DNA from: Planctomycetota bacterium
Lineage (GTDB): Bacteria; Planctomycetota; Phycisphaerae; Phycisphaerales; UBA1924
Direction: 5' to 3'
Length of the DNA stretch: 53,901 nucleotides
NCBI GenBank assembly: GCA_003696675.1
Contig: RFGH01000215.1
Span: forward strand, 1-53,901
This document shows, piece after piece, positions 1-53,901 of the stretch. The position numbers were made by a program, and so were the translations under genes. The notes below the pieces were generated by a model that had not been told where the DNA came from, searched no databases, and worked only from the letters and a program-made list of their open reading frames with translations. The stretch's first letter is position 1; every line of letters starts with the position of its first letter.

Positions 1-1323
1 GATGTAGGCCTGGATATCGAAGATGTTGAAGGTTCCGAACGGCTCGGCGAGGTCGGCGGCGGGGTCTTGGGTGTTGTAGAGGGCGATGTAGGCCTGGATG
101 TCGAAGATGTTGAGGGTACCGAAGGGTTCCGCCAGGTCGGCGGGGCAGCCCTGGACGGGAGTGGCGACCCAGACGCCGATGGTGCCGTTCTGGAGGAAGG
201 CGGCGAAGGCGATCTGGCCGTTGTCGTTGATGTCGATGATGCCGTTCATGACCTGCCTGCCGGTGTCGCCGCCGAAGTCGAAGCCGAGGGGGAGGGGGCC
301 GAGGTCGGTGTCGATGAGTTGGCCGTATTCGATGAGTTTGACGAGGTTGTCGCCGTCGCCGACCCAGAGGGCGGTGGCGTTGTTGGCGGTGTCGGTGGCG
401 CGGAAGGCGACCCAGCCGTCGGAGTTGACGACGGGGGGGAAGTTGACGAGCGAGCCGTTGTTGATGTCGGGGTCGGCGCCGGTGGCGACGGTGGTGATGG
501 ACGAGCCGTCCCAGGCGTTGACTTCCCAGATCGAGTCGGCGGCTCGGCGGGCGGAGAAGGCGACATGGCCGGACTCGGCGAGGTCGGTGGAGTTGACGAA
601 GGAGTTGTAGACCGGGCCGGTCTCAGCGACGGTGGTCGGGGTGTTGTCGGGCTCGAAGCGGACGATGCGGCGGGTGGGGCCGGAGGCGGGGATGGTGTTC
701 ATCGCGACCTGGCGGGCGTCGTTGATCTTGGGGGCGAAGAGGAAGGTGTAGTCGCCCGAGAAGGAGTCGGCGACGAGGCGCTGCTGGCGGGTGCCGTTGA
801 TGAACTCGTCGACGACGACCTTGTCGCCGATGAAGCCGAAGTCGCCGCGGTAGCAGATGGCGCCGTCGGCGGTGACATCGACCGAGCCGTAGCCGGAGGT
901 GCCCTGTGGCCCGCCGATGTTGAATCGTTGGACGAGGTTGCCAGCGGTGTCGTAGACGGAGGCGCCGTTGTCGAAGCCGGCGTCGCCGACGCCCATCAGC
1001 CCGTTGCGGAGGCTGAGTTGGGTGGTCCAGACGGGGTCGATGGCGTTGGTGGTGAGGACCAATCCGCCGGTGCCGTTCTGGCCGACGAAGATGCCCTCGG
1101 TGATGCCGCCGGAGCCGACGAAGGCTCGGATGGCGACGGTGCCGTCGTCATCGAGGGTGACATACTGGCTGGAGAGGGAAGTGATGGCTGGGAGGTTGTA
1201 TGAGGGGATTCCCGCATCGAGGCTGGAGCGGCACTGGAGCTGGAAGGTCCACTGGGTGGGGACCTCGGCGGCGGCGATGGAACCGGACAGGGTGAGCACG
1301 GCGGAGACGGTGATGTGCCGCAT
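1..1323 (-). CDS. exported repeat protein with GC-type dockerin tail, 3' end cut by window
   Basis: The frame is open from ATG at 1323 to the left edge (441 codons, no stop), so the C-terminus is missing, probably by only about eight residues. The start has a GAGGTG ribosome site about 9 nt upstream and a short signal peptide (MRHITVSAVLTLSGSIAAAE). The body carries at least five copies of a degenerate motif of the form D/N-x-G-x-V-A-F-x-A (DGTVAIRAF, SGHVAFSAR, DGWVAFRAT, NGQIAFAAF), which suggests a beta-propeller-like fold. The end shows two copies of the dockerin-like repeat DLAEPFGTxNIFDIQAYI. No enzyme motif is visible. It probably acts at the cell surface or outside the cell; function unknown. 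Confidence 0.85.
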   Translation of the reverse strand, partial: MRHITVSAVLTLSGSIAAAEVPTQWTFQLQCRSSLDAGIPSYNLPAITSLSSQYVTLDDDGTVAIRAFVGSGGITEGIFVGQNGTGGLVLTTNAIDPVWTTQLSLRNGLMGVGDAGFDNGASVYDTAGNLVQRFNIGGPQGTSGYGSVDVTADGAICYRGDFGFIGDKVVVDEFINGTRQQRLVADSFSGDYTFLFAPKINDARQVAMNTIPASGPTRRIVRFEPDNTPTTVAETGPVYNSFVNSTDLAESGHVAFSARRAADSIWEVNAWDGSSITTVATGADPDINNGSLVNFPPVVNSDGWVAFRATDTANNATALWVGDGDNLVKLIEYGQLIDTDLGPLPLGFDFGGDTGRQVMNGIIDINDNGQIAFAAFLQNGTIGVWVATPVQGCPADLAEPFGTLNIFDIQAYIALYNTQDPAADLAEPFGTFNIFDIQAYI

Positions 1324-1529
1324 GGGGAAACACCTCAGGATGGGGGGAATCGGCTACACTGCCCGCGGGTCGCGCCCCGGGCCTCTGGTCACACTGTACT
1401 GGGGCGGAACAGAGGTTCCAAGGCTTTCTCCGCATGATCGGGGGTTGGTCTGGGGCCTGATTCCGATGTCTGGAGCTTGTGGGTTGGCTTGGCCGGTCTT
1501 CGGGGCGGCAGTCGACGAGAGAGGGCCGC

Positions 1530-2112
1530 ATGCCGACGGAGACGCCCGAGACGCACCTGATCACTGACGCGGGCACCATGATGGTGCTGTCCAGCCCGGC
1601 GCGGCTGGAGATCCTTGAGGCGGCGTGCGCGCTGGGGACTTGTTCGGCGGGCGAGATCGCGGCGATGACCGGGCGTTCGCGGACTTCGCTGTACCCGCAC
1701 ATCGAGCAGTTGGTGGGCGCGGGGCTGTTGATCGACGCGGGGACTCGGCAGAGCGGCAAGCGGCAGGAGCAGTTGTATCGCCCGATCGCGCGGCAGGTGA
1801 ACACGCGGCACGATCCCGAGGACCCCGCGGTGGTGGACTACCATGTGTCGTACGGGCGGGCCGCGTGCCGCATGCTGTCGCGGGTGTTTGAATCGGCGAT
1901 CAAAAATCCGGAGGCGGTAACGCGGGGGCCGAAGCGGGACACGCACTGCGGGGCGCAGACGGTGTGGGCGGACGACGCGACGCTGGCGGAGATCAACCGG
2001 CACCTGGGACCGGGTGTGGGAGCTGTGCTCGAAGAGCCAGCCCGGGGAGGGCAAGCGGCTGGTGCAGGTGGGTATCGTGCTCGGGCCGGCGTCGCGCGGC
2101 AAGGATGACTGA
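1530..2112 (+). CDS. ArsR-like winged-helix regulator with a C-terminal frameshift
   Basis: ATG at 1530 follows a GAGAGAGGG ribosome site; a GTG at 1479 gives an unlikely longer start. Residues of roughly 15-80 form a winged helix: an N-terminal helix LSSPARLEILEAACAL, then AGEIAAMTGRSRTSLYPHIEQL as recognition region. The reading frame runs to 2108, but its last 33 residues are Gly/Ala/Arg-rich and not protein-like. Removing one G from the GGG at 2006-2008 yields instead INRHLDRVWELCSKS... and ...VQVGIVLGPASRGKDD with a stop at 2110-2112, a normal C-terminus. So either a real +1 frameshift or an assembly error. It is a putative DNA-binding regulator; target unknown. It stands divergent from the exported gene on its left. 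Confidence 0.75.
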
Positions 2113-2115
2113 GCC

Positions 2116-3111
2116 TTACGGGCAGCCCTTGTTGTACAGGCCGATGTAGGCCTGGATATCGAAGATGTTGTACGAGCCGAAGGGTGCGGCCAGATCGGCC
2201 GATGGGTCCTGGGCGTTGTACAAGCCGACATAGGCCTGCAGGTCGAAGATGTTGAGGGTGCCGAAGGGTTCGGCAAGATCGGCGGGGCACGGGTTGCAAT
2301 CGGTGGTGCCGGGGCCCTGCCAGTCGCCGCCGACGGCGTCGCAGGTGGCTTTGTCGAACTGCAGGCATCCGCCGGTGGAGGGGATGTAGCAGGCGCCGAG
2401 GCAGGTGACGCTTCCGCAGGTGGAGCCGGCGCCGTTCCAGACGCCGCCGAGGGCGATGGCATCGGACTCGGTCAGGCCGTCGGCGCAGGTGCCGTCGGGG
2501 AGGCAGACGGCTCCGGTGGGTTCCCCGCCGCAGTTGACGATCGCGCGGATGACCCAGTCGCCGGACACGCCGAGCGAGCAGGCGTTGCGCCACTGGTTGC
2601 CGTTGACCTTCACGGCGTTCTTGCCGGGCTGGCAGCCGGAGTCGTCGGAGACGATGCTGGGGGCGAAGACATCGTTGGCGTTGGAATTGAAGAACTTGAG
2701 GGAGACGACGAAGGTCTCGCCTGCCTGCACGGGGATGCTGATGGGGATGGTCTGCTGGTCGTCCATGTAGCGGAACTCGTTGAGCCCGCCGTCGGTGAGG
2801 AGGGGCGCGAGGAGTTCTTCCTTGAGCGGGCCAGGGTTGGGGAATGTGCCGCCCTCATAGACGAGGATGGAGTCCTCGATAACTTGGTCCGCGCCTCCGA
2901 AGAAAGACTTCCAGAAGATCTGGATGGCGACGATCTCGCCGTCGCAGGGGCTGGTGAGCCAGACCGCGGCTTCCTCGTTCTGCACGAAGCAGGGGCAGAC
3001 ATTGACCGAGCCGCCGTCGACAAGGGAGTCGTTCTTCAGAACGATCTCGTCGGCGTGAGCGAGCGAGGCGGCGGCGATGCCCGCGAGGGCGGCGATTCGG
3101 TCGTAGCGCAT
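2116..3111 (-). CDS. secreted protein with GC-type dockerin tail
   Basis: 331 residues from ATG at 3111, chosen because GGAGG lies about 7 nt upstream and a signal peptide follows at once (MRYDRIAALAGIAAASLAHA). A longer frame exists upstream but lacks these signals. The N-terminal two thirds look like an all-beta domain with scattered cysteines; residues of about 200-270 are Cys-rich (GAVCLPDGTC, CGSVTCLGACY, GGCLQFDKATC), resembling small disulfide modules seen in planctomycete surface proteins. The last 55 residues are two copies of ADLAxPFGxxNIFDxQAYxGLYN ending in GCP. Its 3' end lies 3 bp from the stop of the convergent regulator. Function unknown; probably surface-anchored through its tail. 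Confidence 0.87.
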   Translation of the reverse strand: MRYDRIAALAGIAAASLAHADEIVLKNDSLVDGGSVNVCPCFVQNEEAAVWLTSPCDGEIVAIQIFWKSFFGGADQVIEDSILVYEGGTFPNPGPLKEELLAPLLTDGGLNEFRYMDDQQTIPISIPVQAGETFVVSLKFFNSNANDVFAPSIVSDDSGCQPGKNAVKVNGNQWRNACSLGVSGDWVIRAIVNCGGEPTGAVCLPDGTCADGLTESDAIALGGVWNGAGSTCGSVTCLGACYIPSTGGCLQFDKATCDAVGGDWQGPGTTDCNPCPADLAEPFGTLNIFDLQAYVGLYNAQDPSADLAAPFGSYNIFDIQAYIGLYNKGCP

Positions 3112-3143
3112 GACAATCCTCCGTGTCCCTTTGGACCACGATG

Positions 3144-3149
3144 AGCGTA
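3144..3149 (-). promoter_or_regulatory. -10 element TACGCT
   Basis: On the minus strand the sequence reads TGGTACGCT, an extended -10 of the type repeated through this window, about 30 nt before the ATG at 3111. It suggests an own promoter for the secreted protein rather than read-through from the large gene upstream. Confidence 0.5.
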
Positions 3150-3198
3150 CCACGAGGGAGCGGGTGAGCACCAGCGGAAAACCGGTGATTGGCCGGTG

Positions 3199-6084
3199 TT
3201 ATCGGAAGTTGGTGCAGAACGCGGCGAGGTAGGCCTGGATGTCCCACCAGTCGGTGCGTGTGTCGGCGTTGAAATCGGCGTTCTGCGACCGGGCAGCGAA
3301 AGCGGCCAGGAATGTCTGGAGATCGATCGCGTCGGTGCGGCCGTCGGCGTTGAGATCGGTCACGGCGCGTGCGGGGGTGGCGGGGGGTGACTCGAAAAGC
3401 AGATCGAGCTGGGCGCGGGTCATGCGTTCGCGGAACACGAGCACGCGTGACAGGTCGATGGCGCCCTCGCCGAAGACGATGCGATCGGCGGGCGTCTTGC
3501 GGGGGAGCAGCACCTCTTCGGCGTCCATGCCCGCCATGCTGTATCGCAGCCGGGTGCCGAACGGCCCGGAGGTGACGGCGACGCGGAAGGGCGAGTTGCG
3601 GACCGGAAAGATCGTCCGGAAGGGTCCGAGGGCGGAACCGGAAGCGTCGGCCAAGGACATGGTGCCCAGGGCGGTCTCGATCTGAACAAGCGTGGAGTTT
3701 GATGGGCCGGCGATGCGGGCGATGGTGGCCTTTGGGCGGGCGGCCGAACCGATCGAGCCGGTGCGCGCATCCCAGAGGTGTTCGGGCACGAAGGCCTCGA
3801 AGTAGACGGTCCACTCGTCGGTGTGCTGGAAGCCGATGGTGGCCAGTTCATCCGCTTCGGTCTCGGGTGCGGCGCCCGATCCGCCGAGGTTCGGAGCGCC
3901 GAGGGCGATCGACTCGAAGCAGAGCAGCAGGTCGCCGGGGTTTGCGACGCCGTCGGTGGTCATGGTGGCCAGATCGAGGTCGATGCGGTGCGGGCCGGGG
4001 TTGGTGGTGTAGAACGCGTTGCCGTTCAGCCGTGCATCGAGCCATATGGTGATGGGCACCCATGCGCCGGGGTCGAGTTTGGTCATGCCGCCGGAGCGTG
4101 CTCCGACGACGGCGTTCGACGCGTTGATGGCCACTGGGCTAAGCGAGATCGTCGTGGTGTTTGCGGGCCCGCCGTGGTCCGGGCCGATCGCCCTGGCCCA
4201 GGCGCGGATGCTCAGGCCGCCCGAGGAAGGGATGCCGGCGAAGGGGGTGCCGGTGCCCGTGGGGCGCCATCGGCCGAGCGACACAGACCCGGTGCCGAAA
4301 CTGATCCGGAAGGTCTGGGAGAGATGGCTCGGGGGCGGATGGATGCCGAGTGCGGCGAGGTTCGTGGTGTTGATCCGTTGGATCGTCACGCCCGGGGGCG
4401 GGGCGGAGGGCAGGATCTGGTCGTCGGCGATGAGTTTGTTGGTCGCCCGCGGGGATGACAGTGCGAGCGGTGTTCGCGTCGGCGGGTCCGGGTTCAGGCC
4501 AAGGCGTTTGAAGAAACCGGGGATGATGCTGCCGGAGACAGCAGCGTCCGGGCCTTCGAACACGGCCGGGCATTGCTCGGAGATGCCGGTCCAGGGCAGG
4601 TGGCCCCACGCGTGCCCGTCAGTTGAATAAAGGATGCGTCCGTGCATCTCGCGTTCAACGCCCCAGCCCGGCCCGGATTGGACGGCGAGGTAGGGGCCGC
4701 CGGGGTGCAGGGCCTGAAGCCCGAAGACGAGGACGCCGTCTTCGGGGTTTGAGGTGACCTGAGGCTGGTAGACGGTGTCGAAGCGCACGCCCCCGGTCGT
4801 GTCATCGGGGGTGAGCCGGAGGATGGAAGCCCCGTTCTCGTCTCCGCCGCAGAGGATGGCGGAGAGGGCGGGATCGGCGGGCACCATCGAGATGAGCTGG
4901 TTGGCGTGGGCGGGCGTGGGCAGTTGTCCGCCCCAGACTGTTTCGGCGGGTTGCCAAGCGGGGGACAGTTGGGCGAGGGCGAACTGGCCGTTGATACCGG
5001 AGAGCGGGTCGGGCAGTGGCGTGGTCCAAGCGGCGCCCGGCGTGAGGCTGCGGCGGACGAGTCGGTTGGCGCGCATGGTGTCGCCGAACGAGGCGTAGAC
5101 ATCGGTCCGCCCGTTGGGCGCGACGGTCATGCCGCCGACATGGCAGTGCTGGCCGGCGAGGGCGCTCTCGATGAGGTTGACGCCGGTCACCGATGCGATC
5201 GTGGTGCCGGTGCGCAGGATGATGTAAGCGTCGAGCGATCCGCCGTCCTTGGCCGTGGCGGGTGCGCGGTAGTCGGCGAGGAACACGACGGCGCGGTCGG
5301 TGTCGATCGGGAAGAGCGAGACCGACCAGTGCTGGAGCAGCGTCTTCTCGGGCAGCGGCGCTGAGGGACGGGAGACGCCGGCGACGCGCCAGGGGTTGGG
5401 ATCGGACGCGAGCAGCGTGTCGGTGGTCCAGACGAGCGCGGTCCGCGTGGCGAACCACTGCTCACCGTCGGGGGTGGCGGTCCGTTCCCGGACGGCGCAT
5501 GCGATGCCGATGAAGCCGTCCCACACGACGGCGCCGGCGGGGCTGAAGGCGTGGTCCGGCAGTTCGTCGGGCTGGCCCAGCAGCAGGTCGGAGGGCCGAT
5601 CGCCTGCGCGCAGCCGTTTGCGGTAGGTCTGGTTGGATGCCGACGACCAGTACGCGACAACATCCGACGGTCCGCGGTGGATGAGCAGATCGCCGCGGTT
5701 GACATCGAAGCAGACGACGATGGGTGCCCCGTCGGAGCCGAGCCCGCCCGCGTAGGTGCGCACCGCGGCCGACTCGTCGATCACAACGGGATCGGTGCCC
5801 ATCGGCGTCGGTCGGGTCGGTGCCCAGCGGGGCTGATCGGCGGCGCGGGGTGTGCCGTCGAGCTGGTAGCCGACCGCGGGTCGGCTCAGGTCAAAGCTCA
5901 CGCCCCCCTGGACCGTGATGCCCGCGTTGAAGTCGACCGATCCGGTCAGGTCGGGCAGCGTGAGGACGCGCTCGGGCGCGGGCGAGCGGTCTCGCACGGC
6001 CGTCTGCCGCTGCGGCTGCGCGACCGCGCAGGCCACGCACGCGGCCAGCGCCAGCACTGCAGCACAAATCGGTCTCTTGGGCAT
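3199..6084 (-). CDS. large exported protein, sialidase-like propeller plus LamG-like domain and type I dockerin
   Basis: 961 residues with a signal peptide (CAAVLALAACVACAVAQ). Residues of about 80-560 look like a beta-propeller with an Asp-box-like element (YSTDGHAWGHLPW), in the manner of BNR/sialidase proteins, but no catalytic set can be assigned. A second beta-rich region of about 700-900 ends with DLSRVLVFRERMTRAQLDLLF, typical of the end of LamG/concanavalin-type domains. The tail carries two calcium-loop-like dockerin repeats (DLNADGRTDAIDLQTFLAAF and DFNADTRTDWWDIQAYLAAF) but ends CTNFR instead of GCP. It probably binds or trims extracellular glycans; this is inference. It lies 44 bp behind the next gene upstream and may share its transcript. 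A perfect Shine-Dalgarno lies unusually far from the ATG, separated by a hairpin (see the repeat at 6090). Confidence 0.8.
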   Translation of the reverse strand: MPKRPICAAVLALAACVACAVAQPQRQTAVRDRSPAPERVLTLPDLTGSVDFNAGITVQGGVSFDLSRPAVGYQLDGTPRAADQPRWAPTRPTPMGTDPVVIDESAAVRTYAGGLGSDGAPIVVCFDVNRGDLLIHRGPSDVVAYWSSASNQTYRKRLRAGDRPSDLLLGQPDELPDHAFSPAGAVVWDGFIGIACAVRERTATPDGEQWFATRTALVWTTDTLLASDPNPWRVAGVSRPSAPLPEKTLLQHWSVSLFPIDTDRAVVFLADYRAPATAKDGGSLDAYIILRTGTTIASVTGVNLIESALAGQHCHVGGMTVAPNGRTDVYASFGDTMRANRLVRRSLTPGAAWTTPLPDPLSGINGQFALAQLSPAWQPAETVWGGQLPTPAHANQLISMVPADPALSAILCGGDENGASILRLTPDDTTGGVRFDTVYQPQVTSNPEDGVLVFGLQALHPGGPYLAVQSGPGWGVEREMHGRILYSTDGHAWGHLPWTGISEQCPAVFEGPDAAVSGSIIPGFFKRLGLNPDPPTRTPLALSSPRATNKLIADDQILPSAPPPGVTIQRINTTNLAALGIHPPPSHLSQTFRISFGTGSVSLGRWRPTGTGTPFAGIPSSGGLSIRAWARAIGPDHGGPANTTTISLSPVAINASNAVVGARSGGMTKLDPGAWVPITIWLDARLNGNAFYTTNPGPHRIDLDLATMTTDGVANPGDLLLCFESIALGAPNLGGSGAAPETEADELATIGFQHTDEWTVYFEAFVPEHLWDARTGSIGSAARPKATIARIAGPSNSTLVQIETALGTMSLADASGSALGPFRTIFPVRNSPFRVAVTSGPFGTRLRYSMAGMDAEEVLLPRKTPADRIVFGEGAIDLSRVLVFRERMTRAQLDLLFESPPATPARAVTDLNADGRTDAIDLQTFLAAFAARSQNADFNADTRTDWWDIQAYLAAFCTNFR

Positions 6085-6089
6085 CGCGC

Positions 6090-6111
6090 TCCGGCCCGCG
6101 ATCGGGCCGGA
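6090..6111 (-). repeat. 8-bp hairpin between Shine-Dalgarno and start codon
   Basis: Stem TCCGGCCC / GGGCCGGA with a 6-nt loop. On the minus strand the perfect ribosome site AGGAGGT (6117-6111) directly precedes it and ATG at 6084 follows 5 nt after it. Folding would bring the site to about 5 nt from the start codon. Confidence 0.6.
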
Positions 6112-6128
6112 CCTCCTGTTCCGGCGGC

Positions 6129-6956
6129 TCAGTCGCAGCCGGCGTTGTACGCATCGATAAACGCGGTGATGTCAAAGAAGTTGAACGCGGCGTCCACATT
6201 GAAGTCCGCCATGGGGTCGCGGGCGCTGTAAAGATTGATGAACTCGGAGATGTCGAAGAAGTTCAGTGTGCCGAATGGCGCGGCCAGATCGGCGTCGCAG
6301 CCGAGCAGCGAGCCGGTGGCGACGACGGTGCCCGTGCCGGAGACCACCGCCGTGCCCAGCCCGTTATCGAGCGGGAACGAACCATCGAAGACCACGGTCG
6401 AGGAAACCTCGACCGTCGAGCCGGTGATGGTGATCTCGCCGGACAGATCGGTGGACACGGGCGGCTCGTTGGCGAGGTCCTGAGAGACGGAACCTGAGCC
6501 CACAATGAGAATGTTGTAGTTCGCGTCGAGCACTCCGAGGGGCTGGATCGACACGCTCGGGACCGTAAAGGCAGTTCCTGTGACGGGCACCGGGCCTTTG
6601 GGCACGCCCGGGGCAGCATCGATCAACCCGCCGCCGATCATGGTCGCGTCGGCCGCCCCGAGGAAGTCCCAGGACCAGTTGAACTCCAGCGTGTCCGAGG
6701 CGAAGAGCCGGATGTCGTACAACACGACCGACCCCAGCGCGCCGTAGTCGTCAGCACCCAGCACGATGGTGCCGTTGATAGGGGAAGAGTCCGAGTCGGT
6801 GCGGTTGCCGGCCGGCGTCTGCAGCTCGATGGACAAATCCAGCGTGGAACGGGCGGGGTCAACGGTCAGCTCGAGCGGCTGGGCGTGTGCGAGCCCGGTG
6901 GCAAGACCCGAGCCGAGCAAGGCACAGGTGAACACAGTCCGAGAATCCGATCTCAT
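6129..6956 (-). CDS. exported protein with GC-type dockerin tail
   Basis: 275 residues from ATG at 6956, chosen for GGAGG about 8 nt upstream and for the signal peptide (VFTCALLGSGLATGLAHAQ). The middle part (LELTVDPARSTLDLSIELQ..., then repeated beta-strand-like Thr/Val/Ser-rich stretches) looks like an all-beta domain without a recognisable enzyme motif. The last 55 residues carry two dockerin-like repeats (PFGTLNFFDISEFINLYSA, then FNFFDITAFIDAYNAGCD), ending GCD rather than GCP. First gene of a likely two-gene unit with the large sialidase-like protein. Function unknown. Confidence 0.85.
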   Translation of the reverse strand: MRSDSRTVFTCALLGSGLATGLAHAQPLELTVDPARSTLDLSIELQTPAGNRTDSDSSPINGTIVLGADDYGALGSVVLYDIRLFASDTLEFNWSWDFLGAADATMIGGGLIDAAPGVPKGPVPVTGTAFTVPSVSIQPLGVLDANYNILIVGSGSVSQDLANEPPVSTDLSGEITITGSTVEVSSTVVFDGSFPLDNGLGTAVVSGTGTVVATGSLLGCDADLAAPFGTLNFFDISEFINLYSARDPMADFNVDAAFNFFDITAFIDAYNAGCD

Positions 6957-6996
6957 CGGGCAATCCTCCGCCGCGGGCGGCTCCGCGGACGGGTTC

Positions 6997-7002
6997 ACAC
7001 TA
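6997..7002 (-). promoter_or_regulatory. -10 element TAGTGT
   Basis: Minus-strand TGGTAGTGT, an extended -10 about 40 nt before ATG 6956, in the divergent spacer shared with lpdA. Confidence 0.4.
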
Positions 7003-7097
7003 CCACCGGTCGGGCGGAATCGGAAGCGGGAAGCGTGTTTCTTGTGCGCGAGTCCCGGGCCGGGGCGTCTTCGGAGGCCCGGAAACGGGGCGGCGCG

Positions 7098-7103
7098 TAC
7101 CAT
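7098..7103 (+). promoter_or_regulatory. -10 element TACCAT upstream of lpdA
   Basis: CGTACCAT matches the recurrent -10 of this window and would give a leader of nearly 100 nt before lpdA. No clear -35 is visible. Confidence 0.4.
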
Positions 7104-7201
7104 CCGGCGTGGTCCATTTGGACCCGATCGTTTTCTGAACACAGCGACCCGTCCCGTCCGCGAACCGGGCGTTGGGCGACAGCCGAGCGGAGTGTCCTTT
7201 C

Positions 7202-8749
7202 ATGGCGAACAAGCATTTCGATGTCGTGGTCATCGGCGGCGGGCCGGGCGGGTATGTCGGCGCGATCCGCGCGGCCCAGCTCGGGTACAAGACGGCCATC
7301 GTCGAACGCGCCAAGCTCGGCGGCGTGTGCCTGAACTGGGGCTGCATCCCGTCCAAGGCGCTGATCGCCAACGCCGCCCTGATGGAGCAGCTGGCCGAGA
7401 AGCAGGAATGGGGCATCGAGACCGGCGAGGTCAAGGTCCACTGGGACAAGGTCATCGGGCGCTCCCGCGATGTCGCGGCCAAGCTCAACAAGGGCGTTGA
7501 GTTCCTGATGAAGAAGAACAAGATCGAGTTCTTCAACAAACACGCCAAAATCACCAAGGCCGCCGGCGGCAAGGGCGGCGTGACCATCGAGCGGCGCGAT
7601 TGCGACCTGAACGAAGAGTTCACGCCGTCGCCCGTCAAGGTCAAGAGCGTGGCCGAGACCATCACCGCCGACAAGGTCATCATCGCCACCGGCGCGGTCG
7701 CCCGCGATCTGCCCTTCGCCAAGTTCGACGGCGACAAGATCTGGGGCGCCCGCGAGGCGATGAACAACAAGGAGCGACCGAAGAAACTCATCATCGTCGG
7801 CGCCGGCGCTATCGGCGTGGAGTTCGGCTATGTCTACAAGCAGTTCGGCACCGAGGTGACCATCATCGAGATGCTCGACCGGCTCGTGCCCGTGGAGGAC
7901 GAGGAGGTCGGCAAGGAGCTGACCAAGATCTACAAGAAGCACGGCTTCGATGTCCGCACCTCCACCGGCGTGCTCGATATCGACAACAAGGGCAAGGGCG
8001 TGAAGGTCACCGTCGCGCCGATGAAGGACGGCAAGCCCGACGAATCGAAGAAGGAAGTCATCGAGGGCGACAAGGTGCTGCTGGCCATCGGCGTGCAGGG
8101 CCGCTTCGACGGACTCTTCGACGACTCGCTCAAGCTCGAGACCGTCAAGGGCCACATCAAGACCGACTATGTCCCGCTGAACCTCTCCGAGCCGAGTGAT
8201 CCCAAGCCGCTCGAGTACAAGACCAACCTGCCGGGCGTCTACGCCATCGGCGATGTGATCGGCCCGCCGTGGCTGGCGCATGTCGCCAGCGAGGAGGCCA
8301 TCCTCTGCGTCGAGCGATTCGCGTTCAAGGAAGGCAAGCTCAAGCACGAGCCGATCCCGCTGGACTACACCGTCATCCCCGGCTGCACCTACTGTCACCC
8401 GGAGGTCGGCAGCGTCGGGTACACCGAGCAGGCGCTCAAGGCTCAGGGACTCAAGAAGGGTGAGGACTACGAGGTCGGCAAGTTCTCGCTCCAGGCCCTC
8501 GGCAAGGCCATCGCCACCCGCCACACCGACGGCTTTGTCAAGATCATCCGCGGGCTTCCCCGCGGCGAGATCCTCGGTGCCCACATCATCGGCGACCAGG
8601 CCACCGAGCTCATCGCCGAGCTGAGCGTCGCCCGACGGCTCGAGGCCACCACCGAGGAACTCATCGCCACCGTCCACGCCCACCCCACCATGCACGAGGC
8701 CGTGCACGAGGCGGTCCTGGCCAGCGAGGGCCGGGTGATCAACTCCTGA
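7202..8749 (+). CDS. lpdA: dihydrolipoyl dehydrogenase (E3)
   Basis: 515 residues, a flavoprotein of the pyridine nucleotide-disulfide reductase family that reoxidises dihydrolipoamide with NAD+ in the 2-oxoacid dehydrogenase or glycine cleavage complexes. Visible motifs: FAD-binding GGGPGG at residues 12-17, redox disulfide GGVCLNWGCIPSK with C43 and C48, NAD-binding GAGAIGVEFGYVYKQFG, second FAD motif YAIGDVIGP, and in the dimerisation domain HAHPTMHE with the catalytic His-Glu pair. It is about 40 residues longer than most E3s, spread over Lys-rich insertions. ATG at 7202 follows GGAGTG. No E1/E2 genes adjoin, so it is a stand-alone E3, perhaps shared by several complexes. Confidence 0.97.
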   Translation: MANKHFDVVVIGGGPGGYVGAIRAAQLGYKTAIVERAKLGGVCLNWGCIPSKALIANAALMEQLAEKQEWGIETGEVKVHWDKVIGRSRDVAAKLNKGVEFLMKKNKIEFFNKHAKITKAAGGKGGVTIERRDCDLNEEFTPSPVKVKSVAETITADKVIIATGAVARDLPFAKFDGDKIWGAREAMNNKERPKKLIIVGAGAIGVEFGYVYKQFGTEVTIIEMLDRLVPVEDEEVGKELTKIYKKHGFDVRTSTGVLDIDNKGKGVKVTVAPMKDGKPDESKKEVIEGDKVLLAIGVQGRFDGLFDDSLKLETVKGHIKTDYVPLNLSEPSDPKPLEYKTNLPGVYAIGDVIGPPWLAHVASEEAILCVERFAFKEGKLKHEPIPLDYTVIPGCTYCHPEVGSVGYTEQALKAQGLKKGEDYEVGKFSLQALGKAIATRHTDGFVKIIRGLPRGEILGAHIIGDQATELIAELSVARRLEATTEELIATVHAHPTMHEAVHEAVLASEGRVINS

Positions 8750-8787
8750 TCGCCCCCGTCCCGCCCGCAAAGCCTGTTTTCACACCG

Positions 8788-8811
8788 AACCGCCCCAACC
8801 CTGGGGCGGTT
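8788..8811 (+). terminator. hairpin terminator after lpdA
   Basis: Perfect 9-bp stem AACCGCCCC / GGGGCGGTT with a 6-nt loop, 38 bp after the lpdA stop, followed by CTGGATTTT. The T-tract is weak. Confidence 0.7.
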
Positions 8812-8910
8812 CTGGATTTTGGATGCGGCTCTGTTAACTTGATTCATTCCCCGGTTCGGGGTGCAATGGCGGCCCCCACCCCGCGTTGCATCTTTGCGGA
8901 GGCATCACGC

Positions 8911-10743
8911 ATGAAGACCCGACACGCCCAGGTGAGCGTCGCCGCCTTGACCACCTTGGCCGCCCCTATGGGTTTGGCCTTGTTCCTGTACCGGGCGACC
9001 GGCGAACCCAGGGGCGGGTCCCTGCTTCCTCCGGTCCCAATCCCCGACGGGAACCCCATCACCGAGGAGAAGCGGGTCCTCGGCAAGATCCTTTTCTTTG
9101 ACGAGCAGCTCAGCACCGACAACACCGTCGCCTGCGCTACCTGTCACCAGATGACCAACAACGGCGCCGACCCCCGCATCGCCATCCACCCCGGGCTCGA
9201 TGCCATCCTCGGCACGCCCGACGACATCCGCGGTTCCGCGGGCGTGATCCGCCAGGACGACCAGACCAACTACGAGCCCGACCCGCTCTTCGTCCTGAGC
9301 CCCCAAGTCACCACCCGCTCGGCCAACAGCGTCATCAACGCCGCATACCACCGCGAGCTGTTCTGGGATGGGCGGGCCCCCGAGACGCTGACCGATCCCG
9401 ACTCCGGCGTCGAAGTGCTCGGCAACAACGCCGCGCTGGAATCACAGACCCTCGCCCCGCCGCTCAGCTCCGTCGAGATGGCCCACGCCGGACGGGACTG
9501 GTCGCAGGTGACCACCAAACTCGCGCACGCACGCCCGCTCGCGCTGGCATCCAATGTGCCGCCGGACATCGCCGACGCCGTGCTGGACGCCGGGTCTTAC
9601 CCCGAACTGTTCGCCCGTGCGTTCGGCGATTCAGCCATCACCCCCGAACGCATCGCCATGGCCGTGGCGACCTACGAACGCACCCTGATCTCCGACCAGT
9701 CGCCCTGGGACGCCTTCGTGCAGGGCGATACCAATGCGCTCACCGCGGCCGAGGCCCGGGGCTGGGCCGCGTTCCAAGCCAACCAGTGCGCCGTCTGCCA
9801 CACCCCCCCGCTGTTCACCAATGACGAGTTCCGCAACATCGGCGTCCGCCCCCTGATCGAGGACAACGGTCGGCAGGCCGTCACCGGAGACCCCGCCGAC
9901 CGCGGCAAGTTCAAGGTTCCCGGGCTGCGCAACACCGGGCTCAAGCGGACCTACATGCACAACGGCGAGTTCGGCAACCTCACCACCGTGGTCGGCTTCT
10001 ACGCGGGGAATGGGCAGGTGCCCGACAACCTCGACCCCGTGATCCCCCTGATCAACTTCCCCCCGCAAGTCGCCGCGGATATCACCGCATTCCTGCAGAA
10101 CGGGCTGACCGACCCCCGCGTCGCCAACGGCGAGTTCCCCTTCGATGCGCCGGACCTGTTCTTCCGCCCCGGCGCCCCGTTCAACCCCCAGGTTTTGGGC
10201 CCCAACACCGCCCGCCCGGACTCGCAAGGCCGCGTGCCCCAGGTCGTCGCCCGCACGCCCCCGCTGATCGGGTCCGACGACTTCCGCGTCGGCGTGCGCA
10301 ATGTCGCCGACGGCGCGACCGTCACACTCGTGATGTCCATGACGCCCCCCGTCAACGGCGAAGTCCCGCCCGACACCGTCATCGCCACCCTCACCGCCGA
10401 GGGAGACGACCCCGTGGCGACCGCGCACTGGCCGATCGCCTTCTCCCGGACGCTCAACGGGCAGAGCCTGTTCATGCAGTGGCGCGTCGACGACCCCAAC
10501 CTCGACGAACCCGCCCTCTCCCGCGCCTTCCGTGCCGACCTGTTCTGCGGCTTCGGCGACTGCTCCACCGGGTGCGCCGCCGACTTCAACCGCGACCAGC
10601 GCGTCAACTTCTTCGACATTGCCGAGTTCATCGCCGCCTACGGACGGGGCGACTCGAAAGCCGACATGGCCCTGCCCCTCGGAGCGTTCAACTTCTTCGA
10701 TGTCGCCGAGTTCATCGGCGTGTTCGGAGAGGGCTGCCCCTGA
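8911..10743 (+). CDS. di-heme cytochrome c peroxidase (MauG-like) with GC-type dockerin tail
   Basis: 610 residues from ATG at 8911 with GCGGAGG upstream and an N-terminal hydrophobic export segment. Two c-type heme sites: CATCH at 75-79 and CAVCH at 293-297, at the spacing expected for the bacterial di-heme peroxidase/MauG family; YMHNGEF after the second site is a candidate axial region. The catalytic part ends near residue 430; a beta-rich linker follows, and the last 55 residues are a dockerin-like pair (DFNRDQRVNFFDIAEFIAAY and FNFFDVAEFIGVFGEGCP). It would act outside the inner membrane, reducing peroxide or oxidising a protein or small substrate. It is paralogous to the gene at 11773, with both heme sites at the same residue numbers. 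Confidence 0.93.
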   Translation: MKTRHAQVSVAALTTLAAPMGLALFLYRATGEPRGGSLLPPVPIPDGNPITEEKRVLGKILFFDEQLSTDNTVACATCHQMTNNGADPRIAIHPGLDAILGTPDDIRGSAGVIRQDDQTNYEPDPLFVLSPQVTTRSANSVINAAYHRELFWDGRAPETLTDPDSGVEVLGNNAALESQTLAPPLSSVEMAHAGRDWSQVTTKLAHARPLALASNVPPDIADAVLDAGSYPELFARAFGDSAITPERIAMAVATYERTLISDQSPWDAFVQGDTNALTAAEARGWAAFQANQCAVCHTPPLFTNDEFRNIGVRPLIEDNGRQAVTGDPADRGKFKVPGLRNTGLKRTYMHNGEFGNLTTVVGFYAGNGQVPDNLDPVIPLINFPPQVAADITAFLQNGLTDPRVANGEFPFDAPDLFFRPGAPFNPQVLGPNTARPDSQGRVPQVVARTPPLIGSDDFRVGVRNVADGATVTLVMSMTPPVNGEVPPDTVIATLTAEGDDPVATAHWPIAFSRTLNGQSLFMQWRVDDPNLDEPALSRAFRADLFCGFGDCSTGCAADFNRDQRVNFFDIAEFIAAYGRGDSKADMALPLGAFNFFDVAEFIGVFGEGCP

Positions 10744-10907
10744 CCGGCCCGACAATCTGACGCGCATCGACACGGTTTGTGCGCTGTTTTGTGGTGATGC
10801 ACACCGCCCGGCTCGTCTTCCGCGCCCGCACCGGCAAGATCCTCGACGGAGATTGGATGGCCCGGGCACGGCCGCCCGATCCAACTCCGGACCCACGGAG
10901 GATCGCC

Positions 10908-11608
10908 ATGCGCCACGCCGCCGCACGAACGCTCGCCGGGCTCGCCCTGATCACCCCCATCCCGGGGGCCGACGCCGGCATCATCCGCGTCGATCCCGGC
11001 GCGTCGGGCGACGGGTCGGGCAGCACCTGGGCCGACGCGGCCACCTCCGTCCAGGACGCCCTCGACCTCGCGGACGCGGGCGGTGGTGTCTACGCCGTTG
11101 GCGACCTCACCATCACCAACTCTGTCCTCTACGCGAACAGCATCTCGGGCATCACGGGTTTCATTTCCCCGACCGGCGCGGGCGTGATGGCCTCCTCGGC
11201 ACCGCCGACGACGACTTCACGCTCAGCCTCGCCAGCCCCTGCATCGACGCCGGCAACGCCGACCTGCTCCCGCCCGATTGGCTCGACCTCGATGCCGATG
11301 GCGACACCGCCGAGCCGCTCCCCGTCGACGCCCGCGGCCGGCCGCGTCGCGTCGATGTCCCGGGCACCACCGACGCCCTGCCGGGCCAGTCCCCCGCCGT
11401 CGACATCGGGCCCGTCGAGTACCAGCTCGCCGATTGCCCCGCCGATCTCGCCGAACCGGTCGGCTCACTCGACGCCGCCGACGCCCTCGCGTTCATCGAC
11501 GCCTTCAACGCACAGGACCCGGCCGCCGACCTCGCCGTCCCCTTCGGCACCCTCAACTTCTTCGATATCGCCGCCTACATCGACCGCTACAACGCCGGAT
11601 GCCCCTGA
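10908..11608 (+). pseudogene. broken beta-helix (choice-of-anchor Q-like) protein with GC-type dockerin tail
   Basis: ATG at 10908 follows CGGAGG and encodes a signal peptide, then IIRVDPGASGDGSGSTWADA and SVQDALDLAD, the usual opening of planctomycete right-handed beta-helix proteins. After GFISPTGAGV the frame is lost near 11186. The adjacent frame continues as DGLLGTADDDFTLSLASPCIDAGN, the usual closing part of such proteins, then a dockerin pair ending NAGCP with a stop at 11606-11608. One inserted G at GTGATGG restores a single frame. The repeated helix core between opening and closing motifs is also almost absent (only GVYAVGDLTITNSVLYANS remains), so the gene has probably lost a large internal piece. 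Frameshift may be real or an assembly error. Confidence 0.75.
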
Positions 11609-11689
11609 ATGACCCTTGTATCCCCCACAAAGACCGATCATTCACACTCCTTTGCCGGGATCTCGCTGGGTCCGCCGCCCGAGTTCGGG

Positions 11690-11695
11690 TACATT
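11690..11695 (+). promoter_or_regulatory. -10 element TACATT
   Basis: GGGTACATT about 75 nt before the second peroxidase gene; the same octamer form GGTACATT stands before the gene at 28294. Confidence 0.45.
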
Positions 11696-11772
11696 CACCT
11701 TTGTGCGGCCCGACCCTGCCGCCCGCGTCACCGCCCGATCCGTTCCCGACTTCCGCCGGAGCCGTTGTCCGC

Positions 11773-13614
11773 ATGCCCAAGATCCGACCCGGACGAGCCG
11801 TCCCCGCCGCCGCCCTCCTCGCCGCGCCCGCGGCCCTCGGGCTGGCGATGTTCCGCGCCACGGCCGACACCCGGGGTGGATCGCTGCTGCCCGATGTCGT
11901 GCCCCCCTCCGGCAACCCCATCACCGAAGAGAAGCGCGTCCTCGGCAAAATCCTCTTCTACGAGGAACAGCTCAGCACCGACAACACCACCGCCTGCGCC
12001 ACCTGCCACCAGTTCGATGCGGGCGGCGCCGACAAGCGCATCGCACGCAACCCCGGCCCCGACGGCGTTGAGCAGACCCCCGACGACATCCTCGGCTCCT
12101 TCGGCGTCATCCGTCAGAACGCGGAACGCGCGTACAGCCACGACGGCGTCTTCGGCTTCGACCGCCAGATCACCGCGCGCTCCGCGCCCCCGGTGGTCAA
12201 CGCCGCCCTTTCCTTCGAACTGTTCTGGGACGGGCGGGCCAGCGATGTGTTCATGGATCCCATCACGGACGAGCCCCTGCTCGTCGGGTTCGCCGCGCTC
12301 GAGTCGCAGTCCGTCGCGCCGCCGCGGAACACGGTCGAGATGGCCCACGCCGACCGCGACTGGGCGTCCATCGCCGCCAAACTCGCCCACGCCCGCCCGC
12401 TGGCCCTGACCCGCGATGTGCCCCCCGACATGCGCGACGCCGTCCTCGATGCCCGGACCTACCCGGAACTCTTCGAGCGCGCCTTCGGCGACCCGGAGAT
12501 CACACCCGCCCGCATCGCCATGGCCCTGGCCACCTACCAGCGCACACTGATCTCCGACCAGACGCCGTGGGACCGATTCATCCTCGGCGACCCCACGGCC
12601 ATGACTCCGCAGGAGCAACGCGGCTGGCAGGTCTTCATCAACGAACGCTGCACCATCTGCCATGTGCCCCCGATCTTCACCGACAACACCTTCCGCAATA
12701 TCGGGCTGCGCCCCATCGCGGAAGACCGAGGCCGGGAGAATGTCACCGGCGATCAGTTCGACGCCGGCAAGTTCAAGGTGCCCGGGCTCCGCAATGTCGG
12801 GCTCAAGAGCACCTTCATGCACACCGGCGGGCTGACCTCACTCACCGAAGTGATCGACTTCTACTCCGGCGATGACCACTTCCTCGAGAACATCGACCCG
12901 TTCATCCCCGGCATCAACATCTCGCCCCAGGACCGCGTCGACCTCGTCGAGTTCCTCCGCACCGGGCTGACCGACCCGCGCGTCGCGCAGCGGGCCTTCC
13001 CCTTCGACGGCCCCAGCCTGTTCTTCAACGCTGACGCCCCCTCCCACGGCATCGATATCGTCCCCGGCACCGGACGCCCCGATTCCACCGGACGCGTGCC
13101 CGCGATCGTCGCGTGGTCCCCGCCGCTGATCGGCTCGGACGATTTCAAAATCGGGCTCTACGAGGTCGCCCAAGGCTCGCCCGCCACGCTCGTGGGTTCG
13201 ACCAACCCGCCGACCGGGCCGGCCATCTCCCCCGACTTCATCATCGCCCAGACCACCGCCGTCGATCCCGCCGGGAGCGACGGGGCGGCCACCGCGTTCT
13301 GGCCCATCCCCTTCAGCCCCGCCCTCGACGGACAGGTCTATTACCTCCAGTGGCAGGTCGCCGACACCGCCCAGACCGAGCCCGCCCTGTCCGAGGTCGT
13401 CCGCGTCGAGTTCTTCTGCGGCTTCGGCGACTGCGCCACCGGCTGCCTGCCCGACTTCAACCGCGATCAGGCCCTGACCTTCCAGGACATCGTCGACTTC
13501 TTGGACGCCTACACCGCCGGCGACCGCGCCGCCGACCTGGCCGCCCCCGTCGGCACCTTCAACTTCTTCGATATCGCCACCTTCATCAGCGCGTACAGCA
13601 ACGGATGCCCCTGA
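11773..13614 (+). CDS. second di-heme cytochrome c peroxidase with GC-type dockerin tail
   Basis: 613 residues from ATG at 11773. The N-terminal half is closely similar to the protein at 8911: both read GNPITEEKRVLGKILF, both have CATCH at 75-79 and a second site at 293 (here CTICH), and both share MAHADRDW/MAHAGRDW. So this is a tandem duplication that has diverged. The tail has DFNRDQALTFQDIVDFLDAY and FNFFDIATFISAYSNGCP. Periplasmic or surface location is required for heme c attachment. Two anchored peroxidases side by side may serve different electron donors or substrates; no donor gene lies nearby. Two hairpins follow its stop codon. Confidence 0.93.
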   Translation: MPKIRPGRAVPAAALLAAPAALGLAMFRATADTRGGSLLPDVVPPSGNPITEEKRVLGKILFYEEQLSTDNTTACATCHQFDAGGADKRIARNPGPDGVEQTPDDILGSFGVIRQNAERAYSHDGVFGFDRQITARSAPPVVNAALSFELFWDGRASDVFMDPITDEPLLVGFAALESQSVAPPRNTVEMAHADRDWASIAAKLAHARPLALTRDVPPDMRDAVLDARTYPELFERAFGDPEITPARIAMALATYQRTLISDQTPWDRFILGDPTAMTPQEQRGWQVFINERCTICHVPPIFTDNTFRNIGLRPIAEDRGRENVTGDQFDAGKFKVPGLRNVGLKSTFMHTGGLTSLTEVIDFYSGDDHFLENIDPFIPGINISPQDRVDLVEFLRTGLTDPRVAQRAFPFDGPSLFFNADAPSHGIDIVPGTGRPDSTGRVPAIVAWSPPLIGSDDFKIGLYEVAQGSPATLVGSTNPPTGPAISPDFIIAQTTAVDPAGSDGAATAFWPIPFSPALDGQVYYLQWQVADTAQTEPALSEVVRVEFFCGFGDCATGCLPDFNRDQALTFQDIVDFLDAYTAGDRAADLAAPVGTFNFFDIATFISAYSNGCP

Positions 13615-13625
13615 CCGCCGCGGAA

Positions 13626-13679
13626 GAACCGATGCTCCAATCCCGACCACCCCACCGAACAGCGCGTCGGGATCGGTTC
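13626..13679 (+). terminator. bulged hairpin after the peroxidase gene
   Basis: GAACCG + ATCCCGAC (13626-13631, 13640-13647) pair with GTCGGGAT + CGGTTC (13666-13679), 14 bp in total with an 8-nt bulge, starting 12 bp after the stop codon. There is no T-tract, so it may be a 3'-end stabiliser rather than an intrinsic terminator. Confidence 0.45.
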
Positions 13680-13739
13680 ATCTGCACGGACGCTCGCCAT
13701 CACTCCGCGGATGCCCTCGATCGGGGGATCAGATGTGGA

Positions 13740-13927
13740 AAACCGGCCAAAAGCACAGGCAGCCCTGGGACCTACCTCTCTCCACGAACGAGTCCCAAGG
13801 CTGCCTGAGTTTTAGGGCCGTCAACCTAACGCAAACCGGGGAGCACCGCAACCAAACACCCGCCAATCTCGGCGTAATGAAGCGTTGTTTACAGAGCGCA
13901 TCCCCCACATAGGTGGCCGGACCGACA
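13740..13927 (-). ncRNA. candidate structured small RNA of about 190 nt
   Basis: The 412-bp interval before recR holds no gene. On its minus strand ACTACGCT at 13934-13941 is identical to the -10 octamer before the gene at 43910; a transcript from about 13927 would cross conserved-looking, lower-GC sequence and end at a rod-like hairpin (13744-13820) followed by GCTTTTGG and GGTTTTCC. I tested it by eye against SRP RNA, RNase P RNA and tmRNA hallmarks and found none; 6S RNA has a similar size but its signature could not be confirmed. Transcription and direction are inference. Confidence 0.3.
13744..13820. repeat. long interrupted inverted repeat (rod-like hairpin)
   Basis: The core arms 13756-13771 and 13792-13807 are 16 bp with one mismatch (CAGGCAGCCCTGGGAC against its partner), loop 20 nt. 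Outside the core, AAAA/TTTT (13749-13752, 13810-13813) and CGGCC/GGCCG (13744-13748, 13816-13820) extend the pairing. It could terminate transcription in either direction or be part of a structured RNA. Confidence 0.7.
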
Positions 13928-14014
13928 GGGGGGAGCGTAGTTTGTGAATCTGGGCAAAACAGGGGAGGGTCCGCACTGGCCATCGCCGCTTCGGGCCGCA
14001 TGGAGCAAATCGCG

Positions 14015-14020
14015 TACCAT
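14015..14020 (+). promoter_or_regulatory. -10 element TACCAT, predicts leaderless recR mRNA
   Basis: CGTACCAT ends exactly 6 nt before the ATG at 14027, so the expected transcription start is the A of the start codon. No Shine-Dalgarno precedes that ATG. Confidence 0.55.
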
Positions 14021-14026
14021 GTGGAT

Positions 14027-14704
14027 ATGTCGTCCCGCGACACCCGATCCCGACCCCCGGCCGCCGGCTCCTCGGCCTATCCCGAGCCGATCCGCGCCCT
14101 CATCGACGAACTGGCCGCCCTGCCCGGCATCGGGCGTCGGAGCGCCGAGCGTCTCGCGTTCCACATCCTCAAGTCCCCCGAGCCGGACGCCCTCCGCCTG
14201 GCCGACGCGGTCCGCGCGGTCAAGAAGACGGTGCGCCACTGCCGCTCGTGCTTCAACTTGGGCGACTCGGACCGGTGCGCGATCTGCGCCGACCCCAAGC
14301 GCGACCGCTCGCGCATCCTGGTGGTCGAGCAGCCCAAGGACCTGATCGCGCTGGAGCAGACCGGCATGTACAAGGGCTTGTACCATGTTCTGATGGGGCG
14401 CCTGAGCCCCCTGGACAATGTCGGGCCGGGCGATCTGACCGTGTCGGCCCTGTTCGACCGGATCAAGCACCCCGACAAGCACGCGCCCGAGGGGGTCGAG
14501 GCGACCCCGGTGGGCGAGGTGGTGTTGGGGCTGAACCCGACCGTCGAGGGTGATGGGACCGCCCTGTACCTGGCCGAGCGTTTGCGGGCCTTGCAAGTGC
14601 GGGTCAGCCGGTTGGCGCGGGGTCTGCCGACGGGGGGGAGCCTGGAGTTCGCCAACAAGGCGGTGCTGGCCGACGCGATCAGCGGGCGGCAAGAGATGAT
14701 GTAA
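14027..14704 (+). CDS. recR: recombination mediator protein RecR
   Basis: 225 residues. RecR works with RecF/RecO to load RecA at gaps and stalled forks. Visible: N-terminal helix-hairpin-helix (LAALPGIGRRSAERLAFHIL), a four-Cys zinc finger starting CRSCFNLG at residue 72 and ending CAIC, a Toprim domain (ILVVEQPKDLIALEQTGMYKGLYHVLMG, GEVVLGLNPTVEGD) and the C-terminal GLPTGGSLEFANKAVLADAISGR. The start was set at 14027 because the homologous region begins soon after it and because the -10 element sits just upstream; ATG at 14000 would lie upstream of that element. rpoN follows after 37 bp, probably in the same operon. Confidence 0.96.
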   Translation: MSSRDTRSRPPAAGSSAYPEPIRALIDELAALPGIGRRSAERLAFHILKSPEPDALRLADAVRAVKKTVRHCRSCFNLGDSDRCAICADPKRDRSRILVVEQPKDLIALEQTGMYKGLYHVLMGRLSPLDNVGPGDLTVSALFDRIKHPDKHAPEGVEATPVGEVVLGLNPTVEGDGTALYLAERLRALQVRVSRLARGLPTGGSLEFANKAVLADAISGRQEMM

Positions 14705-14741
14705 ACCGGGAGGGGCCGAGGACCGATCCAGCGGGCAGACC

Positions 14742-16271
14742 ATGCGTTTCGAGCACTCACAACAGATGAAGCTCGGCCAGCATATGAAGCTGGCGCCCCG
14801 GATGATCCAGTCCATGGAGATCCTGCAGATGCCGCTGACCGAGCTGGTCGAGCGGATCGAGCAGGAACTCGAGTCCAACCCCACGCTGGAGTTGGCCGAG
14901 TTCGAGAGCGACGGGCCGGTGACGGAGCAGTCCTCATCCGACGCGGAGTTGGATGTCGACCCTTCCTCGGCAACCGAGTTCGAACGCCTGGACGACTACT
15001 CGGCGGCCAACCCCGACGCCATCGAGAACGCCTTCGACGGACGCACGCGCGATGACGACCCGCGGACCCGGAGCCGCGACGGCGGCGAGCGGGACGCCAA
15101 GATGGATGCGATGTCGCAGGCGCCGGCCCGCGCCGGCTCTCTGGGCGACCAGATGCTGGCGCAGTGGTCGTTGTGCGATGTGAACGACCGGGTTCGCCTG
15201 CTCGGACAAGCGATCATCAATCAGTTGGACGAGGACGGCTACCTCCGCGCGTCGTTCGAGGAGATCGCCCAGCGCGAGTCGCGGCTCGTCCGCGAGCTCG
15301 AGCCGACGGAGACCGACTGGGAGCTCGCCCTCCAAGCGGTGCAGATGTTGCTGGAGCCGACCGGCGTGGCGGCCAAGGACGCGCGGGAGTGCCTGCTGCT
15401 GCAGATCGACGCCCTGATCGACCGGGCCGGCGACGACCCGGACGCGCCGCTGGTGAGTCTCGAGGCGCTCAACGCCGCCCGCCGGCTGGTGGCCGAGTTC
15501 TTCGAGGATCTCATGAAGAACCGGCTTCCAAAAATCGCGGCCCGATCCGGGCTGAGCCTCGAAGAGATCAACGCGGGCATCGAGCAGCTCCGGCGCCTGA
15601 GCCTCGCCCCCGCCCGCGGGCTGACCGACGACGCACCCCAGGCGATCACGCCCGATGCGACCGTCGAGTATGACGAAGAGAACGACCGTTACTTCGCGTA
15701 CCTCAACGACGGGCGGCTGCCGAATATCCGCGTCAACGCCGAGTATGAGCGGCTGAGCAAGGACCGGTCGATGGACAAGCGGGGACGCGAGTTCCTGCGA
15801 AAGAACCTGTCGAACGCCAACTGGCTGATCGACGCCGTCGAGCAACGCAAGCGCACGCTGCTGCGGGTGATCAACGCCGTGATCGACGAGCAACGGGACT
15901 TCTTCGACTTCGGGCCCGAGGCCCTCAAGCCGCTGCCGATGAAGACCATCGCCGACCGGCTCGGCATCCATGTGGCCACGGTGTCGCGGGCGGTTAGCGA
16001 CAAGTACCTGATGACGCCGCGGGGCATCGTGCCGCTGCGGTCGTTCTTCTCCGGCGGTCTGGCGACCGAGTCCGGCGAGGATGTCAGCGCCAACGCCGTT
16101 CGTGCGGCGCTGCAGGAGCTGATCGACACCGAGGACAAGTCCAAGCCCCTCAGCGACGAGAAGCTCGTGCAGATGCTCAACGAAAAAGGCATCGAGATCG
16201 CCCGGCGGACGGTGGCGAAATACCGCGACCAGATGGGCATCCCGACAGCGCGGATGCGCAAGCAGTTTTAG
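14742..16271 (+). CDS. rpoN: RNA polymerase sigma-54 factor
   Basis: 509 residues. Region I is clear at the N-terminus (QQMKLGQHMKLAPRMIQSMEILQMPLTEL, with the Gln-rich activator-contact character), followed by an acidic region II (about residues 50-130), the core-binding domain, and the DNA-binding part with the RpoN box ARRTVAKYRDQMGIPTARMRKQF at the extreme end. Sigma-54 reads -24/-12 promoters and needs AAA+ enhancer-binding proteins; none is encoded in the window. Stop codon at 16269-16271 overlaps the stop of the convergent gene by a few bases, leaving no room for a terminator. Confidence 0.97.
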   Translation: MRFEHSQQMKLGQHMKLAPRMIQSMEILQMPLTELVERIEQELESNPTLELAEFESDGPVTEQSSSDAELDVDPSSATEFERLDDYSAANPDAIENAFDGRTRDDDPRTRSRDGGERDAKMDAMSQAPARAGSLGDQMLAQWSLCDVNDRVRLLGQAIINQLDEDGYLRASFEEIAQRESRLVRELEPTETDWELALQAVQMLLEPTGVAAKDARECLLLQIDALIDRAGDDPDAPLVSLEALNAARRLVAEFFEDLMKNRLPKIAARSGLSLEEINAGIEQLRRLSLAPARGLTDDAPQAITPDATVEYDEENDRYFAYLNDGRLPNIRVNAEYERLSKDRSMDKRGREFLRKNLSNANWLIDAVEQRKRTLLRVINAVIDEQRDFFDFGPEALKPLPMKTIADRLGIHVATVSRAVSDKYLMTPRGIVPLRSFFSGGLATESGEDVSANAVRAALQELIDTEDKSKPLSDEKLVQMLNEKGIEIARRTVAKYRDQMGIPTARMRKQF

Positions 16272-16930
16272 ACGCGAAAGAACCAGCCGCGGCGGAGAGC
16301 GATCCGCGCAGCGCGTTCGATCGCCTTGAGATCGCCGCCGCACTCAGAGCATCGATCCATCTCAACCCCACCGAGACCGTATTCACACCTTGGACACATA
16401 CCGAGTCGGCTCCGGGCCAACATGCGCCTAGCGCGCCTCCGGCGAATGCCAAAGACGACGAGCCACACTGAGCACGCGATCAGTATCACTGAGAAGGCCA
16501 GATTGAGCAACCAAAGGGCGACGAAGAGGCGGTGGACTCTCCAATACGACCCGCCGCCTGCTCGGGCGAGCTCGACGATGCGAGGCTTATCCGCGAGCGG
16601 TGCCGACTCGGCCAACCGCACACCCTCGGCGATCAACGCGGAATCTGGTGTGAATGGGCGGGCGGTCCAGCTTGTCGGTGTCTGCGATGCCCTGGGTATC
16701 TCGTAGTAAAGCAGCATGACCCTGTCGGCGAACGAGAGCCGGTCGGTCATGACCGAAACATACGCATCATTCAGCGTCGCACTGTTCTGGCGAATCCAGC
16801 CCAGATCGTTGTAATCGAAGCCGATGCGTCCGATCAGCAGGATCCAAATCGAGATCACAAGCGGGCAAAGCGTCCCGCACACGATCGCTGGTGATAACCA
16901 CAGCCTGCGGCCGTTGCGAGACCCATTCAT
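16268..16930 (-). CDS. membrane protein with C-terminal zinc ribbon
   Basis: 220 residues. A transmembrane segment near residues 12-35 (LSPAIVCGTLCPLVISIWILLIG) and a second near 150-175 (LFVALWLLNLAFSVILIACSVWLVV) flank a predicted periplasmic part. The tail has a four-Cys ribbon, CPRCEYGLGGVEMDRCSECGG, common in small planctomycete membrane proteins. Its ATG overlaps the upstream permease stop as ATGA (16930-16927), indicating translational coupling and a linked function with the ABC permease. Function unknown. Confidence 0.8.
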   Translation of the reverse strand: MNGSRNGRRLWLSPAIVCGTLCPLVISIWILLIGRIGFDYNDLGWIRQNSATLNDAYVSVMTDRLSFADRVMLLYYEIPRASQTPTSWTARPFTPDSALIAEGVRLAESAPLADKPRIVELARAGGGSYWRVHRLFVALWLLNLAFSVILIACSVWLVVFGIRRRRARRMLARSRLGMCPRCEYGLGGVEMDRCSECGGDLKAIERAARIALRRGWFFRV

Positions 16931-18786
16931 TTCGTCCCCGCCAGCTTCCGCACCGTGAAATCGAACCCGCGGACCATGGCCGCGTGGATGGCGTAGACCA
17001 CCGCGATGTAGACCCCGGCGCTGGTCGCGGCGCCGATGGCCAGCGAGACCCGCGCGGTCGTCAGGCCGGCTTCCTGCACCGTCTCGTTCATTCGGGAGAC
17101 CGGGGCGACCAGCGCGTCGAGCAGGCTGGCCGGGGAGATCGCGGCCAGGGCCGGGCCGATGACCGGCATGTCCGCGCCGCTCGCCCACCCGCACAATCCG
17201 AGCACACCGCTGACCACGCCCACCACCGCCACCGTGCCCACGACCGAGCCCAGCGTGCCCTTGCTCTTGAGCGACCACTGCAGCCCGACCATGACGCAGA
17301 ACGCCGTGAAGGGGACCAGCACCAACGCCGCGATCAGCCCGGCCTCGGGCAGCACGGCCGGGATGTTGACCGTGCCGGTGTTCACCCGCTCGGCGATCAT
17401 CGTTCCGCCCTCGCGCAGGTTCTGGCCGAAGAAGGCGTACAGCCCCGCGATGCCGATCGTGAACACGGGCACCGCGATCAGGGGGATCAGGTACGCCACC
17501 AACCCGCGCAGTTTGCCGGTCAGGTACATCGCCGGGGTGATCGGCGTGGTGAGAATCAAGTCCAGCGTGCCGTCCTCGCGCTCGCGGCTGATGGCGGTGG
17601 CCGCCATGTTGATCGCCACCAGCGCGATCACGAACACCTCGGTGAACACCACCGAACGCACCACGAAGCGGAAGTCCGCCGGGCTAAGCACCCCGGTGTG
17701 GAACACCACCACCACGGCGATGCCCGCGGCCGCACCCAACGCAATGAACGACCAGCGGGCCAGAATCCGCCAAAAGGTCGCGTTGCGGGCGGCGGCTTCC
17801 CGCCAGGCGATGGGGTTGCTCCACACGGTGCGCGGGGGGCGGTGCTCGGCGCCCTTGGCGCCAAGTCCCATCACACGCCGGTACCACGGGATGCCGCTGG
17901 CGCCCGACGCGATCTGCCGCAGCCCGCCGGCCCGCACCGTCAGCGTGCTGACCAGCACCAGGAACACGCTGATCAACACTGTGCCCCACACCCACGCCCG
18001 GACGGGCGTTTCGAACATCAGGGCCTTCACGCCGGCATAGGTGCCCGGCTCGGCGACGGGATAACTGGTCGGGCTGAGCAGCGCCCGCAGGGCGAGGAAC
18101 GGGTTGAGCGCCGTGACCACCGTCACGCCCGAGCCGTTCACGCCCGCGCCCATGCCGCGGGAACGCAGCCACGCGTCGATGGCGATCGTCGTCGCCAGGT
18201 AGGTCACCACCGAGACATAGAACGCGAACACCGCACGCTGGCCGACCAGCCGTGACACGGACAGCGCGATCGCGATCGAGCCGACCAACACCGCGGCCCC
18301 GGCGGAGACGAGGTAGCTGGCCATGATCGACCGCCCCGGCACCCCGCCGAAGAACTGCGTGAGCGCGAAGAGCGGCAGGCTGGCGAACAGCAACGCCAGC
18401 ACAAACCACAGCCGCCCGAGTAGGTTGCCCAGCACGATCTCAAGCTTGGACAAGGGCGTGGTGAGGAGAATATCCCAGGTCCGCGGGTTGGCCTCCTGGG
18501 CGATCGCCCCGGCCATGAACACCGGGCTGAGGATGCAGATCAACGCCACCTGCAGGTAGGCCACCCACGCGAAGCTGGTCGCGCCGGCCGACGCCAGCTC
18601 ACGGTAGCTGACCTCCCCGCCCTGCGTGTTCCCCAGCACCGCCCACAGCAGCACGAGGATCAGCACCGCGAGATAGCCCGACCGCACAAGGTTGTGCTTC
18701 GAACGACGCGAGGCGTTCTGGACGAGCCGGACGGCGATCGGGTTGGCGGGCCCCAGGCGGAGCAACCATCGCAGGAAGATGGGCAT
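16927..18786 (-). CDS. ABC-2 type transporter permease
   Basis: 619 residues with about a dozen hydrophobic segments. The N-terminal half reads like ABC-2 permeases (YLQVALICILSPVFMAGAIAQEANPRTWDILLTTPLSKLEIVLGNLLGRLWFV); the second half repeats the theme (AATAISREREDGTLDLILTTPITPAMYLTGKLRGLVAYLIPL), so it looks like two ABC-2 units fused in one chain. The E-x-x-x-x-T-W-D/L-I-L-T-T-P motif is the coupling region to the ATPase. No ATPase gene lies next to it, so the ATP-binding subunit is presumably left of or outside this window or encoded elsewhere. Substrate unknown. Confidence 0.88.
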   Translation of the reverse strand: MPIFLRWLLRLGPANPIAVRLVQNASRRSKHNLVRSGYLAVLILVLLWAVLGNTQGGEVSYRELASAGATSFAWVAYLQVALICILSPVFMAGAIAQEANPRTWDILLTTPLSKLEIVLGNLLGRLWFVLALLFASLPLFALTQFFGGVPGRSIMASYLVSAGAAVLVGSIAIALSVSRLVGQRAVFAFYVSVVTYLATTIAIDAWLRSRGMGAGVNGSGVTVVTALNPFLALRALLSPTSYPVAEPGTYAGVKALMFETPVRAWVWGTVLISVFLVLVSTLTVRAGGLRQIASGASGIPWYRRVMGLGAKGAEHRPPRTVWSNPIAWREAAARNATFWRILARWSFIALGAAAGIAVVVVFHTGVLSPADFRFVVRSVVFTEVFVIALVAINMAATAISREREDGTLDLILTTPITPAMYLTGKLRGLVAYLIPLIAVPVFTIGIAGLYAFFGQNLREGGTMIAERVNTGTVNIPAVLPEAGLIAALVLVPFTAFCVMVGLQWSLKSKGTLGSVVGTVAVVGVVSGVLGLCGWASGADMPVIGPALAAISPASLLDALVAPVSRMNETVQEAGLTTARVSLAIGAATSAGVYIAVVYAIHAAMVRGFDFTVRKLAGTK

Positions 18787-18792
18787 GGTTCG

Positions 18793-18798
18793 ATGCTA
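18793..18798 (-). promoter_or_regulatory. -10 element TAGCAT, predicts leaderless permease mRNA
   Basis: Minus-strand GAGTAGCAT ends exactly 6 nt before ATG at 18786; the expected transcription start coincides with the start codon. The GGAG in front belongs to the promoter region and would not be in the mRNA. Confidence 0.5.
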
Positions 18799-18979
18799 CT
18801 CCGTTCTGATGCGGGTGATACGCCCATCACCCGCCGCAAGTTCCGAACAAAGCCCTACATATCCACGCACCGCCGTCACAGCGTCACCGGCGTGTTGTGA
18901 TGTTTGTTGTGGGCTTTGGGCCGATGTTGTCAGTCCGGCGTGCCGGGGTGCGGTGATCGTGCGTCCCGCCCCGCCCGGA

Positions 18980-18985
18980 TACCAT
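18980..18985 (+). promoter_or_regulatory. -10 element TACCAT before the ompH-lpxD-lpxC operon
   Basis: GGATACCAT about 48 nt before ATG 19033, leaving a leader of about 40 nt that contains the GGAGAG ribosome site. Confidence 0.5.
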
Positions 18986-19032
18986 GCCCGAGCAACACCA
19001 CCCGGCGGACCCGCCGCGACGGAGAGACAGCC

Positions 19033-19650
19033 ATGCGCCCCAACCGGATCAACACCCTGCTGCCCGTGATGCTCATCCTGGCCGCCGCCCTGGCGTGGCA
19101 CGCCGGGGCCAGCACCGCCACGATGCGTCCCCCCGCCCAGCCCACCACGGTCGCGACGCTGGACATCGTCACCGTGTTCGAGCAGCTCAACGAGCGTTCG
19201 ACGCTCGAGGCCCAACTCAAGACCCGCGTCGAGAAGCGCCAGAGCCAGCTCGATGAGATCAACAAGGCGATCCAGGCCATCCAAGCCGATCTTGAAACCA
19301 CCCTCAAGCCCGGCACCGACGAGTACAAGGAGCGCGTCCGCCAGTTCATGGAGCAGCGGGCCGTCGCCGAGGCACGCCGCACCGCCCTGCAGCAGATCAT
19401 CTCGATCGACCAGGGCGCCATGCGCCGCCAGCTCTACACCAAGATCCAGGACGCCGTGAAACGCATCGCCGAACGCGACGGCATCGACATCGTGATCTTC
19501 GATGACTCTGTCCTGCCCGTGCCCGAGGACGCCTCGGACAACGATGTCTACCGCACCATCATCACCAAGGGCATCATCTACCGCCACAACTCCATCGACC
19601 TGACCCAGCGCGTCATCACGCTGATGAACAACGAATACGCCGCGCCGTAA
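19033..19650 (+). CDS. OmpH/Skp family periplasmic chaperone
   Basis: 205 residues: signal segment ([20 protein letters not shown]), then [36 protein letters not shown], the usual opening of OmpH/Skp proteins (V/T-x-D-x-x-x-V-F), and a long charged coiled coil of about residues 60-150. Skp holds unfolded outer membrane proteins in the periplasm. The order ompH-lpxD-lpxC supports the call, since skp precedes lpxD in many Gram-negative bacteria. ATG at 19033 has GGAGAGACAG upstream. Confidence 0.88.
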
Positions 19651-19669
19651 GCCCGGAGCCATACGCCCG

Positions 19670-20779
19670 ATGTCACACGGCGACCAGGCCCAGCCACTCT
19701 CGATCACCGCCGGCGAACTGGCCGCCCTCCTGGGCGGCACGCTCGAGGGCCCGCCCGACCTGCGCCTGACCGGCGTCGCGCCGATCGAGTCCGGCGGACC
19801 GGGCGAGGTCACCTTCATCCGCGCCGCGTCCTTCGCCAAGCACTGGGCCGAGAGCCGCTGCTCGGCCGCACTGGTCACCGAGTCGCTCGAGATCCCGGGC
19901 CACGACCCCGCCGTCCGGGCACTCATCCGCGTGCCCGACGCCGACGCCGCCTTCGCCGCGGTTCTCGCAAAGATCGATCCGGGCAACCACCTGCCGCCCC
20001 GCGGCGTGCACCCCTCGGCCGTCGTCGACCCCGACGCCAGCGTGCACCCCGACGCCGCCATCGGCCCGGGCTGCACCATCGGGCCAGACTCGAGCGTCGG
20101 GCCCGGCTCGGCGCTCATCGCAGGCGTCCACATCGGCAAGGGCGTCACCGTCGGCGCCTCCTGCGTGCTCCACCCCGGCGTCGTGATCGCCGACCGCTGC
20201 ACCATCGGCGACCGCTGCCTGATCCACCCCAACGCCGTCGTCGGCGCCGACGGCTTCGGCTACATCCCCCCCACCGACGACCGCCCCGCGATCAAGATCC
20301 CCCAGATCGGCTCGGTCATCATCGGCGACGACTGCGAGATCGGCGCCGGCTCGGCCATCGACCGCGCCAAGTTCGGCCAGACCCGCATCGGCGACCGCGT
20401 CAAAATCGACAACCTCGTCCACATCGGGCACAACTGCGACATCGGCGACGACTGCATCCTCTGCGGACGCGCCACCTTGGGCGGTTCCGTCACCATGGGA
20501 AGCCGCGTCATGCTCGGCGGCGCGGTCACCGTCGCAGACCAGGTCACCATCGGCGACAACGCACGCATCGCCGGCGGCGCAATCGTCATGGACGCCATCC
20601 CACCGGGCGAGACCGTCGCCGGCATCCCCGCCATGCCCGCTCGCACCGCGCTTGCCAACTACGCCGCCTTCGGACGGCTCGCCGAGTTCATGCGCAAAGC
20701 CGAGAAATCCCTCACCAAACTCACACGGGCGCATGACGAACAGAAGCCCGTGAGCGCCGACACGACCGAACCATCGTGA
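19670..20779 (+). CDS. lpxD: UDP-3-O-acylglucosamine N-acyltransferase
   Basis: 369 residues. LpxD adds the second, N-linked acyl chain in lipid A synthesis, using acyl-ACP. N-terminal uridine-binding domain ([16 protein letters not shown]..., GPGEVTFI), then a left-handed beta-helix of hexapeptide repeats from about residue 115 ([35 protein letters not shown]). The catalytic region is [15 protein letters not shown] with H254 as the likely general base (the E. coli counterpart is H239). The C-terminal helix ends at about 350. 19 bp after ompH, and its stop overlaps the lpxC start as GTGA. Confidence 0.95.
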
Positions 20780-21633
20780 TCCATCGCAGAACCATCGCAC
20801 GCCCCGTCGCCCTCCAGGGCCCCGCCCTGTTCACCGGACTCGACGCGTCGATGAGCGTCCTCCCCGCGCCCGCCGGCACCGGCATCGTCCTGCGCACCAA
20901 AGAAGACGAAGCGCCCGCCACCATCGCACACCTCTCGGACAAACCCGTGCACCCCGCCTTCGCGGGGCGACGCCCCCGCTGCACCACGCTGGCCGTCGGC
21001 ACGCACACCGTCGCCATGACCGAGCACGCGCTCGGCGCGCTCGCCGGGCTGGGCATCACCGACGCCATCATCGAGACCCGCGCACCCGAGCTGCCCATCG
21101 ACGACGGCTCCGCCGGTACCCTGACCGCGGAGATCCTCAGCGCCGGCGTCACGATCCTCGACGACACCATCGAACCGATCCGCCTCCGCGAGCCGATCGA
21201 GTTCAGCGACGCCGACGCCGTCATCACCGCAGAGCCGTTCGACGGCATCGATTACGCGTACCACCTCGACTACGGCCAAGGCTCGCCCATCCCCGCCGCC
21301 ACCGCCCGATGGACCGGTGACGCCGACGACTTCGCCCGCTCCATCGCGCCCGCCCGCACGTTCTCGACCTCTGAAGAAGCCGAGCAGGCCCGCGCCGCAG
21401 GGCTCTTCGCCCGCTTCACCCCCGCCGACCTGCTGGTGATCGGCCCGGGCGGCCCCATCGACAACGCGTGGCGCTTCGCAGACGAACCCGCCCGCCACAA
21501 ACTGCTCGACCTCATCGGCGATCTCGCCCTGCTCGCCCGCCCGCTCTACGCCCGCGTCCGCGCGCACAAATCCGGCCATGCCGACACCCACGCCCTCTGC
21601 CGCCTCGTCCTCCGGTCGCTCTCCAACAAGTAG
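20776..21633 (+). CDS. lpxC: UDP-3-O-acyl-N-acetylglucosamine deacetylase
   Basis: 285 residues with a GTG start in a GTGA overlap with lpxD. LpxC is the zinc amidase of the committed step of lipid A synthesis. The zinc ligands and catalytic residues are at nearly the E. coli positions: TEHALGAL with H84, HKLLDLIGD with H241 and D245, and HADTHAL with H268 as general base; [10 protein letters not shown] is also present. It is a stand-alone LpxC without the FabZ fusion found in some phyla. It supports an asymmetric, LPS-type outer membrane in this planctomycete. Confidence 0.95.
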
Positions 21634-21660
21634 CCCCGAGGACAAGTCATTCGAAGACAA

Positions 21661-21744
21661 ACCACAGAGCGGCACAGAGGACACAGAGAGACAATCAACA
21701 ACCTCTCTCTTCCCCCCTCTGTGATCTCTGTGCCGCTCTGTGGT
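21661..21744. repeat. CACAGAG palindrome (intergenic hairpin)
   Basis: Arms 21661-21688 and 21717-21744 are 28 bp each and complementary except at two adjacent positions; left arm begins ACCACAGAGCGGCACAGAG. Together with the flanking 28-nt loop it would form a very stable hairpin 27 bp after lpxC. Repeats of the type ACCACAGAGGCACAGAG are, as I know them, scattered in many planctomycete intergenic regions. It may end the lpx transcript. The rest of the interval 21634-21981 shows only a -10 element at 21874. Confidence 0.85.
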
Positions 21745-21873
21745 GAGTCCCCCAGGGGAGCGAGGACCATCCCCTCGCTCGCGCTCGGGGCTATTTGTGC
21801 ACGCATGTACCGTGTTTGTGCGCAACTTCGTTGTCATGCGCGCATCAGCCTTTGCCACCGACCGCCCGCGTGG

Positions 21874-21879
21874 TAGCAT
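21874..21879 (+). promoter_or_regulatory. -10 element TAGCAT
   Basis: TGGTAGCAT about 100 nt before the lipoprotein gene; extended -10 form. Confidence 0.4.
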
Positions 21880-21981
21880 CGTCCGTCCGCTCCCCCGACA
21901 TGCCACGCCCCCGCCAGCGAGCCGCCGCGTTGCGCCGGGCGGGTCTTGCTGCGCACCGCCGGCGCGGAAACGGGGAAACCC

Positions 21982-22584
21982 ATGTCTGCCAGCCTCGCAT
22001 CGATTCTCGCCCGCACCTTCATCGCCCTGCTCGCGCTTGCGCTGCTGCCCGCGTGCGCCGACATCCCGGGCACCATCGCCCAAGCCGCCCGATGGAGGGA
22101 TGAAGCCGCCGCCGTCCGCGACATGGTGACGAACGAACTCGACAACCTCGAAGCCGCGCGGGCCGCCATCCCGGACGACGCCCCCGACGCCCCAGGCCTC
22201 GACGCCGCCATCGCCAACGCCCGCGCCAAGCGGGCCGCCCTCGACGCGGCCGTCCTCCACGCCGACCGCGTCCTCGCCGAGATGACCGAACCTTCCGACA
22301 GCCTGACCGTCGGCGTCGGCGCGCTGACCCCCCTCCTCCCACCACCCGCCCAAGGCCCGGTGCTGCTCGCAGCCGCCCTCGTCGCCACCCTGCTCCGGGC
22401 ACGCCAGGTCCGCGCCGGGGCCGATTCGATCGTCAAATCCATCCAGCACGCCCGCAAGGACCCCTTGTTCCAGCAGGCGTTCGAACGCCACGCCGACGCC
22501 ATCCGCAGCATCCAGACCCCCGCCGCCCGCCGAATCGTGGACGGGGTCACCACGCCCAAACCCTTGCTCAGGTCCCCCATCTGA
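21982..22584 (+). CDS. putative lipoprotein, unknown function
   Basis: 200 residues from ATG at 21982. The N-terminus has a lipoprotein signal, FIALLALALLPAC, with C near residue 26 as the lipidation site. A charged helical region follows (RDEAAAVRDMVTNELDNLEAARAA..., about 35-100), then a proline-rich stretch and a hydrophobic segment (GPVLLAAALVATLLRARQVRAG), and an amphipathic tail. A lipid-anchored protein with a second membrane-like segment is unusual; a holin- or spanin-like arrangement came to mind, but there is no other phage gene here. First gene of a loose cluster with the pseudopilin-like and membrane-anchored proteins downstream. Confidence 0.75.
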   Translation: MSASLASILARTFIALLALALLPACADIPGTIAQAARWRDEAAAVRDMVTNELDNLEAARAAIPDDAPDAPGLDAAIANARAKRAALDAAVLHADRVLAEMTEPSDSLTVGVGALTPLLPPPAQGPVLLAAALVATLLRARQVRAGADSIVKSIQHARKDPLFQQAFERHADAIRSIQTPAARRIVDGVTTPKPLLRSPI

Positions 22585-22643
22585 CCGATGATCGGACCTG
22601 AACCCCCACGCCGAGTTCCCGGTACACCCAACAGGGTCTTACC

Positions 22644-23465
22644 TTGATCGCACGCCCGCACACCCCGCTCCCCCAGCCCACCGCGTCTCGCGGCCACTCC
22701 GTCTCTTCGTCTCTCCGTCGCTCCGCCTCTTCCCCCCGCGCCTTCACCCTCATCGAACTGCTCGTCGTCATCGCGATCATCGCCACGCTCATCTCCATCC
22801 TGCTGCCCGCCATCGGCTCGGCCCGCGCCGCCGCCCGACGCACCAAGTGCCTGGTCAACCTCCGCTCCATGCAGATGGGCCTGCAGATGTACATGGACCA
22901 GGAATCCCGCGGCTTGCTGCCCGAGGTCCTGCCCATCGTCGACCCAGACAACTTCGACGACTACATCAACGACAACGATCCCTCCCTTCTGCCCATCCTC
23001 TCACGCTACATCGACGCCCCCCTCCCGGAACGCGACCAGTCGTTCCCCGGACCGGACGAAGAAAAGCCCTGGATATCACAGGACCCCTACCGCTGCCCGG
23101 AGGACCGCTTCTCCGACGATCCCGAAGAAAACGGACGCGCGGTCTACGAATCCTTCGGCACCTCCTACGCCTACCTGCCCGGCCTGGCCATGCTCGTCGT
23201 CGAGTTCTCCGGTGCCGCCACACCCGGCAAACTCGCCAAACCCGTCACGCAGGTCTGGAACGACTTCGTCGGCTCGGACAAAAAACGCATCGCCCTTCCC
23301 GTCCTCTACGACGCCGACGACTGGCACACCCGCGGCGGCGCGGGCACGCCCCGCAACGCCTCGTATATGGACGGGCACGCCGACTGGATGATCGACGGCG
23401 CCCAGGACCAGATCTTCACCGACATCATCGAGCAGGCCACCCGCAACGCCGGGCTCAGGCCGTAA
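22644..23465 (+). CDS. type II secretion/pseudopilin-like protein (H-X9-DG type)
   Basis: 273 residues using a TTG start at 22644, the only upstream start seen; the leader of about 33 residues (Ser/Arg-rich) is long. The prepilin N-terminal motif is [26 protein letters not shown], with Ala in place of the usual Gly before the cleavage site. The C-terminal part carries [22 protein letters not shown], matching the H-X9-DG motif of planctomycete prepilin-like proteins. Such proteins form very large paralog families in Planctomycetota; their role is unclear. No secretion ATPase or prepilin peptidase is encoded nearby. Confidence 0.85.
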
Positions 23466-23478
23466 CGGAATAACCACC

Positions 23479-24285
23479 ATGCCCAACCAGCCATCCCTGC
23501 TCGAAGGACTCAACGACGCCCCCGCGTCGAACAAGCCGAAACGCCCCAAGACCATCCCGTGGCTCAAGCGCCACTGGAAGACCCTCCACCGCAATCCCCG
23601 CGCCCGGCTCGCGTTCGGCTCCTGCGCCGCCATGCTCCTCCTCGCCGGCGCCATCGTCACCGTCGCCGGCATGCTGCCCCCCGCCCGACCCGACTACGGC
23701 GCCGACCGTATCGACACCCTCTTCCGCTACACCCTGCTCACCGACGAGTTCAACCGGCTCTCCGTCCGCGAGCGTGCCGAAATGATCGGCCAACTCGTCG
23801 AACGCGTCGGCAACATGGGCTCGTCCGACTCGGTCCTGCTCGCCGCGTTCGCCTCGACCATCTCCGGCGAAGCCCGCGACCAACTCATGGAGAACGCCAG
23901 CCGCCTCGTCCTCGACATGATCGACGAGCAGGCCGTCAAATACGACCCCAACGCCCCCAAAGCCGACCGCGAAAAACAGCTCGACGCCTCCATCGCCGAA
24001 ATGCACCGCCTCTTCTCCACCATGGGCGGCGACAACCGCGAACTGACCGACGAACAGCGCGTGGCCGAAGCCAAACGCCAGGCACAACGCGACCTCAACG
24101 CCGTCCAGAACGGTGAACTCTCCGCCCGCGACGCCGGACGCTTCTTCGGCACCATGAACAGCATCATCGGCACCCGCGCATCCCCCCAGCAGACCGCCCG
24201 AGGCGGACGCATGATGCGCGACCTCACCCGACGCATGCGAGGCCAAGACATCGACACCGGCAAACCCATCAAGCAGGACGGCTGA
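23479..24285 (+). CDS. single-span membrane-anchored protein, unknown function
   Basis: 268 residues, 13 bp behind the pseudopilin-like gene and probably cotranscribed. The basic N-terminus (KPKRPKTIPWLKRHWKTLHRNPRARL) is followed by one transmembrane segment at about residues 43-65 (AFGSCAAMLLLAGAIVTVAGML), so the positive-inside rule places the rest in the periplasm. That part is helical and charged (TDEFNRLSVRERAEMIGQLVERVGNM, EKQLDASIAEMHRLFSTMGG). No catalytic motif is visible. The 3' end converges on the next gene with a 38-bp gap without terminator. Confidence 0.75.
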   Translation: MPNQPSLLEGLNDAPASNKPKRPKTIPWLKRHWKTLHRNPRARLAFGSCAAMLLLAGAIVTVAGMLPPARPDYGADRIDTLFRYTLLTDEFNRLSVRERAEMIGQLVERVGNMGSSDSVLLAAFASTISGEARDQLMENASRLVLDMIDEQAVKYDPNAPKADREKQLDASIAEMHRLFSTMGGDNRELTDEQRVAEAKRQAQRDLNAVQNGELSARDAGRFFGTMNSIIGTRASPQQTARGGRMMRDLTRRMRGQDIDTGKPIKQDG

Positions 24286-24323
24286 TCAACACCCCCCACC
24301 CACGAACCCGACCCATCCCGGAA

Positions 24324-25070
24324 TCAGTGGCCGGACTCCGTCCGAAACGAAAGCACGATCCCGTCCCGCTCCTCGTCCACGCCGATCGCCATCACACGCA
24401 CATCCCGCCCGTCCGGAAGATGCACCATCGGCTCCTTCGTGATCGGCGCCCTGCCGGAGAGCACATCACCCAACGCCCGACCATCGAGCGTCCCGCCCCG
24501 CGCCTGGGCGCGAAGGTGCTGCTCGAGCTGCCCGATCACCCACGCCCGCGGCACACGCAGCGACCCCACCCGCGCGCCGTGCAACCTGATCCACAGCGAT
24601 CCGTCCTCCCGGATCTCCGGCGTGCAATCCAGCCACAACACCGATGCGCCCGCGTCATGCAAAACACGCACGCCCAGCATCACCCGCCCGTTCTCGAAAC
24701 CGATGCGGACGCCCTCGACCTGCTCGGGCCACAACGCCCCGGCGTCGATCGCCCAATCCCGCAGCCGCACCGCCAGCCACGCGTTCGTGCTCTCCTCCGA
24801 CACACGAACCGCCCAATCCGCGCCGCCATCGTCCCCCGGCTCACGCACCCGCGAAGTCTGGCTCATGAACGCCCGCTCGAGCCTGTCCGCCGCCTCGACC
24901 GTCTCCGGAGCGGCCGGGTCCAGCCCGGGCCACCAGCCCGGCACATCGTCCAACTCCCCAAGCACCACCAACGCCGCGACCCAAGCCATCACCACCGCAC
25001 CGATGGCCGCACCCACCAGCACGCCCAGATGCTCAACCAGCCACGCGATGACACCGCCCGAACGCGCCAT
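24324..25070 (-). CDS. single-span membrane protein, unknown function
   Basis: 248 residues. ATG at 25070 was preferred over a longer frame because a -10 element stops 6 nt before it. One transmembrane segment at about residues 12-38 (LGVLVGAAIGAVVMAWVAALVVLG), then a predicted periplasmic domain with VSEESTNAWLAVRLRDWA, GVRIGFENGRVMLGVRVLH and SLWIRLHGARVGSLRVPRAWV, a pattern that resembles proteins with an extracytoplasmic lipid-binding or adaptor-like beta domain. No firm family can be given. Confidence 0.75.
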   Translation of the reverse strand: MARSGGVIAWLVEHLGVLVGAAIGAVVMAWVAALVVLGELDDVPGWWPGLDPAAPETVEAADRLERAFMSQTSRVREPGDDGGADWAVRVSEESTNAWLAVRLRDWAIDAGALWPEQVEGVRIGFENGRVMLGVRVLHDAGASVLWLDCTPEIREDGSLWIRLHGARVGSLRVPRAWVIGQLEQHLRAQARGGTLDGRALGDVLSGRAPITKEPMVHLPDGRDVRVMAIGVDEERDGIVLSFRTESGH

Positions 25071-25076
25071 GGGGTC

Positions 25077-25082
25077 ACGATA
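25077..25082 (-). promoter_or_regulatory. -10 element TATCGT, predicts leaderless mRNA
   Basis: Minus-strand TCTATCGT ends exactly 6 nt before ATG 25070; no ribosome site is present. Confidence 0.45.
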
Positions 25083-25160
25083 GAAACACGGCCCGGGCAA
25101 AGCCCGAGCCGTCCAAGGAATCCTGTGTGCTCCGGTCGGCCCGCAGGGCCGGTGGTCGGA

Positions 25161-25691
25161 TCAGCGCTTCGAGAACTGGAAGCGACGCCGGGCGCCGGGC
25201 TGGCCGTACTTCTTCCGCTCGACCTTGCGGGCGTCGCGGGTCAGGAAGCCGGCATCGCGCAGGGCGGGCTCGAAGTTGGGGTCATACGCCACCAAAGCGC
25301 GGGCGAGCCCAAGACGGATGGCCTGGGCCTGGCCCATGATGCCGCCGCCGTGCGTGCGGACGAACACATCCAGCTTGCCGTCGGTGTCGGTCAGGCGGAG
25401 AGGGGCGACAGCGTCGTTGCGGTCACGCATCTCGCTGAAGTACTCATCGACGGTCTTGAACTTCTTGGCCGAGACTTGGATCTGAACCGTGCCATGCCCG
25501 GAGTTCTTGGCCGGGCGGATGCGGACGCGGGCCACGGCGGACTTGCGCCGACCCGTGCCCCACCACCAGCCGTGCTTGTCGGCGGGGACGGGGTCGGGCA
25601 GCTTGTGCTCTTGCTGGGCCGGGCCGGAATCCTGCACCAGTTTGGTGCCTTCCAGCTCGGGGTTCATGATCGTCGTCTCGAATCCGGACAT
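25161..25691 (-). CDS. rpsI: 30S ribosomal protein S9 with N-terminal extension
   Basis: 176 residues; most bacterial S9 proteins have about 130. The S9 core starts at [16 protein letters not shown] (about residue 42) and ends with the typical [18 protein letters not shown], whose C-terminal Lys-Arg tail reaches the P-site tRNA. The first 41 residues are acidic and Pro-rich and have no S9 counterpart known to me. ATG at 25691 has GAGG upstream; an internal ATG (MNPELEG) would shorten the extension by eight residues. It lies downstream of rplM in the conserved L13-S9 order with a spacer of 87 bp. Confidence 0.96.
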
Positions 25692-25778
25692 CGTGAATCC
25701 TCGTGTCGGCCCCCCGCATCCACCGTCGCGGTCACACGCCGCGCGGCTTTGGGGGGCGGTGAAATCTGGTCAGACCGC

Positions 25779-26240
25779 TCAGACCTTCAGTTCGGCCGCG
25801 TTCACGCCCTTGTGGGGGTGATCGGCGCCGGCATAGACCTTCAGCTTCTTGAGCATCTGGCGGCCCAGGCGGTTCTTGGGGAGCATGCGACGGACGGCAT
25901 CCTCGATCAGCTTCTCGGGGGCTCGTTCGCGGACGGTGTCATAGGTCTCGGCCTTGAGACCGCCGGGGAAGCCGGTGTACCGCATGCGGAGCTTCTGCTG
26001 GCCCTTGCGACCGGTCAGCCCGACCTTGCTCGCGTTCGTGACGATCACGAACTCGCCGGTGTCGACATGCGGGGTGTACTCGGGGCGGTGCTTGCCCATC
26101 AGCACGGTGGCGACCTCAGTGGCCAGGCGTCCCAGCGGGATGTCGGTGGCGTCCACCTGGTGCCAGCCCTTGGCGACCTCGCCGGGCTTGGCGACCCAGG
26201 TCTGGCGGCGGAGATGAACGCGGGTCTTCTTGATCGACAT
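25779..26240 (-). CDS. rplM: 50S ribosomal protein L13
   Basis: 153 residues from ATG at 26240 with AAGGAG upstream. L13 is an early 50S assembly protein. Visible family motifs: WHQVDATDIPLGRLATEVATVLMGKHRPEYTPH, GEFVIVTNASKVGLTGRK, the RMRYTGFPGG segment and AVRRMLPKNRLGRQMLKKLKVYAGADHPH. First gene of the rplM-rpsI operon. A longer open frame upstream is not supported. Confidence 0.97.
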   Translation of the reverse strand: MSIKKTRVHLRRQTWVAKPGEVAKGWHQVDATDIPLGRLATEVATVLMGKHRPEYTPHVDTGEFVIVTNASKVGLTGRKGQQKLRMRYTGFPGGLKAETYDTVRERAPEKLIEDAVRRMLPKNRLGRQMLKKLKVYAGADHPHKGVNAAELKV

Positions 26241-26535
26241 GACGCACTCCTTACGGAAGGGCCGGACGAACGCGGGACGCGTCATCGGACCCCTGATTCG
26301 GGCCTTGGTACGCCGCCTGCCGGGCGGGGCGGGCCGGGGGAGTTGACTCCCGCGGCATGCTTGTGGGAACAGGGCCGAGAGACGCAACCCTCGGCGAGAG
26401 GGAAGCGTAGGCCCCGCCCCCGCCCGGTCAAGGGGGCCGCCGGGGCCGCCCGACCGGGTCCGGTTGCAAGCCGGGGAACCCCGGCGCGATCGACCGTTTC
26501 CGGCGTCAAGGTGGGCAAACCCGTCCCGAGGGCCG

Positions 26536-28197
26536 ATGATGGAAGCGATGGACCCTACCCACCGCCCCGCCGAGCATGCCGATCCCAGCCCGCCGTACCC
26601 ACCCAAGGGCATCGGGGGGGCAGGCTCGCCGCTGGTCGATTCGATGCGGGTGCAGCACGAGACGCGGATCACCGCGCGGGGCAACCCGATCACTCCGCCG
26701 GACCCGGGCACACCGGGGTCGCGCCGGGTGGCGCTGTTCCTGGCGATCCTGTTCGCGGTGCTGGCGATCGGGTGGCAGAACCTGCCCGAGGACCTGCAGC
26801 GGCGGGTGGTCTTCGCCCCGCCGCAGGCGGTGCCGATGCCGGACCCGGCGGCGGCCGCCCCGGGCGGCGTGGGCGAGGTGATGGCGCGGGTGTATTTCAA
26901 GTTCTTGTCCAGCCCGCAGTTCCGCCCAGTGTTGGTGCAGAACCCCTCGCAGGCGCGTGACATCGTCGATCAGGTCGAGGAGATGAGCGTGGGCGTGCCC
27001 GCCGACCGTGTTCGGGCGGTCATGCTGGCAGGCGAGATGCTCGGCGCCGAGGAAGCGCTCGCGCGGATCGAGGCGGCCCGAGAAGCGATCGAATCCGAGT
27101 GGGCCGCCAACGACCGGACCCGCGACACGGAACATCCCGAGGACGAATGGGAGGCCATCCGCGCCGAGCGCGAGCTTGTCCGCGGCGATCTGGGCGTGCT
27201 CGAGACGCTGTACCGCGACGGACCGGACGCGCTGGACGACCAGGCCCGCGCCCGGCTCGAAAACCGCTACGGCGACATCGGGGTGTACGCATCGACCCTG
27301 GGACGCCCCGCGGAGGACCGCCCGGATGTGTTCGGATCTCCGTGGCCGATGGTGCTGGTGCTGCTGGGCGTCGGCTTCCTCTTGCTGTTCGGATTGCTGG
27401 GCGGCGGGGCGATGCTGGTGATCGGGCTGGTGTGGTTCTGGTCGGGGCGGCGCCGGTTGCGGATGTCGGTGGCCGAGCCGGGCGGCTCGGTGATGCTGGA
27501 GACCTACGCGCTGTTTCTGGCGGGGTTTTTCGTGTATGTGGTCGGGGTGACGGCGGTGCGGTATCACCTGCCGCCGCAGTACACCATGCCAGCGTTGCTG
27601 CTGCAGTGGCTGCTGATCCTGGTGCCGTTCTGGGCGCTGCTGCGCGGCATGCCGGGTCAGACCTTCCGCGAGGCGATCGGGCTGCACCGCGGCACGGGCC
27701 TGCTGCGGGAGATCGGGGCCGGGCTGCTGGTGTACCTGGCGTCGGTGCCGGTGTTCATGTTCGGCGTGATGATCTCGGCGGTGCTGATGTTCCTGTGGGG
27801 GCTGGCGCGGGAGGCGATGGGGCTGAACCCGCCGCCGACGCCGTCGAATCCGATCGTGGAACTCGCCGGCTCGGGCAACATCGTGGTGATCCTGTTCCTG
27901 TTCACGCTGGCGACGATCTGGGCGCCGATCACGGAAGAACTGATCTTCCGCGGCGCGCTCTACCGGCACGCGCGGTCGCGGATGGGCTGGTTCTGGGCGG
28001 CGCTCGTGACCGCGCTGCTGTTCGCGTACATGCACTCGTACGGCCCGCTGATGGTCGGCCCGCTGATCGCGCTGGGCTTCATGTTCGCGTTCATGCGTGA
28101 ATGGCGGGGCTCGATCATCCCATCGATGACGGCCCACTTCGTGCACAACTTCACGGTGCTGACGGTCCTGCTTGCGGTGCTGGCGACGCTGTATTGA
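26536..28197 (+). CDS. CPBP family intramembrane metalloprotease
   Basis: 553 residues; start ATG at 26536 (26539 and 26548 are alternatives). Domain order: a Pro-rich cytoplasmic start, one transmembrane segment near residue 65 (RRVALFLAILFAVLAIGW), a soluble helical domain of about 100-270 with charged stretches, then at least six further transmembrane segments. The CPBP (Abi) motifs are at the end: TEELIFRGALYRHARSR, LFAYMHSYGP and THFVHNF-like AHFVHNF. These supply the Glu/Glu and His residues of type II CAAX-prenyl protease-like enzymes. Substrate unknown. The large soluble insertion between the first and later segments is not typical of minimal CPBP proteins. Confidence 0.88.
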   Translation: MMEAMDPTHRPAEHADPSPPYPPKGIGGAGSPLVDSMRVQHETRITARGNPITPPDPGTPGSRRVALFLAILFAVLAIGWQNLPEDLQRRVVFAPPQAVPMPDPAAAAPGGVGEVMARVYFKFLSSPQFRPVLVQNPSQARDIVDQVEEMSVGVPADRVRAVMLAGEMLGAEEALARIEAAREAIESEWAANDRTRDTEHPEDEWEAIRAERELVRGDLGVLETLYRDGPDALDDQARARLENRYGDIGVYASTLGRPAEDRPDVFGSPWPMVLVLLGVGFLLLFGLLGGGAMLVIGLVWFWSGRRRLRMSVAEPGGSVMLETYALFLAGFFVYVVGVTAVRYHLPPQYTMPALLLQWLLILVPFWALLRGMPGQTFREAIGLHRGTGLLREIGAGLLVYLASVPVFMFGVMISAVLMFLWGLAREAMGLNPPPTPSNPIVELAGSGNIVVILFLFTLATIWAPITEELIFRGALYRHARSRMGWFWAALVTALLFAYMHSYGPLMVGPLIALGFMFAFMREWRGSIIPSMTAHFVHNFTVLTVLLAVLATLY

Positions 28198-28242
28198 ACA
28201 GGCTGTGACAAGACGGATACATCCGTCGGTCGAAGCGCACGG

Positions 28243-28248
28243 TACATT
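28243..28248 (+). promoter_or_regulatory. -10 element TACATT
   Basis: CGGTACATT about 46 nt before ATG 28294, extended -10 form. Confidence 0.45.
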
Positions 28249-28293
28249 CGGGCATCGACGCGGCCGATGCCGGCCGCCGGTCAGGAGGCCCGG

Positions 28294-30060
28294 ATGAACC
28301 CCGCCGTTCCCGCTGTTTTCGCGTGCGCCCTGCTGAGTCCGATCGTGCTGGCCGAAGAGGCCGGACGCCTGCCGATCCGTGAGATCACCGCGTTCAAGGA
28401 CGGGCACGCGCTCGTATTGCGCTCGGGGCAGGTGCCCACGAACGACCGGGGCGACGTCGTGCTGAGCGAGCTGCCGAGTCCGATCATGGGCGCGTTCTGG
28501 GCGGACGAGGGCGTGGACGGCGCACGTCTCGCGTCGGTCGTGGCCGAGCGGACCGAGATTTCGCGCCCGCGCCCTGTCGGATCGACGACGGACCTGTTGC
28601 GGGCGAACATCGGGCGGTCGATCACCTTCGACACGCCGCGGCGCGAGGGACTGCGCGGGACGATCCGGGCGGTCGTCGAACGCCCGGCCGCGGAAGTTCC
28701 CCCGCCGCAGATGCTGTGGAACGGGTACAACTGGTACCAGCAGCCCTACAACGGCCCGGTGCCCGCCGCGGCGTGGACGGCCGTGATCGAGACCACGGAC
28801 GGCGTGCTGACTTTGCCCGCCGGTGAGATCTCGGGCCTTCGATTCGACGGCGGCACACCGGCCACGGAGATCACGGAATCGGGCGAGGACGAGCGGCTGG
28901 TGCTCGACCTGGATTGGGACGGCACGCCCGCGGCCACGGCCGACGTCTCGCTGATGTACATCGAGCGCGGGCTGCGGTGGATCCCGTCGTACCGGGTGAC
29001 GATCCTCGACGACGACACCGTGCGGATCGAGCTGCAGGCGACGCTGGTCAACGAGCTGGCGGACCTGGAAGACGCGACCGTGCACATGGCGGTGGGCGCG
29101 CCCTCGTTCGCGTTCGAACACACGCCGGACCCGATGGGACTCAACGACAGCCTCGGACAGTTGGGCATGTTCTTCCAGCGGGCCGACGACGCGCGCACGG
29201 GTGGCATGCTGTCCAACGCGATCATGTCGCAGTCGGCCCGCATGGGAGAGTACCGCGGGCAGCCCGGGGCGGGCGGTGGCGAGGCGCCGGCGTCGCCGGA
29301 GTTGTCCGGAAGCGAGCGGGCCGAGGATCTGTTCGTGTTCTCGATGAAGAGTGTGACGCTGAAGAAGGGCGCGCGGATGGTGCTGCCGCTGGCCGCGTAC
29401 GAGGCGCCGTACGAGACCATCTACAAGCTGGACCTGCCCGCCAGCCCTCCGGCGGCGGCGCTGCGGAACTTCAACAACGATCAGCAGCGTGAGCTGGCCC
29501 GCCTGCTCGCCCGCCCCACGGCCCGGCATGTGCTGCGGATCTGCAACGAGAACGAGGGCGGGCTGCCGATCACCACGGCGCCGGCGATCGTGGTCAAGGA
29601 CGGGCGCACGCTGGCGCAGGGGCTGATCCCGTACGCGTCGGCCGGGGCCGAAGTCGAACTCGAAGTCGGGCGGGCGGTGGACATCGCGGTGAAGACCGAC
29701 GAGACCGAGACCGCCCGCGAGCCCAACGCCATGAAGTGGGACAACAACACCTACGGGCGGGCCGACATCGCGCTCAAGGCCACGCTGACCAACCGCAAGT
29801 CGCACGCGGTGACGGTCGAGGTCACGAAACTCGCGTTCGGATCGCCCGACTCGGCCGGGCAGGAAGGCGAATCCACCGGCGTGAGCCTGTTCGGCGACGA
29901 GGCCTTCTGGGACGGAGCCGAGGGCGCGTGGTGGCGGTGGTACTCGTGGCCGTGGTGGTGGCACCGGCTCAACGGCGCGGCCCGGTTCACCTGGACGGTG
30001 GCGCAGGAGCCGGGCGAGAAGACGACGCTGGACGCGGCGTGGCACTACTTCTGGGATTGA
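28294..30060 (+). CDS. DUF4139-like exported protein
   Basis: 588 residues from ATG at 28294 with TCAGGAGG upstream and a signal peptide (PAVFACALLSPIVLA). An N-terminal beta domain (ITAFKDGHALVLRSGQV) is followed by the central motif YIERGLRWIPSYRVTILDDDTVRIELQATLVNELADLEDATVHMAVG, characteristic of the DUF4139/mucoidy-inhibitor-A-like family. The C-terminal half has KGARMVLPL, then a late Trp-rich stretch (AWWRWYSWPWWWHRL, about residue 545-560) of unknown meaning, possibly membrane-surface seeking. The biochemical function of this family is not established. Its 3' end is 10 bp from the convergent TVP38-like gene. Confidence 0.8.
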   Translation: MNPAVPAVFACALLSPIVLAEEAGRLPIREITAFKDGHALVLRSGQVPTNDRGDVVLSELPSPIMGAFWADEGVDGARLASVVAERTEISRPRPVGSTTDLLRANIGRSITFDTPRREGLRGTIRAVVERPAAEVPPPQMLWNGYNWYQQPYNGPVPAAAWTAVIETTDGVLTLPAGEISGLRFDGGTPATEITESGEDERLVLDLDWDGTPAATADVSLMYIERGLRWIPSYRVTILDDDTVRIELQATLVNELADLEDATVHMAVGAPSFAFEHTPDPMGLNDSLGQLGMFFQRADDARTGGMLSNAIMSQSARMGEYRGQPGAGGGEAPASPELSGSERAEDLFVFSMKSVTLKKGARMVLPLAAYEAPYETIYKLDLPASPPAAALRNFNNDQQRELARLLARPTARHVLRICNENEGGLPITTAPAIVVKDGRTLAQGLIPYASAGAEVELEVGRAVDIAVKTDETETAREPNAMKWDNNTYGRADIALKATLTNRKSHAVTVEVTKLAFGSPDSAGQEGESTGVSLFGDEAFWDGAEGAWWRWYSWPWWWHRLNGAARFTWTVAQEPGEKTTLDAAWHYFWD

Positions 30061-30070
30061 TCGGGCGGGC

Positions 30071-30862
30071 TCACTCGGCGTCGGCGGGGGCCGCGCCGCT
30101 GTTGGTCATGCGGGCCAGCGCCTTGTTGGCGATCGAGCCGATGACAGCGATGACCACGATCGTGACGGCGATGCCCGCGACGAACAGCCACTTGGGCTTG
30201 TCGGGGTTCGACCAGTCGGTGATCTGCTGCCCGATGACGACATACGCCAGCGTGCGCGGGGCCATGCCCAGCAGCGTGCCGACGATGTAGGCCCGCAGCT
30301 TCACGCCCGTGCCCGCCAGCGTCAGGTTCATCAGCGCGAACGGTGAGTTCGGCGGCACGCGGACCAGCGTGACGATCGCCAGCGTGCGCCAGAACCCCGA
30401 GCGGACGAGCGCGTCGCGAACGACGCGGGCCTTGGCGTGGCGCTGGATCTCCTGCTCGACCTTGTCGCGGGCGACGGTTTTGGCGATGAAGTAGCCGACG
30501 ATCGACGCGCCGCCGAAGCCGGCCAGCGCGGCCGCGAAGCCGAGCGGAACGCCGAAGGCGTAGCCCCCGAGCACCGAGATCGAGTAGGTCGGCAGCACGC
30601 CAAATCCCGCGGCCAGCACGAAGGCCGCGGTGTAGACACCCATGCCCAGCGCGAAGTGCCCCGCCCCGGCCTCGGTCTCGCCCTTGAGCCAGCGGGACAC
30701 CGGGGCCATGTTGGCCAGCAGGGTGAACCCGGCGATCGCGGGCACGAAGGCCCAGGCGAGGGCCAACCACCCGGCGACGCCGAGCCGCCCGAACACGGCC
30801 ATGAAGGAGGAATCAGGCTCCTGCGCGGGCGTGGGATCGGGCTGGGGGGCGGTGTCGGTCAC
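30071..30862 (-). CDS. TVP38/TMEM64 (DedA-like) family membrane protein
   Basis: 263 residues with a GTG start at 30862, supported by a -10 element that ends 7 nt upstream. Five or six transmembrane segments. The family core (SNARE-associated/VTT) is visible: FGVLPTYSISVLGGYAFGVPLGFAAALAGFGGASIVGYFIAKTVARDKV, then FWRTLAIVTLVRVPPNSPFALMNLTLAGTGVKLRAYIVGTLLGMAPRT. The F/Y-G-x-x-x-G and R-x-x-P-x-x-P/S-F-x-x-x-N pattern matches DedA-superfamily proteins, for which lipid scrambling or flipping has been proposed. Substrate here unknown. Confidence 0.85.
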   Translation of the reverse strand: MTDTAPQPDPTPAQEPDSSFMAVFGRLGVAGWLALAWAFVPAIAGFTLLANMAPVSRWLKGETEAGAGHFALGMGVYTAAFVLAAGFGVLPTYSISVLGGYAFGVPLGFAAALAGFGGASIVGYFIAKTVARDKVEQEIQRHAKARVVRDALVRSGFWRTLAIVTLVRVPPNSPFALMNLTLAGTGVKLRAYIVGTLLGMAPRTLAYVVIGQQITDWSNPDKPKWLFVAGIAVTIVVIAVIGSIANKALARMTNSGAAPADAE

Positions 30863-30869
30863 GGGGGCG

Positions 30870-30875
30870 ATGGTA
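30870..30875 (-). promoter_or_regulatory. -10 element TACCAT, predicts leaderless mRNA
   Basis: Minus-strand CGTACCAT ends 7 nt before the GTG at 30862, the same octamer as before recR and lpdA. Confidence 0.5.
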
Positions 30876-30903
30876 CGACGGTTTGAGCGGGATTGCCTCC
30901 GCC

Positions 30904-30909
30904 TAGCAT
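30904..30909 (+). promoter_or_regulatory. -10 element TAGCAT
   Basis: CCTAGCAT about 80 nt before ATG 30991 in the divergent spacer. Confidence 0.4.
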
Positions 30910-30990
30910 CCGCCAACGCCCCGCCACCGTCGGCCGGGCGCGACAAGGCAACCATCCGTCGGCGTGACAGCGCCGCCCGGAGGATTCGGC

Positions 30991-31902
30991 ATGATCCCCA
31001 AGCCACCGCCCCGCGAGGGTGTGCTCGGATTTCTTTATCTCCCGCCCTTCCGCGTGCAGGGATACTCGGTCGCCGGTGAGGCGACCACCATCACCATCCC
31101 CGAGATGGACATCACCTTCGACATGGGCTTCTGCCCGCGTATGTCGCTGGCGTCCAAGTTCTGCGCCATCACCCACGGGCATATGGACCATGTGGGCGGG
31201 CTGGCGTACTGGTGCTCGCAGCGCAACTTCCAGGGCATGGGCCCGGGGACCATCGTGTGCGACGCGCGCATCGAGAAGGACATCCGCCAGATGATGGAGG
31301 GCATGGCGGCCCTCGAGCGGCAGAAGACGCCGTACGAGATCGTCACCATGAACCCCGGCGACGAGATCGAGATCAAGAACAACATCGTGCTGCGCTGCTT
31401 CCCGGCCGAGCACACCTGTCCGGCGGTGGGCTACGCCATCGTTGAGAAGCGGACGAAGCTAAAGGAGGAGTTCATCGGGCTGCCGCAGGAGAAGCTCCGG
31501 GAACTCAAGGAGCGGGGCACGGAGATCGTGCGCCATCTGGAGGTGCCGCAGATCGCCTATACCGGGGATACGCTGCCGGGAGCGCACCTGCTGACAGAGA
31601 CGGTTCGCAAAGCTCGGATCGTGATCGCCGAGTGCACCTTCTTCGAGGAGGACAAGGGGCGGGCGAAGGTGGGCATGCACATGCACGCCGACGACATCGC
31701 CGAGTGGCTGCGGGTGTGCGAGTGTGAGCACATGGTGCTGGTGCATGTGTCCCGCCGTACGCACCTGGGGCAAGCCCGCAAGCAGCTCAGCGACGCGCTG
31801 GGGATGGATCTGGCCGAGCGCGTCCACTTCCTGATGGACCACCGGGCGAACAAGATTCGGTACGAGCGGCAAGAGCAGGAGGCGCAATCGGTTGCGCGCT
31901 AA
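30991..31902 (+). CDS. MBL-fold metallo-hydrolase (RNase Z-like)
   Basis: 303 residues from ATG at 30991 with CGGAGG upstream. Metallo-beta-lactamase fold with the metal-binding motif THGHMDHVGG (H62, H64, D66, H67), then FPAEHTCPAVGYAIVEK, YTGDT as the bridging Asp, and CECEHMVLVHVSRRTH near the end, the arrangement seen in RNase Z-type tRNA 3'-processing enzymes. An assignment as tRNase Z is plausible, but the exosite is not recognisable, so it is left as RNase Z-like. It lies directly upstream of dnaA; a perfect 8-bp palindrome spans its stop codon. Confidence 0.88.
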   Translation: MIPKPPPREGVLGFLYLPPFRVQGYSVAGEATTITIPEMDITFDMGFCPRMSLASKFCAITHGHMDHVGGLAYWCSQRNFQGMGPGTIVCDARIEKDIRQMMEGMAALERQKTPYEIVTMNPGDEIEIKNNIVLRCFPAEHTCPAVGYAIVEKRTKLKEEFIGLPQEKLRELKERGTEIVRHLEVPQIAYTGDTLPGAHLLTETVRKARIVIAECTFFEEDKGRAKVGMHMHADDIAEWLRVCECEHMVLVHVSRRTHLGQARKQLSDALGMDLAERVHFLMDHRANKIRYERQEQEAQSVAR

Positions 31903-31910
31903 GCGCGCAA
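31892..31910. repeat. 8-bp palindrome across the stop codon before dnaA
   Basis: TTGCGCGC and GCGCGCAA around the TAA stop as loop. It may end the upstream transcript, though no T-tract follows. Confidence 0.6.
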
Positions 31911-31914
31911 GCAT

Positions 31915-31923
31915 TGTGGAAAA
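31915..31923 (-). promoter_or_regulatory. DnaA-box-like site before dnaA
   Basis: TTTTCCACA on the minus strand differs from the consensus TTATCCACA at one position and sits just upstream of the -35 of the dnaA promoter, suggesting autoregulation. Confidence 0.5.
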
Positions 31924-31926
31924 CTG

Positions 31927-31956
31927 TTGACACGAACGGCAGGCGCGCATTAGCCT
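31927..31956 (+). promoter_or_regulatory. dnaA promoter (TTGACA, 18 nt, TAGCCT)
   Basis: Perfect -35 TTGACA at 31927-31932 and -10 TAGCCT at 31951-31956; the clearest sigma-70-type promoter in the window. The start of transcription would be near 31963, 3 nt before a GTG at 31966 that is in frame with dnaA. Confidence 0.7.
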
Positions 31957-32079
31957 TGTCCCCCTGTGATCCCGGCTTGGACGACGGCGTGGGACCGACC
32001 GCCGCCCAAGCGTGGGCAGACCATGACCGAACCCCCCCGGGCGCCGCTCCACGCCCGTCAGACAAACGAGCGCACACCG

Positions 32080-33489
32080 ATGTCCGACCAGGATCGCCGG
32101 ATCTGGGAGGCTGTTCATTCGCACCTCCGTGCTGAACACCCGACTCTCTGCCGCCATTGGTTCGACGAGATCGAGCCGCTGGGCGTGCGGGCTGGCGCGT
32201 TTGCGATCCGTGTGAGCTCGTCCATCCGGCGGGATTACCTGGTCCGGAGCTGTCTGGACGCGCTCAACGACGGGCTGCGGACCGTCACGGGCCAGTTGAT
32301 GGCGATGCGGGTGCTCGCGCCCGAGGACCGCTGGGAGGGGGAGAACACCCCCCGCCAGAACGCGGGGACTGCGGGGTCCCCCGACACCGCGCAGCCTGAG
32401 TCACCCCGCAAGCCGGCCGCACACATCGCGTCCGAGCGGGAGCGCCTGGGCGGGCCGGACGCATTGCCGATCAACCCGGACTATTCGTTCGACAACTTCG
32501 TGCAAGGCCCGAACAACCGGCTTGCCCACGCGGCCGCGCTGGCCGTGGCGGACAACCCGGGACACGCGTACAACCCGCTGTTCATCCACGGCGGGGTGGG
32601 GCTGGGCAAGACGCACCTGCTCCAGGCGATCTGTCTGAGCCTGCTGGAGCGCCGGCCGGACATGCGGATGCTGTATGTGTCGTGCGATGGGTTCGTGACG
32701 CGCTTCATGTCGGCGGTGCAGTCGGGCAAGATGGTCGAGTTCCGCCACGCCTTCCGCGATGTAGACCTTCTGGTGATCGACGACATCCATTTCCTGGCCA
32801 ACCGCGACCGGACGCAGGAAGAGTTCTTCCACACCTTCAACTCGCTGTACCAAGCGAACAAGCAGATCGTGCTGTCGTCCGACGCCGCGCCGGACGAGAT
32901 CCCCGATCTGGAAGCCAGACTGGTCTCCCGCTTCAACTGGGGATTGGTCTGCAAGGTGGACAAGCCGGGCTACGAGACGCGCGTGGAAATCCTGAAACGC
33001 AAGGCACGAATGCGGGGTCAGGAAATCCCGGACGAGGTGGCCGCGGAGATCGCCCGGCATTTCGAGTCGAATATCAGGGAGCTTGAGGGCGCCGTGACAA
33101 AGCTCCAGATCGTCGCGTCGCTGGAAAAGAAGCCCGTCACGGCCGACCTGGCCCGCGAGGCGCTGGCCGACCTGATGCCCCGTGCCCGGAACCAGGCCCC
33201 CACCATCGACCAGATCATCAATGAGGTGGTGGACTACTACAAGATCAAGCGGACCGACATCCTCGGCAAGAGGAAGCTGCGTTCGGTGGCGCTGCCCCGG
33301 CAGGTGGGCATGTATCTGGCCCGGGAGACGACCAATAGCTCGTTCGAGGAGATCGGCGCCCACTTCGGCGGCAGGGACCACACCACGGTGATGCATGCCG
33401 TGGGCAAGATCGAGAAACTCCGCGGCGAGTCGGAAGACATCGACCAGGCCCTGAACTATCTCGCCAGCCGCCTGTGTGTGACCCTCTGA
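32080..33489 (+). CDS. dnaA: chromosomal replication initiator protein DnaA
   Basis: 469 residues from ATG 32080, set by homology since domain I (RIWEAVHSHLRAEHPTLCRHWFDEI) begins there; in-frame ATG 32023 and GTG 31966 would add 19 and 38 residues, and the promoter position with high GC at third positions makes them possible. Domain II is a Pro/Thr-rich linker of about 90-125. The AAA+ domain has Walker A GGVGLGKTH (from 171), Walker B LLVIDDIHFL and the NIRELEGAV sensor II region. Domain IV carries GGRDHTTVMHA near 430, the DnaA-box recognition signature. DnaA melts oriC and loads the helicase. dnaN is not downstream, unlike in many bacteria. Confidence 0.97.
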   Translation: MSDQDRRIWEAVHSHLRAEHPTLCRHWFDEIEPLGVRAGAFAIRVSSSIRRDYLVRSCLDALNDGLRTVTGQLMAMRVLAPEDRWEGENTPRQNAGTAGSPDTAQPESPRKPAAHIASERERLGGPDALPINPDYSFDNFVQGPNNRLAHAAALAVADNPGHAYNPLFIHGGVGLGKTHLLQAICLSLLERRPDMRMLYVSCDGFVTRFMSAVQSGKMVEFRHAFRDVDLLVIDDIHFLANRDRTQEEFFHTFNSLYQANKQIVLSSDAAPDEIPDLEARLVSRFNWGLVCKVDKPGYETRVEILKRKARMRGQEIPDEVAAEIARHFESNIRELEGAVTKLQIVASLEKKPVTADLAREALADLMPRARNQAPTIDQIINEVVDYYKIKRTDILGKRKLRSVALPRQVGMYLARETTNSSFEEIGAHFGGRDHTTVMHAVGKIEKLRGESEDIDQALNYLASRLCVTL

Positions 33490-33881
33490 ATCGGGTCCCG
33501 ACCGAACGCCGCACACCGGCACCGCCCCAACCGACAAATCGCTGTGGAATTCGTGTGGGAAAGCACTCGGCTCGCGTCGGCTGCGCACGGCTGGATGAAG
33601 CCGGGCTCATCCGGTCTTCACAAACCGACAGCACACCTCCGACATCACCCGAGCGCCACCGACAGACAACCGACAGGTTGGCCGAAGTGGCGGAATATCG
33701 TAAGTGCCTTTCATGAAGCGGTTTGTATTGGACGCCGCCGAGTTGTCCCCCGAGCGCCAGCATCTTCATCATTGTCGTCATGTTTTCTTTTTTATTGAGA
33801 TGGCGTCAAGAAGCAGGACGGGATGCTTCGGGAGGGGACCTCAGGAAAGTTTCCTACGGGGTGTGCCTCAATTGTGGAAAA
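33490..33881. other. candidate replication origin (oriC) downstream of dnaA
   Basis: A gene-free 392-bp interval between the convergent dnaA and mutM. It has a DnaA-box-like site at 33873-33881 (TTTTCCACA on the minus strand, identical to the one before dnaA), two weaker ones at 33543-33551 and 33554-33562, five direct copies of CCGACA at 33531, 33625, 33639, 33659 and 33670, and an AT-rich stretch at about 33779-33801 (TGTTTTCTTTTTTATTGAGA) that could be an unwinding element. Position next to dnaA supports it; no skew data were available. Confidence 0.45.
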
Positions 33882-34712
33882 TCAGTTCTGGCAGTGCTCG
33901 CACCAGGTGGTGGTCCGTTGGGCGAGCAGGGCTTTGGACAGTGGACGGCCGCACCGGACGCAAGGCTGCCCGCCCCGCCCGTAGACCCGGTGCCCGTTGA
34001 CGCCGGAACCGGGGGTTCCGTCGGGGCGTCGGTAGTCCCGCAGGGTGGAGCCGCCGGCTCGGATGCCGGCCGAGAGAACCGCCCGGATGGCGTCGCCGAG
34101 TTTCGCCCACTCGTCCGGTGCGATTGTGTCGCACGGGCGGCGGGGATCGATGCCCGCTTCGAAGAGTGCTTCGTCGGCGTAGATGTTGCCCACGCCGGCG
34201 ACGCCCGACTGATCGAGCAAGGCGGGCTTGATAGCCCGTCTCGAAGCACCCAGGGATCGTTGCAGGTCTTCGCCGGTGATCGACAGCCCGTCGACACCCA
34301 GCGCGTCCCAGCGGGCGTCGAGGGCCGCCAGATCGGGCAGCAGCCAGATGCCCCCGAAGCGGCGTGGATCGCGGAAGACGATGCGTCGCCCGTCGTTCAG
34401 CGACCAGACCACATGGGCGTGCCCGCCCTCGACCCTCGCACCGGCTTCGAGCACGAGCACCTGGCCCGACATGCCCAGGTGCATCAGCACGACGCGTCCG
34501 CCTGCTCCTATGAGGGCGAGCTGCTTGCCGCGCCGAACGGTTCGTGCGATGGTGTCGTGCTCGAGCAGGGCGCGGGGATCCAGCCGCCCGCGGCGTTGCT
34601 CTGCGTGGTCGCGGACGACATCGCGCCGTGCAACACGGACGCGGGCGATGGGCACGCCGAGGACCGGGACGAGCCCGAGGCGGACAGTTTCGACTTCGGG
34701 CAGCTCGGGCAT
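33882..34712 (-). CDS. mutM: formamidopyrimidine-DNA glycosylase (Fpg)
   Basis: 276 residues. Base-excision repair enzyme that removes 8-oxoguanine and other oxidised purines and cuts the strand. The N-terminus MPELPEVETVR gives the catalytic Pro (after Met removal) and Glu; then GKQLALIG with the conserved Lys, LGMSGQ, DPRRFGG, a helix-two-turn-helix (LLDQSGVAGVGNIYADEALFEAGIDP) and the C-terminal zinc finger CVRCGRPLSKALLAQRTTTWCEHCQ. Start follows the tadA stop by 3 bp, so tatC-tadA-mutM form one operon. Confidence 0.97.
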   Translation of the reverse strand: MPELPEVETVRLGLVPVLGVPIARVRVARRDVVRDHAEQRRGRLDPRALLEHDTIARTVRRGKQLALIGAGGRVVLMHLGMSGQVLVLEAGARVEGGHAHVVWSLNDGRRIVFRDPRRFGGIWLLPDLAALDARWDALGVDGLSITGEDLQRSLGASRRAIKPALLDQSGVAGVGNIYADEALFEAGIDPRRPCDTIAPDEWAKLGDAIRAVLSAGIRAGGSTLRDYRRPDGTPGSGVNGHRVYGRGGQPCVRCGRPLSKALLAQRTTTWCEHCQN

Positions 34713-34715
34713 CGC

Positions 34716-35204
34716 TCAGCTCCGACGATCGCGGAGTGCGCGGAAAAAGGCGGTGAGCATCTCGGCGCAGGCTTCGCGTTCGACGCCGGGTATGACCGTG
34801 CAGCGGTGGTTGAGGCGTGTGTCTTCGAGCAGGGTGTAGAGCGATCGGACGGCGCCGGCCTTGGGGTCGTCGGCCCCGTAGAGGACGCGCCCGACGCGGG
34901 CGTTGACGATGGCGCCGGCGCACATGGGGCACGGCTCGAGCGTGACGGCCAGTGAGCAGTGATTCAGTCGCCAGTCGCCGATGCGTTCGCACGCGGCGCG
35001 GATGGCGATGAGTTCGGCGTGGCCGCAGGGATCGCGTCGTGTCTCGCGGGTGTTGGATCCTTCGGCGAGGATGTCGCCGGTCTCGGTGTGGTAGACGACC
35101 GCGCCGATGGGGACCTCGCCGATGTTGGCGGCGGCCTCGGCGAGTTGGATGGCGCGGGCCATCATGGCGCGGTCGGCGGGCGTGATGTTCTGGATGGCGG
35201 TCAT
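34716..35204 (-). CDS. tadA: tRNA-specific adenosine deaminase
   Basis: 162 residues. TadA converts A34 to inosine in tRNA-Arg(ACG). The deaminase motifs are CGHAEL with zinc-binding H62 and catalytic E64, and PCPMCAGAI with C92 and C95; NTRETRRDPCGHAELIAIRAA and RVLYGADDPKAGA are typical of TadA rather than cytidine deaminases. ATG at 35204 overlaps the tatC stop as ATGA. The C-terminal EACAEMLTAFFRALRDRR helix is also as in TadA. Confidence 0.95.
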   Translation of the reverse strand: MTAIQNITPADRAMMARAIQLAEAAANIGEVPIGAVVYHTETGDILAEGSNTRETRRDPCGHAELIAIRAACERIGDWRLNHCSLAVTLEPCPMCAGAIVNARVGRVLYGADDPKAGAVRSLYTLLEDTRLNHRCTVIPGVEREACAEMLTAFFRALRDRRS

Positions 35205-36223
35205 GGGTCCCCCGCGTCGGCGGGTTCTTTGGCGCCGCGGAGGACCCGCTCGGCGGGCATGACGCGAAGGGTGAACAGACCGAGTTCGTAGAGCAGGTAG
35301 AGCGGGATGGCCATCAGCAGCATGGAGATGGGGTCCGCCGGTGTCAGCACGCCGCCGAGCACGGTGCACACGGCGATGGCGATCTTGCGGTACTTGCCCA
35401 TGGCCCGGGCGTCGATGATGCCGACCCAGCCGAGCATGATGACGACCACGGGCGTCTGGAAGGCGATGCCGAAGCCGAGCGCGAGGTTGAGCAGGGTTTT
35501 GATGTACTCGCTGACGCGGTACTGCTGCACGATGCCGCGGGACTCGACGAGTTCGACGGACTTGATCGTGATCTTCTCGGGCTTCTTGGAATCGGGCACC
35601 GCGACCCGGAGCTGCCAGACCCCCTTGTTGATCCATGCGGAGCCGGGAGGCGGATCGGTGGGATCGGCGTCGAGCATGGGCATCTGCATCAGCACGACGC
35701 CCTCTGGCAGAGGCGCGGTGGCCGCGGGCGGGGCTTGGACCTGAGCACCGAAGCCGACGAAGAACGCCAGAACCACGGGCAGGATGGCCAAGTACATGAA
35801 GATGATGCTGGCGATGGCCAGCAGCCCCGAGAAGGGCAGCAGCAGGTGTACGAAGCGGCGTTCGTGCGCGTACAGCCCCGGAGAGATGAACAACCAGAGC
35901 TGGTAGAGCACCCACGGCGCCCCCACAATCAGCATGACCACAACCGCCAGATGGACGACGGTGCCGAAGGTCTCGAAGGGACCGGTGGCGAGCAGGGCGG
36001 GGTTCTGCCCGCCGTCGATCAACGCCTCGCGTGCCGGGGCGATGAGCAGGCTCAGCAGCGGGCGGCCGAGTGCGAAGGCGATGCAGAAGATCGGGACAAG
36101 CCCGACGATGGCCAGAAAGACCCGGCGTCGCAAGTCTTCGAGGTGGTCCCCGAATGACATGACGGCCATGGGGTTTGGCTCGACCCGTCCGGGGATCTGG
36201 CTGGGACGCGTGGAGTCGGGCAT
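35201..36223 (-). CDS. tatC: Sec-independent protein translocase TatC with enlarged periplasmic loop
   Basis: 340 residues; typical TatC has about 250. TatC is the receptor of the twin-arginine export system. Recognised: MSFGDHLEDLRRRVF at the start, LYQLWLFISPGLYAHERRF with the conserved Glu near 121, and FGIAFQTPVVVIMLGWVGII, where Gln256 stands at the position of a Glu in E. coli. Between TM3 and TM4 lies an extra segment of about 75 residues (roughly 160-236) with a Pro-rich start and a beta-like part (WINKGVWQLRVAVPDSKKPEKITIKS), predicted periplasmic. Start ATG 36223; ATG 36244 is possible. First gene of the tatC-tadA-mutM operon; no tatA here. Confidence 0.93.
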   Translation of the reverse strand: MPDSTRPSQIPGRVEPNPMAVMSFGDHLEDLRRRVFLAIVGLVPIFCIAFALGRPLLSLLIAPAREALIDGGQNPALLATGPFETFGTVVHLAVVVMLIVGAPWVLYQLWLFISPGLYAHERRFVHLLLPFSGLLAIASIIFMYLAILPVVLAFFVGFGAQVQAPPAATAPLPEGVVLMQMPMLDADPTDPPPGSAWINKGVWQLRVAVPDSKKPEKITIKSVELVESRGIVQQYRVSEYIKTLLNLALGFGIAFQTPVVVIMLGWVGIIDARAMGKYRKIAIAVCTVLGGVLTPADPISMLLMAIPLYLLYELGLFTLRVMPAERVLRGAKEPADAGDP

Positions 36224-36279
36224 GGTTCTCGGACGAACAAACATCCGCCCGGATGCTGACGGGACGGGGCGGGGGGCGC

Positions 36280-36285
36280 ATCCTA
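36280..36285 (-). promoter_or_regulatory. -10 element TAGGAT before tatC
   Basis: Minus-strand ACCTAGGAT, about 57 nt before ATG 36223, in the spacer divergent from the sigma factor gene. Confidence 0.35.
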
Positions 36286-36354
36286 GGTGGACGGGGCACG
36301 CCGGCAGCGGTGCCGTCGGGCCGGGTCTTGCTTGCGTGCAGGGAGTCGGGCGTC

Positions 36355-36954
36355 GTGGATGAGCGGGCAACCGATCACGCGCTGATCGCGTCGGCCATGT
36401 CGGGCGACCGTGATGCCCTGCGCCGGCTGTGGCAGGAGCACCGGCGTTGGGTGGCGGCCATCCTGCTCGCCCACAAGCCGCGGCAGGCGGACCTCGAAGA
36501 CCTGCTCCAGACGGTCAGCCTCCAGTTTTGTCGCAAGATCGGAGAAGTGCGGGACCCCGAGGCGTTCCGTCCGTGGCTGCGGATGGTGGCCATCAACGCG
36601 GCGCGGGCTGACGGGCGGAAGACGACCCGCCAGCGGCACGGCTGGCTGCGACTGGTAGGGCGGTCCGGCTCCGACCAGGAAGCCGACACAGATCCCGGGC
36701 GGGTCGAGACGCTCGAGCGGGGCCAGCGGCTGATGGATCTGGCCCGACGACTCCCCGAGGGCTATCGCGAGCCTCTGCTGATGCGGTGTGTGAAGGGGAT
36801 GAGCTACCGGCAGATCGGCGAGGCGATGGGCCTGCCGGAAACCACGATCGAGACCCGAATTGCCCGCGGGCGACGGATGTTGCGCGAACTGGCATCCAGT
36901 GAAATGCAGAGCGAGGCCCATGAGCAGGCCCACGCGGCGGCGAACGGCGCATGA
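36355..36954 (+). CDS. ECF-type RNA polymerase sigma factor
   Basis: 199 residues with a GTG start preceded by GGGAG. Region 2: DHALIASAMSGDRDALRRLWQEHRRWVAAILLAHKPRQADLEDLLQTVSLQFCRKIGEVRDPEAFRPWLRMVAINAARADGRK in outline (the D-x-x-Q-x-x-F core is DLLQTVSLQF). Region 4: LPEGYREPLLMRCVKGMSYRQIGEAMGLPETTIETRIARGRRML. It directs RNA polymerase to a small regulon, most simply including its own operon. The next gene, 19 bp downstream, looks like its membrane-bound anti-sigma factor. Confidence 0.9.
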   Translation: MDERATDHALIASAMSGDRDALRRLWQEHRRWVAAILLAHKPRQADLEDLLQTVSLQFCRKIGEVRDPEAFRPWLRMVAINAARADGRKTTRQRHGWLRLVGRSGSDQEADTDPGRVETLERGQRLMDLARRLPEGYREPLLMRCVKGMSYRQIGEAMGLPETTIETRIARGRRMLRELASSEMQSEAHEQAHAAANGA

Positions 36955-36973
36955 ACCAGCGCGGAGGGAAGCG

Positions 36974-37657
36974 ATGAGCGATCTTGAACTCAACGACGGG
37001 CGGGCCGGCGCGATCCGTCCCGATCCATCGACGCCCGACGGGCGAGACATGCTCATCTCTCGCGTGATCGACGCCGAGGCCACGGGCGATGACTGGCGTG
37101 CTTTTCGGGCGGCGGCCGAGACCGATCCGTCCATCTGGCGCGATCTGGCGGAGGCGCAGGAGCAGCACGAGTCCTTGTGCGAGGCGTTCCGCGCGTCGGC
37201 GCGCGTGGCCGACGCGGTCGAGTTGCCCGAGCTGATCGGCGATACCCGCCCGTTCCAGCATCGGCTGGACATGGTGGGGCGTTGGGGCGGCTGGGCGGTG
37301 GCGGCGGCGCTGCTGCTTGTGTGGGCCACGGGCTTCCAGGGCGCCGTGCCCGGAGCCGGCGTGCAGAGCGCCGGTCTGCTGCCGGGCACGGCGCTGGCCG
37401 AGGCGACCCCCGACCAGGCGCTCGACCGGTATCTGTCGGCCGGGCGCGACGCGGGGCTGGTGGTCGGCGAGGTGCCCGACCGGTTGGTGATCGAGGCGGT
37501 ACCCCTGGATGACGGCACGATCGAGGTGATGTATCTCCGCCAGTTCATCGAGCGTCGCGTGACCGACCGGGTCTTCCGCGAGGCACGCACGGACGCGGGG
37601 ACAACCGTCCCGGTGCCGGTTTCCACCCAGAATCTGCAGCGTTCCAAGGCTTTCTGA
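36974..37657 (+). CDS. putative transmembrane anti-sigma factor
   Basis: 227 residues from ATG 36974 with GGAGGGAAG upstream. The cytoplasmic N-terminus (LISRVIDAEATGDDWRAFRAAAETDPSIWRDLAEAQEQHESLCEAF, residues 24-75) has the helical layout of anti-sigma domains but not the zinc-binding His/Cys motif. One transmembrane segment at about 104-122 (WGGWAVAAALLLVWATGF). The periplasmic part of about 100 residues has no recognised sensor motif. Assignment rests mainly on its position after the sigma gene and topology. Confidence 0.65.
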   Translation: MSDLELNDGRAGAIRPDPSTPDGRDMLISRVIDAEATGDDWRAFRAAAETDPSIWRDLAEAQEQHESLCEAFRASARVADAVELPELIGDTRPFQHRLDMVGRWGGWAVAAALLLVWATGFQGAVPGAGVQSAGLLPGTALAEATPDQALDRYLSAGRDAGLVVGEVPDRLVIEAVPLDDGTIEVMYLRQFIERRVTDRVFREARTDAGTTVPVPVSTQNLQRSKAF

Positions 37658-37769
37658 CGGGGCGTGCCCGCTCGCGCATCCGGTGATGAAAGCACGGGGA
37701 TCCCGAATCCCAATCACACGAATCACCCACGCCGCGGCGGACCCGCCCGGCCCATCGGAGGATCAAGCC

Positions 37770-39005
37770 ATGACCCGACTGACCCCCGCCGCCGTCTCGG
37801 CCCTGCTGCTGAGTGCGTTCGCCGGCTCGGCCGACGCGCAGTTCGTGCCCGAGGAGAAGTCTTCGCCGGTCGCCCATCTTTCGTCGGATGATTCCGTGAG
37901 CGCCGTGCAGACGATCGTGACGACTTTGTCCGACGGCACTGTTTACAAACTGGTCGTCCGCGACGGATCGATCGACGGCGCGTGGATCAACAACGAGGTG
38001 GTGCCGAGCGACCGGATCGTGCGGAGTGATCGGTCGGTCAAGCTGCTCGGCGAGGACGGCGCGGTGCTGCACGAGTTCCGACTGGGCGGTCCAGATGCCC
38101 CTCCCGCGTCGCGCGGGATGTCGCCCGGCGGGCGTGATGTCTGGGCGATGTCGGCCCCCGCGGCGCCCCGGGCTCCGGCCGAGGCTCCGCCCCCGGTGAT
38201 GCTGGGCATCAATCTCAGCGAGCCCGGCGCGGCGCTGCGGGCGCAGCTGGGTTTGGGCGATCTGCCGGCGATCCTCGTTGACGGCGTGATTGACGGTCTG
38301 CCCGCGTGCGAGGCGGGGCTCAAGCGGTACGATGTGATCGTGTCGCTCGACGGATCGGAAGGTGCTTCGAGCGAGGCGCTCTCCAATCTGCTTCGTACCA
38401 AGAAGCCCGGCGATGTGCTCAAGATGCACATCATCCGCGGCGGGGAGAAGAAGGCGATCGAGGCGACCCTGGCCCCCTACGACGCGGAGAAACTCCACTC
38501 TCTCAACATCGAGCTGTCGTTCAGCGACGACGACTTCCCGCAGATCACCATCGAGCAGGACGACGACAGAAGCGTGATGCGATGGATCGAGCGTCGCGAC
38601 GGGCTCCGCAAGAAGCTCGAATCGCTGACCGGCGAGGAGGCCGAGGCCGCCCGTGACGCCGCGATGCGTGCCGCCGAGGAGGCGATGCGTCGCAGCAACG
38701 AGATCCAACGCAAGGTCGAGCAGGCGATGCGTGACGCCGAGCGCAAAGTGCTCGAACTCCGCGGCGACAGGCTGTTCGTCCGCCCCGCGGAAGAGGCGGC
38801 CGACCTGGCCCGGGAGCTCGAGCGGCAGGTGGAGCGGAAGATGCCCGAGATCCGCGGCGAGCTGGACGCACGCCTGGACGCGATGGAGCGACGATTCGAC
38901 GCGCTCGAGCGTGACCTCGAGTCGCGGCTTGAGCGGCTGACCTCGATCATGGAGCGGTTGGCGGATCGGCTCGAGAGCCGAGAAGGAAAGAAAAAAGAAG
39001 ACTGA
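37770..39005 (+). CDS. exported PDZ-domain protein with coiled-coil tail
   Basis: 411 residues from ATG 37770 with GGAGG upstream and a signal peptide (AAVSALLLSAFAGSADAQ). A beta domain with TLSDGTVYKLVVRDGSIDGAWINNE comes first, then a PDZ domain of about 140-235 (MLGINLSEPGAALRAQLGL... LVDGVIDGLPACEAGLKRYDVIVSLDGSEGASSEALSNLL), and from about 265 to the end a long charged coiled coil. No protease domain is present, so it is not DegP. Together with the sigma and anti-sigma genes it may sense envelope stress by binding C-termini of misfolded proteins; this is inference by analogy with RpoE-RseA-DegS. Confidence 0.8.
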   Translation: MTRLTPAAVSALLLSAFAGSADAQFVPEEKSSPVAHLSSDDSVSAVQTIVTTLSDGTVYKLVVRDGSIDGAWINNEVVPSDRIVRSDRSVKLLGEDGAVLHEFRLGGPDAPPASRGMSPGGRDVWAMSAPAAPRAPAEAPPPVMLGINLSEPGAALRAQLGLGDLPAILVDGVIDGLPACEAGLKRYDVIVSLDGSEGASSEALSNLLRTKKPGDVLKMHIIRGGEKKAIEATLAPYDAEKLHSLNIELSFSDDDFPQITIEQDDDRSVMRWIERRDGLRKKLESLTGEEAEAARDAAMRAAEEAMRRSNEIQRKVEQAMRDAERKVLELRGDRLFVRPAEEAADLARELERQVERKMPEIRGELDARLDAMERRFDALERDLESRLERLTSIMERLADRLESREGKKKED

Positions 39006-39160
39006 TTTCACGGGCCGCGGCGTGTTGATGAAACCACGCCGGAACCGGCGCGGTAACCCGTCCGGACGGTGAAACACGGGCGGGGCGTTTCCCAACGATC
39101 CTGCCACAGAACCACGACGCCGGCTCTGTCGTTCGACGACGCACAGAGCGGCCCACGGAG

Positions 39161-39197
39161 CCCGCGCGCCGAGACCCCGCGCGGGTTCCTTGTTTTT
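39161..39197 (+). terminator. intrinsic terminator
   Basis: Stem CCCGCGCG (39161-39168) / CGCGCGGG (39178-39185), 9-nt loop, followed by TTCCTTGTTTTT. The best classical terminator in the window, closing the sigma/anti-sigma/PDZ unit. The rest of the gene-free interval 39006-39327 shows only the promoter at 39295. Confidence 0.8.
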
Positions 39198-39294
39198 GAG
39201 TTCATTTTTTAAGTTTCTTGTTCTTCGGCTCCCCTGTTCCGTGGCTCCGGTCCGGCTCGCCCATCCGATCCGAAACGCAGCGGACGCCGGTTGG

Positions 39295-39300
39295 TATCAT
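39295..39300 (+). promoter_or_regulatory. -10 element TATCAT before the MoxR gene
   Basis: TTGGTATCAT about 28 nt before ATG 39328, leaving a short leader of about 20 nt. Confidence 0.5.
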
Positions 39301-39327
39301 CCCGAGGACTTTGCTCCCGGAGCCGCC

Positions 39328-40398
39328 ATGACCGATCACACCGATCCGACACACGCCGAACGAACCGGCGAGGAACTGATCGCCCGCGTGCGTGAAGCGT
39401 CCGACGCGTTACGCGGCGAGATCGCCAAGGTGATCGTGGGGCAGGAGGATGTGGTCGATCAGATCCTGATGGCGGTGTTCTGCGACGGGCATGCGCTGCT
39501 GGTGGGCGTGCCGGGCCTGGCCAAGACGCTGCTGGTCTCGACGATCGCCCGCGCGATGGATCTGAAGTTCAGCCGCATCCAGTTCACGCCGGACCTGATG
39601 CCCAGCGACATCACGGGCACCGAGGTGATCGAGGAGGACAAAGCGACCGGGCGACGCGAACTGCGGTTCGTGCCCGGTCCGATCTTCGCCAATGTCGTGC
39701 TGGCCGACGAGATCAACCGCACCCCGCCGAAGACCCAGGCGGCGCTGCTCGAATCGATGCAGGAGCGGCAGGTGTCGGTCGGAGGCGTGCGACACATGCT
39801 GCCCGAGCCGTTCTTCGTGCTCGCCACACAGAACCCCCTCGAACAGGAGGGGACCTACCCCCTGCCCGAGGCGCAGCTCGACCGGTTCATGTTCCAGGTG
39901 CAGATCCGCTACCCCACCGAGTCCGAGGAACTCGAGGTCATGCGGCGCAGCGCCCGCAAGGACGAGGTGGTGATCGACCCGGTGATCGACGCCGCCGCGA
40001 TCCGCGAGGTGCGACGGATCGTCCGCCACTGCCCGGTGCCGGACTTCGTCCTGAGGTACGCCCTGCGCCTGGTCCGCTCGACCCGGGGCGGGGAGGGCGC
40101 GCCGAGCATCATCCGCGACTATCTCTCCTGGGGCGCCGGCCCTCGGGCTTCCGAGGCCCTCGTCCACGCGGCCAAGGCCCACGCACTGACCCGTGGCACC
40201 GGCGTCGTAACCGACGCCGATGTCCGCGCCGTGGCCCACCCGGTGCTCCGTCACCGCATCCTGACCAACTTCAACGCCGAGGCCGACCAGATCACGCCGG
40301 ACGCGATCCTGGACGCCCTGCTCGAGCAAATCCCGGTGACCGGGGAGAGCGAGTCGGACCGCCGGCTTTCGGATCCGATGCTCCGAGATAGGGCCTGA
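39328..40398 (+). CDS. MoxR family AAA+ ATPase
   Basis: 356 residues. MoxR ATPases act as chaperones that insert cofactors or mature partner proteins, usually with VWA-domain proteins. Motifs: IVGQEDVVDQILMAVFCDGHALLVGVPGLAKTLLV with Walker A at 60-67, the FTPDLMPSDITGTEV segment, Walker B VVLADEINRTPPKTQAALLE, sensor I FFVLATQNPLEQEGTYPLPEAQLDRFMF, and a helical lid domain (RASEALVHAAKAHALTRG). The usual DUF58 and VWA partners are not next to it here; an Rrf2 regulator follows instead. Start ATG 39328 is behind a -10 element. Confidence 0.94.
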   Translation: MTDHTDPTHAERTGEELIARVREASDALRGEIAKVIVGQEDVVDQILMAVFCDGHALLVGVPGLAKTLLVSTIARAMDLKFSRIQFTPDLMPSDITGTEVIEEDKATGRRELRFVPGPIFANVVLADEINRTPPKTQAALLESMQERQVSVGGVRHMLPEPFFVLATQNPLEQEGTYPLPEAQLDRFMFQVQIRYPTESEELEVMRRSARKDEVVIDPVIDAAAIREVRRIVRHCPVPDFVLRYALRLVRSTRGGEGAPSIIRDYLSWGAGPRASEALVHAAKAHALTRGTGVVTDADVRAVAHPVLRHRILTNFNAEADQITPDAILDALLEQIPVTGESESDRRLSDPMLRDRA

Positions 40399-40403
40399 GC
40401 CGG

Positions 40404-40409
40404 TACACT
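40404..40409 (+). promoter_or_regulatory. -10 element TACACT before the Rrf2 gene
   Basis: CCGGTACACT directly after the MoxR stop; leader of about 38 nt to the TTG at 40454, with GGGGAG as ribosome site. Confidence 0.45.
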
Positions 40410-40453
40410 TGCCGTATCACGGTGCGAGCAACAGCGCCGATGGGGAGACCGAC

Positions 40454-40915
40454 TTGCTGAGCCAAACCTCCGAGTATGCCCTCCGAGCGATGAGCTGCCT
40501 GGCGTACGAGCCGGACCGGCTGACCTCCACGGTCGAGCTTGCCGAGGTGACACAGGTGCCCTCCAACTATCTGGCCAAGGTGCTCCAATCCCTGGCCCAG
40601 GCGGAGCTGATCGTCGGGCGCCGGGGTGTGGGCGGGGGTTACAAGCTCAACCGGCGTCCGGAGGAGATCACCCTGCTCGATGTGATCAATGCCATCTCGC
40701 GGGTCGACCGGATCACGGCGTGCCCGCTGGGGCTCGAGAATCACTCCGGGCGGCTGTGCCCGTTGCACCGCCAGCTCGATCAGGCGGCCAAGCTGTTGAT
40801 CGAACACTTCGGCTCGGTCACCCTCAAGGACATCAACACCGAGCCCGACGCCGCCCGCCCGCTCTGCGACGCCACCCGCACGGCCAAGGTCGAGATGACC
40901 ATCAATCGGGGCTGA
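40454..40915 (+). CDS. Rrf2 family transcriptional regulator
   Basis: 153 residues with a TTG start, chosen because GGGGAG lies upstream and LLSQTSEYALRAMSCLA is the family's normal beginning. Winged helix: STVELAEVTQVPSNYLAKVLQSLAQAELIVGRRGVGGGYKLNRRPEEITLLDVINAI. Cysteines follow in ITACPLGLENHSGRLCPLHRQLD, and one near the C-terminus (RPLCDATRT). Some Rrf2 proteins (IscR, NsrR, RsrR) hold an Fe-S cluster through such cysteines; the C-x11-C spacing here is wider than in IscR, so cluster binding is uncertain. Targets unknown. Confidence 0.9.
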   Translation: MLSQTSEYALRAMSCLAYEPDRLTSTVELAEVTQVPSNYLAKVLQSLAQAELIVGRRGVGGGYKLNRRPEEITLLDVINAISRVDRITACPLGLENHSGRLCPLHRQLDQAAKLLIEHFGSVTLKDINTEPDAARPLCDATRTAKVEMTINRG

Positions 40916-40953
40916 GACCGGCGTCTGACCGACCCGACGCGGCCCCGCTCGGG

Positions 40954-40959
40954 TACGAT
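40954..40959 (+). promoter_or_regulatory. -10 element TACGAT, predicts leaderless lysS mRNA
   Basis: GGGTACGAT ends 5 nt before the GTG start at 40965; no ribosome site precedes the GTG. Confidence 0.5.
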
Positions 40960-40964
40960 CGCCC

Positions 40965-42761
40965 GTGACCGAGCCGACCACCGACACACCGACCGCGCCC
41001 TCCCCCGATGACCTCCACCAGCTCGAGGCGCAGCGCCGCATCAACCGCGATGCCACGGCCGCGCTGGGCGTGAATCCCTACGGCCAACGGACCGAGGGGC
41101 TCGTGCCCCTGGCCGAGGCCCGCGCCCGCTACGACGAGGACGCCGACCTGGAGTATCAGGAAAAGGGCAAGGAAGAAGGCTTCGTCGACCGACGCCCGGT
41201 CGTCCGCGTGGCGGGGCGCATCGTGCTGCGACGCCCGACGGGCAAGCTGATCTGGATGAACCTGCGCGACCACACCGACGACTCGTTCCAGGTCGCGGTG
41301 TCCAAGCGGGACTGCGACGAGCTGGGATTCGCGGTGGCGACCAACGCCGACCTGGGCGACCTGGTGGTCGTCGAAGGCCCGCTGATGAAGACCCGCACCG
41401 GCGAGGTGACGCTGTGGGCCTCTTCGATGACGCCCGCGGCCAAGTGCCTCGTGCCGCCGCCCGAGAAGCACGCCGGGCTGACCGACCCCGAGCTCCGTGC
41501 CCGCAAACGCTACATCGACATGTGGGCCAACCCCGAAACCACCCGCACGCTGCTGCTCCGCTCGAAGATCGTCGCGGCGATCCGGCGGCTGCTGGATTCG
41601 ATGGGCTTTGTCGAGGTCGAGACGCCCATGCTGCAGACACAGGCCGGCGGCGCGGCCGCACGCCCGTTCCTCACCCATCTCAACGCGCTCGACATACCGC
41701 TGTCACTACGCATCGCGCCCGAGCTCTACCTCAAGCGATTGCTCGTCGGCGGCATCCCCAAGGTCTACGAGATCAATCGAAACTTCCGCAACGAAGGCGT
41801 GGACAAGCGCCACAACCCCGAGTTCACCGCCATCGAGCTGTACGAAGCATACGGCGATGTGAACTCGGTCATGCACATCACCGAGGCGATCATCCGCGAA
41901 TCGGCCCGCGTCGCTGTTGGAGCAATGAATATCAACCGATTGCGCACACCAAAGTTCAATGCTGGAAAGTATGGCGGTGAGTCCATCGGAAGGGTGATGG
42001 ATATCGATCAGCCATATATTGTTAATCTTCTTGATGACCTGGAGCATCACAAAGATCGACTTCCACTCGATGTCTATGGTGCTCTCACTCAGGCAAAGTT
42101 GTCGCCAGCTCCACTTGAGGCGCTCCGATTCAGATCGGCCGAGGAGGCGGACCTTAGTCTCGTTGTACCATTTGGCTCTTGGAGTATCGATTACTCCAAG
42201 CCATTTGTCCGCGTGACCTACGCCGACCTCTTCGAGCGGGCGCTCGGCTTCCCGATGACCGACACCGCCCGCGCCCGGCAGGAAGCGCAGAAGCGGCATC
42301 TCAAGACCAAGAACGAGAAAGGCGAGCCGCTCGATGATCTCTGGGTGGTCAACGAGCTGTTCGAAGAGGTCGCCGAGAAACTCATCGACCCCGCCCGCCC
42401 GACCTGGGTGATGCGCTATCCCGCCGCCCTCTCGCCGCTGACCCGCCCCTGCCAGGACGACCCCGCGTTCGCCGATCGCTCCGATCTCTTCATCGCCGGC
42501 ATGGAAGTCGGCCCTCACTACACCGAGCTGAACGACCCGGACATCCAGGCGGCCAAGTTCCGCGAGCAGCTCGCCGGCATCGACGACGAGGAATCCACCT
42601 TCCGCAACTTCGACCACGACTTCATCGAGGCGCTCAAGGTCGGCATGCCCCCCGCAGGCGGCATGGGCCTGGGCATCGACCGGCTCGCCATGCTCATGTC
42701 CAGCAAGGACACCATCCGCGAGGTGATCCCGTTCCCCTTCGTCCGCCCGCTCAACAACTGA
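40965..42761 (+). CDS. lysS: lysyl-tRNA synthetase, class II, with an internal insertion
   Basis: 598 codons from GTG 40965; E. coli LysS has 505 residues. N-terminal OB-fold anticodon-binding domain (VRVAGRIVLRRPTGKLIWMNLRD), then the class II core: motif 1 region (RSKIVAAIRRLLDSMGFVEVETPML), motif 2 (YEINRNFRNEGVDKRHNPEFTAIELYEAYGD) and motif 3 (GGMGLGIDRLAMLMSSKDTIREVIPFPF). Between IIRESARVAV (to residue 318) and SLVVPFGSWSIDYSKPF (from about 398) lie some 80 residues absent from E. coli LysS, where the two flanks are nearly adjacent. The insertion keeps the frame and coincides with a low-GC island. Essential charging enzyme for tRNA-Lys, presumably active. Confidence 0.95.
   Translation: MTEPTTDTPTAPSPDDLHQLEAQRRINRDATAALGVNPYGQRTEGLVPLAEARARYDEDADLEYQEKGKEEGFVDRRPVVRVAGRIVLRRPTGKLIWMNLRDHTDDSFQVAVSKRDCDELGFAVATNADLGDLVVVEGPLMKTRTGEVTLWASSMTPAAKCLVPPPEKHAGLTDPELRARKRYIDMWANPETTRTLLLRSKIVAAIRRLLDSMGFVEVETPMLQTQAGGAAARPFLTHLNALDIPLSLRIAPELYLKRLLVGGIPKVYEINRNFRNEGVDKRHNPEFTAIELYEAYGDVNSVMHITEAIIRESARVAVGAMNINRLRTPKFNAGKYGGESIGRVMDIDQPYIVNLLDDLEHHKDRLPLDVYGALTQAKLSPAPLEALRFRSAEEADLSLVVPFGSWSIDYSKPFVRVTYADLFERALGFPMTDTARARQEAQKRHLKTKNEKGEPLDDLWVVNELFEEVAEKLIDPARPTWVMRYPAALSPLTRPCQDDPAFADRSDLFIAGMEVGPHYTELNDPDIQAAKFREQLAGIDDEESTFRNFDHDFIEALKVGMPPAGGMGLGIDRLAMLMSSKDTIREVIPFPFVRPLNN
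41915..42205 (+). other. low-GC island within lysS
   Basis: By hand count 121 of 240 bases are G or C in 41941-42180 (38% in 42001-42060), against clearly higher values in the rest of the gene. Codons such as CCA, GGA, AAT, CTT, GAT, TTT and AGT, rare elsewhere here, are frequent. The right end has a perfect 9-bp palindrome (CTTGGAGTA, TCGAT loop, 42178-42200). The island covers the extra LysRS segment plus a few conserved codons after it. Confidence 0.75.
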
Positions 42762-42801
42762 GCGACACCGACAAAGCTCCGGGCAGGATGCCGACAAACG
42801 A

Positions 42802-42827
42802 AAAACCCCGGGTCAGCCCGGGGTTTT
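42802..42827. terminator. bidirectional terminator
   Basis: Perfect 11-bp stem AAAACCCCGGG with a TCAG loop and TTTT/AAAA ends, between the convergent lysS and the secreted-protein gene; suitable as terminator for both strands. Confidence 0.9.
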
Positions 42828-42854
42828 CCGCGCGTATGCGTATGAACAAGGAGA

Positions 42855-43910
42855 TCAGTTATCGCCCTCAGGCTGCTCGGCGGGCTTCTTCTGGCCCTTG
42901 AAGATCGGCTCGTTGCCCTTGATTTCCCGCCGTTGCATGCCGCCCTCGTAGTTCACCTTGAGGTTGTGCATCACATCGATGCGTTTGACGGTGGGCGAGA
43001 AGTTCGGATTCTCGCGCGCCTCACGCATGGCGGTGAAGAATCGGATCGCTTCGTCGACCGTCATCGTGCGCACGGCCGCGTCGAACTCGGCGACCTCCTG
43101 CTCGACCACATCGGGATCGGAGGAGATCATGCCGCTGAGCGCGGCGACCTTCTCGTTCTCGATGCCGGTCTTGGACAGCAGCTCTCTCGCCTTGCTCTTG
43201 GCCTCGACCAGCATGCCCTGATAGGCGAGCCGGGCCTCGTGGATCGAATCCTCGAGGATGAACTTCATGAACTCGGTCATGCCGTCCTGCCCCTGCGAGG
43301 CCTCGATCTCGTTGGCGATCGCCTGCTTGTACTCCTGAACGATGTACTCGTTCATCCCGCCCTGTGTGCGGCTGAGGATGCCCCGGCTCTGCAACTCCTC
43401 GCTGAGCGTGTTCTTTCCGACCAGCGGCTTGACCATCTCGGCCACACGCGACAACTCCTGGAGGTTGTTCATGTCCAGGTTGGAGATCGCGCCGGCGGTC
43501 AGCTGCCAGTACAGATCCAGGTTCTCGATCACCAGCATCTCGAACCGGGCACGACGCCCGTAGATCACGGGCATGATGTCATCGACCGACTTCTCGCCCA
43601 CAGTCGGGTTGGCCCGCAGGGCCAGGATGTCGGGCAGCTCTTTGAGCCGGATGACCTTGCCGTTCTCGTCACGCTGGGCGAGCTTGGGATACGGGATATC
43701 GGTCGGCAGGTCCTTGAGACGCGACGCCTGCGGGGCCTCGCCCGGCTTGGGCGCGGGGCGGGCCTGCGGCTGGGCCGGTGCCTGCTTGGCGGGCGGGGTG
43801 TATTTCGGCTCGGTCGGCTTCTCGGCCGGAGGCGGCGGCGCGACCTGTGCTTGGGCGATGCCGGCAGCGAGACCCACAAGGGCGATCATGCGGAGCAGAG
43901 AGTTGGACAT
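42855..43910 (-). CDS. secreted protein, Pro-rich then helical, unknown function
   Basis: 351 residues from ATG 43910 with GGAGG upstream. Signal peptide (LLRMIALVGLAAGIAQAQ), a Pro/Ala/Lys-rich spacer of about 20-65, then a mostly helical domain to the end with many Glu/Met/Leu heptad-like stretches (MTEFMKFILEDSIHEARLAYQGMLVEAKSKARELLSKTG). The last residues are Lys/Pro/Glu-rich. No enzyme motif and no dockerin tail. Periplasmic or extracellular; function unknown. Confidence 0.8.
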   Translation of the reverse strand: MSNSLLRMIALVGLAAGIAQAQVAPPPPAEKPTEPKYTPPAKQAPAQPQARPAPKPGEAPQASRLKDLPTDIPYPKLAQRDENGKVIRLKELPDILALRANPTVGEKSVDDIMPVIYGRRARFEMLVIENLDLYWQLTAGAISNLDMNNLQELSRVAEMVKPLVGKNTLSEELQSRGILSRTQGGMNEYIVQEYKQAIANEIEASQGQDGMTEFMKFILEDSIHEARLAYQGMLVEAKSKARELLSKTGIENEKVAALSGMISSDPDVVEQEVAEFDAAVRTMTVDEAIRFFTAMREARENPNFSPTVKRIDVMHNLKVNYEGGMQRREIKGNEPIFKGQKKPAEQPEGDN

Positions 43911-43965
43911 GGTTGAATCCTCCATCGCGGCAACGGTCCGGGAATAACTGTTCGTGCCAGACCGA

Positions 43966-43971
43966 AGCGTA
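43966..43971 (-). promoter_or_regulatory. -10 element TACGCT
   Basis: Minus-strand AACTACGCT about 55 nt before ATG 43910; its octamer ACTACGCT recurs at 13934-13941. Confidence 0.45.
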
Positions 43972-44130
43972 GTTCGCCGGCTCCGACACTATCGGGCGGA
44001 TTCCCGCCGCGATTGACCCTTGGCACAACGCCGGGCCACACTACTTATGGCCCATGTCCGCAGAAGTTTCCAGAAACATAGCGCTCCGTGCCCAATTCCT
44101 GTTCTCGGGCCACGATCGATCACCCCGGGC

Positions 44131-44136
44131 TACGGT
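44131..44136 (+). promoter_or_regulatory. -10 element TACGGT, predicts leaderless pyrE mRNA
   Basis: GGCTACGGT ends exactly 6 nt before ATG 44143; no ribosome site. Confidence 0.45.
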
Positions 44137-44142
44137 TGACCT

Positions 44143-44700
44143 ATGACCAGTCAGGGCCTTGATCGGGACGCCATCGCCAAATCCATCGCCGACGCCTCGC
44201 TGCTGCGCGGCACCTTCACGCTCCGCTCTGGACGGACCAGCTCGTACTACCTCGATAAGTACCGTTTCTCGACCTGTCCCGAGGTGCTCGGCCCGCTCGC
44301 CGACCTGTTCGCCGAGCGGATCGCTGCCATCGCGGCCGACTGCGGCGGGGTGGACCGGCTGGCCGGCGCCGAGCTCGGCGGCATCCCCCTCGTCGCGGCC
44401 ACCTGCCTCAAGACCGGTCATCCCACCCTCTTCGTCCGCAACGCCAAGAAGGACTACGGCACCGCCAAGCAGCTCGAGGGCGTGGTCGAAAAGGGCGACA
44501 AGGTCGTCTTTCTCGAGGATGTCGCCACCACCGGCGGGCAGGCGCTCGAGGCGGTCAAAGTCCTCACCGAGGCCGGGGCCGAGGTCGTCGCGATCGTCTG
44601 CACCATCGACCGGCTCGAGGGCGCCCGCGAAAACATCGAGGGCGCGGGCATCCGATTCGAGGCGCTGTTCACCAAGCGCGACCTGGGCGTGGACGAGTAG
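44143..44700 (+). CDS. pyrE: orotate phosphoribosyltransferase
   Basis: 185 residues. Joins orotate and PRPP to give OMP in de novo pyrimidine synthesis. The PRPP loop is VVFLEDVATTGGQ (121-133); other family features are LLRGTFTLRSGRTSSYYLDKYRF at the N-terminus with the orotate-binding region, GAELGGIPLVAATCL and FVRNAKKDYGTAKQLEG. The C-terminal domain ends normally. The partner pyrF is not adjacent. Its stop lies 3 bp from the stop of the convergent membrane protein gene. Confidence 0.95.
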   Translation: MTSQGLDRDAIAKSIADASLLRGTFTLRSGRTSSYYLDKYRFSTCPEVLGPLADLFAERIAAIAADCGGVDRLAGAELGGIPLVAATCLKTGHPTLFVRNAKKDYGTAKQLEGVVEKGDKVVFLEDVATTGGQALEAVKVLTEAGAEVVAIVCTIDRLEGARENIEGAGIRFEALFTKRDLGVDE

Positions 44701-44703
44701 CGA

Positions 44704-45501
44704 TCACCCCCCGACCAGCGTCGCGAACGCCATCCACGCGTCCGTGCGCGCCAACGCCAGGATCCCCCAGCTCGCCGCGGAAAGAGCCGCGAAGCCCACC
44801 ACCAGCGGCCGCTCGATGTTCCGGGCCAGCACGCACCGCACCGCCACCAGCGCCGCGCCGATCAACAGGGTGGCGAAGAACGGGCCGAACACCCGCTCCC
44901 ACACCGTGCCGGTGTAGAGATGGCTGATCGCGTCGATGCGGCTGACCGCCGCCGAGATCGTTGCCAGCGTGCCCAGCAGCATCGCCGCCCGGTGCACGTC
45001 GGGCTTGCGACGCTTCCACACCCCCACCGCCACGCACACACCGAAGATCGCGACCGAGATCAGCGGCACCGCCATGAACCGCGCGGGCGTCAGCCCCCAG
45101 ATCACCATCTCCGGCGGGCTGACGCGGGCTGAGGCGATGCCGATGACCACGCCCAATACGACGATGACCAGCGCCAGCATCGCGCCGAACCGCCCGAGCG
45201 CCATGTGAAGCCGGCGCCGGCGCAGCGCGACCAGCATCGGCTGCACCGCGAAGAGCACGATCCACAGCGACATCGACAGCCCGTGCGCGATCACCAGCAT
45301 CCGGATCGGCGGCGTGATGGGGCGGCCGGGGTACGACTGGCCCTTGAAGTAGAACAACTGAAAACCGATCACCGTCAACGCGAGCATGACCAAGCCCGCG
45401 AAGGGATAGAACCAACGGTTCAGGGCAGTGGTCCAAGTCTTCAATGTTGATTTCAAATCAGAAGCGGTCGGGTCGGCGGCGTGTTCGGCGATGAGGCTCA
45501 T
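44704..45501 (-). CDS. polytopic membrane protein, DUF2306-like
   Basis: 265 residues with seven predicted transmembrane segments (for example FYPFAGLVMLALTVIGFQLFYF, MLALVIVVLGVVIGIASARV, FGPFFATLLIGAALVAVRCVLA). The middle pattern VIAHGLSMSLWIVLFAVQPMLVALRRRRLHMALGRFGAMLAL, with His in successive helices, resembles DUF2306-type membrane proteins. ATG at 45501 has an AGGA ribosome site. It is divergent from the arsenic operon, and its regulatory region adjoins the ArsR operator, but nothing in its sequence links it to arsenic. Function unknown. Confidence 0.75.
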   Translation of the reverse strand: MSLIAEHAADPTASDLKSTLKTWTTALNRWFYPFAGLVMLALTVIGFQLFYFKGQSYPGRPITPPIRMLVIAHGLSMSLWIVLFAVQPMLVALRRRRLHMALGRFGAMLALVIVVLGVVIGIASARVSPPEMVIWGLTPARFMAVPLISVAIFGVCVAVGVWKRRKPDVHRAAMLLGTLATISAAVSRIDAISHLYTGTVWERVFGPFFATLLIGAALVAVRCVLARNIERPLVVGFAALSAASWGILALARTDAWMAFATLVGG

Positions 45502-45637
45502 CGGTGGATCCTGCGTGCGTTGTGCGATGGGCCGGCGTCCCCACGACGCCCGGCGAGCAGGAACGATTCCCTGGCTGCGGCGTGAAATCCAGACTCAAGG
45601 GCTCTGGCGCTGAAATCAGGCCGGTCCGCTTGCTTTG

Positions 45638-45663
45638 TTTGCATGAATGTGCAAATATTGCAT
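45638..45663 (+). promoter_or_regulatory. candidate ArsR operator
   Basis: Overlapping inverted repeats TTGCA-N6-TGCAA (45639-45654) and TGCAA-N3-TTGCA (45650-45662), the only such cluster seen nearby, directly before the arsR start; dyads of this kind are usual ArsR binding sites. Confidence 0.5.
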
Positions 45664-45664
45664 C

Positions 45665-46069
45665 ATGGTGCATTTATCATCCCAGCCCGAGGTCCGCCCC
45701 GGCACCCCGGCCGAGGCGGCCGCGTGCTGTGGCCCGATCGACCGGCTGCTCGACCCGGCCCTCTTCAAGGCCCTGTGCGACCCCACCCGGGCCGCGTTGG
45801 TGGCCTGCATCGCCAAGTGCGGGCGGGGCTGCTCGGTCTCCGAGGTCGCGGCGTGCTGCTCGGTCGATACCTCGGTCGTCTCCCGCCATCTGGCTACCCT
45901 CGAGAAGGCCGGCGTGCTGACCAGCGAGCGGGACGGACGGGTGGTCCGCTACAGCGTGCGCTACGCCGACCTGAGCGCGACACTGCGGGCATTGGCCGAC
46001 GCGATCGACGCGTGCTGCCCCGAGGGATGCGCCGAAGGGAACGAGGAGGGCGGCTGTGGCTGCTGCTGA
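45665..46069 (+). CDS. arsR: ArsR family repressor of the arsenic operon
   Basis: 134 residues from ATG 45665 (GTG at 45647 would add six). Winged helix: DPALFKALCDPTRAALVACIAKCGRGCSVSEVAACCSVDTSVVSRHLATLEKAGVLTSERDGRVVRYSV. Cysteines are abundant: C21/C22, C38, C48, C52, C56, C64/C65, C117/C118 and a C-terminal cluster GCAEGNEEGGCGCC, giving several possible As(III) sites. Arsenite binding would release it from the operator just upstream. It overlaps arsC by 14 nt, so translation is probably coupled. Confidence 0.93.
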   Translation: MVHLSSQPEVRPGTPAEAAACCGPIDRLLDPALFKALCDPTRAALVACIAKCGRGCSVSEVAACCSVDTSVVSRHLATLEKAGVLTSERDGRVVRYSVRYADLSATLRALADAIDACCPEGCAEGNEEGGCGCC

Positions 46070-46502
46070 ACGCATCAAGGTGCTGTTCCTGTGCACGGGC
46101 AACTCCTGCCGCAGCCAGATGGCCGAGGGCTGGGCGAAGGCGCTGCGGGCCGACACCGTCGAGGCCTACTCCGCGGGCACCAACCCGCAGGGCGTAAACC
46201 GGCTGGCCGTCCAGGCGATGCGCGAGGTCGGCGTGGACATCACCGGTCATTACAGCAAACGCCCCGAGGAGCTGGGCGTTGCCTTCGATTTCGTCGTGAC
46301 GGTCTGCGATTCCGCCCACGAGTCCTGCCCGGTGTTCCCGGGAGGCGCGCGCGTGGTGCATGTCGGATTCGACGACCCGCCGCGCCTGGCCAAGGACGCG
46401 ACGAGCGACGAAGAGGCTCTGCCGCATTACCGGCGCGTGCGCGACGAGATTCGCGCGTTCATCGAAACACTGCCGGGCGCTCTGCAGGACGCGCGCGGCT
46501 GA
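46056..46502 (+). CDS. arsC: arsenate reductase, thioredoxin-coupled (low-MW phosphatase fold)
   Basis: 148 residues from GTG 46056 with GAGGAGG upstream. Reduces As(V) to As(III). The P-loop is FLCTGNSCRSQMAEG with C13 and R19 (C-x5-R), and the two relay cysteines are C84 and C91 (VTVCDSAHESCPVF), seven apart as in the pI258-type enzymes, where C10, C82 and C89 act in turn. So it is the thioredoxin-type rather than the glutaredoxin-type ArsC. Coupled with arsR upstream and 16 bp before arsM. Confidence 0.95.
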   Translation: MAAAERIKVLFLCTGNSCRSQMAEGWAKALRADTVEAYSAGTNPQGVNRLAVQAMREVGVDITGHYSKRPEELGVAFDFVVTVCDSAHESCPVFPGGARVVHVGFDDPPRLAKDATSDEEALPHYRRVRDEIRAFIETLPGALQDARG

Positions 46503-46518
46503 CACGAGAGGATCATCC

Positions 46519-47493
46519 ATGTTCGGCATCAAGAAGAAGACCGAAACCACCAACCGGAACGCCTGCTGCGGCCCGTCGTGCTGCGGGGGAACCAAGCCGT
46601 CCATCGCGTCCACACCCCAATCCCAGACCGATCAGGACGCCGTGCGCAACACCGTCCGCGAAGGCTACAGCACCATCGCCAGAGCCGGCTCCTGGACCGC
46701 GGCGCAATCCGCGTCCGCCTGCTGCACGCCGTCGTCCTCCGGCGGCATGTGCTGCGGCCCGACCGCCTTCACGCCCGACCAGCTCGCGTCCGCCATCGGC
46801 TACAGCGACGAAGACCTCGCCAACACGCCCGAATCGGCCAACATGGGGCTTTCCTGCGGCAATCCGACCGCGCTGGCCAACCTGCGCCCGGGAGAGACCG
46901 TCCTCGACCTCGGCTCCGGCGGCGGATTCGACTGCTTCATCGCGGGCAAGAAGGTCGGCGCGGGCGGGCTGGTCATCGGCGTCGACATGACGCCCGACAT
47001 GATCACCAAGGCCCGAGCCAACACGAAGATCTACTTCGACCAGACCGGCCTGCGCAATGTCGAGTTCCGGCTCGGCGAGATCGAGCACCTGCCCGTGCCC
47101 GACGCCAGCGTCGATGTCGTGCTCTCCAACTGCGTCCTGAACCTCTCGCCCGACAAGGCGCAGGTCTGGAAGGAAATCGCCCGCGTGCTTAAGCCCGGCG
47201 GGCGCGTCGCGGTGAGCGACCTTGCCCTGCTCCGCCCGCTGCCCGAGTCCGTCGCGGCCGACCTCGAGGCCCTGGTCGGCTGCGTGGCTGGCGCTGTGCT
47301 GGTCGAAGAAACCGAGCGCCAGATGTTGGACGCCGGGCTCGCGGCCATCACGCTGACGCCCAAGCCCGGCTACATCGACTCGATGAGCACCTGGCAGGAT
47401 CCGCTCTACCGCAAGATCGCCGAAGCACTGCCCGAGGGCACCACGCCCAGCGACTTCGTCACCAGTCTGGATATCGCGGCGATCAAGCCCTGA
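46519..47493 (+). CDS. arsM: arsenite S-adenosylmethionine methyltransferase
   Basis: 324 residues. Methylates As(III) with SAM. SAM-binding motif [11 protein letters not shown] at 130-140, [12 protein letters not shown] with C113, and the As-binding cysteines C205 ([10 protein letters not shown]) and C255 (LVGCVAGAV), which are 50 apart as are C174 and C224 in the well-studied algal ArsM. The N-terminus has three extra CC pairs ([10 protein letters not shown] and [14 protein letters not shown], residues 16-80) that may take up or hand over arsenite. ATG 46519 follows GAGAGGA. Third gene of the operon. Confidence 0.95.
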
Positions 47494-47554
47494 GGTCGGA
47501 AACAAGGATCAGCCGCACCGGGAACGATCACAGAGCGTGACAGAGGAAGCGTAC

Positions 47555-48682
47555 ATGAAAACAGATCATGCGACCGCACATCCGGACCTCTCGGTGCCCT
47601 CCGTCTTGAAGTCTTCGAGCGGGTCCGCGGAACCCGCCTGCACCACGCCCAAACGCCTTGGTTTTCTCGACCGCTACCTCACCGTCTGGATCTTCGCGGC
47701 CATGGCTATCGGCGTGACGATCGGCAAACTCATCCCCGGCGCGTCCGAGGCTCTCGACTCCATGTCGGTGGGCACCACCAACATCCCCATCGCCGTCGGC
47801 CTGATCCTGATGATGTATCCGCCGCTGGCCAAGGTGCGCTACGAGAAACTTCCCGAAGTCTTCAGGGATCGCAAGGTCCTCGCCCTGTCGCTGATCCAGA
47901 ACTGGGTCGTCGGTCCGACACTGATGTTCGCGCTGGCCGTACTGTTTCTGCGGGATCACCCCGAGTACATGACCGGCCTGATCCTCGTCGGTCTGGCCCG
48001 CTGCATCGCGATGGTGCTGGTCTGGAACGAACTCGCCCGCGGCAGCAGCGACTACGCGGCCGGCCTGGTCGCGTTCAACTCGATCTTCCAGGTGCTCTTC
48101 TTCGGCGTCTACGCATGGCTGTTCATCACCTTCCTCCCGCCGCTGCTCGGGTTGGAGGGTGCGGTGGTCGATGTGTCGATCGGCCAGGTCTTTGCCAGCG
48201 TGATGGTGTATCTCGGCATCCCCTTCTTCGCCGGCATGCTCACACGGTTCGTGCTGCGACCCATCAAGGGTGACGCGTGGTACACCGGCGTGTTCCTGCC
48301 TCGGATCGCCCCGATCACGCTCGTCGCCCTTCTGCTGACCATCGTCGCCATGTTCAGCCTGCAGGGTGAGCGCATCGTCGCCCTGCCGCTGGATATCCTG
48401 CGGATCGCCGTCCCGCTGACGCTCTACTTTGTCATCATGTTCATTGTCAGTTTCCTGCTAGCCCGCAAGATCGGTGCGGACTACCAGCGGGCGGCCACGC
48501 TGGCGTTCACCGCCTCGGGCAACAACTTCGAGCTGGCGATCGCGGTCGCCATCGCGGTTTTCGGCATCGGCTCGGGCGTGGCCTTCGCCACGGTCGTCGG
48601 CCCGCTGGTCGAGGTACCCGTCCTGATCGGGCTCGTCTCGGTCTCCCTGTGGCTCGGACGCCGCCTGTACGGACGGGCGTAG
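47555..48682 (+). CDS. acr3: arsenite efflux transporter, ACR3 family
   Basis: 375 residues from ATG 47555, preferred over GTG 47537 because GAGGAAG lies 7 nt before it. Ten predicted transmembrane segments. ACR3 signatures: [47 protein letters not shown] with the conserved Cys, and [22 protein letters not shown] with the conserved Glu. It expels arsenite using the proton gradient. The first 36 residues (Ser/Pro-rich, before [12 protein letters not shown]) are an extension. Last gene of the ars operon, 61 bp after arsM. Confidence 0.95.
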
Positions 48683-48715
48683 GGCAAATGCTCGCGCCGA
48701 CCGACGCGTCCACCC

Positions 48716-48721
48716 TACGAT
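48716..48721 (+). promoter_or_regulatory. -10 element TACGAT before metG
   Basis: CCTACGAT ends 9 nt before ATG 48731; a leader of at most a few nucleotides is expected, and no ribosome site is present. Confidence 0.5.
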
Positions 48722-48730
48722 CCTCCCGCG

Positions 48731-50443
48731 ATGACCACCGACCACCCCCCGTACTACATCACGACCCCCATCTACTATGTCAACGACCGCCCGCACATCG
48801 GGCACTGCTACACCACGCTCGTCGCCGATGTGGCCGCCCGGGGCCAGCGATTGCTCGGACGCGATGTCTTCTTCCTCACCGGCACCGACGAGCACGCCGA
48901 GAAGGTCGTCACCACCGCCAAGGACCGCGGCCTGACACCCATGCAGTGGGCCACCACCAACGCCGAACGCTTCAAGAGCGCCTTCGCGTTCATGAACTTC
49001 AGCAACGACGACTTCATCCGCACCACCGAGGACCGCCACAAGAGCCGCGCCAGCGCCTACATCCAGCGCCTGGTCGACTCCGGCGACATCGAACTCGGCG
49101 ACTACGAGGGCTGGTGGGACGGCTCGCAGGAGGAGTACCTCACCGAGACCGTCGCCAAGGAGCACAACTACAAAAGCCCCGTCACCGGCAAGCCCCTCGA
49201 GAAACGCGTCGAACAGAACTACTTCTTCCGGCTCGACAAGCACGAGGCATGGCTCAAGGAACAGATCCAGTCCGACGCGATCCGCGTGCTCCCCGAGGCC
49301 CGCAAGAACGAGATCCTCGGACGCATCAACACCGGGCTGCAGCGCGTGCCCGTCTCCCGCAGGATCAAGCCCGGCGACCCCGACTGGGGCGTCGTCATGC
49401 CTAACGACCCGGAGCACCGCGTCTATGTCTGGATCGAGGCGCTCTGCAACTACCTCACCACCGTCGACACCCCCGACCGCCGCAAATACTGGCACGCCCC
49501 CGTCCACCTGATGGCCAAGGACATCGTGTGGTTCCACGCCGTCATCTGGCCCGCCATGCTCCACGCGCTGGGCGAGAAGCCACCGGCCGTGGTCTACGCC
49601 CACGCCTACTGGATCGCCGAAGGCCAGAAGATGTCCAAGAGCCTGGGCAACTTCATCGAGATCGACACCCTCCGCGCCTACGCCGACAAGTACAGCCTCG
49701 ACAGCGTCCGCTGGTTCCTGACCACCCAGGGCCCGCTGGGTGCCAACGACGCCGACTTCGCCCACGCCCGCTTCGTCGATGTCTACAACGCCGACCTGGC
49801 CAACAGCGTCGGAAACTCGGCTAGCCGCGTCGGCAACATGGTCGACAAGTACTTCGAGGGCACGCTGCCGCGGACCTGCGACGGCACCTTCGGCTTCGAG
49901 GGCGGCAAGGCCCTGCAGCTCGCCCTCAAGGCCCGCGACGACGCCGGCAAGCCCGTCGATGTCCCCGGTCGCACCTTCGACTTCCCCACGCTCACCACCG
50001 ATGCCGTCGCCAACTTCACCAAGTCCCTCGACACGGTCGACCTCGAATCCGCCATGAACGAGGGCCTGCGCATCGTCCGCACCGTCGACGACTTCATCAC
50101 CTACAGCGCCCCCTTCACGCTGGCCAAACGCATCGGCGATCTCGAGCACGCCGAAAAAGCCCTCGCCACCATCCTCTACTCCTGCGCCGAGGCCCTCCGC
50201 ATCGCCTCGCTCCTGCTCTCGCCCACGATGCCCGACAAGATGGCCGCCCTGTGGCGTGCGTGGAACTGCACACATCTCAACGACCCGAACGACCCCAACT
50301 CCGGCTTCGTCGCCCCGCTCGCCGAGCTCGCCCAGTGGGGCGGCCCCCACGGCTTCCAGGCCGGCAGCCGCGTGAGCAAGGGAGAAGTGCTCTTCATGCG
50401 GGCCGACCCCAAGGAGCCCGCGCCCGAAGCGGCCGCGGTGTGA
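48731..50443 (+). CDS. metG: methionyl-tRNA synthetase
   Basis: 570 residues, class I synthetase. Signature 1 is NDRPHIGHCY and signature 2 is KMSKS; YITTPIYYVND and FLTGTDEHAEKVVTTA are typical of MetRS. The connective domain (YEGWWDGSQEEYLTET... GKPLEKRVEQNYFFRLDK) has no cysteines, so the zinc knuckle of many MetRSs is missing. The anticodon-binding helices follow (VDVYNADLANSVGNSASRVGNMVDKYF) with a non-standard 40-residue stretch after them. No C-terminal EMAP/Trbp111 domain. The downstream gene starts 4 bp after the stop. Confidence 0.96.
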   Translation: MTTDHPPYYITTPIYYVNDRPHIGHCYTTLVADVAARGQRLLGRDVFFLTGTDEHAEKVVTTAKDRGLTPMQWATTNAERFKSAFAFMNFSNDDFIRTTEDRHKSRASAYIQRLVDSGDIELGDYEGWWDGSQEEYLTETVAKEHNYKSPVTGKPLEKRVEQNYFFRLDKHEAWLKEQIQSDAIRVLPEARKNEILGRINTGLQRVPVSRRIKPGDPDWGVVMPNDPEHRVYVWIEALCNYLTTVDTPDRRKYWHAPVHLMAKDIVWFHAVIWPAMLHALGEKPPAVVYAHAYWIAEGQKMSKSLGNFIEIDTLRAYADKYSLDSVRWFLTTQGPLGANDADFAHARFVDVYNADLANSVGNSASRVGNMVDKYFEGTLPRTCDGTFGFEGGKALQLALKARDDAGKPVDVPGRTFDFPTLTTDAVANFTKSLDTVDLESAMNEGLRIVRTVDDFITYSAPFTLAKRIGDLEHAEKALATILYSCAEALRIASLLLSPTMPDKMAALWRAWNCTHLNDPNDPNSGFVAPLAELAQWGGPHGFQAGSRVSKGEVLFMRADPKEPAPEAAAV

Positions 50444-50447
50444 CCCC

Positions 50448-51077
50448 GTGATCGAACTCCGCCAGTACCCCAGCCTCCCCCACGCCTGGAGCGCGGCCGC
50501 CTACCTCCGCGCCCACGGCCTGCTCGCACGCGGCTACCAACGCGAGACCGGACGCGTCCGCATGGGCATCTTCGCCGGACCCCCCATGCGCGTCGATTCC
50601 TTCGTCGCCATCGCCTTCGAGCCCGACCGCATCCCGGCCGAGGAACTCCTCGACGAGTTCGACCAACTCCCCATGCCCGACGAGTCCGAGTGGTCCGCCT
50701 CCGCAGAGCCCGACCTCGCCCGCCTGCCCCCCGCCATGCCCATCCCCTGCCTCCACTGCGGGAAAGACCTCCGCGAACGCATGGGCGTCCGCGTCGCACG
50801 GGGCCTGCCCATCGAGTGCGCCCGCTGCGGCAAGTGCAGCGACCCCGTCGAGGCCGTCGTCGCCCGCCACGGGCCAGAGGCCCTCCTCCCCTGCTACCCA
50901 GAGCCCGCCGACCCCGACTGGATCGACGACGCCACCCTTGCCCAACTGCGAATCCCCTGCCAGAAATGCCGCTATCCCCTCACCGGGCTCGCCCCCACCG
51001 GCCTCTGCCCGGAGTGCGGCCAGGCCTACGACAAACGCGCCATCGTCGAAACCTCCTTCATGCGCGTCACGCCCTGA
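50448..51077 (+). CDS. zinc-ribbon protein with DUF2007-like start
   Basis: 209 residues, GTG start 4 bp after metG, so cotranscribed. Residues 1-70 (IELRQYPSLPHAWSAAAYLRAHGLLARGYQ) resemble the DUF2007 fold (small GlnB-like signal-transducing domain). Two cysteine groups follow: CLHCGKDL...CARCGKC (about 102-125) and CQKCRYPLTGLAPTGLCPECGQ (about 170-192), the second a standard zinc ribbon of planctomycete proteins. Soluble, no signal peptide. Function unknown. Confidence 0.78.
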   Translation: MIELRQYPSLPHAWSAAAYLRAHGLLARGYQRETGRVRMGIFAGPPMRVDSFVAIAFEPDRIPAEELLDEFDQLPMPDESEWSASAEPDLARLPPAMPIPCLHCGKDLRERMGVRVARGLPIECARCGKCSDPVEAVVARHGPEALLPCYPEPADPDWIDDATLAQLRIPCQKCRYPLTGLAPTGLCPECGQAYDKRAIVETSFMRVTP

Positions 51078-51144
51078 ATCCCCCACGGGCGATAATCGCG
51101 AATCCCCAGTGCCTCCCGCCCCCTTCCCACGCCCGCCGCGCACA

Positions 51145-51159
51145 TGAGAATCATTCTCT
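51145..51159. promoter_or_regulatory. Fur-box-like palindrome
   Basis: TGAGAATCATTCTCT fits the 7-1-7 Fur consensus TGATAATNATTATCA at 12 of 15 positions and is nearly symmetric. It lies just upstream of, or over, the -35 area of the ferredoxin promoter. Confidence 0.55.
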
Positions 51160-51168
51160 CTTGCCCGG

Positions 51169-51174
51169 TACGAT
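51169..51174 (+). promoter_or_regulatory. -10 element TACGAT before fdxA
   Basis: CGGTACGAT, same octamer as before lysS; leader of about 58 nt with GAGAGGTAGGAAG as ribosome site. Confidence 0.55.
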
Positions 51175-51238
51175 GCCCGATGGAACACTGATGGCCCCGG
51201 CCGGGGTGAGCCGGAACATCCGCGAGAGGTAGGAAGCC

Positions 51239-51502
51239 ATGCCCCACATCATCGCCGAACCCTGCATCGGGACCAAGGACACCAGCTGCACCGACGCCTG
51301 CCCCGTCGACTGCATCCACCCCACCAAGGACGAACCCGACTACGCCACCGCCGAGATGCTCTACATCGACCCGGACACCTGCATCGACTGCGGCCTGTGC
51401 GTCGACGAGTGCCCCGTCCACGCCATCTACCAGGACGAGGACCTCCCCAAAGAATGGTCCAAGTATGTCCAGATCAACATCGACTACTACAAGAACAAAT
51501 AG
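51239..51502 (+). CDS. fdxA: 7Fe ferredoxin (3Fe-4S plus 4Fe-4S)
   Basis: 87 residues. Small electron carrier. First cysteine group EPCIGTKDTSCTDACPVDCIHP has C-x7-C-x3-C, as in Azotobacter ferredoxin I and actinobacterial FdxA, which places a 3Fe-4S cluster; the second CIDCGLCVDECPVHAI gives the 4Fe-4S cluster. The partner oxidoreductase is not in the window. Expression may depend on iron through the Fur-like palindrome upstream. Confidence 0.95.
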   Translation: MPHIIAEPCIGTKDTSCTDACPVDCIHPTKDEPDYATAEMLYIDPDTCIDCGLCVDECPVHAIYQDEDLPKEWSKYVQINIDYYKNK

Positions 51503-51529
51503 CCCTCTCCCGATCGCACGATGACCCTC

Positions 51530-51552
51530 GCACCCCGGCCCAGCCGGGGTGC
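51530..51552. terminator. hairpin between convergent fdxA and HerA-like gene
   Basis: Perfect 10-bp stem GCACCCCGGC with a 3-nt loop, followed on the plus strand by TTATCTAT; it ends 4 bp before the stop codon of the minus-strand gene. Confidence 0.8.
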
Positions 51553-51556
51553 TTAT

Positions 51557-53901
51557 CTATCGGATCCGATACGCCGGCTCCGCCCGCCCATCCCCCGAAA
51601 TCCGCACCGGCAACCACACCACGCGCACCTCGCCCACCCGCATCTCCGACTTCCGCGGCGACACCGACACCGTCTCGATCTCGAGCGACTCCGGATCCCA
51701 CCGCCGACGCAGCGCCTCGATCTCCCGATTCGCCTCGTCCGCCAACAGCCGCACCTCCTCCCGCGCCTCGGCCAGCACCGCCTCCGCCCGATCCACATCC
51801 CGCGCCTGCTGACTCGCCCGACCCACCGACCGCGCCGCGGTCCCCGCCCGCCCCGCATTGGTCGAACTGATCTTCTTCCGACCCAGCAGCACCCCCAGGA
51901 TCGTCTGCCCGATCGACACCGCGCTCGACAGCCGCGCCTGCTCGGCCTGACCCCGCTCGCGCTCCACCGCCCGCTCGGCCCGCTCCACCCTTTTCTCCAG
52001 CGTCTCGATCTTCTTGGCGTACTTCGCCCGCAGCTCTTCTACCTCTTCGTCCCGACGCTCGTGCGCCGCCTGACGCACCCGCACGCGGAACGCGCCGAGC
52101 AGTTCGCCCGGCTCGCCGATCAGTTTCAGCGCCCTGCACTGATGAATCTCGATCGCCTGCGTGCGATACAACCAGTCCTTGAGCGACTTCGCCCACCCCG
52201 CGTACGACTTCTCGTTCGTCGCGTCCGCGTGCAACGGCTCGAACGACCCGCGCCCGTCCGGCGCGTCGTCCAGTTCCAGAGCCTCGCCCCACACCACCCG
52301 CGCCGCATCCCACGGCGAACGCGCGTCCGCATCCACCCCGATCGGCGCAACCACCCGCGCGTCCCGCCATAAATCCAACCCCACGCCCGCCCGCACATGA
52401 TGCAGCGACGCCTCGCCCAGCAGCGCGGGCCGATATACCAGCCGGTCCCCCACCCGCACCGTCGCGCTCACCGGCGCGAACACCACCGACACCCCCGCCG
52501 GAACCGCCGGCGCCAACGAAGTCGTAGACGCCGCAGCCTCGACCACCGCCGGATGGGTCAACGGCGCCCCGTCTTTCGTTTCTTCCTTGATCGCTTTGTC
52601 ATTGGCAAGTCTGGAGATTTCCGCAAGCGTCATCGGCCCGCGCAGATAGCTCATCGCCCACCGCGTTTTGAAATGCGTCGGCCCGCCGCCGTGCACGCTG
52701 TGCAGCCAAAACTCGCGCTTGCCCAAACCCGAGATCATCCGGTCCAGCGCGCCCCGATCGCCCCCGCCGCCCACAGCGTCCAGCCCGTCCATCAGCCGCG
52801 CCTTGTCCCGCTCGGTCTGCAGCCGCCCGATCAGCCAGGTCCCCGCGTTCGACAGGCCCTTGTAGTCCAGATCAACCGGGTTCTGCGTCGCCAGCACGCA
52901 GCCCACGCCGTACGCACGCGCCTGCTTCATCAGCGTCAGCAGCGGCGTCTTGCTCGGCGGGTTGGCCGTCGGCGGGAAGTAGCCGAACACCTCGTCCATG
53001 TACAGCATCGCCCGCAGCGAGCCCGTGCCCGGCTGGCGACGCATCCACGCGATCAGCTCGCCCAGCACCAGCGTCACGAAAAACATCCGCTCCTGGTCAC
53101 CCAGGTGCGCGATCGACAGCACCGACACCCGGGGCTTGCCCTCCGGCGTGTGCAGCAGCCGCCCGATGTCCATCGGCTCGCCGTCCAGCCAGCCCGCGAA
53201 GCCCGGCGACGCCAGCAGGTTGTTCAGCCGCATCGCCAACGCGCCGCGATCCTTCGGCGCCATGAACGCATCCACATCCAGCACGCCGATCTTCGCCAGC
53301 GGCGGGTTCTGCACCAGCCCGATCAGCCCCGCCAGATCCAACCCAACGCCCCGCGCCCACGCGTCGCCGATCACGCTCGCCAGCAAGATGTGCTCGCGGC
53401 TCTGGATCGGGTCCGCGTCCACGCCCAGCAGCGTGCACAGCCCCGACGCCAGCGACACCAGCCGGTCCCGCGCCGATTCCGGATCAGTCCCCTTCGCCGG
53501 CGGGTCCATGCTGCGGATCGGCGTCAGCCCCCGCCCGGCCGAACTGCCCGGCGTGTACACCGCGAAGTCCGCCGTCGCCCGCAGCCGCGCGATCCGCTCC
53601 GGCCCCTGCCCCCACTCCGCCAGCCCGTTCCGCCACACCTCCGCCTGCGACGCGGCGAACGCGTCCGGCGTCATCCCCTTCCGCTCGGCCGCCCCCGGAT
53701 CGATCCACGCCCGGAACGACGCCGCGTCCAGCTCCGGGAAGGTCAGCATCAGGTTCCCGAGATCCCCCTTCGGATCGATCGCGATCACCGGCACGCCGTC
53801 CATCGCGGCCTCTTCGATGATCGAGATCCCCAGCCCCGTCTTACCCGACCCCGTCATCCCCACGCACACCGCGTGCGTCGTCAGATCACGCGAGTCATAC
53901 A
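51557..53901 (-). CDS. HerA/DUF853-like ATPase with coiled-coil tail, 5' end cut by window
   Basis: At least 781 codons; the frame stays open to the right edge (YDSRDLTTHAVCVGMTGSGKTG), so the N-terminus is missing. Walker A GMTGSGKTG, then PVIAIDPKGDLGNL, Walker B LRAMLYMDEVFGYFPP, and a sensor-like ATQNPVDLDYKGLSNAGTWLIGRLQTERDKARLMDGLD, all as in FtsK/HerA-type ATPases. The C-terminal third has a long coiled coil (about 560-720 of the visible part) with a short hydrophobic stretch (VSIGQTILGVLLG) and ends in a beta-like tail. HerA-type proteins work in DNA end processing or in transport; the role here is unknown. Confidence 0.88.
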   Translation of the reverse strand, partial: YDSRDLTTHAVCVGMTGSGKTGLGISIIEEAAMDGVPVIAIDPKGDLGNLMLTFPELDAASFRAWIDPGAAERKGMTPDAFAASQAEVWRNGLAEWGQGPERIARLRATADFAVYTPGSSAGRGLTPIRSMDPPAKGTDPESARDRLVSLASGLCTLLGVDADPIQSREHILLASVIGDAWARGVGLDLAGLIGLVQNPPLAKIGVLDVDAFMAPKDRGALAMRLNNLLASPGFAGWLDGEPMDIGRLLHTPEGKPRVSVLSIAHLGDQERMFFVTLVLGELIAWMRRQPGTGSLRAMLYMDEVFGYFPPTANPPSKTPLLTLMKQARAYGVGCVLATQNPVDLDYKGLSNAGTWLIGRLQTERDKARLMDGLDAVGGGGDRGALDRMISGLGKREFWLHSVHGGGPTHFKTRWAMSYLRGPMTLAEISRLANDKAIKEETKDGAPLTHPAVVEAAASTTSLAPAVPAGVSVVFAPVSATVRVGDRLVYRPALLGEASLHHVRAGVGLDLWRDARVVAPIGVDADARSPWDAARVVWGEALELDDAPDGRGSFEPLHADATNEKSYAGWAKSLKDWLYRTQAIEIHQCRALKLIGEPGELLGAFRVRVRQAAHERRDEEVEELRAKYAKKIETLEKRVERAERAVERERGQAEQARLSSAVSIGQTILGVLLGRKKISSTNAGRAGTAARSVGRASQQARDVDRAEAVLAEAREEVRLLADEANREIEALRRRWDPESLEIETVSVSPRKSEMRVGEVRVVWLPVRISGDGRAEPAYRIR

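Follow-up and report, generated by a model that had tools for sequence, protein, structure and literature searches.

A TAnnnT box stands 5-9 nt before the start codon of 80 of the 569 genes sampled from the genome of this Planctomycetota bacterium (14.1%; 95% interval 11.3-17.2%). The box set is real, a conserved and genome-scale feature of the host, and the genes that carry it are predicted to be transcribed into leaderless mRNAs. We interpret the start-adjacent boxes as probable -10 elements of the primary sigma factor, from which mRNA would begin at the start codon or within about 3 nt of it and would be translated without a Shine-Dalgarno site. We assign this interpretation a probability of about 0.88.

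The stretch of DNA under analysis, referred to as the window, corresponds to contig 56 in its entirety (53,901 bases); the genome to which it belongs measures 3.28 Mb in 243 contigs and is 92% complete. The sample used for counting, which includes the window, comprises 861,748 bases, or 26% of the genome, in which 685 genes were called. The gene caller relied on coding statistics and start-codon type only, with no use of upstream signals. Genes that were open at the 5' end, had a low coding score or lay less than 100 nt from the end of a stretch were dropped, leaving the 569 genes analyzed. Some of the sampled stretches were cut at arbitrary 20-kb ends, and a few genes were broken there. Throughout, a box is defined as TAnnnT with 5-9 nt between it and the start codon.

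The original prediction proposed that TAnnnT would be enriched near start codons across the genome when compared with shuffled controls, and in the fraction of the genome that was sampled the enrichment was found by a large margin. Dinucleotide shuffles of the 40 bases upstream of each gene yielded a mean of 6.9 boxed genes (sd 2.5), with a maximum of 14 in 300 shuffles. Internal ATG and GTG codons are accompanied by a box in 65 of 16,780 cases (0.39%). Outside the window, 74 of 526 genes are boxed.

The position of the boxes is as distinctive as their number. When all 569 genes are considered, the counts at gaps of 5, 6, 7, 8 and 9 nt are 23, 35, 9, 9 and 5, after which gaps 10-17 contribute 4 in total and the distribution settles on a low plateau. 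Gaps 5 and 6, which place the first T at -11 or -12, account for 58 of the 81 boxes among gaps 5-9. No peak appears for TAnnnT on the opposite strand, where 6 boxes were counted in 440 non-operon genes. A -10 hexamer occupies positions -12 to -7, and with a gap of 6 the +1 position falls on the start codon; gaps of 5-9 would imply leaders of approximately 0-3 nt. The box is found in 3 of 67 overlapping gene pairs, compared to 40 of 285 spaced same-strand genes, a scarcity that can be understood by considering that genes in overlapping pairs need no promoter of their own. The three middle bases of the box are mostly C, G and A, and T does not exceed a frequency of 0.17 at any of the three.

Shine-Dalgarno 5-mers precede none of the 80 boxed genes and 166 of the 489 others, an exclusion that arises partly by construction, because the box physically occupies the Shine-Dalgarno site. 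For 4-mers, 10 were observed in boxed genes against 8.7 in shuffled sequences, and in the other genes 254 were observed against 107. It is the combination of a box 5-9 nt upstream and no Shine-Dalgarno excess that leads to the prediction of mRNAs beginning at or beside the start codon. Neither box nor Shine-Dalgarno signal was detected in 235 of the 569 genes. Among degenerate forms of the box, the one that rises most in these genes is [ACG]AnnnT at gap 6, with 15 occurrences versus a mean of 5.3.

A second class of genes likely combines more distant TAnnnT boxes with a leader that bears a Shine-Dalgarno site. In genes outside tight operons, TAnnnT at gaps 18-59 was counted 104 times in the sense orientation and 53 times in antisense, which matches the expectation for leadered promoters. 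The proposal that one promoter type serves both classes fares well with respect to the TAnnnT box, which both have in common, but a small excess of -35-like sequences was detected in leadered boxes only. At least five of six matches to TTGACA were found for 6 of the 106 leadered boxes, compared to 1.0 expected, whereas the start-adjacent boxes of genes outside tight operons, 68 in number, showed no excess of -35 partners (at least four of six matches, 7 versus 5.9 expected; at least five of six, 0 versus 0.6). The arrangement regarded as canonical for sigma-70, a TTGACA-like -35 at 15-19 nt, is not characteristic of the leaderless set, which looks -35-independent, with the -10 box common to both classes.

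Within the window, the boxes, gaps and start codons of the seven genes originally named were all found again (Table 1), position 14015 being the first base of the recR hexamer. These genes had been described as having no ribosome site. For six of the seven starts, the preceding 22 nt contain neither a 4-mer nor a 5-mer of the Shine-Dalgarno type, and the exception is the start at 18786, which has a GGAG that ends 12 nt before it. Most of the gene names were also borne out by family matches (recR, lysS, pyrE and metG in NCBIfam; the ABC-2 permease and the VTT/TVP38 protein in Pfam), though the open reading frame at 25070, named as a membrane protein, has no family match. Four of the six genes offered as leadered examples with GGAGG sites were examined: those at 3111, 28294 and 43910 have TAnnnT 32, 45 and 55 nt upstream and a GGAGG or AGGAG, but fdxA (51239) has TACGAT 64 nt upstream and AGGA only. 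The rpsI gene of the window is Shine-Dalgarno-led. The coding-statistics caller placed the recR start at 14000, on the 5' side of the box, and recR is for this reason missing from the count of 80; its relatives favour the start at 14027. Taken together, these results support the original interpretation of the TAnnnT boxes as putative promoters of leaderless genes.

Table 1. Predicted promoter boxes and associated genes in the window
Feature	Positions	Strand	Remarks
TACCAT, predicted -10 box	14015..14020	+	gap 6 to ATG 14027 of recR; 3/4 relatives alike
recR (recombination mediator), predicted leaderless	14027..14704	+	NCBIfam
TAGCAT, predicted -10 box	18793..18798	-	gap 6 to ATG 18786; GGAG immediately 5' of box
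ABC-2 family permease, predicted leaderless	16927..18786	-	Pfam
TATCGT, predicted -10 box	25077..25082	-	gap 6 to ATG 25070
ORF without family match, predicted leaderless	24324..25070	-	0/3 weak homologues with box
TACCAT, predicted -10 box	30870..30875	-	gap 7 to GTG 30862; sole homologue found also boxed (1/1)
VTT (TVP38-like) membrane protein, predicted leaderless	30071..30862	-	Pfam
TACGAT, predicted -10 box	40954..40959	+	gap 5 to GTG 40965 of lysS
lysS (lysine--tRNA ligase), predicted leaderless	40965..42761	+	NCBIfam
TACGGT, predicted -10 box	44131..44136	+	gap 6 to ATG 44143 of pyrE; box in 3/6 homologues
pyrE (orotate phosphoribosyltransferase), predicted leaderless	44143..44700	+	NCBIfam
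TACGAT, predicted -10 box	48716..48721	+	gap 9 to ATG 48731 of metG
metG (methionine--tRNA ligase), predicted leaderless or with leader of ~3 nt	48731..50443	+	NCBIfam
TACGCT, leadered-class example	3144..3149	-	32 nt before ATG 3111; GGAGG present
dnaA promoter candidate, TTGACA-N18-TAGCCT	31927..31956	+	GTG 31966 is 9 nt and ATG 32023 is 66 nt downstream

The leaderless set was also said to contain translation genes, and argS, lysS and metG are indeed among the boxed genes. A preference for this category is not demonstrable in a sample of this size. The sample has five tRNA synthetase genes, of which the remaining two, aspS and thrS, have no start-adjacent box, and the tally is not an independent one since lysS and metG came with the original finding. 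No matches to the E. coli ribosomal proteins searched were obtained in the host's own sample, from which the caller omits open reading frames shorter than 80 codons.

The lysS gene, which is present in all 41 genomes of the relatives search, provides the broadest view of conservation. It was read at 30 loci (the host's own and 29 relatives), and a box was scored if TAnnnT lay 5-9 nt before an in-frame start no more than 60 nt from the projected start. By this measure 25 of the 30 loci are boxed. Among the relatives the proportion is 24 of 29, made up of 14 of 18 from the host's own family and 10 of 11 from elsewhere in the order. Two further genomes of the family are both boxed, bringing the total to 26 of 31 family and order relatives, and the single genome from another order of the same class is boxed as well (1/1). 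The five loci scored as misses were inspected by eye: a Shine-Dalgarno-like stretch is clear in L090 and L096 and weak in L106, the box of L097 lies at gap 10, and L092 lacks both signals. In other classes the lysS box was found in 0 of 24 and 3 of 24 genomes (L182, L198 and L199) in two sets that have 8 genomes in common, or 3 of 40 overall. Ten named lysS loci carry the titles Planctomycetota, planctomycete or Phycisphaerae/-ales, and the finding that 4 are boxed and 6 are not indicates that the trait does not span every genome so titled.

Conservation extends to metG, which is boxed in 14 of 16 relatives; one of the misses is cut by a contig end (L286) and the other has a leader with AAGGA (L295). 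Across relatives the inner bases of the box and its flanks vary, and the first two bases (TA), the final T and the distance to the start are constant. When lysS is left out, orthologue pairs within the host's family still tend to agree. A boxed gene is matched by a boxed relative in 7 of 10 pairs, and an unboxed gene in 2 of 37 (p = 6e-5, called starts); if any nearby start is allowed the figures are 8 of 12 and 4 of 35 (p = 5e-4), and in reading both comparisons it should be kept in mind that the pairs are not independent, as some of the host's genes recur in several. Between the host's family and the rest of the order, gene-level conservation of the box without lysS was observed in 0 of 9 pairs.

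The spread of the signal was surveyed in 20-kb stretches surrounding lysS, and neither lysS nor any gene in a tight operon was counted. In the family, 208 genes yielded 30 boxes in sense and 3 in antisense; the corresponding figures were 11 and 3 for 148 genes from the order's other families, and 12 and 14 for 227 genes from 24 genomes of other classes, where 7 of the 12 lie at exactly gap 6. Among stretches with a GC content of at least 0.6, boxed genes number 27 of 198 in the family, 9 of 132 in the order's other families and 8 of 155 in other classes, with 5 of these last 8 at gap 6. The family differs from other classes in this comparison (p = 0.011). For the order against other classes p = 0.62, and consequently the claim depends on two genes, lysS and metG, beyond the host's family. 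A genome-wide box signal is established for that family, and in other classes of the phylum the box may be in sparse use. With the same caller, 9 boxes were found in 48 genes of the D. radiodurans plasmid MP1 (2 antisense) and 0 in 27 genes of E. coli (1 antisense). An actinobacterial set chosen as a positive control (6 loci, 56 genes) gave no signal, with 5 boxes in sense versus 6 in antisense. A beta/gamma set had 6 versus 6 antisense in 144 genes, and a mixed delta/myxo/acidobacterial set 13 versus 5 antisense in 110 genes.

The mechanism we favour would have three parts. The box would act as the promoter -10 element of the primary sigma factor; polymerase would initiate 6-7 nt past the box, as it does in other bacteria; and ribosomes would accept a 5'-terminal AUG or GUG, probably through the 70S route known from other bacteria. 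At the level of sequence, this proposal draws on position-locked enrichment, the lack of a Shine-Dalgarno excess, the small number of intermediate gaps and conservation among orthologues. Several observations weigh against it: the actinobacterial set gave no signal, the start-adjacent boxes have no excess of -35 partners, half of the six pyrE homologues and all three homologues of the 25070 gene lack the box, and with lysS left out no gene-level agreement was seen between the host's family and the rest of the order. An origin in chance or upstream base composition is exceedingly improbable. With just three fixed bases any one box is a weak match, and about 7 of the 80 are expected by chance, but the observed count is 80 versus 6.9 expected, the opposite strand lacks a peak, and the boxes are conserved in relatives. 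As an account of the whole set, chance or composition is contradicted by the shuffle counts.

Two other explanations accept that the boxes are functional. The boxes might be true -10 elements in genes many of which start translation further downstream, in which case the box-adjacent start would be wrong and the mRNA leadered. GC-rich open reading frames do offer several candidate starts each, dnaA with its GTG 9 nt and ATG 66 nt past the box being an example, and for recR the caller and the earlier reader disagreed about the start. Nevertheless, we consider this explanation unlikely: starts that were called without any upstream signal still peak at gaps 5-6 and leave gaps 10-17 nearly empty, whereas wrong starts would blur the peak, and the vicinity of the projected start in the lysS and metG relatives often contains no in-frame start other than the box-adjacent one. 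Less likely again is a role for TAnnnT in translation rather than transcription, as an unstructured or S1-binding site. Nakagawa 2017 (PMC5397173) describes a leaderless and/or S1 signal in the single planctomycete of that study, for which the two kinds of signal were inseparable. However, the middle bases of the boxes described here are not U-rich, their distance to the start varies little, and overlapping pairs seldom have the box, all of which argue against such a role.

Leaderless expression at scale is well known in actinobacteria (mycobacteria among them), in Deinococcus and in archaea. Zheng et al. 2011 (PMC3160421) reported leaderless genes in 207 of 953 genomes and recognized "TA-led" genes by a TANNNT about 12 bp before the start; the groups listed for these genomes do not include Planctomycetes. 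The boxes described here resemble TA-led genes in three of the features by which that class is recognized, namely a signal approximately 10-12 bp upstream, an abundance above dinucleotide shuffles and no Shine-Dalgarno signal (partly steric in our case), and also in having middle bases that carry little information at high GC. They account for about 14% of sampled genes, compared to about 20% of genes in Actinobacteria and about 40% in Deinococcus-Thermus in that study.

Zhong et al. 2025 (PMC12340547) demonstrated by experiments an ORF-adjacent "-10-motif" in Deinococcus-Thermus and observed that transcription is enhanced when a well-placed -35 is added; their survey of all bacteria may already include Planctomycetes. 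The likeness lies in a TANNNT a few bp before the open reading frame with constrained spacing, although our boxes belong to another phylum and are known from sequence alone. In M. tuberculosis, Cortes et al. 2013 (PMC3898074) mapped 5' ends and found promoters with TANNNT but no -35 consensus. Of the genes for which a primary TSS was assigned, 26% were leaderless, and among the tRNA synthetase genes with such a TSS the figure was 7 of 14. The parallels with the present genome are a -35-less TANNNT, the coexistence of leaderless and Shine-Dalgarno classes, the use of both AUG and GUG starts, and the tRNA synthetases, for which argS, lysS and metG are the predicted leaderless counterparts here, the 5' ends being mapped in the one case and predicted in the other. 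A 2024 survey (PMC10783764) lists Phycisphaerae with the standard anti-Shine-Dalgarno type. No papers titled on leaderless initiation in planctomycetes or Phycisphaerae were found among the open-access papers searched, though such work may have appeared elsewhere. This would be a known mode in a new lineage, one that is little described in Phycisphaerae in the literature covered.

A planctomycete clade in which the membership of single genes is conserved, and in which lysS is mostly unboxed in other classes, would be a test case for how often this mode evolves and for which genes come to use it, with tRNA synthetases once more among them. There are also practical implications: programs that depend on Shine-Dalgarno sites for gene prediction may assign the wrong start to about 1 in 7 genes in such genomes, and a minimal -10-only promoter could serve in expression constructs for Phycisphaerae.

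Stop codons appear to contribute to some of the boxes. In all four same-strand gene pairs of the sample that are spaced exactly 9 nt apart, the upstream stop codon (TAA or TAG) opens a TAnnnT at gap 6, and one of the four downstream genes is argS. At spacings of 8-12 nt, 4 of 5 TAA or TAG stops form a box, versus 3 of the 17 such stops at any other spacing of up to 30 nt, and all of these counts are small. We tentatively suggest, at somewhat less than even odds, that leaderless expression driven genome-wide by -35-less TAnnnT promoters arose in a branch of the Phycisphaerae independently of actinobacteria and Deinococcus, in a form so compact that a TAA or TAG stop may serve as the first half of the box for a gene 9 nt further on. 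Elsewhere, two further pairs with this spacing were encountered: the one in other classes does not form the box, and the one in the family stretches (L155) does.

At each of the four gene pairs spaced 9 nt apart in the own-genome sample, the TAA or TAG stop codon of the upstream gene supplies the first half of TAnnnT, the predicted -10 element, leaving a gap of 6 nt to the start codon. The sole pair with this spacing in the family stretches (1 of 1) has the same overlap, again at a gap of 6.

Overlaps of stop codon and TAnnnT in gene pairs spaced 9 nt apart
Feature	Position	Strand	Source
stop/box overlap	L004:6014	+	own-genome sample
stop/box overlap	L028:8190	-	own-genome sample
stop/box overlap	L028:11021	-	own-genome sample
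stop/box overlap	L082:1211	+	own-genome sample
stop/box overlap	L155:15598	-	relative, family stretch

In 20-kb stretches around lysS from other classes of the phylum, 7 of 12 start-adjacent boxes (gap 5-9) lie at exactly 6 nt (L181, L183, L185, L188, L192 and L196), a count that leaves out lysS itself; lysS carries a box in L182, L198 and L199. Sparse leaderless genes may exist in these classes.

Both a start-adjacent TAnnnT and a Shine-Dalgarno 4-mer are absent from 235 of the 569 genes in the own-genome sample. Among these 235, [ACG]AnnnT at gap 6 is enriched (15 versus a mean of 5.3), a hint that weaker boxes of the leaderless type, or else a third mode, are in use. For 16S rRNA the genome gives partial hits only (G000:C191:123010-123857, model positions 9-902); these end close to the contig edge, and the anti-Shine-Dalgarno tail falls outside them.

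Within the window, the rpsI reading frame (25164-25691) is Shine-Dalgarno-led, and its N-terminus extends about 43 residues beyond the family model (176 versus 130 aa). At dnaA (31927-32025) there is a complete promoter candidate, TTGACA - 18 nt - TAGCCT. Translation from GTG 31966 would make the predicted mRNA almost leaderless, while a start at ATG 32023 would give a leader of about 60 nt.
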